Assembly: GCA_033439295.1 (NCBI GenBank)
Contig: JAVTLE010000005.1
Span: 372,001 to 436,000 of the forward strand
DNA: 64,000 bases
From: Deuterostichococcus epilithicus
Taxonomy: Eukaryota; Chlorophyta; Trebouxiophyceae; Prasiolales; Stichococcaceae
Direction: 5' to 3'
Part shown: positions 1-64,000 of the stretch, one piece after another
Numbering within the stretch: position 1 is the first letter of the stretch
Layout: every line of letters begins with the position of its first letter
Translations under genes and position numbers: made by a program
Notes under the pieces: model-generated
Seen by the model: only the letters and a program-made list of their open reading frames with translations
Database searches by the model: none
Told to the model about the DNA's origin: nothing

Positions 1-955
1 GCTGCATGGCCATCCACAGCGCGCCGCAGCATGCGTGCATACAGTGCAAGGAGCCTTCCTGCGCCCAAATGATAGCAGCGAAATCAGGCTCGCTGTCAAG
101 AGGGCACGTAGGCATTCGCAACCCTATACTTGTCGCAATTGCAGCATCCGGGCGCCATGCTGATCCCTAAACAGTTGCAGATGATGCGAGAAGAGCGATT
201 GATTCATTTGCCCATGAGAAGGGCCAGGGAATCAGGCACACCTTCGCAGCCTGCAACGATGGGTGCTATGTTCAGCCGCGGATGAGCGCCGGCTACAATC
301 GTGCTTTCACAATGAAAGATCGAGCGGAATGCTTTGCTTGAAGAGCAGTCCAGAACTTCGATCACGGCGTCAGCTACGCTAGCCGAAGGCGTGACCACTA
401 AATGCAGACGCCGATGCGCGCGGCCTGGCAGATTTTTCACGCGCAGCTATGTGTCTTGCCGAAGATGTGCCAACCTGATCTTGTTGGCGAAAGCTGCTGA
501 CGGCGAATGAACAGTGCTTCTCGATCTCGAAGGACGCACCCCCCCACGTGTGCGCATTACTAACGAGTGCTCAACGACTGGGCTGTGCCAAATTCGACGT
601 CAAGCTGCCAGCCACAGCACCGAACAGCATGGATGATCCATCCGTCGACCCACTGAGCGGGCCAGGCGCGCGGTCTGCCCAGCCCCGTTGCGCCTCTGGT
701 GCCGCCACGGCGGCCTACGGGTGCAGGAACAACTGCTCGTTGCCTAGTCCTTGGCATCCTCGGCAACCTTCAATCCACAGTAGCAACAAATCAGCTCAGA
801 TAGAGGCCACAGTACATCATTCACAAGAGTTTCAGTCGCAGTGGATGTGTCGAGTCTTACCAAACGCGGCGTCCTGCAAGGCGTGGAGATGGCCGGCAAT
901 TGAGCCCGCACAGCAACATCCTCACGATCCGCAGCGGGCCGCGCGAGCCCGACCC
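1..955. other. Flanking region, no supportable gene
   Basis: This lies downstream of the GPI8 stop codon. Open frames on both strands are short, lack recognisable domains and look like GC-rich chance frames. The first bases may contain the 3' untranslated region of GPI8 (nearest position 955) or the edge of a neighbouring gene cut by the window. I see no tRNA, repeat or promoter signal that I can support here. Confidence 0.5.
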
Positions 956-3900
956 TCAAACTCGCGGGGCGGCACTGGACCAGCGCGATGCCATCACGGC
1001 TGCCGCCGCAGCCGCTGCGGCCCCCAGCAGCAGCGGGACGTCAGCGCCTGCATCCTGCCGCACAGACCACCCCGCAGCAAACCCCGCCAGCTGGTGCTGA
1101 GGCTGCGGCGCTCCTTCCTGCTGCTGCGGCTGCGCCGCCTTCGCCATGTCCGTGCGAGAGCCGCCAGGTGGTTCTGCTGCTTCGCCGCCGCTGCCGCCGC
1201 CGCCGTCGCCAGCCGCATGAGCCGCCGCGCCCGCCGGCCCCAGCCCGGACGCCGCCTGGCCAGCGCTGGCCACGGCCGCTGGCGCGCCGGTCGCTGGCGC
1301 GTCAGTGGCGGCCACGCGGGGCAGGCTGCCGAAAAAGTCCATGACGCGCACTTCGTGAGGGTGCCGCGGGAACAGCGCGGCGCCGCACACCAGCGTGGAG
1401 TCCAGCTCCTTGCTCCTGCGGGTCAAAAGGCAATGGATGGCTGGATGCAGAGGCGAGGTCAAGGTAGCTGGTGCTCTCTTGGAAGAAATCCCTACTTGAC
1501 ATTCACAAGTTCCTCCATCAGGCCCCGCGGTTGAGACCATCCTGGTCGAGGCAACTCCTGTGCAGCGGTGAATCCCTCCTAGCACCAGCTTCGTCACCAT
1601 TGGTGGGGAGACAACAGCGCCACATGCAGCCGGCGGGTCTAGGGTGTCCTCAGCCGCACCCGACATAGTCCAGAAACTGCTGCAGGGTGGCGTTGGAGGC
1701 GGCGTCGAGGCCGTTGAACCACTGCAGCCCATGGTACGTGACCCGGTCTGTGACTGTCAGCCCCACGTCCATGTCGGTGTGGTGCGAGTAGCTCTTCTCA
1801 CCTGGCGGGGTTCACATGCAGCATGATCAGGTGTGTGTCCTGTTCTGTGCCTGTTAATGCCCCCCGGCAAGCAGAAGACAGAAACGCCTCATGAAACTGG
1901 CAACGGCATCTGACGGTACCACATGCTGGAGGCTTCGGACGCTGTGGATGGATGCGCAAGCAGTCATGGCAGTCCGTGACAGGTCATGCCGCCAAGCTCT
2001 GAGAATGACGGCAATTATGGAAGACTTCCATTGCGGAGCTGACTGGTGGTGACGGTAGGACACCGGACGAGAGGATCCCTCCCGAAACCTAACAACCCAC
2101 CCAGCTTGCTGGTAGCGATGGTGAGCACGTTAGGGGAGTAGACCTTGGCCGTGAGTGTCTCGGCCTCACAGGTCTCCACAAATAGCAGCAGCTGTCGGTA
2201 GCGCGCCTTCTGGTGCATCTGCGCGATCGCGTCGGCAATGTCCTGTCCAGAAAGAGAAGGCAAGTGTAAGCATCAGCGCATTCGATGCTGCTCGCCTGCA
2301 GGGTCGGACATACAGCAGCAGCGGCTGCTGGTGCCGGTGTATACAGCCAAGTTGCAGTCTCCAGCACAAAGGCAATTGGGTGCACATAGCCAGTGTGTTG
2401 CATCCCAAGGGCTCAGTGGCGCTGTCTGCCCGACGCAGGCCCCCGGCCAACGCTCTGTACTGCTGACCAAAACCAGTAATTCACACACAAGCTGGCCGCG
2501 CAAGTACCTGCGTGGCGCACAGCATTGCAACAGCCACAGCAGATACGGCTCACCATGGCCCAGCCACACAGCCATAAAGTCAATGCCGGTGTGGCATGCC
2601 ATGTACACCAGCACTTTGTGAAGTGAATTTCTATCCAAAGAAACACCTCCAGAAACCCCCTCCTGGCCCTGCGACTTCACCAAGTCGTCGCCGCCGTGGC
2701 CTGCCAAGTACGCGAGCACTTGTTTGCCCCAAGAGATTGTGCCAAAACCAGCGGAAGGGAGCCACACCTGGCCCATGACCTCCTCCTGGTCCTGAAATTT
2801 CATGAAGTCGTCGCCGCCGTGGCCCGCCAGGTAGACGAGCACATTGGAGCCGGCGTCCGACAGCAGCCGCTTGCTGCGGGGCACGCCCGGCGCGTGGCGG
2901 CCTGCGGTGGAGCGGCAGTGACACGGCCTTGCCGCAGGATAGGAGACTGCACAGATGCGCGCAGCTGGCAGCAGGCGCTCGCTGCGCTCGACGCATGGTG
3001 GCCTGCGGTTCCCCTGGAATTAGTGAGCGCACTGCAGGTTGCTGCTGATGCCACCTGAAAAGATGCGGGCACGGCTTGCTTTGCAAAAAATCACACACGC
3101 GCTGGGTGCCTGAACGCGCACTGACCGTCATCTGCCAGCGACACCCTGCAGCTTCTCAGCGGCAAGAATGCCCATCCCATGTATTTCACGACCACGGTCA
3201 CATCAAGTCACCGATCTGCCAGGATCAGAAACCCCGACAGACCCCGAACGAGTTGGCCTGGACATCTGCAGCCGGCTCCTGAAGAACGGCTTCGCGTCCG
3301 GCAGGATCCCCTGCACCATTCTCCAGAGCGACTGCCCACTGAGCACACACCCCGCGCACCGGTAAGCACCCGCAGAAAGTTCTCCACGGTGACCTCGTAG
3401 CCGCGGTAGTCCACCTCCACCGCCTCGCCGTACAGATTTGCCCCGTGGTCCTTATTGTTGAAAACCTGCGCGCCGCAAGTACAGCGGCTGAACGTGCTTT
3501 AGGGTTTTAACCCTAAAGCCGCTGCTGTGGGTCAGTCACTGGTGCTAGCGACATGATGCCGACTGTTCTGAAGCCAGCCAGCTGCTCGCCAGGCTTGGTC
3601 TGAAAGACTGAAAGAGTCTACCTGGCCGGGGTAGGGGTTGCGAGGGTTGCACGCCATGTCATCCGGCAGCATCAGGATGATGTTGCTGTCTGGGATGCCC
3701 AGCCTGCGGCAGGGCTCAGACGATTTGCTTTCCGGCATCATGTTGCATCTGCCCCCATGCTGGATGCATCATATGCAATGGCTTGTATCACACAGGCGTG
3801 AACCAGAGCAGCCCGAGCGCCGAGCGTAAAACCCACCGCCGGCAGATGTGGTAGAAAGTCAGCGCGTCTGAGATGTGGCGGTAGTTGAACCAGTAGCGCG

Positions 3901-4039
3901 AGGTGGACAGCAGCACCGCCCAATTGCTGGTGTGGGCGCCCCGCTGCGCTTTGCTGGGCTGAGGCGCAACTGCCTGTGCCACGGCGGCGATGGCGCACAC
4001 CAGACACAACACCGCCGCCAGGCCATGCACATGCCGCAT
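956..4039 (-). CDS. GPI8: GPI-anchor transamidase catalytic subunit GPI8/PIG-K
   Basis: Cysteine peptidase of family C13 that cleaves the C-terminal signal of precursor proteins in the ER lumen and joins them to the GPI lipid. Seven exons on the minus strand: 4039-3837, 3703-3622, 3465-3360, 2901-2780, 2242-2101, 1801-1660, 1415-956. All phases agree and give 418 residues, near the usual family length. The start is the ATG opening a hydrophobic signal peptide (residues 1-23). Diagnostic segments are [49 protein letters not shown] and VRVMDFFGS. The catalytic dyad is visible as His158 in AGHGGDD and Cys196 in VETCEAE. The last exon carries an Ala/Gly-rich tail of about 110 residues and no obvious C-terminal membrane helix, unlike animal PIG-K. 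The intron after the histidine exon holds two worn copies of that exon's end (separate entry). Confidence 0.93.
2565..2845 (-). repeat. Triplicated end of the GPI8 histidine exon
   Basis: The end of the GPI8 exon encoding [18 protein letters not shown] is followed in the intron by two imperfect copies. One is offset about 123 bp (it would read [17 protein letters not shown]) and one a further 104 bp ([11 protein letters not shown]). The DNA run agtcgtcgccgccgtggc starts at 2806 and again at 2683, and the third weaker copy starts near 2579. The whole stretch stays open in the exon's reading frame. The genuine donor is at 2779. Confidence 0.85.
3496..3519. repeat. Telomere-motif inverted repeat in a GPI8 intron
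   Basis: A near-perfect hairpin with arms GCTTTAGGGTT and AACCCTAAAGC around a two-base loop, so plant-type telomere units TTTAGGG and CCCTAAA face each other. It sits in the second intron of GPI8. It is probably neutral; it could be a relic of a telomeric-repeat insertion or repair event. Confidence 0.6.
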
Positions 4040-4398
4040 GCCGCAGAACAGGTGCTAGGCTGCTACGTTTGGCCTTTCTCACGACGGAGGTTGCATGGTG
4101 TTCACGCGCCAGAGTGAAGCGGCTGCAGGAGTGCAGACGCTCCCTGCACGACAGTTGCTGGGAGCAAAACTGGTGCGTACCAGAGCAACAGCTTTGAACG
4201 CCCAGGCTCGCGGCGTGCAATTGGGCTGCAATGGCCTCTAGTATCGAATGATTGCAAACAAGCAAATATGCAGGCGGCTTTTTGCACTGCGGACTGATTG
4301 CGTTGCGTCCGACGGGTCAGACAAGTAGTCCCCAGCGCAACTGCTTGCAGATGATGCGCAATCGGTCGTCACACTCGCCTTTGGGCAGCATCGCAGGC
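4040..4398. promoter_or_regulatory. Divergent promoter between GPI8 and the HPAT gene
   Basis: The 359 bases between two head-to-head start codons must hold both 5' untranslated regions and both promoters. I see no convincing TATA box at a fixed distance. Both products act in the secretory pathway, so co-regulation is plausible but is an inference from layout only. Confidence 0.45.
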
Positions 4399-7300
4399 AT
4401 GCGCGGCAGCAGGCGCAAGGCTCATCAGGTGGACGGCCTGGGCCTCGCCCGCGTCCTCGCGCTGTTCGCGGCGCTCGCTGCTGGTGCCATCACCTACGTT
4501 TCCGTGCAAACGCTCGGCCAGCTCGTACTGCAGCAGCACAAGGGCGCCGCAGCTGCAGGAGCAGGCGCTGCCGTTGCCTCTGGAGCAGGCTGGAAGGAGA
4601 CATGGCGGTTGGCATCTGAGCTGGGAGCAGGTGAGGCTGGTTGGAAGGCCAATCGCGTTTGGACAACTTCGTCGGTAGCGTTTGCAGGTGGCTGCGGCAC
4701 AGCCGGCCCGCACTGTCCGCACTGGCACCTCTTGACCGATACATCGAGACGTCCATCGAGCATGCCAGTATCTCGATTGCGTGACCGAGCAGCAGCGCAA
4801 TGTGCACATGGCGCAGCCCGACCTGTCCCGCTGCAGCAGCTCATGCTAAGGAATGGCACGGCTTGCATCATGTGTCTGATTTCTTTTCGCTTCTGGTGCA
4901 AAGTGACTCCTGAAAGCGATCTGGATCGCAGTCAGTACAGCCGGCCGTACCGCTGCCCACCAAACTTGATGGCGGATGCTGTGGCGCCTGCAGAGAGCCT
5001 GGGGTTGCGGCATAACCCGCACGGCCTGTACGGCCGGGCACTGACCGACGGCGGGAGTACCCACCACCTGCCTGAGGTACAGAGTGCCATCGGCGCGGCG
5101 GCCACCAAGGCAGCTCAGGTGGGCGCACGAGCAGATAGCAGCGGCGCCGCGGGCGGCGATGCTGGCGGCAGTGGCAGCGGCAGCGGCAGCGCGGTCGCGA
5201 ATGGGGCACAAGGCAGCAGCCGCGCAGGCAGCGGGAGCATCGCAGGCAGCGCCTCCGCAGGCAGCGGCAGCTCAAGCAGCGCATCAGGCGGCGGCGGCGC
5301 CCTGGGCAGCCTCCCTGCGGAGTGCAACGTGATGCCGCACACAGAGTGAGTTTGCCGGTGGAAACGGAAACACCGAGCCACTTGCGATGGCCGAATGCCA
5401 ACTACGCACTGCTGCGCTGATTTGAGCATTGTGCACAACAGAGAGGACTTCAAAACCGTGCACGACAATGGCAACATCGTATCGGATCTGCAGCTTCACG
5501 TTTGGGGACCCGGTGAGGTGGGGTACGGACAACCATGTGGACTCTGCAAGCCAGTGCTGCAGACAATGCCGCGAGTTCAGGCCCGCCTCCGACAACGACC
5601 TCAGCTGCAACGGTGAGGGATGACGCACCATGCTGCACATCAAAAGCTTTGCTTGAAATCGCTGCTGTGCTTTCTATTACTATTCGTGTTCATGGTTATT
5701 GGTTTTATTGGTGTGACCGCGTTTGTCATGAAACCTGTGGAGCAGCGCGACGCAATGCCTACTGCACATGCGATAGCAGCCACAACCCCCTGTGAGATTC
5801 TGCAATCCGGCTGCAGTGTGGGTCTGGTGCGGTGACAAGGAGGGCTGCATGGGCCACCACCGGGAGTGCTGGCTCAAGCACCTGGTGAGCACGCACGTCT
5901 GCCCTAGACCATGGTGACATTCTACGTGTAATGTAAGGCCTGCATCCTGCCACGACGCTGCTACGCTTTCACTTGATTGACCTTAATCCCGAGCTGCATC
6001 CGGGTGCCGCTGCTGAACGTGGGTGCCAATCAGGGCCACGAAGCGTGGACCAGTCATCTGAGCCGTATACGCGGGACACAGAGCTTCACCGGATCGCATG
6101 ATTCCACGACACTCACAGCATGATGATGGACATCACGATTTCGCGGGGGAATGCGTACAGGCGCACCCGGACGCGGTGGTGCCCAACGAGGGGCCGCAGG
6201 TGGCCTGGACGGCGGGCTTTGTCGGGGAGAGGAACGAGGGCCCCGTCGCTGTCTTGGTGCGCCCACATGGTCGCCGGCTGTCTGCATGGCTGACCGCCTA
6301 ATGACACGTGCTGCAAGGCCACGCAGGCAGTGCGGCAATTCGACCGCGTGCGGCGGCTTGCCTCCGCCCTTGCAAGCATGGCTTGATATTCGAGGGTTGG
6401 CCTCTGTAGAAGCTGCCAGCTGGTGCAGGGGGCTTGCACAAACCAAACAGCTGTCGCTCTCGTGGAGGCACTGCTGAGGGCCTCCAACAAACAGTCGTTT
6501 TTGGGCTCAATGATACCTTTTCGCGCTGCTCCTACACTTCTGAGTCCTGCCTTGAGAACGTTTCCTCGCCTTTCGACTTTGCCCCATTCGATTCTGCCTT
6601 TCGGATGTCGTCTCGCCTTTTTAACTGCAGGATCCAAATGAGGACAGGTCCTTCCACACGGTGATCACGGCGGAGGGGTCGGCCACGCACTGGCAGTCGC
6701 GCATCAGCTACTACCACTTCATGAAGGTCAAAAAGGCCTGCGTGGCGCGCGGCAACTGCCAGATGGTGCGCCTGTCGCCCACGTGCAGAGGGCAGAGGTT
6801 TGCCTGGTTGCGCAGTGTCCTGCTGGCTGATCCTGGGCCCCATGCTGGGCAGCTCCCAAGCGTCTGTGCTGGTTTGCTAAGACAGCCTGGGCTGCCGCGC
6901 GGGGTGGCAAGGCCATCAATTCTTCAAGTTTGCTTTAAGTTTGCTTTAACAATAAGAAGTTGTTTTCGTACTTGAGTACCATTTAGCTGGGTGTCTGTAC
7001 GTCCAGCGTAGCATATCCGTCTGTCCAGACGGACCCCTTGGCAGGGGCTCGTCCCTGCAGACGCATGGGATGTTGCGCGGCGGGGTGGCACGCGTGTAGT
7101 GCCGTGCCTGGCGGGTGCTGTGGGCCCCAGTTTGGGCGATGGCGGCGGCTGTTTCCAGCTCCCTGTGAATCCCCCTCTCGGCCTTGGTCTCCATCGAGGA
7201 TGGCAGCATGCCGACGGTGCAGTCGCTCCTGCCCCGCAGGGCGGCTTCACGCGGGTGCTGCACAGCGGCAAGGAGGACGACCTGATGAACGAGATCCCCA

Positions 7301-9980
7301 CCTTTGTTGTGGACCCGCTGCCGCCGGAGAAGCACGGCAACGGCAACTATGTCGTCATCAACCGCCCCTATGCCTTTGTGCAGTGGACCAGCAGGTGAAT
7401 TTTTCATTTTTCAGGGTTTTTCAGGGATTTTCAGGGTTCATTTCGCGCTCACAGAACGACAGACTCGACATGGGGTTCTGCAGGCTGTGTGCCTGCATGC
7501 AGCAGCGGCTGAAATTGCGCCGGTGCCGGCTCCAACCCCCACCCCCCCCTCTCCAACCCCCCCTTTGTGCATTGGACCAGCGGGTTGCGGGCCGACACAC
7601 GAGCAACTTGACTCGCACATTTTCGAGTCTGTTGCGCCCGTCCATGGCGCCTACAGCATGTTGTTGCCTTGCATGCCTGCCATGGGTTCACCACTCGCAA
7701 GTCTGCACAACTGCTCAACAACTGGCGCCCCTGGGCCCGACACACCCTATCCGATCTGGCAGTGGCATCACCGCAACCAGGGTTAGGGCTCGCTTTTCCA
7801 AGGGTCATTCCCTCGCAGGTCGTGCCGTCGGCAGGCGCCCGTCTCAAGCTTGATCAGAAGGTGCTTGGGTCAGTGAAAGGCCAAGCACGCAGTGAGTAAC
7901 ACTGCGAGCGCCCGTTGCAGGGCGAGGATCAAGGAGAAGTATGTGCTGATGTCGGAGCCAGACCACATCTGGCTGCGCCCCATGGCCAACCTCATGAGGG
8001 TGCGCTCATGCCAGGTTTCGAGGGTTTGCAGCTGGCCGTCCCGTTTCCATGGCATGCGCGCATGCCACAACACGGTCAAGCGACTGCCCGCCTGCAAGCA
8101 CTCTTTTAAACGATCCTGTGACTGCCTGCATGCAGACAGTCTTCTGAAAGGTTCTTGTGACGACCCTCGCAGGGCGACCGGCCGGCAGCTTTCCCCTTCT
8201 TCTACATAGGCACGCCGCTGCCGCCCTGTCCGCCTGCATGTTCATGCTCCCTGCTGCACTCATTCTGCATTGCCGCCCTCAACGTCTGCTACTGTCGCCC
8301 TCAAAACACCTGCAATGGCCGCTGCTTTGCTTCCTTGGGGCGACACAGTCCCGTGCTTTGTACTGACTGCGGTGGCCGCCCCCACCTGCTGCAGAACCGT
8401 CCAAGAAGGAGATGCTGCCCATCACGGAGAAGTTCACCGGCAAGCTGACGCTCAAGCAGGCTGAGAGCATCGCGCCAATCGGTGAGCCCCGTCCTTGCTG
8501 TCCGCTTCACCTTCCGCCTTCCATGCTTTTCTTTATGCCACCCAACCCCCTGCATTTCGTCCTGCTGCTGCATGTTATCTTTCTCGTTGCGCTCACAAAC
8601 GGTTTCGCCTCCTGCGCCGCAGGCAACGCGCCGACGATGATGGCGTTTGACGACTTGGCCAAGGTCAGCCCGCTGTGGGTGAACCTCAGCCTGGCCATCT
8701 TCAAGGACCCGGACGCTAACAAGGAGTGGGGCTGGGTGCAGGTGCGGCACCTGTCAGCCAGTCAATGTAGCCCAGTCTCCAGAGCAGAAATTTTAGAATC
8801 CGTGTGACTTGATGAGGAGATGCGCGCCAGGGCGCCAATGAGGAGCGAAACTGGGTGCAGATGGGTTTGTATCTAATGCTCCATGGCTCAATTCCAACAG
8901 GTGTGCAAGGTTTGGGCCTCGGGCCCGGAGAGCTGTGATTTGGATACTCAGATGCCGCCCTTCGGCCCCTCCACTTGGGTTTGCAAACTTTGTCTGCTGT
9001 GGTCCAGGCCTGCCACTCCGGCGCTGATGCAGCTGGCAGCTGGCAGATTCACCTGGCATCGCTGACCGGCTTGCGCTGCGCGTCCCAAATCCCTGAGCCC
9101 AGCCTGCCGCGCCCTGCAGGAGATGTACGCGTTCACGCTGGCGTGCTACAACGCGGGCATCCGGCACATCGACCTGCACAAGAAGATGATGGCCCAGCCG
9201 CCTTGGGACACAGGTGAGCATCCACCTTTTCTGCTATCCGCCTCTTCCTACTGTAGTTGATTGCTGCTGCTGGACTTTGCAGGGCTGGGCGGCTGGTTCA
9301 TGCCCGACGCTTCCTTCTGTCTCATGAAACTGGATGCAGAGCTTGATCCATCAATAAGCCATTGCAGCTGCTGTCTCTGAGCAAGTGCTCCCATCGACCC
9401 TGCAGAGCTGGACCCGTATTACATCCTGCACTACACCTACGGTGACGACTACACCCTGGACGGCCAGTTCACGCCCGGCAAGGTCGGCGCCTGGCACTTT
9501 GATAAGCGCACCTGGTCTGGGAGGCCTGTGGACCGCCACCTCAAGCCGCCGCCCGACGGTGCGTATTGCATGTTCGCATCCTCGGCTGCCTTGCCTCACA
9601 TGTGGATCTCGGTATGTGGATGCGCTGGCGGCAGTTCTGTGCGCCCACAAGCGGCTGCCCAGGCAGCTGGAGGCGATGGCGCAGCGCCGAGCTGGCTGCG
9701 CGGATGCCTGTCATTCGAGCAGCCTCCGAAGCAGCTCTCATCCGGACAGGGATCAGCTCGCAATGAATCCCATGGAATGAGACCGAAACATTTCTGAAAC
9801 CATTGCGCAGGAACAAGAAGTGACCTGGTGCGCAAGCTCATTGATGCTATCAACGAGGCGACTGACACGATACCCGGGTGGGATGATTACATCCGGGAGC
9901 GCGTAGCGAAGCAGATGTGGGACGGCAAGACGTTCGGCAAGTCGAACATCGCGGCCAAGGAGATGGCTGAAGCGCGGTGA
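4399..9980 (+). CDS. Hydroxyproline O-arabinosyltransferase (HPAT/RDN1-like), membrane anchored
   Basis: Golgi enzyme family that adds arabinose to hydroxyproline of extensin-like glycoproteins and secreted peptides. Fourteen exons: 4399-4630, 4994-5345, 5494-5612, 5817-5884, 6161-6256, 6631-6765, 7240-7394, 7921-7999, 8173-8209, 8395-8481, 8623-8741, 9120-9213, 9406-9558, 9811-9980; 631 residues with consistent phases. The start opens a short basic tail and a membrane helix (residues about 15-37), giving a type II topology. A low-complexity Gly/Ser/Ala stem follows, then a cysteine-rich PAN/apple-like module (ECNVMPH to CWLKHL, eight or more Cys). The catalytic domain contains HTVITAEG, HSGKEDDLMNEIPTFVV, a DxD-like EPDH, PFFYIEP and HYTYGDDY. 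Intron 9 uses a GC donor at 8210. Intron 1 (4631-4993) is 363 bases and has no stop in frame, so the first boundary is less certain than the rest. Confidence 0.92.
7372..7584 (+). repeat. Echo of an HPAT exon end inside its downstream intron
   Basis: The end of the exon finishing at 7394 (bases gcctttgtgcagtggacc onward, 7372-7395) recurs with few changes at 7561-7584, an offset of 189 bp, including a donor-like position. The intervening bases include a short run of tttttcaggg-like repeats at about 7400-7440. Confidence 0.7.
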
Positions 9981-10529
9981 CATGCAGCTAGGCGGCAGTG
10001 GTAATGTTATTGCTTGCCGGATCTGTGCCTGGTGGTAGTGATGAGGGTGCTGGGGGACTGTAAGAGACGCTAGATTGCAAAGAAGGCGGATCGCAGCGAA
10101 GTTGGAACCACAGCATGATGCGGTGTGACAGCTGGTGGCGTCACAGCATGGTGTTGTCATCAGTCATGGCTTCCTCAGCGCGGCCAAATTCCGATCATGA
10201 TGCCACGCAACGCGGCGCACAGCCTCCTATCCGCGTGCAGACTTTGCAGCGCGCTGCAGGCGTACATCAAAAGCAGGTCTGCATGTTTCCAGAGTGATTC
10301 CGCGCCTCGCAAAACGCCTGCACTTGTGCGCTGCACCTGGCGCGCAAGCTCAGCAGCGCATAATCATCAGGCAGCCAAATTTGTCGTGCCTTAGAAGCCA
10401 CCCTGCCATCCATCCTGCGAGCTGCAGGTGCGCCCTGAACCTGCTCCAGCCCTACTCGGCCATGAACATCGCGACCTACCCCACACGACCCCTGTTATTG
10501 AGAGTTTGAAGGTAGCTCGCTCACGAAGC

Positions 10530-12431
10530 ATGCTGAGACTGCTTGCTGCAAGGTGTTTCCGGAGCTCTGAAACATCATCTTCCCGGTCATCATCGGTATG
10601 CAAATCACTCGCCCAGCTATTGAGCGCACGGACCTATGCAACTGCAGCGCACCGCAGAATGCCACTGGTGACGATCCCCACCGCGTCCGGCGAGCAAGTG
10701 CGCGTGCGATGCGAGCTGCACACGCCCTGGACGCAGCTGATCGACCGCTTGTCGGCGCATGGGACCAGCGGCGGCGGCAGCGGTCCGGGCGGTGCTCGCG
10801 GCCCAGCACCAGCGTACAGGCCGCCTGCAGTCATATGTGACCCAGCGCAGCCGCTTCACGGCGCGGCCGCGGGTGCTGAGGAGCCATTAGGGGCATCCTT
10901 GGCTTCTGCTACGCACCAGCCGGGCCTTGGCGACACTGGCAGCAGCCCGGTGCATGCACACAGCTCCAGCTCCGGCCCCGCGGCGGCAGCCAAGAGCAGC
11001 CAGTGCCAGGTGAACGACTCGCAGCGCAAGAAGCTGCTCATCGTCGCCAGCCTGGGCGTGGAGGGCGGCAACGGCTGGTTCACGCATGTGGCAGAGCATC
11101 TGGCGGCATTGCGGGACCCGCACACTGGGCAGCCCGCTGCCGACGTCGTCACGTTCGACAACAGGTGAGGCAGTCATTGTGAGGCAGTCAGTCTCACACA
11201 CCACACTAGCGCACTTGATGCGCTGCGGACGTGCTTGGACCAGCGACCATCTGCTTGCAGTGATGCCCAGGCGTGTGCAACTGGCTCTGAGTCGGAGAGC
11301 TTGATGCCCCGGTCGCCGCTGCCATGTCTAGAACCCAGCAGCTGGGGTTGCAAGAGGGAGCCAAACGTATGAGTATGACCGCCGCCACGGCAGCAGCACA
11401 CACGTGTAAGACCATTGCACGAACCGCACAGGCGACGGTGGAGTGCGGACGGGCGGCCGCCCCCGGGCGAGGGGCTCAGCGGCTACCGCACTGAGGCCAT
11501 GGCGGCGGATGCGGTGGCCGTCATGGACGCCCTGGGGTGGCAGAAAGCACACCTTGTGGGCATGTCCCTTGGAGGTGCGGTCGGTTCTGGGTTTTAGGGC
11601 CATGCCGCACCGTCCTGGGTTCCCTTCCATACTCCGGCGATGCAGTGCGCCCACAGGGATGCCGACATTGAGCCAGGGGACGCTCCGAGGCTCTGTGGCC
11701 AGTGTCACCGAATCTTTGTGTATTCTACAACTCCAACTCTACGTAGCACCCCAAACCTGGACGTAAGCGGGCCGAGAGGTGCCCATGACTGAGGTAGACG
11801 TGACTTGGACGTGGCCCCCACTTCGTCAAAGGTTCAGTGCCTCCTTGCTGCGGCTGTCGCAGCCATGGTGGCGGCCAAGGCGGCCGCTGCAGCGCCGCAC
11901 CGCATTTCGTCTCTCACGCTGCTGGGCTATACCCTCAACGGCTGGCAGATGGCGGCTTCCCTCGTCAGTCGCCCGGATCGGCTGGTCAAGGTGTGCTGCC
12001 CTCAACTCAATTGACTTGTAGTCAGGGCTCACATGGGCAAATCCGGCTCAAACTCTCCTGTTCTTTATCAGGAATTCACATTACACACTTCTGCACCTCA
12101 TGTTGCGGGAGGCCATGATTTCAGCACACTTGAGGCAAAGCAAGTCCACATCAGCTACGCTGCAACCTGCACAGTGCTGTGACCGACTTGCGCGGAGATA
12201 TGACAGTGCCAGGGGCCCCAGACCAGCTTCCGTCAATCAGTGAGAAGATCAGAAGAGTCGGGATGTCCCGAATGCATCTGCAACAACAGCAGAGGAGCCA
12301 GAACATTGGTTCGGGAGCTGCCCTGTATGATGGTGTGCGTTGTCTGTGCAGGTGCTGGTAGGCTCGCACCGCAGCAAAATGAAGGCAACGCTACCTTTCT
12401 ACTTCACCCGGCGCTTCCTCGCCGCCCCAGC

Positions 12432-12465
<34 letters not shown>

Positions 12466-14066
12466 GCAGCCAGCATGCCCGCCGCGGTGCAGCGGCCATG
12501 CGACTCGGGCGGCCAGAGCGCCCCCGTGGTGGCGGGAGGCCCTGGCGGCAGGGATGATCACGGCGGCAATGCGGCCGCTGTTGACGAGGCCGGCGGCCGC
12601 GGCGGCAGCCGCCACGGCAGCCAGAGCGGCAGCAGCCGCGCGTGCAGCTCGGCGGGGGAGGATGTGCCTGTTACACGCAGCTGCATCCACCGAGGCGAGG
12701 CCGGAGTGGGCCGAGGTGCAGTCGTTCAAATTCAAGCAAAAGTCGCTGCCTGATGCCACAGTGTGTGGCTGCATCCAGGGGCCGCATCGTCCCTCATCCT
12801 GAGCCCATGTTGAATCCGGCGCAAGCACCTTGACATGGCTGCATGAACGCGTCCAGAGCGCTCTCTCTTGCTCCTGCAGCTCTGCTGGACGGCCGGCACA
12901 GGGACAGTCAGGCTGCGGGGCCAACGCCGGCGGCGACCCGGCAGGATGCGATTCTCGTGCAGCAGGCCCGCACTGCCGCCGCAGCTCTGGACCGACCTCA
13001 GACGGGTGCGGCGGCGGAGCACCGCGCCAGCGGCGGCGGCGGCGGCGGCGGCGGCAGCCGGCGCCGGGGCTCGAGCTTGGCTCACTGGCAGCTGGTGGAC
13101 GCCGCGCTCGGCGACGCCGGGACTGCAGGGCCGCGCGGCGGTGCGGACGACGTCGAGCGGCTGCCTGACACCGGGCTCAAAGGACACTCCCTGGCGTGCC
13201 TGCTGCACTGGTGCGGCATGGCTGTCCTGTCCTGCAACAGCCCGGCGATCAGGCTCGAGCCTCAGGAACGCCGCAGATCCGCAGAAGGTCCCGCAGCCCC
13301 CTCAGTGGGCCAGTGTCCCTGGACAGCTCCTGCAACAGTGCACTGGTGGATCCAACAAGCAGCACTAGTCCATGCCAGCCGCCTTCACCAAACCTGATCA
13401 GCAGGCCCAGCGAGCTCCAGCTGGGTAGCTGCCGCTCCTCGCTTGGGCCTGTCGGTTACCTTTGCTGATCCTCGTGCCTGCACAGTATCGATGTTATGTG
13501 TGTGCAGGCTGAACCGGGCAGAGCGGCGCGCCATCGCGGACGCAGGTTTCCCCACCACGCTGATGGTCGGCCGCCATGACCCTGTGGCGCCGCCGAGCTG
13601 GGTGCAGAAGGCCGCTACCGCCCTGCGCGCCACGCTCATCATCACCGGTGCGTCCCGGCTGACTAGCCTGCGATTGTAGGCTGGCGTAACCGGCCGGCGC
13701 GTGTTGTCTATGCTGGTGCTTATGACAACGACTGCTTCTTGAGCTGTTGTTGTACTACATTGCCGTGGAGACTTGGCGCGCAGCGCGCAGGGCGCCCCAT
13801 GGAGAGTTTCTCGAAACCGCTGGCGGCGATGAGCCCTGCTTGACGGCGACAAAACTGGTCTCTGCTTGGTGTCTCATGCTCTCCTGCACTGCCTGCTTGC
13901 AGAGGCATCGCACGCGGGGTTGACGGTCGAGAGCTGCCCGGAGCTGCTGGCTGCTCTGGAGCTCGCCATGTTTGGCCGCACGCTAGCTGATGCTGGCGCA
14001 TGGCGCGCCTGCCGGGATGCTGCGATACAGGACGCCATCACGAACCCGCACCTCATCAAGCGGTAG
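10530..14066 (+). CDS. Alpha/beta hydrolase fold protein, probably mitochondrial
   Basis: Seven exons: 10530-11167, 11432-11574, 11863-11990, 12352-12715, 12880-13210, 13508-13647, 13903-14066; 635 residues, all phases agree. The chosen ATG begins an Arg/Ser-rich, acid-free leader ending near RTYATAAHRR, typical of a mitochondrial presequence; an upstream in-frame ATG at 10428 lacks this. The fold is shown by TFDNR, ALGWQKAHLVGMSLGG, LLGYTLNGWQ and FPTTLMVGRHDPVAPP. The catalytic triad is Ser258 (GMSLG), Asp559 (GRHDP) and His585 (ASHAGL). Two insertions look lineage-specific: ten glutamines at residues 331-340 with a long Gly/Ala/Arg stretch after them, and a Gly-rich run in exon 5. The donor ending exon 4 is the least certain. 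The substrate cannot be told from the sequence. Confidence 0.85.
12432..12461 (+). repeat. (CAG)10 tract encoding polyglutamine
   Basis: Ten perfect CAG codons inside exon 4 of the alpha/beta hydrolase gene. A pure repeat of this length is expected to be length-polymorphic between strains. Confidence 0.9.
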
Positions 14067-15178
14067 GGCAGCTGGGCTGCACCCCGAACTTGAGTCTGCA
14101 GCGGGGTGGGACCTCTGGAAATCGCGGCATCAGATTTATTGGCAGGGCGAGACTCAATGGCAGGGCGAGTCTGGGATGAGTACGTAGGTGGCATGGCGGT
14201 GGGCAAACCGTGTGGATGTGGCAGGTCGCGGTGCCCGCACCTGCCGCCTCATGCAATTGCATGCCCTGCAGAGGATGAGGCTTCATGTGCGCCTGCTGCC
14301 GTTCATGCAACATGCGGCCGCACATGCGAAAAGCGGCATGGCAGACGAGTTAGCAGGGGCCAGGCAACGTGTTGAAATTTTGTCCAGAATCGACATTGAA
14401 AACCTGTGGGTGTTTGATCCCAAAGTGTATGTACAAGTATCAGCGGAAAGTGTACCCAGTATGCACCACGTGTTGAGCGCCGCTTCAGCTTTGACTCAGG
14501 CGGATATGCCCCTCAATTATAGTTTGCTTTGTAGGGATCTGTACCTGTGGCTGGTACCTACCCATTGCTGCTTTCAACAAAATTTGACTGCATCGCTTCT
14601 TGCGTTTACCAGATTTGAACTGCGCCAGACGGGTTGGAATGGCGCCGCTGGGAAACAAAGTCAATAAGGCATTTCAAGCAAGATGTAGATACAAGCACAT
14701 CCTTGCTGCAAGCCAGCACTCCAGCAATTCTGCAAATAATTCGCTCCAGCACAGACAACGCAACACGCACAAGTCGGACTAAATGCGCAGCTTGCACTGA
14801 CAGATGTTCTCATATAATTGAAGCTCACGACGTCAACAAGTCCCACCACAACATCCTGCGGCTGCAGCCAATGGCTGCTGCCTTCGTCCCTCTCCTCCAG
14901 CCTCGCCGGCCTCACGAATCCATGCTATCACAGATACCATCACCTCCCACGATCATTTCTTGACTCGATCTCCTCTGTTGCTGTTCATCGCTCTTCAACA
15001 CCGCCCCACTGGCATCCGCACTCCCACCAGACATGTTTGTACACCCAATTGGCTGCGCAGGCAGCTACATGCCGCACTCGATTGTCGTTTCTTTCCCGCT
15101 GTTGCTTTGTGGCTCTTCCTATGTCCCTCCATGCTGTCGATCCCTCCACGCTGTGTCAGAATCCGCACTCGGCTCACG
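14067..15178. other. Intergenic region between converging genes
   Basis: This holds the 3' untranslated regions of the hydrolase (+) and the yippee-like gene (-). A small tandem repeat (ggcagggcgag twice) lies near 14142-14170. No open frame here resembles a protein I know. Confidence 0.5.
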
Positions 15179-16396
15179 TCAGAACAGGCGCGGCCGCTCG
15201 GGCGGGCCGCCCTGCTCGGCGACCCGCCGCACCTTGCTGTTGTCTATGAGGGTGTTGCCCTCCTTGAACTTCTGGTCCTGCGCACATGAGGAAGTTTAGG
15301 TCTTAGGGTTTCGGTCTTCTTTTGGTTCTTCTGGTCTTTAGTCAGCAACGCTTACTGTTGGCGACACCCACCATGGTGCTGCAAATGTGCAGCAATGCAC
15401 CGCGACGTGTGCAGGCAAACGAAGCCCTGGACAGCTAGCCTTGATGGCACGTCCCGTCCACAGCACAGGGTGGTACAGGTGGCACATGTGTGACAGAAAT
15501 CAGCAGCGGATGCAGCGCGCCTTGCGCTGGGCGGTGATGTAGCGCCAGCCCATGTCGGTGGCGCAGCCGCGGCACTTCACGTCTGCCAGCGTGTACACGC
15601 CGCTGGTCAGGTGCTCCTGTAGGAAACGAGGGGATTCCACAGTCGGAGACCCTGTCCAAATTCCGGGACCCTGTCACCTCGCATGTGAACCCCAGAGTCA
15701 TCATGGCTTTGGCCGTCAGCCTCCATGTCATGGCGCAGTGCCGTCGCCGCAATGCGCTCCTGACACGCTGAACATGCTCTGGGCGCACGGCTGCGTGGCA
15801 AGATGCGCCGCATCTTGCTGGCAATCGCAAGAGCGTCGTGCAACACCATAATGCTGTAAAAGCTCTCCGCCCATTCACTCGGTCTGTCAGTGTCTCTCGG
15901 TGTGCACCTGCCGCTCCGCTGGGTGGCGCTCCACGTTGACCGTGTTCCGGAACAGGCGCGCCGGCCGCCGCGCACTCATGTAGCCCTCCCACACGATGGC
16001 GCCCGCCGACGCCACGTCCCGGCTGAGCACGCACATATCAACTTTGTGAGCAAAGGGATCTGTACTCAGTCACTGCCGTGGCTTGTTCAGTACGACACTT
16101 ACCTCGGTTCCTTGATGAGGCATTTGGCCGCAGCGTGCACATGATATGATGCAACACAGGAGCTGTCACCTGCATGTGGCGCAGACATACTTTGCCGCCT
16201 CCTCCTCCTTCACGAACTGCGAGCAGAAAGGAGGATTGGTGCTTGCTCCACAAGTAGTGCTGTTGTTTGCATCACGAGTGCACAGCTGCGTGTGAGCTGG
16301 CACATGCGCCACATGGATGATGGCATGGGCGCTAATGTGAAAGCTCATGATCTTGGAATCCTCCCGCGAGTCTACCTGCACAAATGGACGGCCCAT
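15179..16396 (-). CDS. Yippee-like zinc-binding protein
   Basis: Small conserved eukaryotic protein with a yippee/Mis18-type fold and one zinc held by two CxxC pairs. Its molecular role in algae is unknown; in animals and plants the family is linked to cell division, adhesion and stress. Five exons: 16396-16376, 16216-16170, 16022-15908, 15616-15521, 15277-15179, giving 125 residues. The first exon encodes only MGRPFVQ, matching the family's usual MGRLFV start, which is why I chose it. Zinc ligands are Cys19/Cys22 (VCATC) and Cys76/Cys79 (VKCRGC). Other family marks are ARLFRNTVNV, TSGVYTLADV, MGWRYITAQ and FKEGNTLID. The last intron begins with GC rather than GT (15520-15519); no nearby GT restores the family sequence. 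It is divergently arranged with the LEA gene. Confidence 0.9.
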
Positions 16397-16818
16397 TACA
16401 AGAGCTCGGGCAGGCTCGCTTCCGCAGATGTATAGATCTGCAGTGGCACAACACGCCCAAATTCGCACGTGCACTGGGCCAATGCCGAGTCGTGAGCTGC
16501 AGCGTGCCGCTCCAGCAAACCTTTCGCTAGGACCTACGTACAAGAGAAACGCAGCGCTCAAAACGGGTCGTGGAAGCTTGGCGGACGGTCCGGATGAACC
16601 TGAGGCTGGTGTGAAATCTCGTTTCAAGATCTCAGTGTCGTGCACTTCCCGCGCGCAATTGCTCTTTTACGGAGCTGAGCGGAAGCCGAGCGACCTAACT
16701 GATATGCAGGAACGGAGACCGACACGTTCGCCATACGAGCTATCTATACGTGACTACTCTTCAAGCTGCGCAGATATATTGAACAGTTGTCCTCGATCAT
16801 CTGCATCACCTGCACAAT
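16397..16818. promoter_or_regulatory. Divergent promoter between the yippee-like and LEA genes
   Basis: 422 bases separate the two start codons, so both promoters must overlap or abut here. No certain TATA box or heat-shock-element array is visible. The pairing of a LEA protein with a yippee-like protein makes shared stress control possible, but that is inference. Confidence 0.4.
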
Positions 16819-18825
16819 ATGCTGGCCCTCAAGCAGGCATTCCAGGGCACCGCGCTGTGCGGCACCCTCAGGCAGTTCCTGGCATCAGACGTAGCAGTGC
16901 TTAGCCGCTTCGCCTCATCCGACGCAACAAAGGGATTCGGCAGCCCGACATGGGGAGCGGTGAGCATGCATGTTGATGGCTGCTGTGGACGATTGCGGGA
17001 GCCTGTCCAGCAACGCTGTCGGGTTGAATCAGTCTCGCCGACTCGAACTCACGATCGTATAAGATACAATGCGCTGCGATGTCGAGATACATCCTTGACG
17101 ATCATCAGGGCAAGACTGATGCCGCAACGTGCAGGACAATGTGAGGGAGGACACAGGCGCGGGCCGCGAGTACGAGGCGCAGGGTGGCGAGAACGCCAAG
17201 ACCTTCGCCACTGAGGCCAAGGAGAAGATCGACGTGCGCGCCATCGAAACTTGATCAGTGCTGACCGCACGCCGCATGCAATGGAACGCGCATATGCGGT
17301 CACGGGCTGATGCGAGTTCTCCCTGCGTCACAGCACCCTAATGCGGCACTCCTGCACGTAGCGCAAGAAACCCTCCCTTTTCTGATAGGCGGCCGTTGCG
17401 AAGTGCAGGTGCCTTTTCAGTATAGAAGTGCGGGTCTGCACAGCGCAGGGCATTGTGTTGCGCGGCCCCTGAGGAGGACAATGCTTGGGACGCGTGCAGG
17501 AGAAGACGCAGCAGGTATCGCAGAAGGCTTCCGAGCTGGCGAGTGAGGCAACAGAGAAGGTCAGCTCCGCGGCACAGAAGGCCCAGGCCAAGGCAGATGA
17601 GGCGGTCGGCAACACGAAGGTGGGGCTTCGGCAGGTTCATATGTGGCCGCAACCCAGGAGCTATGTTGACATTGCGGCGGGGATGGGGCAACGCAGGGGC
17701 TGGTCAGCCTGTTGTCGATACGCATGTGGGCCGAGCCGGGCCGAGCTGGGCCGCGGGTGCAGATGACAGGTTGCCCTGTGGTATGGAGAGTGGACTCTAC
17801 TGACCGATTTCTGATGAGGCGTGACGCTCATGCTGCTGAGAGACGCGGTGCATACATGCTGTGCGCCGCAGAGGACGATCCCAGCTACCTTGAAGCATGG
17901 GCCTCCAGTCAATCCTCTCCTGTGCTGCAGGCCGCCGCTAGCGAGGTCAAGCGCAAGACGGAGGCCGCCGCCGGCAGTTCAAGGGATTCCGAAACTTCTT
18001 TTTATGTCGACTGCACTGATGGCTTGGTGGCTCTGCAGGCCGCCGCAGGCAAGGCGAAAGGCAAGGCGGAGGCCGCCGCCGGCACCACCGAGGGTGAGCT
18101 GAAGGGCAAGGCGGAGGAGGCAAAGGGCAAGGCGAAGGGCACGGCAGCGGAGGCAGAAGGGAAGAAGGAGGAGCTGAAGGGCAAGGCGGCCTCGGCGGCG
18201 GAGGAAACCAAGCAGAAGGCGCAGAGCACCTTCGAGACCATCAAGGTGGGTGGTCAACCCGCTTCCTGAATGGCTGGGTGTTTTGAATACAAAAGAGGAC
18301 CAATCGCTGTTCAAACGCCGCCTCGGCGGCTGAGGAGGCCACGCAGAAGGCGCACAGCATAATAAAGATAGGGTTTCGATTTGCCTGAATTGACATTGGA
18401 AAAGTCCGGAGTCCAGATGCAAAGGCAGCCTACTGTTAGGCAGCCAGGCTGAGGCCGCAGAGCACCTTTGCAGGTCGAGTCCGACAGCACATCTGCGTTC
18501 TGTGCTCGGCAGGGAACACAGCAGATGCAGTCTGATGCACCACATGGAGCACATCGGCTTGCTTCCCGTTCCTCTGTGCTGCTCTTCTTGGCTGAATGCT
18601 GTATGTAGCACGAGTCATCAAAACGTGCGTGCGATGAGCAGCTGACGCCCATGCAGCATGCAGCGACTCCACAACATGCGGGTACAGCCACCAGCGCATG
18701 GGAGCCAATTTGGGCTCGTGCACCATCAGGAAGCCTCGTGACTAACACCTACTTCTTGCTGTGCACAGGAGAAGGCAGCAGAGGCGACCGAGAAGGTCAA
18801 GGAGGCGACTGGCATGAAAAAGTGA
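16819..18825 (+). CDS. Group 3 LEA-like protein with probable mitochondrial presequence
   Basis: Hydrophilic, intrinsically disordered protein that becomes helical on drying and protects proteins and membranes. Exons: 16819-16959, 17135-17233, 17500-17619, 17931-18245 (or starting at 18039), 18769-18825; 243 residues (207 with the later start). Every exon is a multiple of three bases and every intron is phase 0. The first 34 residues (MLALKQAFQG to SRFASSDA) form a basic, Ser/Ala-rich leader like a mitochondrial presequence. The rest is built of Ala/Lys/Glu-rich 11-residue units such as GKAEEAKGKAK and EKVSSAAQKAQAK, with no Cys or Trp in the repeats. Exon 4 has two possible acceptors 108 bp apart, each in a copy of the same DNA, and its end is echoed downstream near 18316-18370. 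Confidence 0.85.
17921..18372 (+). repeat. Echo duplications at both ends of LEA exon 4
   Basis: Start side: ctgcaggccgccgc plus about 50 following bases occurs at 17925 and again at 18033, offset 108 bp, each with a usable AG acceptor and both in frame. End side: gcctcggcgg and the following 50 bases at 18189 recur at 18320, offset 131 bp, with the donor decayed in the second copy. Confidence 0.8.
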
Positions 18826-19363
18826 GCGGCATGGAGAAGCGAGCGGCGGCTTGTGGGCGGCAGTGGCCGCTTTCATCGTGCTGGAGCGGCCGGTCGGAGG
18901 GCTTTCCGCTTGAATCATGGCACTAGCGTTACCAGGCGTTCACGTTGCCCAGCCGCTGCCCCTGGAGGCAGTGTGCCGGAAGAGACAACACGCGGCGTAC
19001 ACTGCGTCCCCAGCTCCAGTTGCAAGTGCCTCGTCTCGTGGGTTGTCAGATATTTTCGGGCGGTGTTTCGTTGGGTAGAGTCAGGTTGGGAGAGTGTTTT
19101 GGCGACGTGTTCTGGGGGTAGCCAGGAGACGGTGCTGAGTCTTCATTGCATCCAACATATGAAATTGAGCTGGCCCGCCTGCTGGCTGAGCACAAAGCGC
19201 CATAGCCGTCCCGAGGATAATATCAGTTGTGTCCTTATAGCTGTGTGCCCTTCCGCTTCAGCCTTGCTTCGACAGCATGTCGCATCCAACCTGCCGCTGG
19301 AATGACTACACTGCGCATGCATGACCACACCCACGAACCTCGACCTGCTACCTCTCGATCGTG
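18826..19363. other. Intergenic region between converging genes
   Basis: This contains the 3' untranslated region of the LEA gene and the downstream side of the decayed HSA32-like gene. The open frames are chance frames. I see no further feature. Confidence 0.5.
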
Positions 19364-21716
19364 CTAGCCCTCGACGACACCGTCGGCCGGGCAGGCCAGT
19401 GGCTCATTCTCGTCGAAAACTATGTGCAGGTGCGGGAAGCTACGCCGCAGCAGCTGTAGCTGCAGCACCCAGCTGTGATTGACGCAGAGGTTGACATCCG
19501 AGCCAAAAGCTCTTACCAGCCACTCGAACGCCTGCAACGGCGGCCATGTGCATGTTGGAACATCCTCGTACATCACACACCATTGAATTATCCGCAAGCT
19601 GTGCCGCGAAGCAGTCGGCACAAACGGGCAGCGCATCATGACTGGGCATGCCGTGCTTCAGCCACGGCCATGCCTCGTGTGATGCCGCAGATCGGCAGCA
19701 ACCAGCAGCAGGACTGCCTGAGAGCTGCAAACATTCAAGTTGGTGGCAGCGAGTGCCACACACCCTGACCAGCCAGTGGCGCGCACCAGCACGGTGCGGC
19801 GCCTGTAATAGGAGGTGCTGCTGGCCAAGCGACTTGACAAGGCCCGCGATGGCGGCGGCGTCCCACACGGCGTCCTTCATTAGGTCTTTGCTGTTGACGA
19901 CCACCATGGGCGCCCCCCTCCAGGCAGCGCACCGCCTGCAGGCACTCGGACGACACCAGCTGGTCGACACAGCAAGCACGGACGAGATCCACTTCCGGCT
20001 CGGTACCTGTTGCAGCTGTGAGGCTGTGGCCTCCGTCGCGCACTGCGAGTTTTGGTTGGTTGAGGCCCTGGGCAACCCCCCTGTGCACGTACGAAACAGC
20101 CCCCCACGAACACCTCTGCAAGTCTTTGCTGAGTGCGGAACATCTACCCTGACAGTGAGCACCTTGCTGATGAGCCGTCCTGGGTCTGTGGCCTCGGCTG
20201 CGGTGCGGAGAGCCTTTGCGACCCTGCTGTCCCTGGGCGCTCCCAGCTCCGCGCTGTGGCGGCTGCCCACCTGGGGCTTTGCCTGCGGCCCTGCCTGCAG
20301 AGTCACAGTCAGCGGCATGCGGGTCGGGTCCCGTGACGGACTCACTAGCATGTGCCAGCCGGACAGACGACGACGCGCCCTGCGTGGTTCAAGCAGCGGT
20401 GGGAACGCCAGCGACCTGTCGTGCAGAGCACCTAGCCAGCAGCACAATGAATGCAGGATGCATGCGGATCTGCTCACAGGGACACCATCCGCCTAGACCA
20501 TGGGCTGAAGCATGTCAAAAGGCATCAGGGGCGTCTAAAGCATCTGTGATGCAAGGCAGTCAAGGCTGCGATCGTTGCTACTGCTGGTGTGAGACTGCGA
20601 GTCCGCACACCTTTATGGCGTCGCGCACGACGCCAGCAGCGATGTCGTCCCTGAACCAGTCGCAATCAAATTCCACGGCGTCGAAGCCCAGGCCTTTGCA
20701 CTCCCGCAGGAAGTGATGCATTGCGCCCTTAACGAAGCAATCGTTCCTCGCATTACATCGCAGGTCATGTGCAGCCTACCTTTCGAGCTCGTCGTGAACT
20801 GCATGAGGAACATGCATGCGATGACACAAAAGCCTTCAGGAGGACAATTAGGACCAGCAGTGTCTAGCTGATGCGGACTGCGCTGGCGTCGTGTGCGATG
20901 CCTGTCATGCTGCCGCATGAGGGCTTGCCCGCCGACACCCCATGCACGCACGCACCTGGGGCCATCTTTTATCTGCATACAGCAGGGCAGCTGCTGGAGG
21001 CGCGCCTGAGCGGCGGCGAGCTCCAAGCCGCCGGCGCAGCTGGCCTAGGCGCAATTGTCATGAATTAGCTCAATGGGGTCTACGACCCCCTGCTGCTGCA
21101 TCGCCATCACCGAGCCGCCCGCAAACTTGACGCCGTCAATGTCGGTGCCCACCGCATGGAAACGGTCCTGAGCAACACTGTGAGAGCAGACTGATACACT
21201 GCGTTGCAAGCAGATCGCCTTTGCAAGACTGAGGGTGGAACAAGCAGTGCACATAATGCATGGTGCCGCTTTGGCGTTTCATGTAAGCTGGAAATGCGCT
21301 CCGAGCGCATTTCCAGCAGAGTCTGCGCACATGCTTCTCTTCTAAATGCGCACCATCAGTCGGTACTTGCCGACCACGTCGTGAAATCAGCCCCGGATCT
21401 CCGTCAGATTTGTGGCCCGGCGCGGTTTGGGCCCGTCGCTTGCTGCCACCTGCGCTATGCCCTCGCTTCGGCTGCTGCTGCAGACGGTGAGCCAGTGGAA
21501 GGGGCGCTCGTCGACTGGTATGCCCAGTGCGCTCATGCGGTGGACTGAGCTGCCGGAAGGCGCAGCTGGACGTCTCACAAGCGGCTGCTGGAACCATCGA
21601 GGTGAGCCGGCTGTGTGCAGTGATTTGACTGAACCTGATCAAGCCCGCAGGAAGTCGCAGGTTACGCCTCGTGACGAGGCAGCCGCTTGCAGGTTGCTCA
21701 GCATCCGCGCCGCCAT
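19364..21716 (-). pseudogene. Decayed HSA32-like gene (copy B)
   Basis: Tandem neighbour of copy A and related to HEAT STRESS ASSOCIATED 32, which has a phosphosulfolactate-synthase (ComA-like) TIM barrel. Recognisable exons: 21716-21666, about 21520-21345, 21167-21006, 20727-20611, 20294-20163, 19935 to about 19830, 19531-19364. Two have exactly the length of their copy A counterparts (162 and 168 bases). Family segments include TDIDGVKFAGGS, ECKGLGFDAVEFD, QAKPQVGSRH and AFEWLVRAFG. The open frame is broken by TGA at 21389-21387 (after TEIRG), TAG at 21047-21045 (where copy A has YTSSAGG) and a frameshift near 19915 after RCLEGG. The intron after 21006 would need a GC donor. With at least three lesions it is probably not translated whole, although conservation between the lesions suggests the loss is not ancient. 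Confidence 0.8.
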
Positions 21717-22044
21717 GTCTGCGAGAGCATTGTGACTGGTAACTGAACGAAGGTTCAATGTGCATCGCTCATCACCATGCAGAGCAGTTTTTACCGCAGC
21801 TGGCGGAAAATCTGGCGGGACACAGATGGCGGAATTTTTGGCGGATTTAACTTTGCGCATCTCAAAATTAATGCACGACCCACACTCTTGATACCCGTCT
21901 GGGTTGATCAGTCATAACAGGATCAAGAACATGCAAGAGTGTACATGGCTGCTCCAGGTAGGAGAGTGCTGCCTGCGGCTTGAGGCTGCTATTCCCGATT
22001 GTTGGCGCGTGCCACAGTTGATGTTCGCATGGCCTGATGACGCC

Positions 22045-24565
22045 TCATGACACTTTGCCAGCAGCGTTGGAGTAGTAGGATACGAAAACCGGTGGCTCGT
22101 GCTTGTCGACGTCCTCGATCCCGGCGCGCAGGCACAGCAGCTGCAACAGGTGCCCATGGTCCACGCAGATGTTGGTGTGCTCGCCATACATCTTGATGAG
22201 CCAGCGGTACGCCTGCAGGCAGCACATCATGAACATGCAAAAGATTTTCAAGTTACTCCACCATCTGCAAGCACCGAACGAGAGAAAGCATCCAACACAG
22301 ATGCAGCCGCAACTCCGATTGCGCACAACTGTTCAGCGCATTTGGTGCTTCAATAACACATCATGCTGCACCTTGACATGCAATACAGCGGCAGTCAGCT
22401 GCCACTGCAGATCCTTGAGATCCGTATGTGGCAGCCCGACCTTGGGGTTCCTGTCGGCATCAAACAACAGGCGCTCGGCCCCAATCTCGGCGGCCAGCTG
22501 GTTGATGGCATGAGTGCTTCATGCAGCATTCGGCTGCATCAGAGAGCGTTTGTCGATGGTTATCACCGGCGCGCCAGCGCTCAGGTAGTCCTGGGCCTGC
22601 AAGCAGATTGCATATGAGATGTCGTCACGGCCGTCTGCGAGACCATGAGGACGATCGATGTTGATCCAACTACACGCTGAAAGCACCTGCTGCGGTAGGT
22701 GCACACGTTCAAGCAGCAACAGGCTCGAAGTGTGCGTACGAATGCTGGACACGCGCTGTCGACCTGCTGCCCGGTATTGCTGACGAGCAGCATTGTGGAC
22801 ATGCGGCGGATCGCTGGCATTGTGGTGCCGACACGTTAGTCATATGCATAGTGTACGGACAAGTGTGAAATGAAGTGTTGCGTCGTCACAGCATCAGGCT
22901 CACTGAGCATGGCATGTGTCGCGAACATCGATCTCAGTGAATGCTGCCGCTATGCGCACGCGCCTTGGAGACGAGCTCCGCCAGGTCCTGGTCGCTGGGC
23001 ACATAAGCGGGCGTGCCGGGGCGCCGCGTCGCCGGCTTCACGCAGATCTTCGGTCTGACCTGCAGCCCCGCCTGCACGGCAGCAATGGACTGCTGTTTCT
23101 CGGATGAAAGCTCCAGGCCGACCGTGGCCGGCTGCCGCTGTTAGAAGGTAGCCGACAAGGAGCAAGCAGCAGGGGCAATGCATGCGCCTGCCGTGCACCC
23201 CGCAGCCTGGTGCCTGCTGGCTGTTCGTTGCGCTGCAGAAGCACCTGTGGTATGAGGTCCGTACATACCTAATGCAGCACCGGCGGCCAATCCGCAGTAG
23301 CTGCCAGCACGCATGCTTCCAGAATGCAGCAAGACGACAGGTGGTGTCGTTGATTGGCGGCCGCAAAAGGCAACTCGCCTGCTGGACATCGTGCAGCAGC
23401 CGCAGCTCCTCAGCGGGCTCCATGGCCACGGCGCTGGCGTCCAGTTCCAGCGCATCAAAGCCCACGTCCTTGCACTCCGACAGATATTGCTTCACCGCAT
23501 CCGGGTTCTGTTGCAGGAACGAATGCAGGCGCATCTCAGCAGAAGACGTGCGTCCCTTGAGTGAATGTGATGCACGAGGGGCCGAAGCTACTGCAGGGCG
23601 TCAAAGCTCGGGTCCTCACATAGACTGGGCCTGGTTCCTGACGACACATCACTGGGCTCAGCAGACTGTCTCGTTATCTATACCACAGCACTACTGCGCT
23701 GATATTCGCGTCAGCAGGCAGCACAGATGCTGCTGAACTGCCGAATGCACCACCCAGCTCCTGCAGGAGGCTGTGCAGTAGCAACATCTCTTTCTGGCAT
23801 GGGCGGGAGCGCGCAGGCAGCAAATGACCAAATGCAACCAGTGACGGACCTTCTGCAGTGCAAACTCCAGGCCGCCAGCGGAAGAGGTGTACGCGCCCGC
23901 CTCGTGGGCGCAGGCAACGAGGTCCGCCACCGACTGGCGCTGCATGACGAGCGCCGAGCCGCCAGCGAACTTGATGCCATCGATGTCAGGACCCGCACAG
24001 TCGATCAGGTCCTGCGTGTAGGGCCATACTTCCTCTGTTCAGGGCCTGCCAGCTGATGACATGCAGGCGCCTGAGCAATGCAGCCCCTGCATGTACTGAA
24101 TGCGGCGTTGTGAAAGGGCTGCTGACCCCGCCAACACGATGGCGGCATCTGTGTTCGACACGCACTTCGCAACGAAACGTCGTACTGTCGGCGCAATACG
24201 TAAGCCGTCATGCAGCTTCATGCAGGACGCACCCAGATGCCGCGGCTGCCAATGGCGTCGGGAAAGGGGCCCCGAACCTCTGTCACGCCGACGGACCGCG
24301 GCTTCTGCACCTTTTTGGCATAGCTCTTGAGCGAAAAGTTTGGGGGTGGCGAGGGCACGTCATCCGCCTCCTCGTCAGCCTGCTTCAGCAGCCACTCATG
24401 CGGCCGCTCTGACAGCACGTAGGCCGCGTGGGCAGGTGCGTCAGCAACGGCGCGGCTGCTGCAGGCCATGCCCTTGACCAGCAGCGGGCCCGCCGCTTGC
24501 TGCAGCTGCGAGGCTGCGGCTGCGATGGCTGCCAGAAGGCTCTTGCTGCTCCGGAGGCCAAGCAT
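22045..24565 (-). CDS. HSA32-like (phosphosulfolactate synthase-related) protein, copy A, with one in-frame TGA
   Basis: HSA32 in land plants sustains acquired thermotolerance; its fold is that of (2R)-phospho-3-sulfolactate synthase, but the plant protein's reaction is not settled. Six exons: 24565-24233, 24011-23850, 23507-23379, 23071-22964, 22596-22441, 22212-22045; 352 codons. The Ala-rich leader (MLGLRSSKS...) may be a transit peptide. Conserved pieces are GVTEVRGPFPD, PDIDGIKFAGGS, SECKDVGFDALELD, GAPVITIDKR, RLLFDADRNPK and NICVDHGHLLQL. Codon 270 is TGA (22521-22519), within sequence that aligns without gaps to copy C, so it is a nonsense change, a polymorphism or a base error rather than a missed intron. 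Introns 3 and 4 begin with GC (23378 and 22963). Copy B lies immediately downstream, also on the minus strand. Confidence 0.8.
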
Positions 24566-25470
24566 GTTGTACAACAAAATGCGATCAGCCCAGCTTCCTT
24601 GCAAAATCACTCAAATGTCACCTGCCTGAACTTCACCTGCCTGAATGCTCTGCTGATAGTTCCAACTGCCGGAATTTGCACCGCCCGTTCGTGTAGCTCC
24701 TCCGAGCCCTTACACCTTTCAACACTTATTTGAACTCAGCATGCAGAATAACATACATGTAGCACAACGCCTGCCGTACCCAAAAGGCTAACGCAACAGC
24801 CAGCACCATCCAAGAAAGCCCGCTCGAGATCAAGGGTTTTGCGGTGTTGAATTGATTATCAGAATCTTACATAGTGTGCTCCGTCCCAAAAGTTAAATGC
24901 AGTACAGATCGTGCCGACCACCTCATGCAACATGGTGCCGCACAAAGCGGTCTAATGCGGCGAAGCGGTCTAATGCGGCGCCGTGCCGCCAGCTGACCAA
25001 CGCCTCGCCTGCTACTGCACCCTGCAAAAGCCAAATCGGCGCACATGGTTCAATTGCGTGGACGCAACAAAAGCGCATCAGACGGGCGGCCTGACCACTT
25101 GCTGCACAGCGCCCAAGGTAGGGACGTATAGAGCACAGCACTGCCGTTGATGTGGCCCCAGGCGCCACGTTTTAGTTTTGGTTCCACACATGCCTTGGTG
25201 CACAGCGGGACATGGACTGCACGTGCGGACGCAGCAGCTGATGCGCCCACCTGTACAGCGCCGCTGATGAAATGGAAGGAACGCATGCACTTGCGGCAGG
25301 TGGGCATACCCACAGCTGCCGGGCGGCTGCGCCGTGACGACCTGCAGATGAAGCCGTCACCATCAATCATCTGGACAGCTGTCGGCAACTGTTGTTAGCG
25401 ACCCCTTGTACCAACGACACTGTCTGAGCACAGCCACCCTTCTTTCAATCGTGGCTGGGCATCACCTGCA
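24566..25470. other. Intergenic region upstream of HSA32-like copy A
   Basis: This contains the promoter and 5' untranslated region of copy A and the 3' region of the CxxC-repeat gene. A short direct repeat (gcggtctaatgcggcg twice) lies at about 24946-24982. An AT-richer patch at 24650-24900 is the most promoter-like part. I see no gene. Confidence 0.5.
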
Positions 25471-26772
25471 TCATGGCTCCAGTCCGGGGGCAGCCTCCGC
25501 CTGCCGTCGCCTCAGACTCGCACGGTCCGACGCTTTGCACGCTTTGCACTTTTCCTGGATGCCATCTGTGGTCCTGGACACACAACCAGCAGCACATTCA
25601 GCAGTGCGGACCAGGGGCCACACCACAGCTCCTCCAAGAGCATGCCAACAGCCAGGCTCTGTGCTGTGAAGAGTCCACTCGCTCGAAGCTCTGGGCCATC
25701 ATATATGTGGTGCCCGCCACGACGGAGACACCACAGTATGCGCTGCAGTGGCACAAGAACCAGGGCCCACCTTGCATCGGTGTAAAAGGCGGCGGCCGGC
25801 AGGCTGCGCCTGCACTTGCTGCACATCTTTGCAGCCACAGGCACGCTGATGAGAGGCCGCTTGTGGCCCAGGTCATACGCACGCTTGCACTGGTTGCAGC
25901 TGCCGCCCAGGCCATCGGGTGACCGTCTATGCTGCGGAAATTGCGCCGCCGGCCGCGTCTCCCCGCAGCTGGAGCACTGCTTGGCCGTCGGAATCACTAC
26001 CACCCGCCTGGAGTATGCGCGCTGCTGCTTGGCAACGCACGCCAGGCATGTGCGCGTCCGGCCGTTGCGCATTCCAGGATGGTGCGGGAAGAAGGCCGCG
26101 CGCAGCAGCTGTCCGCATCTCTGGCAGGTTCCAGGCTCGTCTGTTGGCGCATGCTCGTCTTCCTCAAGCCTGCCAAGCAGTGGCATGAGTTCAGGCCGTG
26201 CCAGAGACAGCAGACCAAATCACGAGGTACAGCCACTGACGTCTCCAGTGCTGAGCCGCACGCGGGACTGTCATTTTCAATCTTCCACACCCACTTGATC
26301 TTTCCAAAGCGACTGCAGGCCGACTGAGAACGTTGCATTCTGGCGAGCGCACCGGCGGGGCGGCTTGGCAATGTGCCGCAGCTCCTGCCGGCAGGCGAAG
26401 CAGTGCACCCAATGCCCGTCCGATTGCGACGTAGCGCGCGGGAAGTAGAACAGCGGGTAGCTCGTGAGGCATCGCGTGCACACCTTATTTTCTGCCGATG
26501 CCGTCCTCTGCCCCTCTGTAGCGGTGCTGGAAGGCTGTGCGTCCTTGGTCGCCTACACGAGGAATTCCGGGCGCCATCTTAGTGAACGACAGATTGCAAT
26601 CTGGAGGCCGCCTCAGTCCAATGATAGCCGGAGCCGAGATATTTGACTCTACTTCTCGGAGAAGCGCACCTCGCAGGCGAAGATGTGGAGGGGCGTTTGG
26701 CGCCTGTGGCGCTCCTGAAAGCACCCATTTCGGTGCCTGTGATCGACGCGAGATGCGCAGCTGCGCTTGCAA
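25471..26772 (-). CDS. Protein of four CxxC...CxxC zinc repeats
   Basis: Four exons: 26772-26670, 26491-26353, 26169-25771, 25573-25471; 247 residues, all phases consistent, donors GTGCGC, GTGCGC and GTGGGC. After a 34-residue basic leader come four units of the form CxxC-x(15-25)-CxxC: CTRC/CFAC, CQRC/CLAC, CSSC/CNQC and CSKC/CKAC. The spacer typically holds an aromatic residue after a Pro/Ala-rich turn and a DGL/DGI just before the second pair (RRSPDGLGGSCNQC, TTDGIQEKCKAC). Each unit looks like one zinc ribbon or treble clef, similar to the cysteine-rich ribbons that accompany HNH/endonuclease VII-type nucleases, but no nuclease domain is present. Nucleic-acid binding is likely but is an inference. 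I do not recognise a named gene. Confidence 0.75.
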
Positions 26773-27569
26773 CTCGTGAGGGATGCTGCTGATACTGGGC
26801 TAGCCTCGTGGCGTTGCAGGCTCTGCGTGAGCCGGCAGCTAGCGACCGACAGGATCATGTCTGAGAAATCCTGCAATCACCCGAGGTAAGCCTCTTCCGT
26901 GCACAGGCCTATGAAGGCCAAGACCTCCGTCAGCACGACTGTGGAGTTGTGCAGAAGCTGATGCCCGCTGATGACCTCTGCAAGCGCAATGAGGTGCTGG
27001 AGCTGCATCAACCTGCCACAGGCGCTGCGCCGAGTAAACCCTGCCCTCTGATCATACAACACCATTTCCCACACCTCGCCCTTTGCATGCGTCAAAGACA
27101 TTATCGAGGCTTGCTTGGGGTTTGGTCTTAATGTAGGGGATCTGAGGTGGAAGTGGCACTATGGCAAGCCTGCGGCAGCACGGCATTGCCTTGCCGCCTC
27201 CGGGAAGTGCTGCAGTCTGGTGCGAAAGCCTTACAGCAATTTCGCTCACGGTCACCTACCTCACAGTGGTGACGGACGTCCAGCGACTATATGACGACGA
27301 AATACTAGGAACTCCGTCAATTCTATTGCAGCAACCGAAGGCTCACTCAGGGCGCCGCTGGAGCTGTCTGGGCACTGCAAGCTGTTCGGTCTGGACAAGG
27401 CGCACAACCCCAGTGTGGGCCCATGACAGTTGCCTTGAGCAGAGCGACCTCAGGTCCGGCGCCGGCTGCTGGTAATCGCCTCGCCTGTCTGCCTGTGGCA
27501 GATAGAGCGGCACACAACTCGACAACGCACTTGAGAATGCGTCTCGAGCTCGCACTGCGCGCGGTGACG
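26773..27569. other. Region upstream of the CxxC-repeat gene
   Basis: This should contain the promoter of the minus-strand CxxC-repeat gene. A minus-strand open frame at about 26877-27101 (MSLTHAKGEVWEMVL...) has a plausible composition but no recognised domain and no matching splice partners. Confidence 0.35.
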
Positions 27570-28205
27570 CTAGGCGCATGCCTCAGACATGCGACCTGGC
27601 CAACCAGCAGCACAGCGCCCAGGACAACAACGACATGTGCACAGCATGTGTCGCAGATGCGTCAATATCAGGCACTGGCTGCATGTCTTGGTGCCATGCG
27701 GGGCAGCGGCGGCATGTCTGAGCGCAGCACAGCAGCTTCCTGGCAAGCTCCCCTGCATAGCCTGGCGCTGGTGCAGAGACTGCAGGCCATTCACACGGTC
27801 AGCGGGCTGACAGACCGCGCAGCTGCGCCATGACGGCTTGCCGCGGTGATGGTGAACACACAGGCCATTTGGAGGAAAACCTGCGAGCATGGCGCAGCGC
27901 TGCCAAGCAGCAGCTTGCCGCACGCGCTGCAGAGCCGCAGCTCGTCCGTCGACGCATGCTCGCCCGCCATCTAGCTCTCAGCCTGCATGCAGATGTCACA
28001 CGACCATAGTAGTTGGTGCAGCTGCATCTGTGTTGGTCGAGCTCAAACCCACCATGGTTCGAGCGCCGCGCTTAATGGTGCGAGTTGGCTGCAGCTTACG
28101 CCAAGGCATTCAAGGCTATCGCAGCAGCTAGTAAGGTGGGCGCACCGGCGGGGCGGCCTGCCAGGCCGCCAGTGGCGGTGTGCCAGCGCAACTCCGACGC
28201 CTGCC
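27570..28205 (-). pseudogene. Diverged partial copy of the CxxC-repeat gene
   Basis: On the minus strand the sequence near 28150-28190 ends in GRPPR followed by a GTGCGC donor, matching IAKPPR plus donor of the intact gene. Near 27970-27880 it reads EHASTDELRLCSACGKLLL, matching DEHAPTDEPGTCQRCGQLL. Further CxxC pairs (CAVC, CSQC) follow near 27820 and 27650. A TAG stands just before the second block and the frames do not join cleanly, so it is more likely a worn duplicate than a working gene. It could be functional if its splice sites differ from the parent's. Confidence 0.45.
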
Positions 28206-28959
28206 GGCCAATTGGCACAGCAGGCGAACGCTGCATCTGTCAGCTCAAGGACCGTGAATAATCCTGGCTCCGTCAATCTCGTGCCCAACTTGCTGCAGTC
28301 GGCCAGTCGCTGCCTGATGGGCAGAGCAGCGGCAGCACTGTGTGCATGAAAGCCTGCAGATCTATTCTGCACAGCGTCGAATCTACCCCATAAGCAACAG
28401 ACCACACAATCAGAAAATGCTGGCCAGATGGGGCCATCATGGCGTTCTGCATGCCACGAGCCATTCAACTGCCCGGACTGCTCTGAATAGAAGCCAGATT
28501 CAATCGGCCAGACCGACGCGCACAGCTCAATCAAACTGCGGCAGTACAATGCTTATGATGTGACCCTGAGCGAGGCCCACTGTATGTTTTGACAGCGCCT
28601 AGCGTTCAGAGTCTGTCAGACGACGAGTCGACAAGACATTTGAAGGACTAGCAAGTGAATCACGCAGCACCGGCCTTGCGAGAGAGAGCGCCCTGTTGCC
28701 TGGGTCCAAGGCGCCGCATGTCAGCCGCGGAATGAAAGTGCAGCGGTGTTCCCTGCTACAGCTTTTTGGCTGACCAGTCATTCAGGAACCAACAGCAGGA
28801 AATATACAGAGTCTGAAGCGACTCGATCCTGCCTTGCCTGCAATAATTGCCGCCCAGCGTGTCAGACGGTGCTTGCGCTTGGTGCTTGGACGACGGTTTG
28901 GTCCAAAGACGACGTCAACCAGTTGTGGTTTCTCGTATTACGCAGACGGGGTCGTGCGG

Positions 28960-31900
28960 ATGTCCGACCACGTTGCGGCTGATGCCTCTCTGCTGGCAGC
29001 AGCCCTGCTATTTCTCTTGTTGATGCCTGCTGCAAGGGGTTATACGCGCCCAGATCAGTGTAGGTCTCCTACCATGTGCATGCCTTGCCAGCCTGATAGT
29101 GCCCCGCTACTCAAAGGCGCTGTGGAGTAGTGTTGTCGCTGCAGTACTGACCTTCGCAAGTCAACTCCCGACCTGATCTTGCATCCGGCATTGCAGCTCA
29201 CCTGCGCCTGATGCGGTGCAGTTGCGGCACTCATTGCTTTCCGCGACGCCAACATCAATAAGGGTCCCGGATGGGTGAACTGCTTCAATGAAACTCAGGT
29301 GCGGGCCTGCCACGCAAGCTGCGCACGTGCACAGCAAGATCCATCCACAAGCACACGGTCCTGTCTGGCATGCCGCCTGCGGCGCCTGGCACTGTTATCG
29401 CCGCGTTTGCCGCACCCACCCAGAACCATTGAGGCTCTAATAGCATCTATCTGTAATCCTCAAGGTGTCTGCACCTACTAATAAAGATCAGTGTGCAACA
29501 GGCTGCTTGCGTGTCATTAGGCTGCCAGGATGGCGCCACGCTTCTGGCCTGTCGTCCCTTTCACTATTCGCACAACATACGCACATATGCCTGCTGGTAG
29601 GTCGGCGGACAGGGTGTGGGAAGCAACGTGGAGTTGGGTGGCCCCTGGGCATGCCCTACCCCATCGCAGTACACGAACTCCAGCCAGAGCTGCGACCCGT
29701 GCGGCCAGAACCGACCGGATCCCTACTGGGGTGCGCACATGAATGCTGTGACATGATTGGCAGAACGCGGACTGCCAGTGCCATGACTTGTAGTAGAGTA
29801 GCTGGCAGATGCCAGCCGCTGGGCTGCAATACGGACAAATGAAGCGTTTCAATTCTGCACCAGGCAACTGGAATCATGCGGGCTGCCGCGGACTCAGCGT
29901 CACACCTGACAGTGAGGGGGCATCCTCCTCAAAGTCAAAGCACCATTGCTGCAGCGTGCATGCTCGCGTGTTGCATCGAGGGTGTCATACCGTGCCGATG
30001 ATGCTTGGACCGGCACTCAGACCGCATGCCCAATCATGGCCGCCAGTTGTCCGGCTGCGCTCTCGTCAAATTCCAGCGCAGTGATTGAGTAGCGGATGGA
30101 TGGCGGCTACGCGCAGACACGGAGGGAGCCAGCGCTGAGGGAGACGGCTATGTCACAAACCTGCACCTGACGTACGCTCCTCACATCCTATGACTGTGCA
30201 GCCGCAGCCCAGATGTACCATCCGAACTTCCCAAGCATCCGTGTCGGGCCCTGCACATACACACCGCCGAAAATGTGTGGCGCACTTCCTGAGCATTACA
30301 GGCACGAGCGCCGTGGATGCGCTGCTCGTCCGCAGCGTTGTCCTTGGCAGCATGCCGACTTATCATGCTGCATTGCACACGTTTCTTGGGTGCCGAATCC
30401 AGGGCTGCCGTGTTCTGCCAGGGGTCTCCACCTGGAGGGCACATTGCCAATTCGCGAGTTTTGCACCTTTCACCACCTGCGAGAGTTCGACGTCGACAAT
30501 GCAAACTTCACTGGTGCGCTGCTACCAGCAGCTGACGTTGCTTTCGGGTGAAACCTGCACCTCGTCTGCTACATAATCCCCTGCGTCCCATCACCTGCAT
30601 CACCACACGACGTGCACAAATGTGCGCCTGGCGTTTTTGACACAGGTCAGATTCCGGACGCCGTCTGCGACCCCGGCTGCTTCAAGAACCTGCAGGAAAT
30701 CGACTGGAGCTATAACAAGGTGAGTGGCCGGCAGCAGCTGCCCCCCGTCCTCTAAGGCATCAGCCACAGGAGCAGCACACTGCAGCGCAGGACTTGCGAG
30801 CCGCCGAAGGCGCCCTGTGTGTGAGTAGCAGGACAGTCAGGACTGGAGGCACTTCAACAGTGCTTGCGGCAGCTAAGGCCTGCGTGCTGCACCTGCGAGC
30901 CCTCCAAACACAGACATCATAGCTGTCAACACGGTGCTGACGGTCGTCACCAGTCGATGGATCCTGGTCAGGATTCTGGACCCACTGAGATGTGCTGACA
31001 TGCGTGCAGCTGTCGGGCACACTGCCGCCCTGCATCGCGACCATGCCGTGGCTGTCGTCCTTCAAGGTCGAGAACAACTATCAGGTGCCGACCCATGTCC
31101 CTCTCTGCCGCTCATCGTCAGCCAACTCACCAGCTCGGCACATTGGAGGTTGCTGAGGGCGCTGTCGCCTGTGCATGGCTGCGTACAGCGCAGTCTGTAG
31201 CAGTGTCTTTAGCAGGCAGGTTCGCCTCGTAGTCTGCAGCATCACAGCCAGGAACATGCCCAGAGAGCGGATGCGGTTTGGACATTGCACCAGCCGCCAA
31301 AATGGCGTGCAGCACATGATTGACTGTGAAGCAGAGCAAGCGACTGATTCACCCAATGCAACTCTGTTCTGGCCGCAGCTGCGCGGCACAATTCCGGCGG
31401 CGTACGCTTCTGCGCCGCACCTGTGGTGGATGGACTTCGGTTACAACCACTTTTCCGGCTCCATCCCCGACAGCTTTATGTGCGGCCCCGTTTTTCGTTC
31501 GCATCGGTCAAGGGCCAGCAGGCTTGTTCGAAAGGCTTCTGCTGGTGTTCATCCAACCTTGGTTGCTCGACACTGCAGTGATTGCTGGCAACTGCTGTAC
31601 GGCGTGTCGGCTCCTGACTGTTGCGTCTCCGACCTAACGAATTGTCTTGCCACGCATGATTGCGGAGCATTCGCCACTTAGTAAGACGAAGGCAGATCAG
31701 CTGCAGCTGCCCTGCGACATGGTATTAATTTGTGTATTTTCTTGATAGAGTGATGTTCCGGGGCCTTCAAGGCAAGTTGCCTGCTACGCTGCAGAACCTA
31801 CAGCCCCGAGAAGCCGCTGTCGCTGCTGCGGCTGGTCAACAACACGCTGTCCGGAAATCTCTACCCCCTCAGCCGCTCCTTCGTACAGGGGGTGCGCCTT

Positions 31901-32235
31901 CCCTCGAACCCATGCCTCCTGCATTGCAGTCTCGCTGTTGGCAGTCTGCTGGTACCGCATGTGTCGGATGAGGGTGATGCCCTGCCGCCCCGTGTGTGCC
32001 CGTCAGCAGCAAGGCTGGAACAATTGTCGCCTGTGCTCGAGCAATATCCACGTGTGTGCAAAATATATGCACGCAGGTCTCGCTGGCAAACAACGGGGGC
32101 CTGTGCGGCATGATTTCCAATGCGGTGCGCTTTGCGCACGGCTTCAACACCTACAACACCCGACTGGGCCGGCCATGCCCTGGAGAGACCTACCCGCCCG
32201 AGCTGAGCTTTGCGTCATACGCCTGGCCCATATAA
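28960..32235 (+). CDS. Secreted leucine-rich-repeat protein
   Basis: Exons: 28960-29059, 29222-29298, 29613-29730, 30117-30171, 30422-30513, 30646-30719, 31010-31084, 31379-31479, 31749-31891, 32077-32235. The ATG starts a signal peptide (ADASLLAAALLFLLLMPAARG). An LRR N-cap follows (AALIAFRDANINKGPGW, then WACPTPSQ and SCDPCGQNRPDPYW), then plant-type LRRs, largely one per exon: LHLEGTLPIREF, GQIPDAVCDPGC, LSGTLPPCIATM, LRGTIPAAYASAPHLWW, LQGKLPATLQ and NTLSGNLYPLSRSF. The C-terminus has a cysteine-poor cap and no membrane helix or kinase domain, so it is probably apoplastic. Exon 9 carries one base too many (near 31795) to join its two clearly LRR halves: a frameshift, a base error or an unusual splice. 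The donor of exon 8 is chosen by phase only. Confidence 0.8.
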
Positions 32236-32946
32236 GTATCAGCAGTTGTACATCCAGCAGACGTGCGATGCCCACAGTCTAGCTCGTGGTCGGATGCTGA
32301 CTGACTCCAGGGCTCTGTCGCATCCGTATACCAGCCGGTATCCGCCGGCTGACGTCACATGCATTTATATAGCATGCTTGTGCTGCGAACTGCAGTGCTC
32401 TTTTGAGGCCTTCCAAATCGCCTTCTGGCAATTGTCGTCGATGAAAAATGTAGTAGGTATGTAGTGAGTATGTCGTCGGCAGGTATTTCACGCCGCTCAC
32501 AAATTAGTGCAGCATACATAACATTACAATATAATATTCTACATTTCATCTGTTACCTTGCACATATTTCATCTGACAACCCTGCTATATATATTCAGGC
32601 AGTCGCCTCTCAACCTGGCGTGCGACGGGTGCCACAAGCTTGCCAGCAGTTTGCCACAACCGTTGTGACAGCGCGCACATGATGCAGTACTCGATAAATC
32701 TTTGCCCTTCTTCCGCAAAACCGATCAAAACCCATAAGACGACAGCTAAACGATCGCAAGAGCCCTGTGGCAGCATGGTAGATGGCGCCTCCGCTGGTAC
32801 GTAGTCGCCACTCTACCCTGGTCACTCTTGCGCCCGCACAAAACAGTCCAACTGCCAGAATGCATTGATCCCGATACCCTTCAACCCGCTACATACTACA
32901 AATTACGCAAACATGGCTCCTTGTCTCAACCCTCGTCCGCCGGCTA
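32236..32946. other. Intergenic region between converging genes
   Basis: The 3' regions of the LRR gene (+) and HSA32-like copy C (-). It is AT-richer than its surroundings at about 32460-32600, as expected for polyadenylation regions in this GC-rich genome. No gene seen. Confidence 0.5.
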
Positions 32947-35830
32947 TCACCGCTTCTTGACCTTCTCCAGCAAGTCGACGGTCTCTGCATCGTCTGAGTC
33001 ATCCAAGTCATTGGGGTTTGGCGGCAGCCCAGTGTAGGTCAGGCTCACGGTCGGCGGGTACAGCACCCCGCGCCGCAGACACTGCAGGTGGATGACCTGC
33101 ACAGCAGGCCCACGCATGCGCATACTAGGAACTCAGGTTTGATGCATGATCGGGCAACATGTCTCATACATCAAGTCAGAGCATCATGCAATCAGCTGCA
33201 CCGGCAATACTGTGCGTCGCTGTGTTATCGTGGTGCGTGCAGTGCTTCAATTTCCCAGCACTGATGACATAAGACCCTGCCTGAGTGTGATCGACGTGAA
33301 GGTTGACCTGCACGCATCAGCACAACCGCAGAGGTTGTGAGTTAGGCTGCTGCGCCTTGCCCGTTTGCCGCGGAAAGCATGGCAAGCGCTGTACGTAAGC
33401 AAGCCGAAGGCACAGAATTGACTCTGAAGTTCGAGCTCTCAAGGGCGACCAGCCTGCCTGCTACAAACTAATATTGACTGTGCATTGGCAGGAACAGCAT
33501 ACCTCGGGGCCGAGCTTGTCCACGAACCAGGTGAAGGCCTGTGCGTGGGCGAAATGCGGCTGCTATAACTCACACTCAATCAAGCGGAAAGGCCCCTCGA
33601 ATGCACACTCGGTGGGCATAATCTAGCATGCCAGGGAGAGCATACTTTCTGCTTGCATCATGTACAGTTAGGGTGCGCCAGATTCTACATGAAGCGGTGG
33701 TCCTACAACTGCGCCAGTCCTCAGCTACCGTGACTGTTCTGCCCGTCACCTCGGGCTGCGGCGCCTCGAACAGCACCTTGCTCAGGCCCAGCTCGTCGAC
33801 CAGGCGGCGCACCTGCCACGACCGACCACACAGGCTCACAGGCCGAGCTGTACACATTTCAACCCATTGAAGGGCAAAGTTCAGGGCACAACGCTGCGCA
33901 GTAGCGAAGCTGGAGCTGTCCGATCAGCAATTCGGCTTGCAAAGGCTTCAGAGTTGGGCTTTGGGGTTTAGGGATCGCGCAAGTGAAAGCACACCGCCTG
34001 CTCCTGCCAGTGGACGGCATCCTCGCCCGGCAGCGCCAGGCTGTCCACAGTGACCATCTCTGCGCCCGCCTCCAGGCAGCGCTGCGCCTGCGCGGGGTCG
34101 GGCAGCGACAGTGATCAGTGCGAGCACCGTCCGTAGTTGGCTGCATCGGCAGCCGAGGTGCAGTAAGGCATCACGGGCGCCGCCAGGGCGCATGTGCTAG
34201 TGTTTGGGGCTGGAAGTTTAAGCGCACGTGCCACAGGTGTCGTCAGCGATGCAGGACTTCCAGTGCAATACCCACAGAGCCACTGGACTGGTCTGCCCGA
34301 TCTCCCTTGGTTGTGCACCTGGAGGACTGCGTCGGTGACAGTGGACATGAGGCCGCGCTCGAAGGCGCGCTTGCGCAGGCGGCCCATGTCGCCGGCGCAG
34401 CCGCCGTGCCACAGCCCAACCTTCGGCTTGGGCTTCAGCCCCGCCTTCGGACAGCACAAGAGCCGAGGAGAATCAGTACAGCTTGCAAGCTCGAGAATAG
34501 CGAGGCCCCCCCACCCTGCCGTGGATGCGAGGGTACTTCCACCGCGGCCGTCACCGCTGCCACAGGCTCATGGCAGTTACGAGGGTTCACTGCAGACATC
34601 GGCTCTGTCGGAGGCTGGCGGCCCTACACGCTGACCTCCTGAACATCGTGCAGCAAGCGCAGAAGGTCGTCCTGCGGCAGCGAGCCGCCGCAGGCGTCCG
34701 GCAGCTCCACGGCGTCGAAGTGCAGGTCGCAGCACTCCTGCAGGTACCGCCGCACCGTCTGAGGCCCCTGCGTGGCGGGTGGGCCTCACGTCACAGCTGC
34801 ACTTCAGATTCATCAAGGGCTTGCACTCTTGCCACACACGCTGTGCCGCCAAGGAGGAACCTGGCGGCCGCGGCCCTGCCACCCAGTAGAGCGCGGCTCC
34901 TGACGCCCCGCCAAAGTGAGAGAAGCACGCGTACAACTGCACCATGGCGATGTGGTGAGCCACCCATTGCTGCTAAGTCGTCTGTCTGCCGTTGTCTGGC
35001 TCCCGCTCATCAACAACCCATGCGTCTGACCTTCGCCCAAAGTTCCATCTAGACATCTCCGGCTATGCATGACCCCAGCAATCTGTGCACAACCACCTGT
35101 GCCACAGCGTGCTCCAGCAAGCCGGATTCAGTGACGTCCACAAAGCGCTCATGGGCGGTCTCGATGAGCTCCACGACAGCGCCGCGCTGCATGACGCGCG
35201 GGGCGCCGCCGACGAACTTGAGGCCGTCCACATCAGGCCCCATGGTGTCGAACAGGTCCCACAGGCGGCGCTTGCCCATGGGCTCGGAGAAAGGGCCGCG
35301 CACCTCCGTGATGACTGCGGGGGGCGGGGAAAACTTGCTCAACATGCTGTATATCTGGCAACCCATTGGATGAGGGACATGGAGCTGTCAGCGTTGCAGT
35401 GATTGCAGTGGATGCAGTGGTGGCAGGCCTGGGTGATGTGCAGATGCGCCATAATGTGCGCCATAACTTAATGATGAACATTGGTACCGCGGGCGTCAGG
35501 TGACGCCCGCGCCACCTGACGCTAAGCCGGCCTCAGCTTGCATGAAACTTGCTGGAGCAGCGATGATGCGAGCTGGCACAGCTGCGCAGTCGGCAGGTGC
35601 TCATCACCGGTCTTGCGTGGCCACTGCGGCAGCCCGTTGGTCTTGATGCAGTAGAAGGGCCGCTTGCCCAGCGGCAACTCATCACTGAAGCTCCTGGTTG
35701 GGTAATAAGGTGCGCTCTGTGCGTCAGAGACTGAACCCGAGACAGCGACAGGTCCCGAAAACTGCACAGACGAAGCTGCGATGGCAGCGAGCCTGTTACC
35801 ATGACCGAGTGTCTTCTGGACGAGTGCCAT
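32947..35830 (-). CDS. HSA32-like (phosphosulfolactate synthase-related) protein, copy C, intact
   Basis: Nine exons: 35830-35608, 35314-35097, 34767-34636, 34444-34319, 34087-33995, 33812-33750, 33538-33503, 33307-33281, 33096-32947; 355 residues with every phase consistent and no internal stop. The N-terminus (MALVQKTLGHGNRLAAIAASS) is poor in acidic residues and may be a transit peptide. The barrel shows VITEVRGPFSEPMGKRR, PDVDGLKFVGGAP, ECCDLHFDAVELP, GLKPKPKVGLWH, QRCLEAGAEMVTVDS, LSKVLFEAP and VNLHVDHTQVIHLQCLRRG. The tail is acidic then basic (DDSDDAETV...EKVKKR). The exon encoding VNLHVDHTQ is only 27 bases and its intron starts with GC (33280-33279). It has more introns than copies A and B, which resemble each other in exon lengths, so copy C is the outgroup of the three. 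Confidence 0.9.
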
Positions 35831-36704
35831 GATGCAGACTGTCCGGCGGAAATCAGTGCGGTAAGGCGGCCTCGGCCACACTGACAGCAGCTGGCTTGTC
35901 GTATGATGACACCAGCGCGTTTGATGGCATTGTATCGAACGGCAACACAAAGAATGTTGCTAGGAAAACAGTCTCGTAAGGACGAGACCCAAAAGCTGCA
36001 GTAACTGCTAGTCAGCAGGTGGTTTAGTTGCAAATTCGAGAAATGCATGCAGCTCTCACTCGTCTGACGCCACCGCCGCCGCCGCCAATCAGATGTCTGT
36101 CAGGCTGCTTGCGTGGAGCAGAGTCCGGCTTCGGCAGTTTTTGTTGGATAGGTGACAACAAAGTCAGCACTATTATCTCAAATCTCTTCACGCTGTAGTG
36201 TTGAAAGTTGTGCTTTGCGCAGTTAACAGCAGTGGCGAGACGGAGATACATATGCTTGCTGCTATTCTGTTTTTACTGGACGGCTGTTGTTGCTGCGTAT
36301 AGTTTATTATAGCCCAATACCAGTTCGTATGACGGCTTGATATTGGCTGAAGGTAGCGCTGATGCATTGGTCCGACCCCATCGCTCATCATGGTTCAACC
36401 GCCGCGCTGTTCACTACCTGAGCCGGGAGCACGCTGGGTGCTGCCGCAGTGACTACTTGACGAGCCTCCCCGGGCAAATAAATCTGTGGAGCTGCTGCTG
36501 TGCGAACTGCCACCGCCGCTGGTGTCTGCATTGCAGAGCGGCATGGCAATCTTCAGCCGGCAATGTCGCCGCTACTTCTCAAGGACGAGCGATGTGGTAT
36601 TGTTAGAAGCGCAGATGATGCCTCAGGGATTTACGCTTACCAAGTCAGCAGGAAAGAGTCAGCTGTGAGTAAGCCACCGAGTGTTGTCTCAAGACATCTG
36701 CCAC
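35831..36704. other. Intergenic region upstream of HSA32-like copy C
   Basis: Promoter and 5' untranslated region of copy C, and the 3' side of the FAS1 gene. An AT-rich stretch lies at about 36140-36340. No heat-shock-element array that I can support. Confidence 0.45.
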
Positions 36705-38165
36705 TCAGGCATGCTCGTGCGTATAAGCATAATGGTGAATCTCCTCAGGGACTCGATCAAATGGGGAAGGAAGCAGCTTCACCGGCAGACTGCCGGTGAT
36801 CTTTGCAGCGGCGGAGGCTGCGATGCTGGGGTCCCGGAACGTGGGAAATCTGGCAACAGCCGCGGCGGGCGGCGTCAGCACCGCATCGATGCCGATGATG
36901 TTACCCTGTTCACCGGGCAAGCATGGTCAGGACTCCTGTCAGCAAGTGCGTCTGTTTGCAACGAAACGTCGTGCACGCAACGCGATGACGCCGCCTGCGT
37001 GGGGCCCAACAGGCGCACATGCTGGGGCGTGAGCAGAGCCAGCATGCCAGCGGAAGGTCTTCACCAGATCACCACCATCCGCTTCCAGTCACCAGACAGG
37101 CTTGTCCGTCATTGCATGAAGTCGTGATGAAGTGAACTCTCCACCTTACAGACCGGAATGTCGCCGGATGCGGCGCGGGCGGCATTGTTGAATGTCCGAC
37201 CAGGGCCGACAATGATGGTGGCCGTGGGGCCCTGCGCAACGGAGTTCGCAAGGGTCGTATGCAGTCTGCTGCGACGTTGTGCAGGCTTGTGCAGAAATCA
37301 TGAGCAGCTGGAAGAGCACACATCTGCGACATGCTGCAGGACAGCTATCGGACAGCCACAGCTGTAAATCGCCTGCAAACATCCAGCTGCAGACCGTGCG
37401 CTCACCAGCTGTGTGGACAGGACGGTCCCAGGCAGCAGGAAGGGCGTCGTCCAGAAGGCGTCGATGAGGGGGACGTTGGGAAGGACGTGGTATGCAACGA
37501 CGCGTCGGAGCGTTGCCGGGTTCGCCAGGAGCTGTGCCAGCGTCAGCCCTGCGCTCATGCAAGACGGCAAATTGTGTTTCCCGGTTTGCAGCGGTGGCGC
37601 ATGCAGGAGGTTGCGGTGCGCACAGCGACAAGTTGACGAAATGCTGAAGCGACCAATACCTCACTCGCTGGACCTGGCTGCACTTTGGCTGCGAAGGCAA
37701 TAGTGCCGCAGCCATGTGCACACGGGCAAAAGCGCTCCGTGTCAGAAGGTGTAGCAAAAGAACGCACGGTTGCGGGCGAGGAATGCTGAAAATGCAGCGT
37801 TTGTGGGTGCCAAGACCGTGAAGGAGTACGCCGGGGAGCTGAGGTTGGCCCTCAGGCCAGCTGCATTTGCAGCCTGCGGTCACAGCGTAGATGCGGCAAA
37901 CATTCATGACCTGTCGTCAGCGGCGGGGGCTGACTGCCTGATGCCTCCAGGGCTCCAGAAGCTGCATGGACATGCGCTTGTTTTGTCGGCTTTCTGATGA
38001 GATTGCGAGCACAGGCAAGCAGCCGCACAGAGTGTCAAATGGCGCCGTGGATGCTGCAAGGAGTGTTATCTGAGGATAGGTTTCCAACCTGGAGGAAGGT
38101 TGTATAGCCGCCGGCTGTCAGCTGCTGGGAGAACGTCTTGCAGCAGCCACAGCGCCCGCAGCTTA
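36705..38165 (-). CDS. FAS1 (fasciclin) domain protein, 5' part unresolved
   Basis: FAS1 domains act in cell-surface adhesion and are often secreted or GPI anchored. Firm exons: 37873-37768 (AANAAGLRANLSS...FTVLAPTNAAFSAFL), 37548-37406 (LTLAQLLANPATLRRVVAYHVLP), 37231-37154 (GPTATIIVGPGRTFNN) and from 36905 (NIIGIDAVLTPP). They join in phase and cover the FAS1 core from the H1 motif (TVLAPTNAAF) through YHVLP to the closing IDAVL. Upstream, about 38160-38060, the minus strand encodes QLTAGGYTTFLQ and LETYPQITLL, the expected start of the domain, but in two frames one base apart; joining to the next exon would need a GC donor near 38068. The last exon may end at a GTGAAG donor near 36785 or run to the TGA at 36707-36705. 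No clear GPI signal is seen. Confidence 0.7.
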
Positions 38166-39940
38166 CCTGGCAGTAACCTGTCAGCAGCATGGCACAACAG
38201 CCAGCTCACACGATGGGGCGCAGCATCGCATGATATCAATCAGGATGACGCTGATTGGCGGAAGCAGACGTGGACCAGTCGTGACAGGGCAGACCGCGAC
38301 ATGTGCGGACTTCGGGGAACGAGCGGGCAACGCGTGCGTCACAACCTCATACATAAATGACGGCCTGGCACGGCCGCCGAGTGGTTCATCAGAGGAAGCT
38401 ATCGAGCTTTGGTACGGGCTCATGGGCATGGCATGCTTCGAGTGTGTTATATACGCACTCACCTTCACCAATCTCAGAGGTGGACACGTTCTGAAGCCAG
38501 GGCTTCGTGCAGTCGTTCTGCACCACCACCTCTAGGCAAGTGGCATTTACCGCGCCACCAGCATGAAACTGCAGAGAACAGTTGGCAAATGCGCAGCGTT
38601 AGTCAACACCATAAGGCACTGAGAGACTTATGCCGCAACATTGACATTGAGGGCGCCGCTGGAGGCACGCAAGCCAATGGTCATAGTAACTGTGTGAGTG
38701 ACAGGTGATGCCGCTTGCAATTGGCAGCCGTTCACTCACCACCGGCGCAATGTCTGAGCATCTGCAGGCTGGGATGACGGGGAAGCTGGCAGAGCACTCG
38801 TTCTTGTTGGCGCAGTCCTGTTGTTCAGGCGCACACAAGGCCAGCGTCAACTGGAAGTTGCAGCCCCAATATGTAAAAAGCAAGGGCCGGAAGCGTGCGC
38901 CCGCAAAGAGTTGCGTATTGCTGCTGCTGCACATGCAGACACGCAGCACACATGCTTGCAATCCGGCGTGAGCTTTTGGGCGAGGAGCCCTACACTCTGC
39001 GCCTCCTCATCGTTCCACTGCGCAGCTGTGCACGCCATAACTACGTCAGCGGCTTCATTCGTGAGCAGGTGTCAATGGACCGCCGGCAGATCCAGTTGAG
39101 TGCATGTGCGGCTCACCTGCAAAAGACGTCAGCGCGAGCACGCAGGCAATTCGAGCCGCCCACAAAGTCCCCGATCCACGCCGGTAGACCATCGGGTTGC
39201 AGGCTGCGAGAAATGTCCACCGGGCAATACGACAGCGGCAGGACACTGGCTCCTGAGCAACAATGCTGTTGCTGACCCTGCAATTCAACCGACCTTCACG
39301 CAATTAAATCAGCCTTCACGTTCAAGGCTTGGTCAAACGGGCGCTTCGTTCACTCGACGACAAGAACCGCCGTGCGCCGTGTACCACGAAGTGACCACCT
39401 TGCCTTGGATGGTCCAGCTGGTCCCAGAACTCTGCGGCAGCTGGCGGTTACATGTATGTACCTACGCAAATTTGCCCCGATCGGCGGGAAGGTCGCACTT
39501 GCCAGCTTATGTGCAGCGCAGATGATAGGAGTTACACTGTTCATCCACCAAAAAGAAGTTTTGGAGGTGACGTCGTCGGATCACCGCTGATCAAATACAC
39601 GGCGCAAACTACAACTCGACCTACATATTGTGACAGCAGCACTGCTGACAGCAGATCGAGTTGCCAGAGCTGCGTGGGTGACTGCTGCTGGCAGCGGCCT
39701 GAGCAGGTTTGCAATCCACATCGCGGGTGTGCGTGCAGAGATGCGAAAGTCACGAATGCAGGCTCGAAACCGCAGATTTTTTAAAGGATACAATGCTGCT
39801 TGCTGCAGCACATAGAACTCGCCGCCGGGCTCCGGGCGCACCGCCCGCTGCGGCAACAGCCTTACAACCTGGTGGGTGACAGTGCGTCCGCTAGCGCTCT
39901 GCAGTGTCCTTGACTCCACGAACAGTAATATCAAGGATGG
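38166..39940 (-). other. Probable 5' exons of the FAS1 gene or a second secreted gene
   Basis: Several minus-strand stretches look coding but could not be joined: AVNATCLEVVVQNDCTKPW with a following donor near 38428, TVTMTIGLRASSG near 38680, and TVTHQVVRLLPQRAVRPEPGG near 39860. Cys and Asn-Xaa-Ser/Thr content suggests an extracellular protein. I cannot say whether this is one gene with the FAS1 domain at its C-terminus or a separate gene. Confidence 0.35.
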
Positions 39941-40183
39941 CGCAAGAAAGTCACCAGCAGCAAAGCCGCTGTCAACTCCATTGACGGACTAGGTCTAGGA
40001 CGCTAGGCAAATGCGTCAGATATGCGACCGATCACACCTGCTCAGCGCTCAAGCCAAGCCAGTGCTCACCCCTTTGATGAGGCCCGTGCATCGCGCCGGC
40101 CCTGGCTGTGCATGCACGCCCCTCAGCCTGCCGCCAGCGCGAGCCGCGCAGGCTGACCGACAGGCGCCTGCTGCACCTGCGGC

Positions 40184-42674
40184 TTGCTGCCTTTGCGTTT
40201 ACATCAGCACTCAGCGGGGTGCTGCAGGTGGCAATGCGGCCAATCGATGGGGCCGCTGCGGCTGGGCGTCGGCGACAGCGGACCAGCGGGACGGCAGCGG
40301 CTGGCTGTCTGGTGGGAATGCATCAAGCGGTATCATGGCACTGACGACCATGCGGGCATGCACGTGACGGAGGCCAAGCCGCTGTCCTGGCATTCCTGGC
40401 TGACTGCGGAGATGGATTCTGAGCTCTGTAAAAGCTCTGCGCCTCTTTGCCGCCTGGGCGCGCTGACGGCCCTGCACCTGGAGGAGGCGGCGGCAGCCGT
40501 GCTGGAATGGGGTCGCGGGCAGGACCTGCATTCGCTGCAGTGCCGGCCGGCACCCTGTCCCGGGATGGAAGTTGCTCCTCCGCGCGGTATGGACAGGCTC
40601 GAAGCGCTGGGGGCACTGCTGGCGACCTCCATTCGGTTCGTAGGGCCGGAAAGGTTCCCCATGTCGAAAGGGGACTTGCAAGACACGCTGGCCCTCGCCG
40701 GCAGGGTCGATGCAGAGCTCATGCGTTGCCTGTGGCGGCATCCGCCCCCCGACGCCGGCCGACTGCAGGGATGCGCAGACCTCAGCCAGTACGAGCCTGG
40801 CGCCGCACAGCGCATCCGGTGCTTGGCCGCTGCGCTCACTGGGCTGCCGGCAGCAGTGGAGCGGTTTTCGGCCGGCCTGGCGGGTGCCTGCTTGCTGGCA
40901 CCCAATGCTCGTGCGGTGATGCGCCTTGCGGCTAGCCAGGCCAGGCGCATGGTTGAAGCGCCGGCTTTTTGGCACCTCTGGCCTACAGCGCTGCAGCACA
41001 TCTCTGAGACCAGTGTGCTGAGGCGCTGCCTCGCGCGTTTCTCAGGTGGGCTGCCGCCTGACGCTGTCGACATGGGGTGTGCAGCGGTGGCATCTGCGTG
41101 GACGTGCCGCTCTGAGATCGCAGCCACATCGCCTGCACCCACAGCTGGCAGCAGAAACGCTGCCTTCGTTTCTGCGAATCGTGCCGGATCCGCGCCCCCA
41201 GCGAGTGCACGGGCCACTCGGCGGCGCGAGTGAGTCCTGCCGGGCCTGGCAGCCGTTACGCCGCTGCTGGAGAGGTTCGACACTGCGCGCTGGAACCAGC
41301 CTTCCGCGCAGCCGCCGTCAGAGCGCCTTACCGCCCTCGCCACCTGCCTGCAGCAGCTCAGCGCGTGGGCGCGGCAGCCGGGCATCCAGCTGGAACGGGT
41401 GCCTGATGTGCTCGGCCACATCTGCACTGTGGCACACGCATGCTCGGACGAAGTGTTCCCCACGGCTGCCGTCATGCTGGGGTGTGCGGACGCCGTTGCC
41501 GCCAGCGCGATCGGGACGGCGGCGCACCGCAAGTGCAGTGCGAGCAGCGGCGGCGGGGAGGCTCGAAGCGGAAACGGAGCTGTTCAGGAACTGCAGCGCG
41601 TGGCAGCCTGCGGCCTGGTTCAGGCAATTGCTGACATCGTGAGCTGACCGCTGCCTGCTGCTGCTGCGCACCCAGGAGGGACGCGGTCCGGGAGGCCTCC
41701 TCCCGCTTGCCAGGTAAGGTGACACAACAACTTTGCATCGTCATTCAGGCAGCCGCGCCAGTGTTGGATCCGTTCATCAACGATGCACGTTCTGCACTAT
41801 GAGTGCGTGCCGCTATATAGGATGTAGGTCATCGTGAATACGTTTCGATGCGTTGTTGCTGACGGCTCTGCAACCGGATCTGCCGGTGCAGGGGCGTGTC
41901 GGTAGCCGCGGTTACGCTGCAGCAGGTGGCCACATGGTCAGCAAAGACGCTGCGCAAGTCGGCAAGGGCCAGTATGGTGGGGCCTCGGGCGGCCCTCGCA
42001 CCTGCTGCGTGATGTCTGCAAGCCATGCACATCTGCCGCTGCTTTGGTGGTTGCATAGTCGACAGCTGCTGGCAGGTCCCGTTGCTGAGGTCTGGCCTGC
42101 AGCGCCTGACGAGCACCCTGGTTTCACTGCTTGCCGTCAGCGAGACGGAGGCAGGCTGCCTCCTTGCTGAGCTGGCCGCAGTTGTGCAGCCGCTCATTAC
42201 CTCCTTGCTGCTGCGACTGGTTGTGCTGCAGCCTTCGCCAAGAACTGAGGGCACCGGGCTGTGGTCCATTCAGTGGCTCTTGCGCACCGCAACATGGCTC
42301 ACTTGTGCTCAGAGGCTGCGGACTTGCTGCAGCCTGGCGCTGCAGCAGACTGTGCGAGGACGGCGGCTGCAGTGCTGTCTGCGGCGCCAGCGCAGCACGC
42401 GGTGATGATCAGGCAGTCTGTCGACGACATTACTGCCAGGCTGCATCCCAGAGTCCTCGCTGTGAAGCTGTACGACAGACTCTGGGAACTTGCGGCGGTG
42501 ACGCAGGCTGCTGCAAGCGATCTGCATGCACGGTCTTTGCCTGTTGCAAGTACACTTCCAGCTGCGGCGGCGGCGGATGCAGAGGCGGCGGCGCCGGGGC
42601 CGCCATTATTGCCACTCCAGCTGCCATCCGTTCGAGAGGCTGCCGCTGAGCCAGCAGCCGCCGCGCTGCTCCAG
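40184..42674 (+). CDS. Unidentified, mostly helical protein
   Basis: No gene name recognised. Clearly coding blocks on the plus strand are 40412-41045 (about 210 residues, beginning near MDSELCKSS and ending at a GTGGGC donor), about 41250-41648 (TPLLERFDTARWNQP to VQAIADIVS), 42060-42310 (TSTLVSLLAVSETEAGC...) and 42300-42674 (SEAADLLQPGAAADCART... to a GTGAGG donor). The composition is rich in Leu, Ala and Glu with regular helix pairs, like a HEAT/ARM-type solenoid, but I see no diagnostic motif. Between the third and fourth blocks the frame changes without room for a normal intron. The true start and end are unresolved. A long open frame on the opposite strand is Arg/Ser/Pro-rich and looks like a shadow. 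Confidence 0.5.
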
Positions 42675-42868
42675 GTGAGGCTTACTCACGACGTGTTTCG
42701 GGGATGTTCGCTCAGAAACCTATGTGCGACTGAGACTCAGCATGAGAACCATTATTGTGCTCGCAAACACCTTCACCAGATGGCACAACAGCATTCCCCA
42801 GGTCGTCAGCTGCACCTTTGCCTCTCACACGAACCAGAGATACTACCGTCAGAGGGCAAGACAGCCGG

Positions 42869-44814
42869 CTACTTGGAGCCGGCCGCCATTTCTCCAGAGC
42901 GCTGCTGTCCGGTCTTTTGCAGTTCTGCAGCCGCCTGCGGCGCAGCAGGGCCGCCGCCCTTCATTGCGCCTGTCGTCACCTGGCTGCAAACCGCCGCTAG
43001 CAGGGTGGCCTCGTGCCTGTTGGCAGCGGTGACTGCAGGGCTTGCAGGAGGCTGTGCCGCTGACTCGCCTGCTGCAGCTCTGTTGGCTGCCGCCGCACGA
43101 CGGCGCTGCTTCTTCGCCCGTTTTGCTGCTGTGGGCCCCAGCTCTTCGGAAACCCCCTGTAGCGTCGCCGCCTCTTCCTCCTGCAAAGCAGTGCCCATCC
43201 CATCTGCCACACATACTGCCATGAGAACATTGGCGAATGCAAATGGCAACTGAGACTTGTCATGCCCTTGCTGCTATGCGCTGTGGTGGCCCGCCACCGA
43301 CCGGGCTATGAGCTTTTGGTGGGGACACGGCATGTCAGTGCGCTTACTGTGCAGAGTCTGCTGTTCACACCAAAGTGATGGGGTGCTTTTTGTCAGCAAA
43401 TTCGAGTGGTGAGCAAGGTTACCTTGACAAGCGCGGCGGCGTCAACCCTGCCAGCGAGGCCCAGTGCGAGGTGGAAGTGCAGCAGGTGGGGTTCTCAAGC
43501 CCCCGCGCTTCTCTGGCGGGCAGAAGGTGCGACAGCAGCGCGGCAGCTGCTGCAAGCTTGTCTAGGCCTTTGGGCGGAGCAATGCTCCCCGTCTCTCCGT
43601 CTGCCCACTGCATGGACTGCAAGTCTTCCTGGCAGCACCACTCCAGTGCGCCAGACCCGGCAGCCGCTCGGCGGTCAGCGCCGTCGGCGGCGATGTCGCA
43701 CAGACCAGCGATAGGCCGATGTGAGAGAGGGCGGTCTCCATCTCTGGCTCAATATCTATGCAACTCTGGGAGAACGTCGCAGTTGCCTCAGCAATGGCTG
43801 GTGCCCCCTGCAGACTGGCATCATGTTCAGGTCCAAACTGGTGGATGAATGGCTTATCGTGAAGAGGAGGGCATATTGGTGGCTGAAGGCTCACGTTAGC
43901 ACGACTGCAGCGACCACTACGAGTTTGCAGGCTGCTGATAATGACTACTGCTGCTCACCTGCTCCACCAGCACTTGCTGCACGGCGGGCCAGTCGGTGCC
44001 GGTGCCATAGTCACTGAGGTTCTTTAGGGCCGCCAGAGTCTCAGCGAGCTTAAGGAATGGTGCCAAACCCTAGTGCCACAGCGGCCTCTGCCGAGTGACT
44101 GCTGCACTCATGCAGTGCCTGCGCAGTCCTGGCAAAGTTGCCAGTGACAGCAGCCAAGCTGTGCTGCCCAGCCTTTCTGCAAGATCAGCTGCAGCGACTG
44201 CCGAAGTGAAGTAGGAAATGAGGTTGGCTCGTAGCGGCACTAGCGGCACTGGCAGTCCTTTGTGTGTCACTACTGCGTGAAACACGAATGCTGGTATGCG
44301 ACAACCCTGGCCTTTCTTCGACCTTGCATAGCATGGGCCTTACCTTCTGCAGCCGCCACGGAGAACGATGCTCAGCCGCCAATGATCCCGCTGCTTGCTC
44401 TGGCAGCGGATATCGGACGTTTGGTCAGTGGCATCTACAGTGAATTGGCTGCAGAGGAAAATCGACGCGACAACGCCTGTTTATCAATGAGCTTTGACCC
44501 CAGCTGAGCGTTGTAAAGGCTGTGCTGCGCCTCACTGCCAGCAGCAGACCCACCCTTGTCCTGGTCGTTGCTTCAGCAGGGATGCGGCCGGAGGCCAAGC
44601 TGCGGCCTGCAGGGCCACGGCACTGGGCTGCTGCCATGTGATGGGCAGCGGCATTGGTGCAGTTGGCGAGCGCAGGCTGTAGCAGCTGCGCCAAGGTGGC
44701 CGCTGCATCGAACCGGAGGAGCCTGCATAGGCTACGGGCGTCCAGGCGGCTGTCTCCGGCGGGCCTGGAGCTCAAGGTTCCTGTTGCCCTCGAAGTAGAT
44801 CGGCGCACCTCCAC
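42869..44814 (-). CDS. Unidentified helical protein with a basic nuclear-type C-terminus
   Basis: No gene name recognised. Minus-strand blocks with protein-like composition are 44810-44560 (LDARSLCRLLRFDAAATLA...), 44260-44090 (LRANLISYFTSAVAAADLA...), 44050-43961 (LAETLAALKNLSDYGTG... ending at a GTGAGC donor), 43620-43430 (KGLDKLAAAAALLSHLLPA... or the adjacent frame HLLHFHLALGLAGRVDAAALVK) and 43230-42869, which ends at a TAG stop. The last block contains AKRAKKQRRRAAAANRA, a good bipartite-like nuclear signal, after an acidic stretch. The repeated Leu/Ala helices recall organelle RNA-binding OPR/FASTK-type repeats, but that is only a resemblance. It converges with the plus-strand gene at 40.2-42.7 kb. 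Confidence 0.45.
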
Positions 44815-45622
44815 ACTCTGTTCAAGCCGTGCTGCATGTTGAACTTTGGCGCCGTTTGGGAGGCTACTGGCTCTCGTTCAGCTGCTGTCCAGCTGTCGTC
44901 AGATCCTCAGATGCGGAAGCCGTCTGCACGCACACGTGCAGAGCTGCGCAGGACGGAGGTGCTCCGGCAATATATCAACCGCTGAGTCGCCCCACAATTC
45001 CCTTGTCGAATGATCATGCTCCTATGCATCCCACTGCCGACGGAAGTCAAAGAGGGCGGCAGAGCAAAGATCGCTTTCTGCACTGATCATCGCCCCAACA
45101 CGAGTTCACACCGACGCCTCCATCTCAGCAACATGACCCTCGAATTGGAAGGCGTAAGTCACCGAACATCAACCAAAGCTGTGTTGAGATGACGCCAAGG
45201 AGCCGAGTTGGCATAAAGGGAACACACAGTACTCAAACACATGCACTGACAGCTGTCGTGTGCAAAACCCTGCCGCGGTAATGCGCTGCCAACCATGCTA
45301 GCCTGCGGGGCGTATAACCATGCCTGAAGACTGCGGTGGGACATGCCCGACGCCGGTTTTGCGCTATGAGACGGCAAGCTTCATTTAGATTGCGGCACCA
45401 TCGCTGTGGTTGGCGGAGGCTGCCGCTCGACCAAACAGGCGAGCACCAGGCAGCTCCTCGGTCGCCACGTTGGCGGCAACCCGCGGCGCACTGTTCTTTG
45501 CTCGCGCGTCCATGACACGCTTCATGACTCCTGCACACATATCGAAATCTTGACAGCTGCGCCAGCATGCCGGAACCACACGAACTGACCTTCAGTTACT
45601 GAAGACCTGCTGTAGTGCTGTC
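44815..45622. other. Region between unidentified gene and Golgi-type gene
   Basis: The 5' side of the helical-protein gene and the 3' side of the next minus-strand gene. Only chance-like open frames. Further 5' exons of the helical-protein gene could lie here. Confidence 0.35.
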
Positions 45623-48600
45623 TTACAGACTCAGTAGTGTTGCATGCCATCGATGGACGTGGAATGGTTCATGTGGCATCGATAACGATGACTGGGTCGC
45701 ACCGCAGGTGAAGCTGAAGGGACGACCTTCCCACTGGCCTGCGTCGTCACAGACGTCAAAGGAACACACAAGCACTGGGTGCACAAAAGGGTCCGTGCTT
45801 CAGTGACAGCGAAATTCTGCTCATCATGACAATTTGGCCGCATTGCAGGAGCTTAACAGTGAGCAGCGCAAATCTCCAGTCACGCTCACCGTAGTTCACA
45901 AAATGGTCCCAGGCCGCCCCCGGCTGGCGGCCCAGCGCCGCGGGGATGTCCTGCACTTCCAAAACCTTACAAGTTTGTACGTGCATGTTCACTCCGCACT
46001 TTACCTTCTGAGTGGCAGCTCCTCAGCATGGCTCGGCTGTTGCTGTGAGGGGCCCATCACATCCCAGCCAGGTGTACACAGCACAAGCCGCTCATAGCAC
46101 ATCGCAGGGTGCCCCTTCAATAAGGGGGATGCTCCACTGGCACAGACCCAACCCACCGAATTGCGGCGCATGTAGTAATCGACATCGAAGCACTGCGGGC
46201 CGCGCGCCGCCATCGCCAGCGTCATGGGCAGCTTCAGGAACGTCGCCTCTGCAACGCCCTCGTTGGCGATTACGTCTGCATGCGCAGTGCCAAAAAGGCT
46301 GGCACCTTCGTGGCCGGCCATCCACCTGTCGTACTTCGCCGCGGCGCGGGCGTAAGACCAGCCTGCAGCGTTGACAGATGCAATAATGCTGCTGAGACTC
46401 GACATTTGATACCTGCTCATGAAGTTTGCAGTAAAAAGCCGGCCAACAGTGCCAGGCTTGTGCAGAGTGATGCGTGCAGCCAAGCCAAGGCGATCGTGCT
46501 TGCAGTTTCAGATCAGAGGGCCTCAGCATGACAGCCAGGGTTTTCCTGTGAAGAAGACGCACCCAGGTCGATGAAATGGGCCTTCAACTTGACGAACATG
46601 ACTTCAAATGGATCCTGCGCCGGCAATTGATGCAGATGGACCATGAGGTGGAGCTGCATTTCGCAGATGACGCTTGTACTTTCGTGTTTTACTAGGTTGA
46701 AAAGCACAGGGCAGCAGTGCTCATGTGTACAATCAATTCAATTAGCAGCTCCAAGGGATCATATTGATTCAGTAGTGTCAAGCCCTGTTGCTCACATTTG
46801 CGCAATAGTTCGTCACTCCTTCCAGCTGACGATTGCGCAGCGACGACACTTGCCAGCCAGACAGCTTTTGCAAGCGCCAAAGTGGTGCAGTTTCATCGTC
46901 AGCATGCGCACCAGGCTGATGCCGTCGTTGAGCAGCTCCATGTAAGGGTTCAGGCCGCCGTTGCAGCCCCAGTTTGCGTGGTCGTGCCAGTCCACCCCCT
47001 GCCAGCAGGCAAATAAGACCTCGACTTCTGGGATTCTTGCTGGGAGCAACAGGAACGTGCAAGACAGTCTAGAGGTACAAGGGGTGCTGAGAGACTCGGT
47101 CACAGGAGGGCAGGAAGTGGGCCCGCCGCCAAGAGGCGTTCTGTGCCTCCGCTGCGCCGCAGCATTGCTGTACCATCGATATTTCTACCTCCTTGCCTGC
47201 GGGCTCAGTCCAGCACACGCACCCAACCCGGCACCGCAAGCACGCAGGCAAAGCCTTACATCATGGTGGTGCCCCACCTGGTAGCGCAGCATCAGGCAGT
47301 CCAGGCCGTAACCAGCGTTGAGCACCGCAGCACTGGAGCCCAGCTCGGCGTGCCAGATGGCGTCGTGGATGCTGCGGTGGCACTGTAGCACACGACCGTC
47401 GCGCTGCAGGATGCCCAGCCCAACCTGTTTGAGGAGACGCACCAAATCAGCCAATGCAGCTGATAGAGTGACATAGATATGGCATCAGTTGAAGGCGTGC
47501 CACTCGAGCTGCAGAGACAGGTCACCAGCCGCCTGCAGGCTGCTGAGCCACCACACTATTAACATACGCCTCTGCTGGACAGCAGACGTCGGCGTATTTG
47601 CTGCCAGTCATGCAGGTCGTTACACTGCAGCTCATCCTGCTGACTCACCTTGTCGGTGGCAATCACATAGGACTGCACATGAGGGTTGCGCCTCCACATG
47701 GCGGTTGGGTCGCCATTTCGCGGCGAGCCTGCCGAGACGCAACACAGAGATTCTCAAAACCGCACCCACGCCAGCGATATGCCCTGATGTCACCAAACCC
47801 CTCTGGTGCTGGGATGGCCTCCTTCATGGAGCAGAGCATGTTTGCGCGCTGTGCGACGGCGAGGGATGCGCTGTGCCGCTGTCATCGTCCTTGTGGCCAT
47901 CACAGGGAACAAAAGGCTTTCAAATGAGTGCAGCTTGCACCCACAGCAACAATATGAGGGACTACCCAGGATGTTCCTCTGTAGGCATTCTCAGAGTGGC
48001 TGGCGCACCCTCGCAGCTGATGGTGGGTCCCACGAGCTTGACGGTCTCCGAAATTCGGGCCGTGAAGGCTGACGTCCAGTGCAGTGCCCGCGGCCAGTAC
48101 GCCGGCAGCAGGGGCCCCCGCACCGACGAGTTCATCAGCACGAAGTACGTGTAGGCGCTCGTGTCCACGTCTGCCTGCATATATTGTGGGCCATAGTAGT
48201 GTGCCGAACCGGCTTCTGAGATGCCTCGTTCTACTTGGCGAATGCGACACACGCAAACAGCTGCTGACGCGTCGTGATGCACAGCAGAGGGGAACGAAGG
48301 AGCCTGTTCTCCCAGAGCACGCAGACATACTGCACAAAGAAAGCCGAAACCTGGTGCTCGTCAACAGGGGTGTCACCTGTTCGAGCACCCAGCCGATCGT
48401 GCCCCAGTCGAAGCACCTGCAAAGGCAGCAAGTCTGAAGTCGAAGATGTGAGTCTGGCACCAGATGGCACCTGGGAGGCATGCGGGATGACGGAGAGCGG
48501 CACTTGTTGCGCTTGCACATCGGATTGTATGCAACGACATTTGAATGTGCTCGATGACGGCACGGATGCGGTGCTCGAGAATATGCAAAGTCGGTGCGCA

Positions 48601-49448
48601 CTCGTTGGGGTGGAATTTGTACTGCGCATTTGCGGGGAGCTCCGGCAGAACCTGCACCAGCAGCAAGCAATTATCAAGCCTGCTCTTCAATCAGCATTTG
48701 GTGTCAAGACATTGGCGCACAGCTGCTTTGTTGGTGCAAAGCAGGGGACGCATTCATGCTGCCAGATGGGCCGCTGCACCTGCGTCATTGCCGGCGCTGG
48801 GTTTTGCTGGATGACGATGATGTAATCGCAGCCGTCGCCGGGGCGGATGCCGTGCCGCACGAAGAAGCGCAGGTTGTTGATGTACTCTGTGGTTCAGAGG
48901 AAGTCGACAAACATGCACGGCATCAGCGTGTGCCACGTGCGGAGGTGGTGACAGGCTCAGCACCAAGCTCCCTGAAGATGCTGCAGCCTACCTGCGTGGC
49001 TACTCCCATGGCCAGACCCGACCCGACGGCTGACTGTTAACCAGTCGCCATACTGCTGGCTAGTTCATTCTGCAATGCACAGTGTCGCCGTCGGCATACC
49101 AGGGTCGGTGTCGGCGTACACATAGACGACCAGCGTGTGCGGCGGCGTGGCGGTGATGCTGACGGTACCGCCGCCATTGCTGACGGTGGTGGTGGACCGG
49201 AGCAGCGCGCCCGCTAGCGCGCCCCTGGCTGAAGTCGTAGAAGTGGTGGAAGATCCTGAAGAAGGCGCTGTGAAGCCGCTGGCGACGGCGCCGGGGCGGA
49301 CGATCAGCACGCCGATGAGCGCAAGCACAGCCAGCTGCGCCGCGAACGCTGCCGCTGTCCCCAGCCGGCGCAGCCTCCTGCATATGGTTCGTTGATCAAC
49401 ATGAGGCACGGCATTCATGCAGGGGGCGCATATACATGCATGATACAT
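45623..49448 (-). CDS. Type II membrane protein of an algal family, possible Golgi glycosyltransferase
   Basis: Twelve exons: 49448-49100, 48886-48780, 48651-48602, 48416-48377, 48174-48009, 47728-47649, 47424-47278, 46998-46912, 46614-46563, 46362-46157, 45950-45890, 45738-45623; 486 residues with all phases consistent. A basic stretch (RRLRRLG) and one membrane helix (residues about 31-50) precede a Ser/Thr/Gly stem. The lumenal part opens like a Rossmann-type nucleotide-binding fold (TLVVYVYADTDPEYINN, GCDYIIVIQ). It continues with NECFDWGTIGWVLE, YFVLMNSSVRGP, VKLVGPTISCEG, NPHVQSYVIATDK, AELGSSAAVLNAGY, LMLRYQGVDWHDHANWGCN and PFEVMFVKLK. A separate C-terminal module reads CFDVDYYMRRN...AAWDHFVNYGQWEGRPF. 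I know this arrangement from unannotated algal proteins; the glycosyltransferase guess rests on topology and fold-like segments only. An in-frame ATG at 49418 is an alternative start. Confidence 0.8.
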
Positions 49449-50528
49449 TTATTTATTCAGCTGCTTGGGGACCATCGCTGCATCACATCTGCACATCCCC
49501 ATGCTGCGCCTTGGGGCCAGTCCCTGCGTTGTTCATCAGACAGGCCAACTGTGCAATGCCGAGGCACTCGTCATGCTCTGAACGAGCTCAAAAGCTGTGC
49601 CTCTATACAGTCACATTCTGATAACGTCTGCCAGCAAGCCGAGCAGCTCACCTCCCCCTGCCGCGATGTGCGTTGGGCCGTGCTGCTGCATCATGCCGGC
49701 CACTTGGCATTGGCGGCACAGGTTGGCGTGTGTGCACCCCCATCAGCACGCCTGGCGCCGTCATGCGGCAGCCCCTTCACACTTTCGTGGCTGCGCCGGC
49801 CCAACACCAGTATGTCGTAGACTGTGCATCTGAGAGATGAAGTACAGTCCGCCGCTGGAGATGAGTGAGGCACAGCGTTGTGCTGTCTGCAAGGTGCATC
49901 CTGGCATTACGGACCATGCAGGTACATGTTGCACAGCCGTGGCTTGTTCGCCTGCTGCACGCCTGCCTCGCGTAGAGATCGTGACTGATCTGTTCACCTG
50001 ACACGCGGCTCGACGCCGAGCAAGCGCCTGATGTCAGATGACCCCCCACAATTGTCCGGTCGATCGGCAGCGCCGCTACCCACCGAATAAGGACCTGGCG
50101 GCCAGTGCACAAGGGCCTGCCGTAGGCGCAGAGCAGCCTCGGACGGCACGAACTGGGTGGAATCAAGTCCAGCGGGAAGTCCAAGCACTCTTTTGACGCT
50201 GTTGCACCTCGAGGACCCGTTCAGGAACAAGGAGCTCCTCGCAAGTGTCGGACGATCCGCAGGTCAGCAGCTGATGCATCGAGCAACGAGCACCAGAAGC
50301 TGTTGCAGATTGCGGAACACTCTCCAAACGGCTGGCAGACTCTGCGTCGTACGCGTGCCTCGGAAAGTTGCAACCTATGTACAACCGGTCTGGGTCTCTT
50401 CTTGGACGTAGAGACTCTGAGACAAGACTCGGTGCAGCACCTCGTTACGACGGCGTGAATGCAAAGCCGTCATCCAGCATCCAGCATCTCTACTCGTACA
50501 AGAGCCGCAGTCTGCGCAGCAATCGACG
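49449..50528. other. Region between Golgi-type gene and XPG, weak coding signals
   Basis: Promoter of the Golgi-type gene and the 3' side of XPG. Minus-strand frames near 50235-49995 (RVLGLPAGLDSTQFVPSEAA...) and 49700-49640 (GMMQQHGPTHIAAGGG followed by a GTGAGC donor) look mildly protein-like but have no known domain and could not be joined. They may be remnants or an unrecognised small gene. Confidence 0.3.
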
Positions 50529-53500
50529 TCACTGCGAGCCGGCGCCATCATCCCTCATCAGACGTCCCAGCCTGGGCCGCCGTCCCCGCTCCGCGTCATA
50601 CTCGCTGCCGCTGCTGCCGCCCTGAGCCGCGTCCTCGGCAGCCACCGCAGCACCTCCCGCAGCACCGTCTTCATATCCGCTGCTGTCCAGGCTGATGGGC
50701 GCCAGCTTGCGGCGCGCCGCCGCAGCGGCGGCCCGGCTGCCGCGCCGCAGGACGCCGCCGCGGGCGCCTTCGCCGTGTGCGAGAGCCGCGGCCTCCGCTG
50801 CCGTGTCAGCCTCGTCGGCTGCATCCTCGTCGCCTGGCGAGGCTGCAGCCGCCTGCTTCCTGCCGCGCCCATGGCTGCGGCCCCGGCCGCGGCCGGCGCC
50901 AGCGCGGCCGCCTCGTGCAGTGCGGCTGTTGCCGCGGCCACGACGGCCCCGACCGCTCTCAGCACCCGCCGCCGGCTCTGCCGCCGAGGACAGCAGACTG
51001 CCCACCGGGTTGAAGGCCTCCTCTGTGGCGGCTAGCGCCGCTGCAAACTCCGGGTTCATCTCCTCTGCCTGCAGCAGAGAATTGCAGTCAGATGCACATC
51101 ATGTGGAGCTGAAGGCCCGAGCTTTTGACACTGTGCCGAGTGCATCACCAGCTTCTGGGCACTCAGCGCCGCGCAAGACACACTTGTGGCACCAACTGCT
51201 CCATACGTGGCGACCTGGGATGACAATGCATCGCACTGGATAGGGCTTCTGCCCAGCGTCATGGTGGCACATGCAGTGGAGGAGCTAGCGTCTCCATGCG
51301 CCCGCATCGGTCAGACAGCCGCCGAGGCCAGTTCCCTGGGCAGCTATGCACATTTCAGCCCAGAGCAGGGTCCAAATGCGCACCTCGCCAATGCCGGCCG
51401 CCAGATCGTCGAGGTCTACAGATGCGCCGCCGCCGCCGCTGCCGCTGCGGCCGCGCAGCTGCGCCGGAACATCGCCGCCCGGGAGGTGGATGTCCGGATT
51501 GGCATTGCCCGAGATGCCCGCCACCGCTTTCTGTCAGGTAGGGTGTGAACATTCGAACATCCGAAACCTCACAGATGTGAGCATCCTTGAGGCAGCGCAC
51601 GAACAACAGCAGTGCCACAGCCAAATTTTGCCTTCTGGAGCGAGCCAGCGACAGAGTGACATGTTGGCGCAGGTAAGCTCGTGTGGATGCACCGACGCCA
51701 GGCGGCAGCTGGCCACGTGCTGGCCCAGTCGAACATGCGCGGCAGGGTGATTTGCTCGCACTCGGCCGTGTGCACGTGCAGTTCCAGCAAGGCAGCCAGG
51801 GGCAAGGGGGTTGCAGGAGCGAATGTCGTCTGCGGGTCATGTCCTAGAACATGGAGCCGGGGGCCGCAAGGGGCAGGCAGCACCTGCAGCCGCGACGACT
51901 TGATCTTCGCGAAGCGCTGAGAGAAGGTCAGGAAGTGGTCCATACGGGTCTGGTCCACCCGCGCGTCGTGCGCCTTGAGCACCGGCACCAGAAGCTCGTC
52001 CGCCTCCACCTGAACTCCAATACGAGAATGAATATGAGATGGATACGAGGTAAAGACCAGTCCTGAAGGAGCCGCAGATCAAAGGGAAGTGGTCTAGGAC
52101 TTTGAGCGCCTGGTCCAGCCGCGTATCATGCGTTGTGAGCGCCGCCACCCGCGCACCCCCCTGCTGCACCATCAAGGCATGGCACCGCTTGGAAGGAAAG
52201 ACTGTCGATTGTGTGACCCCCAGGAGTGTCACGACTCAGTCGAAGCCAGTTTGTGGGTCAGCCTCGCCAGCGCCAGGTGGCTGCGGCAGCAGCAGGAAGC
52301 AGCTCCGGTTCAGGGCGCCAGCAGAATGCATCCCTGCAGCCGCTCCCTGACCAAAGGTGACCATCACAGGTGGGACAGAGCCCAGGCATCGTCCTGGCTC
52401 CAGCCCAGCTAATTTGTGGCAGCAGCTGCGCAGCTGCTCTTGCACAGCATGCCTCGCACATGCTGCAGCCTCGGCCATTAACAGCCGACACTGAGCAGAG
52501 GAGCCGCAATCACCAATCTGACTCCAGCCCAGCTTGGTGCTGCAAATTTTAGGAAAAGAAAGGCAAATTTTGCGCAAAAACACGGAAGCATAGCTTTTTC
52601 ACAAGCAAACAGGCAACGCAGGAGCAACGCAGGAGCTCCAGGTAGGGAGCCTGTGTGGCAGATTTCATGAGCCGTAGAGGCTCTGAAAGCTGACCTGACT
52701 CCAGCCCAGCTTGTTGGCGCAGAACTTGCGCAGCAGCTCCAGGTCGGGGCGGCCGTGCGATATCTTGGCCCGTGACAGGTCCACGCGCGGCTTGGCGTAC
52801 GCCTCCGCCACCGCCGGGTTGGGAAATGACTTGGGCATGTCCCAGTTCTTCCTGCGGGTTTGATTGCCAAAAGGGGGATGGGGAACCGACTTGGGCATGT
52901 CCCAATTGTTCCTGCAGAATTGGGATGAGCTTTGAGATAATGCTAGGTTCGCCACAGGTCGTGAGAAAGCAGCAAGTAGCACGAATGTTTGGGTGACGCC
53001 AGAGACACTACACTCCTGCCGGAGTCGAAACCTAGGAGAATGCCTGGGCGCTGGTCTGTGCGATAGTGGTTACCTGGCTTCAGTAGCCAACAACCAGCTG
53101 CAGAAACTGGCTTCAGAGTCTGCACCCTGACACTGCGCTTGAATTGAAAGCGGCAGGGGGACCCCAGCATTCGAGCCCGCGCTGCATGTCACCTTGGCAG
53201 CGGCCTGGTCGAAACACGCGAAAGCGCTCACCTGACGGCGCGGTGGCGGCGCTTGAACTCCCGCAGCAGCGGCGAGCCGTCCTCCTCCGGCGCCGCCTCT
53301 CCGGCGTCCGCGTCATCGCCGCCCTCCTGCCCGCCTGCGCCTGCCCCGGCACAAACAGAAGCATCAGTGTGAGCATCAAACGGCAGTTTATCTATGCAGG
53401 CGCCACAAGCAGCCCAGAGGTGGACGCAGCCCACTCGCACTTGCTGGACGCCCGCACCCTCCCAGATGTCTTTCACCGGAACCAGAACCGGCGACCCTTC

Positions 53501-56500
53501 GCCGGCGGCCTCCGTGTCCGCTTATCACTGCAATGTGACGGCTGTGCTGACGGCACGATGCCCGGAGCAGCGCCCTTTGGGGGACCGCTGTGCGGCAGAC
53601 ACGCAGAAGCTGCGCGGCGGGGCGGGTGCACCTGCGGCACCCTTCCGGTGCGCCCCGGCCTCTGGCCGCCGCCGCGCAGCTGCGACGCTTCCAGGGACGG
53701 GGACCTTCCCGCCGGACGTGTTCGTGGTCACGACGACGCAGAGCGTTGCCCACCTGCGGCGGCCTTCCGGCGGCCGCGCCCCTTGCCCTTGGCCGCCGCG
53801 GCGCGCGCTGCCTCCGCGTCTGGCGCCAGCACCCACCGCCGAAAGTCCATCAGCGCCTCATCGCCGCCGAAGGCGTTCACCACCTCCACCGCATTCACGA
53901 TGCCTGCGTGGAGGCAGACCGGAGTGACAGGGCGACGGGCTCCCTTCGAGGAGTCTGCAAGCGCGTGTGCGGAGTGCGGATCTGCCGACAGGAGTGTGCA
54001 GCTGCTCAAAGCGCTGACGCACCGCACGCAGCCTGTCCCAGCCGAGCACGCCTATGAGACGTCAATCGCCATCAACCTGTCAACAGGCTGCGGACGGTGC
54101 GTCAGCGCCTTATTCAGCTCCACTCCTGCTGCCAAACCAGCGACCCTACTCTAACAACAGCGCAGCCGTACTGGCACTGCACATGTGACGCACATCACAG
54201 ATAGGCAGCAGGACCTTCCAAATCCACAGGTGCCATTGATGCCATCCGGCGTCATCGAAGTCAAGCAGCATCCTCCCTCCGACTGAGCTTCATCTGCAGG
54301 CACTTTCGCCGCCTGACTGGAGTTTCCCGGTTTCAGGGTTGTGTCGAGGGTTTCTGCGCACCAACACCGTTTATGCCGTCCGTGTAGTCGGAGCCCAGCA
54401 GCATGGCCAGCCGGATGAGCTTCGTCTGCAGGCATCTGACTGGTGTTTCCCGATCGACACAGACTCAGGGTTGTGGAGGGACCCTGCGCACCGATGCCGT
54501 TGATGCCCTCTGTGTAGTCGGAGCCCAGCAGCATGGCCAGCCGGATGAGCTTCGTCTGGTCCATGCCCAGTTCGGACTCGATGTCTTTGGCGAAATACTC
54601 CTCCACGTACGCCTTGGCGTCGAAAATGTGCCTGCGGGTGTAAATAGCAAAACCTTTGATGTTTGTGTGTCTGTACGTCTGTAGAGACAGCAGTTTTATT
54701 CACGATGTGCCTGCGGGTGGAGATGCTGCGGCGTCAGCTGCAGTCTGCATGCCTGTGCACGGGTGACGACGCAGCATGCGCGTTTCCAGCCCGGTCCCTC
54801 AGGGCTTAATGCCTGCAGGGCTTTGGCGGGAAAATTGCTGGCTCGGCTCAGCCCTGGACACAACAGGCGCCGTTTGGTTCCATCTGACTGACTGCTCTGC
54901 GCTTGGGGGAGCTTGCTGGCCTTGCGAGGGCGCCCACACCTTGGGCTCCTTCAGCTGCGAGGCTGAAGTCGTACAGCCTGCAACCTGGAAGCCTTGGCGG
55001 CGCAGAGACTGGCCGTCCAGTGCTCGGAAAGGCTAGATCGCTCGGACAGGGCGCGTGCCGCACCTGTACACGTGGCGGCCGCCAAACAGGAAGACGTCGC
55101 TGTCGTCGGTGACCACGCCGTCCACCAGGCCCGCTGCGTCCAGCCAGGCGCACTGCGCCTCCGCCTGCGGAGTTGAGGGTTCAGGGGCTCTGCTGAGTCC
55201 AGTTTGGCAGGCACCGGAGGCGAAATCGATGTCGCACCCGTTCGCCAGCGCGTTTGCCAACACAAGCCTGGGCATCGGGTGTCAAGCGGGAGGCATGTGG
55301 CGACCGCATGAGGCGGCCCCCACGGCTGGCATGGCCTGGCATCGCACACGGCTGGCATGGCCTGGCATTGCACAGCAACAGGAAGAAACATTCGTGCAGC
55401 AAGCACATGCTCAAAGGCGGCAGCATCTGACGCACCTCTCCGGGCGCGATGATGTAGGGCAGGCCGAACAGCTGCAGCAGCTCCTGGCACTCCGCGTACA
55501 TGTCCTCCGTCGGCGTGTCGTACTGCCCCGTCTGCGCAGGAACGCAGCGGCACGCTTTCCAGAGGGTGTGCTCCAGTGATGACAGGGCACGGTTTTATTT
55601 CATCACCCTGCTCTGCAAACATGGCCGCTGTCTGCATGTCGTACTGCCCCGTCTGCATGGGGGGTGGTTATAAAGATGTGCTGGATGTGTGTTGGCAAGT
55701 TCAGTCCTTCCTCTAGACGTTGAGGGTGTCCGCCGCGTCACATGAGACGCACACAGATGTGTGCTCAGATGTGTGCTTCTTCAAGATTTGTGTTGCCGAG
55801 TCGTTCCATTTGCCTACTCAGTGCTTAGCAGCTGCAGCAACCCAGTTAGGTGGAGTGTTTTGAATTCGTTGACTGGACAGGGCCAGCAGAAAATTGTGTC
55901 TTACTTCCAGGCATGGCAGCTGCAGTGTGCCAGGCCGAGTCTGCAGCCGCAGGCCGTCTGTCGATGCCAACAGTGGCTTAAACCCACAGCTGTAGCCCAA
56001 AGCTTGCCAGCCGCGGAACTGTGTGCGCCTGCGAACCCGCTTCCTCACGATGCCCAGCCCTGAAATCCTGCACCCACCTTTCGGTGCACTGACTGCCGCA
56101 GCTGCTTCCGAGCCAGGGCTCCACCCGATGTGGGACCACAAAAGTGCAGGAGCGCTTGCGTCAAAGCCATCAAGTAAACCCACCTTGCGGCGCGCCGACT
56201 GCCGCAGCTGCTTCTCCGCAGCCCCCAGCTTATCCAGCTCCGCATCGACGTCGAAGTCCGGCGCCGCCGCCGCTGCCGCCACAGCGCGTACCTCGGCGGC
56301 GCCAGCCGGGCCCACCGCAGCAGCGGCGGTGTCCGTGGGCTCCGCGGCGCCCCTGTTCAGAGTTTGCTGAGCGAGCTGTGCATCGGCGGCCGCCAGGGCG
56401 GCGAACTCTGCCGCCTCCGCCGCGTCGCCTGCCAACGCACACAGGCAGCTCGTGTTCCCGCCTCACAAGACACCAGGCTGCACTGGGTTACCCTTCGTGC

Positions 56501-59500
56501 TGCTTTTGGTGCACGTGTTGCTCTGGCTGCTACATTACGCGCTGCCTTGCGCTGGGGTCTGTGTGCCGTCAGGGATGTGTAGTGATGCTCACCGTCATCA
56601 TCGGCGTCCGCAAATACGCCGGTGCCCGCCGGCATGCCGTGCTCGCCGTCCGCGGGGCGCGCCCAGTCTGGCGTGGCGGCCTGCGGCTGCTGGTGCCGCC
56701 GCGCCGGCTGCGCCGCTGCAGGGCCGCCGCCCGTGAGGGCCGCCAGTGCCGCCGCCAGCTCAGGCGTCATGCCGCTGGCGCCGGCTGCAGCAGGCAGCAG
56801 CGTTCGGGCGGCAGACTGCGGCGCCACAGCTGCTGGTGCCTCAGGCGCCAGCGCCGCAGCCGCCGCCGCCGTCGAGCCGTCTGCAGCTGCGCCGCCAGCT
56901 GCAGGCCTGAGCACTGGTAGCTGTTCCGCCTTGGCAGTTGAGAACTGTGTTGGCTGCTGCAGTTGCACTGGCTGCACCGGCGGCGCCGGTGCAGTGGCTG
57001 CCTGCACTGCCAACTGCGCAGCCTGGTCTGGCGGACGGAGCGGCGGCGGCGCGCCAGCAGGCATGTCTGCCAGCTTGGCAAGTCGCCGCCGCTTCGGCGG
57101 CGTGGGGGCTGGCAGTGACTGCTGCTCCGGCTGCGGATCGTCCGCTGCCGCCGCTGCTGCCGCATCGTGCCGCGGCTGTGACGGCGCCTGCGGCTGCTGT
57201 TCTGATGCTGCAGCTGCCACCGCTGCTTGCTGGTTGCCAGTCGCCGGTGTTCGTGTACCATCCTCCCGCTGACCGGCCGCCGAGGAGGCTGCGCCAACAG
57301 GAGGGGCGACCAGCGAGGCCGGCGCAGCATCCTCCCATGTCCAGTCTTCGGGTTCGGGTGCATCAACCAGCAGCTGCTGCGCCATAGCCTCTGCGTCCGC
57401 AGGTGAACCCAGATGAACATTTGTTGAAAGAGGGCTTAATGAGCCGGACAGCACCCTATGCGCATATATGCCTGCCCTTTTGTCAGTTGCCCCCTCTGGG
57501 AGTCGAACCTGAGACCTCAGTCTACATGTTCTGTTGAAAGAGGGCTTGATGCGCCGGACAGCACCCTATGCGCATAGGACATCACTGCGGATAAAGATCA
57601 AGCAGCCCAAGACTTGTGTGTCTGCTCATGCTGTGGACCTGCTCCTGCACTGGCTGCCGGCACAGAGCAGTAGAGCAGGAGGACAGGAGGGAGCCGCTGA
57701 GATGCACCTGCTGGCTTTGCTGGCTAAGCCGGCTTCAAAGAAGCGCGCTCCATGCGAGACATTCAGCTTGCCTCAGCAGAAAGCACACCTGTCGTGCAGC
57801 CATCGGCATTGCCAGCGCCTCGGGCATTGTTGGCAGCCTCAGCAACCGCCGCCACCGCAGCACGGCCGCCAGTATCCGGCTCTGCTGCGCCGCCGGCGCT
57901 TCCTGCTTCCAGGCCCACGATATCTACGCCCCAGTCGTCTGTGTCGCGCACCTCCGCCGGCCCTGCCGCTTCCTGCTGCCGATTTCCACCTGCTTCCTGC
58001 CGCCGCTGCCGCGGCGGCGGCTCTGCCGCCGCCTGCTCCGCGCTGCCGGCTGCCACAGCTGCTGCGAGCGCTGGTGAGAGAGTAGATGCAGGCGGCTGCG
58101 CCAGCGCTGGAGCGTGGGCCGGGCCACTGTCCTCCCATTCCATTCCATCAGTTTCGCCGGGCGGCAGCACGACAGCATCTGCCTCTTCAGCAGCCCCTGC
58201 TATGTCCGGCTGGCGGGCCGCTGCTGGCAATCCTGCAGCTGAAAGCTGCGGTGACTGGGAGGGGACCTCGAGCGCGACCGCTGCGGCCATCGGCTTGCGT
58301 GCTGGCGCCGCCGCAAACTCAAAGCCCTGCTCGTCGCCGCTGTCGGACAGCTGCCGCTGGCGCCGCCGCCGCTTGAGCGGCGCACCACGCTGTGCGGCAG
58401 CACCGGGTGCGGCCAGCGGCGCTGCCGGTGCGGTTGCCGGCTGCTTCGGCGCCAGGGGCATTCCCGCAGTGGCAGGCGAGCCGGCTGGCGGCTCCGTGGC
58501 AGGGCCTGCGGTGTCGGCGGCGGGCAGCGTGAGCGGGCCATCGGCATCGAACCACCCCAGACCGTCACTGTCATCCTCGGCGGGCGGCCGCGTGATCTCT
58601 GCGCAGGCACCAGTACAGTAATCACCTGGCTCAGCATGCTTTGCGCTTTTCACATTTGATGTGTAGCTGCTTTCGCCAACGGAACAAGGTCGTTCCACTT
58701 CATGCCCTGGCCCGGGGCGATTTTTGCATGACTCAGGGCAACGCGCTTATTGAAAAGCTGTTTCAAAAAGCCTTCAGCTTTCAGCCTCTGCAAATTCTCG
58801 AATTGGCACATGGTCAAACCTCCCCGAATCCACTGTGAAGCACCTCCCGACGGCATGTCCTCGAGGCTGGCCGCAATGGCCGCCTGCACGTCTGCGTCCT
58901 CATCGGCGACGGCGGCGGCGCCGCCTCCCGTGGTGGCCGGCGCCTGCGGCTTTTCGCCCCACTCCCCCAACTTACGGCCACCCTGCGGCGCAACAGGAAT
59001 GATGTCATTGGACCAGGAGGCTTCCGGGGCTGCACAGTGGTGACTGTGCATTGTCACAACCAAGGTCAGGGCCCTGATATCGGGGAAGGCATGCCAGTCA
59101 CTGCAGCAGCGGCCTGGCCATAGCTGCGCACGGCACGCGGCACCAGCTGCGCGTGCTTTAAAATGCGCGAATGTGTGTGCACCGTCACCCTGGAGCATGT
59201 CGTTCAGGCGCTAGCAGCGATGCTGCCAATATGCAAAAGAGGCGCAGACCAGCCTTGAAGCCGTGGCTCGTGATCCAAAAGCGCTGCCGCTGCTGCATCT
59301 TTCACCTTCCAGTCGCAGCTCCAAAGCGCATGGATGGCTCTGGCAGTGACAGAGGAGTCACAGACGAACCTTGAAGCCGTGGCTGGTGCTCCAGAAGCGC
59401 TGCCGCTGCTGCATGCGCACACGCCACGCCGGCAGCGGGTTGCCATCGGTGTCGAGGCCGTCCACACTCGCTGCCAGCCGCTGCTGCTGCTGGTGGCTGC

Positions 59501-62500
59501 CCAGGTCGCCGCTGCCGACGTCCTCCCACTCCACATCGCCATCCTCGTCTTCCTGCTTCGCCTCGCCGCCGCCTGACCATTGAGATGACGAATGATTATT
59601 GGCATGGCATTTGTCAACGGGAGGGCTCGGCTCTGCCGAGTGAGTCTCTCACTGTCAGACCTGCATCACGCAGCCATCGTGTCCGCAGCACCTTGATAGC
59701 AACTTGCAAAGTTCTCCATTACGCCCAGCCGGATTTGTTTGTCCCTTTCGTAAGTGCATTGCAGGTGCATCTCCCCCACCTGCTCAGCCACATCGTTCCC
59801 TGCGCTTGTCTAAGAGACGAGGAAATGCCCATTGCATCTCCGTCACAAGCAGGAAGCAGACATGCCTCGCAAATAGACCATTACCTGTGAGGGCACCGGT
59901 GGGCAGCTCAAAGCTGATGTCCAGCGCCGCTTCCTCTGCTTCCTGCTGCGAGCCGTCCGCTGCCACCGCCGCCTCCGCCGCTGCCGCCTCCGCCTCCGCG
60001 TCATGCAAGATATACTCGCGGCCCTGCTCCGATGCGATATGGCGGCCCTGGAGCAGCAAACAACGGTATGCTTGCCCATCTGCATCAGGCATTGATGTAT
60101 ATGACACCGTGCTGCCATCAGAAGCAATGCCTCGCAATGCATCAAGAGCACCGACCTTGACATGGACCCTGAGGAGCAGGCTCGCGGAGATGGTCTGGTT
60201 TGCAGGACAGATAGATGCACGAATGGTAGGTGAAAGCAGCACCTGCACACCGCCAGGCGCATCGCTGCCGATGGCATCCCGCACGCTGTCGAGCTGCCGC
60301 CTGCGGCACCAGGCGCCGCAGGGGTATCAGCGCTCAAGAAGGGTGCGGCTGCCGAAAGATGTCCACAGGCGAGCAGAGGCAGAATTGCGGGGCTTTCTTC
60401 AGGGCCAATATGCCGCCGCAGGCCGTGACGTGGTCACAAAGAAGAAGAGCACGAGCTCATGTGAGGAAGGTGTGTGAAGGCGCCTAGCGCGTCTGTGCGT
60501 CGCACTGACTCATTCCTTCGAAGCCTCAGCATCAGCATCTTGGGCGGAAGGTTGGGCACGCTGGCCATGGGGAGTGTTTGCATCTGGAAAAGCTGGGGAA
60601 GCTGGCGGACAGGTACCTGTAGCAGTTCCAACAGGTCACATTTCTATTTAGACCCTACCTGAAGTTGCTGGCTTTGAGGAACGTCTGCATCTGGAAGGTG
60701 GAGAAGTCGGCGGGCACTCCGGAGCGCTCCACGAAACGCTCGCGGTTGTGGGCGTTTTGCGACTCGCGCATCTTGAGCAGCATCTCGTACTGCACCGACG
60801 GCGCAAAGGTGGACAGCACCGCCGGGTCCACCTCGCCACCCTGGAGCATAATCTCGACATCAGGTTTTTCCAGGCGACGGTGAAGGAGGGATGATCTTGC
60901 GGTCAGTGTCCCATGCGATTCCCTGCTGCAAGATTCTCGTTCGAGCTCGCTCATGCACAACCCGTCCCCCATGGCGCCTGGCGGACGCTGCCCCAGGTGC
61001 CTCCCCCGCCTGCTCCCTCCTTCGTTCTGCACTCCGGATACGGCCTAAGACCCCCATGCGCAGCCGGCAGCCAGCCTGTACCTCAGGCACCAGGTCCAGG
61101 ATCTCGTCCGAGTCGCTGTCCCCGCTCTGCGGCTCCTCTGCGGGGTCGGCCACCGGCAGCCCTGCGGCGCGCCGCCCGTCCCGTTCCGCACGCTGCTGCC
61201 GCTCCTCCTGAAAGCGGCGGCCCGCCTCGGCCGCGGCGCCGGCGCCGCCGCTGCGCAGNGGCCGCTCGCCGCTCGACGGGCCCGCCTCATGATCGTTGGT
61301 GGCTGCGCCGGCGCCGCTCGAGGGGTCTGAACCCTCGCGGGCGTTTGCAGAGGCGCCCGTGCTGCCACGGAAAGCCTCCCACTCCTGCGCGGCAGGCAGA
61401 CGGCCAGCGTCGGAGGTGTGGGGCTCTCACAACCGCGTGTGCTCGAGCTGAGAGTTGTCCGCACAGGTGAGCATGGGCAGCCCTGAGACGTGCAAGCAGA
61501 CAACAGAACCACCTGTACGGGCAAACACCACACAAACAGCCAGCACAGAGGATCAAACAACAGAGAGGAGGCTGCTCTCACCGCCTCCTCGTCGCTGCCG
61601 GCAGCGGCCAGCCGTGCCGCAAGCGCCGCATCGCCAGACACATCCGGCGGGAAGCCGTCGCCCGGCCCGGCGCCGCCGTCGGCTTCTTCATCAGGCAGCG
61701 CCGGGTCCCACTGCACCTTGCGCTTGGAGCCTGCTGCAGCGTGGGCCAGTGTCAGCACTCGGGATTGCATGTTTTGTTGCTCGCGTGCCCAGCGAGCGCC
61801 CAGAGCGGTGTGAACAATGGTCCGCATCGTATCGCGTCGCCCCATCTGCCTCGCGGTGCTGCGGTGCACATGCTCCCTCACTTTGCGTGCAAAGACCATG
61901 ATGTCGATGATTCCAAGTAAGTCGCCAGTGCACTAGACACTGCTCAGCTGGATACAGACCGACCTGCGCGCGCGCCAGCGGCCGGGGGCCGCGCGGCGGG
62001 TGGCGGCATCTCGGCCGCCTCCGCAGCGGCGGCGTGCGCATCCGCAGGCGCCTCCTCGTCCTCGTCCGCCTGCAGCTGCACGACTGGCAGCTGCGGCGCC
62101 CCTGCTTCCCGCTGCCATGATAACGCCGCCGCGTCTGCTTCCTGCTGCCGCGCCAGCTCCGCCGCCGACTTGGCCTCCCACTGCTCCGCCAGCTGCCGCT
62201 CCTCCTCGGGCGTGAAGCCCTTGCGGCGGCGGCGGCGCTTCGGCTTTGGCGCGGGCTGCGGCAGCCCCGCGACCTGCCTGATGGCGTGCTGCCTGATGCG
62301 GAGCGTGCTGCAGCTCAGGCCGGGCTGCCGGAACGCTGCTGGGCTCGATTCCGTGAAGATTGCGAGATGTTCTCCAGGGTCACGACAACCATTGCCGCTT
62401 CATAACAGCGGTGGCTGTCCGATGCACGTGAGCAAGGACTGCAAGCACTGCTGGAGCCACGATTGTGAATGTCCATCATCTTTCTGGTCATCTCATTCGA

Positions 62501-63197
62501 AGTTGAGCACGCACTTGAGCTGGGCGAGCAGCAGCTTCTCGGCGGTCTTGCGCAGCTTGACGCCGGAGGCCTCCTTGCGACGGCGGCGCGCAATCAGGGT
62601 GCGCCGCTTCAGAGTGGGTGTGACGCCGTCGAAAACGAAGATGGGCCGCACCCGGTGGAACAGCAGCCTGCAAGGTAGGATTAAACTCGACATGTTGGCA
62701 CAAGCGTGTATGCGGGTACGGTGTTCTGAGAAGGCAGGAGACACGGCACAGGGATGGGGCAGACACCGTCTGCTCAGTGTCGCACTTGCAGATGCGTCGA
62801 AAGAAGCCGATCAGGTGGGCGTTGCGCACGAGGTCGCCCTCCTGGTTGCGCATCGCCTTGATGAATTGCACCAACCAAATCGACGCATCTGCAGTGCCAG
62901 ACATGCAGTTCTGGTGGCACGCTCTAGTAACGCCTCGTCGATCTAGTACGCCCCGTCGACATGCTGGTATGCCTACCAGTTGATTTCAAACCCGTTTGAT
63001 ATCCGTGACGATTCGGACGTGAGAGGAACTGGTGTGCTGCAGCGCTATACACATGTGCGGGGCCGAAGTCATGCATTCTGCACTGCTCCGGCGTCAGTGC
63101 CACCCTCACCAACTGCGAGCCGCTTGTGGCCGAGCGCCTCGATGTTCACACGGCGCCCCACCGGCTCCAGCAACTGCCACAGGCCCTGGACTCCCAT
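50529..63197 (-). CDS. XPG/RAD2/UVH3 structure-specific endonuclease
   Basis: FEN1-superfamily nuclease that makes the 3' incision in nucleotide-excision repair in the nucleus. Twenty-three exons: 63197-63110, 62888-62786, 62667-62515, 62292-61964, 61730-61582, 61384-61082, 60840-60659, 60300-60243, 60047-59885, 59572-59370, 58982-58844, 58598-57789, 57390-56593, 56428-56184, 55531-55436, 55164-55064, 54631-54492, 53903-53754, 53334-53232, 52851-52695, 52009-51884, 51530-51384, 51068-50529; 1760 residues, all phases consistent. The ATG has a perfect GCCACCATGG context and begins [17 protein letters not shown]. The N-domain (residues 1-114) keeps the catalytic Asp of LAVDAS and FVFDG. A long acidic, Ala/Pro-rich spacer follows, with [13 protein letters not shown]-type blocks and one UIM-like motif ([15 protein letters not shown]). 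The I-domain (about 1242-1403) has [21 protein letters not shown] and [14 protein letters not shown], so all key acids are present. The tail is Arg/Gly-rich. One N occurs at 61259. Confidence 0.96.
51932..52130 (-). repeat. Echo of XPG exon 21 in the preceding intron
   Basis: Exon 21 ([18 protein letters not shown]) has an upstream imperfect copy at about 52086-52150 that would read [19 protein letters not shown], offset 154-160 bp with a small indel. Confidence 0.7.
52394..52713 (-). repeat. Two echoes of the end of XPG exon 20
   Basis: The exon end encoding [11 protein letters not shown] (ctgactccagcccagcttg on the plus strand, 52695-52713) recurs at 52518-52536 (offset 177 bp) and, weaker, at 52394-52410 (a further 124 bp), each inside the following intron. 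Confidence 0.8.
52821..52920 (-). repeat. Echo of the start of XPG exon 20 with its acceptor
   Basis: The first 30 bases of exon 20 ([10 protein letters not shown]) and its acceptor are copied exactly 60 bp upstream ([10 protein letters not shown]). The copy at 52881-52917 is preceded by its own CTGCAG acceptor in the same phase. Confidence 0.85.
54226..54558 (-). repeat. Three tandem units of about 130 bp at the end of XPG exon 17
   Basis: The exon end at 54492-54558 ([22 protein letters not shown]) has a copy at 54362-54425 in the intron, offset 130 bp. The run from 54382 to 54428 is identical over 46 bases to 54512-54558. A third, worn copy lies at about 54226-54300. The middle copy has its own acceptor-like CTGCAG and a donor-like GTGCGC, so it is shaped like a 64-base exon. 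Confidence 0.9.
54627..54719 (-). repeat. Echo of the acceptor of XPG exon 17
   Basis: The 14-base run tgtgcctgcgggtg that covers the exon 17 acceptor (54627-54640) recurs at 54706-54719, offset 79 bp, in the preceding intron. Confidence 0.6.
55516..55656 (-). repeat. Echo of the start of XPG exon 15 with its acceptor
   Basis: Twenty bases across the acceptor (55516-55535) are repeated exactly at 55637-55656, offset 121 bp, with weaker similarity continuing into the exon ([11 protein letters not shown] versus [11 protein letters not shown]). Confidence 0.85.
56065..56214 (-). repeat. Echo of the end of XPG exon 14
   Basis: The exon end encoding [11 protein letters not shown] (gactgccgcagctgcttc at 56197-56214) recurs at 56091-56108, offset 106 bp, within the following intron, where it would read [13 protein letters not shown]. 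Confidence 0.8.
57423..57577 (-). repeat. Tandem 43-base repeat in XPG intron 12
   Basis: The segment starting gttgaaagagggcttaatg at 57423 recurs at 57533 with two changes over about 43 bases, offset 110 bp. It is not exon derived. The tRNA-like fragment lies between the copies. Confidence 0.85.
57488..57521 (-). other. tRNA 3'-half-like fragment in XPG intron 12
   Basis: On the minus strand the sequence contains CTCAGGTTCGACTCCCAGAG followed by GGGGCA. This has the shape of a T-arm (TTCGACT loop) and a 3' acceptor strand. No matching 5' half, D-arm or complementary acceptor strand is found upstream, and the T-stem pairs imperfectly, so it is at best a relic. Confidence 0.3.
59253..59414 (-). 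repeat. Echo of the end of XPG exon 10
   Basis: The last 46 bases around the end of exon 10 (59369-59414, [13 protein letters not shown]) are copied at 59253-59298 with four differences, offset 116 bp, inside the following intron. Confidence 0.9.
60551..60706 (-). repeat. Echo of the end of XPG exon 7
   Basis: The exon end encoding [15 protein letters not shown] (60664-60706) has a worn copy at 60551-60601 in the following intron that would read [12 protein letters not shown]; the run tgcatctggaa is offset 107 bp. Confidence 0.7.
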
Positions 63198-64000
63198 GGT
63201 GGCTACAGACGCGCGTCAGCTGCCCAAGCTCAATTGCAGTAGGTGCGGTGCGTCCGGCTGCACGTAAGGTGACTTTGACGGATGACTGTGGTTCTGATGG
63301 GAATCTTGGAATAAATCAGCACGGTAACAAGGCCGAGCAGCGAGCAACATGTCCCTGTACGTTACAAAGTCTTACGGTAGTTGCGCCATAGGGCCGCTAC
63401 AGCCAGCACATGACGAGGATTGGGACAACGCAAGTTTGCAGCGCTATGTGCGAATGTGCAGGCTGTGTGCAAACCTGCCTCTGGGCTCTGATCATGCTGT
63501 GCTTTGCTTGCAAAAACGGGGGTGCAGTTCACTACCCTGTTGCTGATGATGATGTGCTGTCCGCCCAGGTGAGCACAGTATCGCACTCTATGGTGTGATC
63601 TGCTCACGGGGGGGCCAGCACGTCAGGAGCGGTCGTGCCGCAAGGGGACGGACGCGGCCGCGCGGTCTGCCTGGGTGCAAACTGGCCCGCTTCCCTGCCT
63701 GAGGAAGGGCTGGTTTGAAAGCGCCTGCCAGCCGGGGGAGGACCCCCGGCGACCCGGCGGCATGCACCCGCTCATTGCGTACAGCGTGCATGGCGCAGCC
63801 TCGCGGCTGCTGTGCGTCGGTGGTCGCGTCGCCACTCACTCGGCAAGGTGAAAACCTGGGAATCGGATGTTTGCAGCTGATCTGGTCTAATGCCGCCACA
63901 GCTGACAGGTCTTCATCCGTCATTTGCTTCAAGCCCATAACAGCACTTCCGGGCTTGCAATGTGCTGAGGCAGCAGATCAGGGTCCGCCAAGCCGAGCAA
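63198..64000. other. XPG upstream region
   Basis: Promoter and 5' untranslated region of XPG, and possibly part of a neighbouring gene cut by the window end. A minus-strand frame starting near 63938 (MGLKQMTDEDLSAVAALDQ) begins plausibly but turns Arg/Pro-rich and has no recognised domain. Confidence 0.4.

Follow-up and report, generated by a model that had tools for sequence, protein, structure and literature searches.

Recurrent copies of exon ends inside the adjoining introns in sampled regions of the Deuterostichococcus epilithicus genome

Introduction

Why do introns of several genes in a green alga carry, close to a splice junction, an imperfect copy of the very exon that they adjoin? 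The question is raised by a 64,000-nucleotide stretch (C5:372001-436000, hereafter the window) of the 46.8 Mb genome of Deuterostichococcus epilithicus, which is assembled in 21 contigs. An initial annotation had described such copies, which we call echoes, in GPI8, HPAT, LEA and XPG genes. Here we find that pieces of exon ends are repeatedly copied about 100–150 bases off into the adjoining intron in the sampled regions. As an explanation, we think it probable that small tandem-type duplications persist at places where the redundant copy can be spliced out.

Methods

The sample comprised the window and 17 ten-kb stretches on 17 contigs, one of which is the window's own contig. A further 14 gene regions, added via two Pfam families, brought the total to 286 kb, or roughly 0.6% of the genome. 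The window and stretches (234 kb) were scanned for local, ungapped direct repeats with a score of at least 20 at offsets of 30–1000, using a complexity filter and local order-3 Markov sequence as the control.

Genes were modelled with an ab initio HMM gene finder, which took 29 Pfam-anchored exon cores as seeds, was then retrained and called 722 exons. It recovered at least 70% of 26 of the 29 seed cores and 43–65% of the other three, always in the matching frame, although finding the cores from which it was built tests it only weakly. The trained sites are CAG/GTGCGC for the donor and YGCAG/G for the acceptor; this consensus and the genes recognised by eye are suggestive of a green alga. GC donors amount to about 4% against GT among all predicted donors in the trained site model, a share that is not independent because GC is permitted there with a penalty. 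All exon calls are ab initio predictions, and comparison with protein homologues covers the GPI8 and XPG models only. Ten single ORFs from the window gave no Pfam match, probably because the exons are short.

For the intron test, the last or first 80 bases of each exon were compared with the exon's own intron in 425 predicted introns of 60–700 nt, at a match threshold score of at least 16. Length-matched introns from other loci served as the permuted control. Tandem and junction-limited events were simulated and passed through the same detection; the observed gap/mismatch ratio was 0.14.

Results

The direct repeats reported for the window were found again in GPI8, XPG, LEA and HPAT. In GPI8 (reverse strand), the parent exon at 2768–2901, called by the HMM and matched by a GPI-transamidase homologue, has in its downstream intron a first echo of 2778–2842 at 2655–2719 (offset 123, 83% identity) and a further echo at 2577–2616 (offset 105 from the first, 78%), both identified by sequence comparison. 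A solved GPI-transamidase aligns to the GPI8 model across the echo-bearing junction with no gap, a check that is independent of the HMM seeds.

Recurrence across four genes holds for GPI8, XPG and LEA and is less secure for HPAT. The LEA-like gene (forward strand, named by eye) has an exon at 18039–18245 whose coding sequence is also repetitive, and sequence comparison places an echo of 18183–18228 at 18314–18359 (offset 131, 85%) in the intron 18246–18768. A further direct repeat in LEA has offset 108, and a pair at offset 75 sits in a predicted coding exon of the repetitive protein and is an ordinary repeat. The HPAT-like gene, also named by eye, is a weak case: a stretch of only 20 nt near the end of its exon (7240–7394, forward strand) is repeated at offset 189 in the intron 7395–7920.

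XPG, on the reverse strand, carries echoes at many junctions. The parent exon at 51884–52009 (HMM and ERCC-5 alignment) has an echo of 51948–51989 at 52108–52149 (offset 160, sequence comparison), which the gene finder called as an exon (52101–52163) and where the ERCC-5 alignment has a 21-residue gap. The exon at 52695–52851 (HMM and ERCC-5 alignment) has echoes on both sides: a donor-side copy at 52515–52544 (offset 177, sequence comparison) and an acceptor-side copy of 52816–52862 at 52876–52922 (offset 60), preceded by CTGCAG. For the parent exon at 54492–54631 (ERCC-5 alignment), sequence comparison identifies an 87-nt echo of 54472–54558 at 54342–54428 (offset 130, 89%), and here the spacer is repeated as well (z 5.7), giving a full tandem unit. 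The ERCC-5 motif GSDYTEGI pairs with the parent copy; with the XPG model that retains the copies, the alignment stops directly after this copy, and the second offset-130 copy and the next exon are unaligned to ERCC-5.

Further along, the start of the exon at 55436–55531 (HMM and ERCC-5 alignment) is the parent of an acceptor-side echo of 55490–55535 at 55611–55656 (offset 121, 83%). Three donor-side echoes complete the series: 56072–56108, a copy of 56178–56214 with its own GTGGGT (offset 106, 89%); 59234–59298, a copy of 59350–59414 from the exon 59370–59572 (offset 116, 86%); and 60560–60589, a copy of 60667–60696 from the exon 60659–60840 (offset 107). An XPG intron also contains two non-coding 48-nt copies, 92% identical and 110 apart (57419–57576 of the window, reverse strand). 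Their spacer holds GGTTCGACTCC, which we take to be a tRNA T-arm-like stretch; ARAGORN found no tRNA in the window.

Across 234 kb the scan returned 48 local direct-repeat pairs, and offsets of 60–200 bp account for 37 of these. The Markov control gave 0 pairs, and 3 inverted repeats were counted under similar rules. At least one pair at an offset of 400 or less is present in 13 of the 17 stretches, and four have none. BLAST on the 286-kb sample gave 27 local direct similarities, 5 local inverted ones (4 being self-hairpins) and 12 dispersed ones. Where both copies lie inside one predicted exon, all offsets are divisible by 3 (5 of 5, all sources). At L004:5261-5616, tandem repeats at offsets of 123 and 108 nt fall in one predicted exon and represent a repetitive protein, not an echo.

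The intron test gave 23 matches on the near side, next to the parent exon (12 donor, 11 acceptor), and 4 on the far side (2 and 2), against 0.0–0.2 matches per class for permuted introns. The initial annotation was therefore right that copies lie near their parent exon, and the matches exceed those in permuted introns, the control that it had asked for. All 26 side-hits were direct and none inverted. The 14 anchored gene regions (88 introns) contributed 3 side-hits, 2 of them near-side, and 9 of the 17 stretches had no intron-level echo. The pattern is confirmed as real and extends outside the window.

Such numbers could still be ordinary background, any comparable intron-rich genome having as many. 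Within-gene tandem duplications have been reported in several eukaryotes, according to the consulted part of a review (PMC3443670). Against this, pairs are about 7 times as frequent per base here as in E. coli K-12, where the same kind of scan found 3 direct pairs in 100 kb, E. coli not being an intron-bearing control. We consider this explanation unlikely, though far from negligible.

Echoes go with long introns. They occur in 19 of the 85 introns in the longest fifth and in 6 of the 340 others, and the median intron length is 474 nt with an echo and 235.5 nt without. The earlier proposal that echoes reshape introns is upheld as far as this association goes; that they cause the lengthening would be one reading of it. 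Echoes also show some clustering by gene (p = 0.03, or 0.05 with length stratification). Two single predicted genes, L018 (GH1-like) and L005 (GAF plus kinase-like), both named by eye, have 3 and 4 echo-bearing introns, respectively.

A further copy beyond the echo was present in 9 of the 26 side-hits, and arrays of at least three copies occur in GPI8, a C7 proteasome gene, XPG and L016. In L016, the second round repeated the whole unit, with spacers 96% identical (z 13.1). Upstream of the first copy, the L016 sequence shows no likeness to the spacer (z -1.3). Elsewhere, at G000:C13:1965931-1966449, two adjacent proteasome-profile matches overlap on the profile (positions 54-99 and 48-137), and the first contains a stop; this pair is perhaps another echo, visible at the protein level only.

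Direct orientation, the arrays and the whole-unit repeats (XPG at offset 130, the second round in L016) indicate tandem duplication. If whole units straddling a junction had been duplicated, the intron part should be repeated too. Of the 23 near cases, only 6 showed similarity in that part at z>2, as did 5 of 22 (p<.05) by a gap-tolerant local test. With the indel/substitution ratio set to 0.14, a fraction of 0.71 of simulated tandem events gave z>2, and at 0.30 the fraction was 0.57; these two settings bracket the gap/mismatch ratio that was observed. At ratios of 0.5 and 0.8 the fractions fell to 0.45 and 0.32, with gap/mismatch ratios that were then too high; 0.32 was reached only where the simulated gap/mismatch ratio was double the observed one. 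Since 57–71% of spacers were expected to be homologous, many copies seem truncated close to the splice site.

The similarity profile gives a related picture. Outside the junction, the 13 junction-reaching cases show similarities of.65,.45,.37,.26,.15 and.22 per successive 5 nt, reaching background within some 15 nt of intron. Simulated tandem copies gave.64,.57,.52,.47,.45 and.43 at a ratio of 0.14 and.58,.48,.44,.40,.39 and.36 at 0.30, and simulated junction-limited copies.58,.38,.27,.26,.25 and.25. Profile and counts suggest either a mixture of events or intron flanks that turn over faster than simulated.

These data keep junction-limited copying as a live rival. It holds that an exon end plus a few intron bases is copied into the adjoining intron, for example by template switching in replication or repair, so that the spacer is never part of the copied unit. 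The scarcity of spacer homology, the loss of similarity within about 15 nt and the unlike upstream sequence of the first L016 copy all fit. However, the simulation gives z>2 in only 0.05–0.08 of junction-limited copies, below the 6 of 23 observed, and XPG at offset 130 is a full tandem unit. We also know of no enzyme for such copying, which we count against it, and overall we hold it to be rather improbable. More doubtful still is a bolder version, in which copying of the first or last 20–70 exon bases with their AG or GT into the intron next to them would be linked to transcription or splicing and bounded by the junction, and repeated rounds would be a main source of long introns in the lineage. 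Only 1 of 23 flanks ran on into the neighbouring exon at a level just over the null, with no clear continuation, and copying from spliced mRNA was rejected on this ground.

Tandem duplication followed by splicing-out remains our main reading, and the condition of the copies bears on a different alternative, that they serve as functional alternative or mutually exclusive exons. Some copies do look exon-like to the gene finder, which called 16 of 52 repeat pairs coding at both copies, a count that includes true protein repeats. However, mismatches fall at all three codon positions of the parent (.107,.131 and.198 over 1038 aligned columns in 23 near copies, with 21 gap openings). The third-position excess is only 1.7-fold, short of the coding constraint of mutually exclusive exons. 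Such a pattern is expected if the copy evolves neutrally while the parent changes at synonymous sites. Frame breaks or stops are present in several aligned copies and the offset-160 XPG copy corresponds to a gap in the homologue, which leaves a role as exons very unlikely.

Thirteen of the 23 near copies come within 3 nt of the junction. Among these, 5 of 7 acceptor cases retain AG; of the 6 donor cases, 3 have GT and 1 has GC. With 9 of 13 overall, the earlier observation that copies often bring their own AG or GT stands.

The description of the process as ongoing found no support, because none of the longer copies is at least 96% identical. In the 20 near copies with at least 30 aligned columns, identities range from.75 to.93; none reaches 96% and one reaches 93%, whereas a constant-rate simulation expects 21% of copies at.96 or above and 34% at 93% or above. 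The shortage of young copies may mean that the process is old, or that very young copies are purged while both splice sites compete.

Two further origins can be set aside. Intron gain of the Rogers type, in which an exonic AGGT segment is duplicated in tandem, would account for tandem-type direct repeats with splice sites in both copies but puts a copy of the upstream exon's end at the far, 3' end of the intron, and we regard it as most improbable given 23 near-side and 4 far-side matches; the initial annotation had drawn the same distinction. Templated insertions at double-strand breaks are expected in both orientations. Such insertions or mobile introner-like elements deserve hardly any credence: the spacers, mostly 30–90 nt and without homology to the other flank, would suit them, but inverted copies are absent (26 direct, 0 inverted), the whole 286 kb holds 12 dispersed similarities, and the one spacer searched genome-wide, that of L016, turned up nowhere outside its own array and so gives no sign of a mobile element.

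Discussion

The reading that we prefer can be put as a sequence of events. Small tandem-type direct duplications would arise at many sites in the genome, mostly at offsets of 90–150 bp. Within exons, only in-frame duplications would survive. When a duplication straddles a junction, the spliceosome would keep using the outer site, that is, the first donor or the last acceptor. The mRNA would then stay as it was, and splicing would remove the surplus piece of exon, along with its AG or GT, inside an intron that is now longer. The discarded copy would decay free of constraint, and some sites would duplicate again to form arrays of 3–4 copies. Three steps of this sequence are what we infer: that most cases began with a tandem duplication, that cells use the outer site, and that the intron grows longer as a consequence. 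Counting against the tandem reading are spacer homology in only 6 of 23 cases, the fall of similarity past the junction, the unlike sequence upstream of the first L016 copy, the lack of copies at 96% identity or above, and the clustering by gene.

Several known systems resemble parts of this pattern. In plants, small tandem duplications arise when adjacent nicks or staggered breaks are repaired, and they share the size range and direct orientation of the echoes; they are not known to be linked to splice junctions. Work by Gao and Lynch from 2009 on internal gene duplication is said to concern larger segments with whole introns. It has in common with our case that local within-gene duplications are frequent and interact with introns, and differs in that partial exon ends are involved here. 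Chlorella genome papers may mention exon-like repeats in introns. A limited term search of the Coccomyxa genome paper and an Auxenochlorella paper found no passage on them.

That introns can be gained through tandem genomic duplication, as in the model of Rogers, has support (review in PMC3443670). Spare splice sites from tandem-type repeats are common to that model and to the echoes, whereas the copies here adjoin the parent exon instead of the far end of the intron. The nearest likeness is the potato RdRp gene, where, according to the consulted part of the report, a tandem duplication crosses an intron-exon boundary (Ma, Lan, Niu 2016, PMC4974935). Its unit contains an acceptor and an exon start, and part of the exon copy turns intronic. 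Direct repeats at a splice junction that contain exon and splice site are likewise found here. The potato report, as far as that part goes, concerns one case in which a new intron was made, whereas here there are many older cases, apparently enlarging existing introns, with echoes on donor and acceptor sides.

The claim that no description of the pattern is known goes too far. Among the matches listed, seen as titles and abstract openings, none described echoes as a genome habit, but the potato gene is a published single junction-crossing case. Our data extend this known kind of event to a recurrent one. As far as the searches went, three things are new: how many such copies one genome holds, that they lie on the near side when tested against permuted introns, and that they go with long introns.

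Echoes have practical consequences, as they mislead gene finders; in the XPG model, copies were called exons. Each echo is also a datable decoy splice site, useful for the study of splice-site choice under competition. In green algae of the Chlamydomonas group, introns are conspicuously long and the usual short peak is absent, and the benefit of this length is called unknown in the consulted part of one study (PMC8226300). If junction-straddling duplications lengthen introns in D. epilithicus, they would provide a testable mutational cause of long introns.
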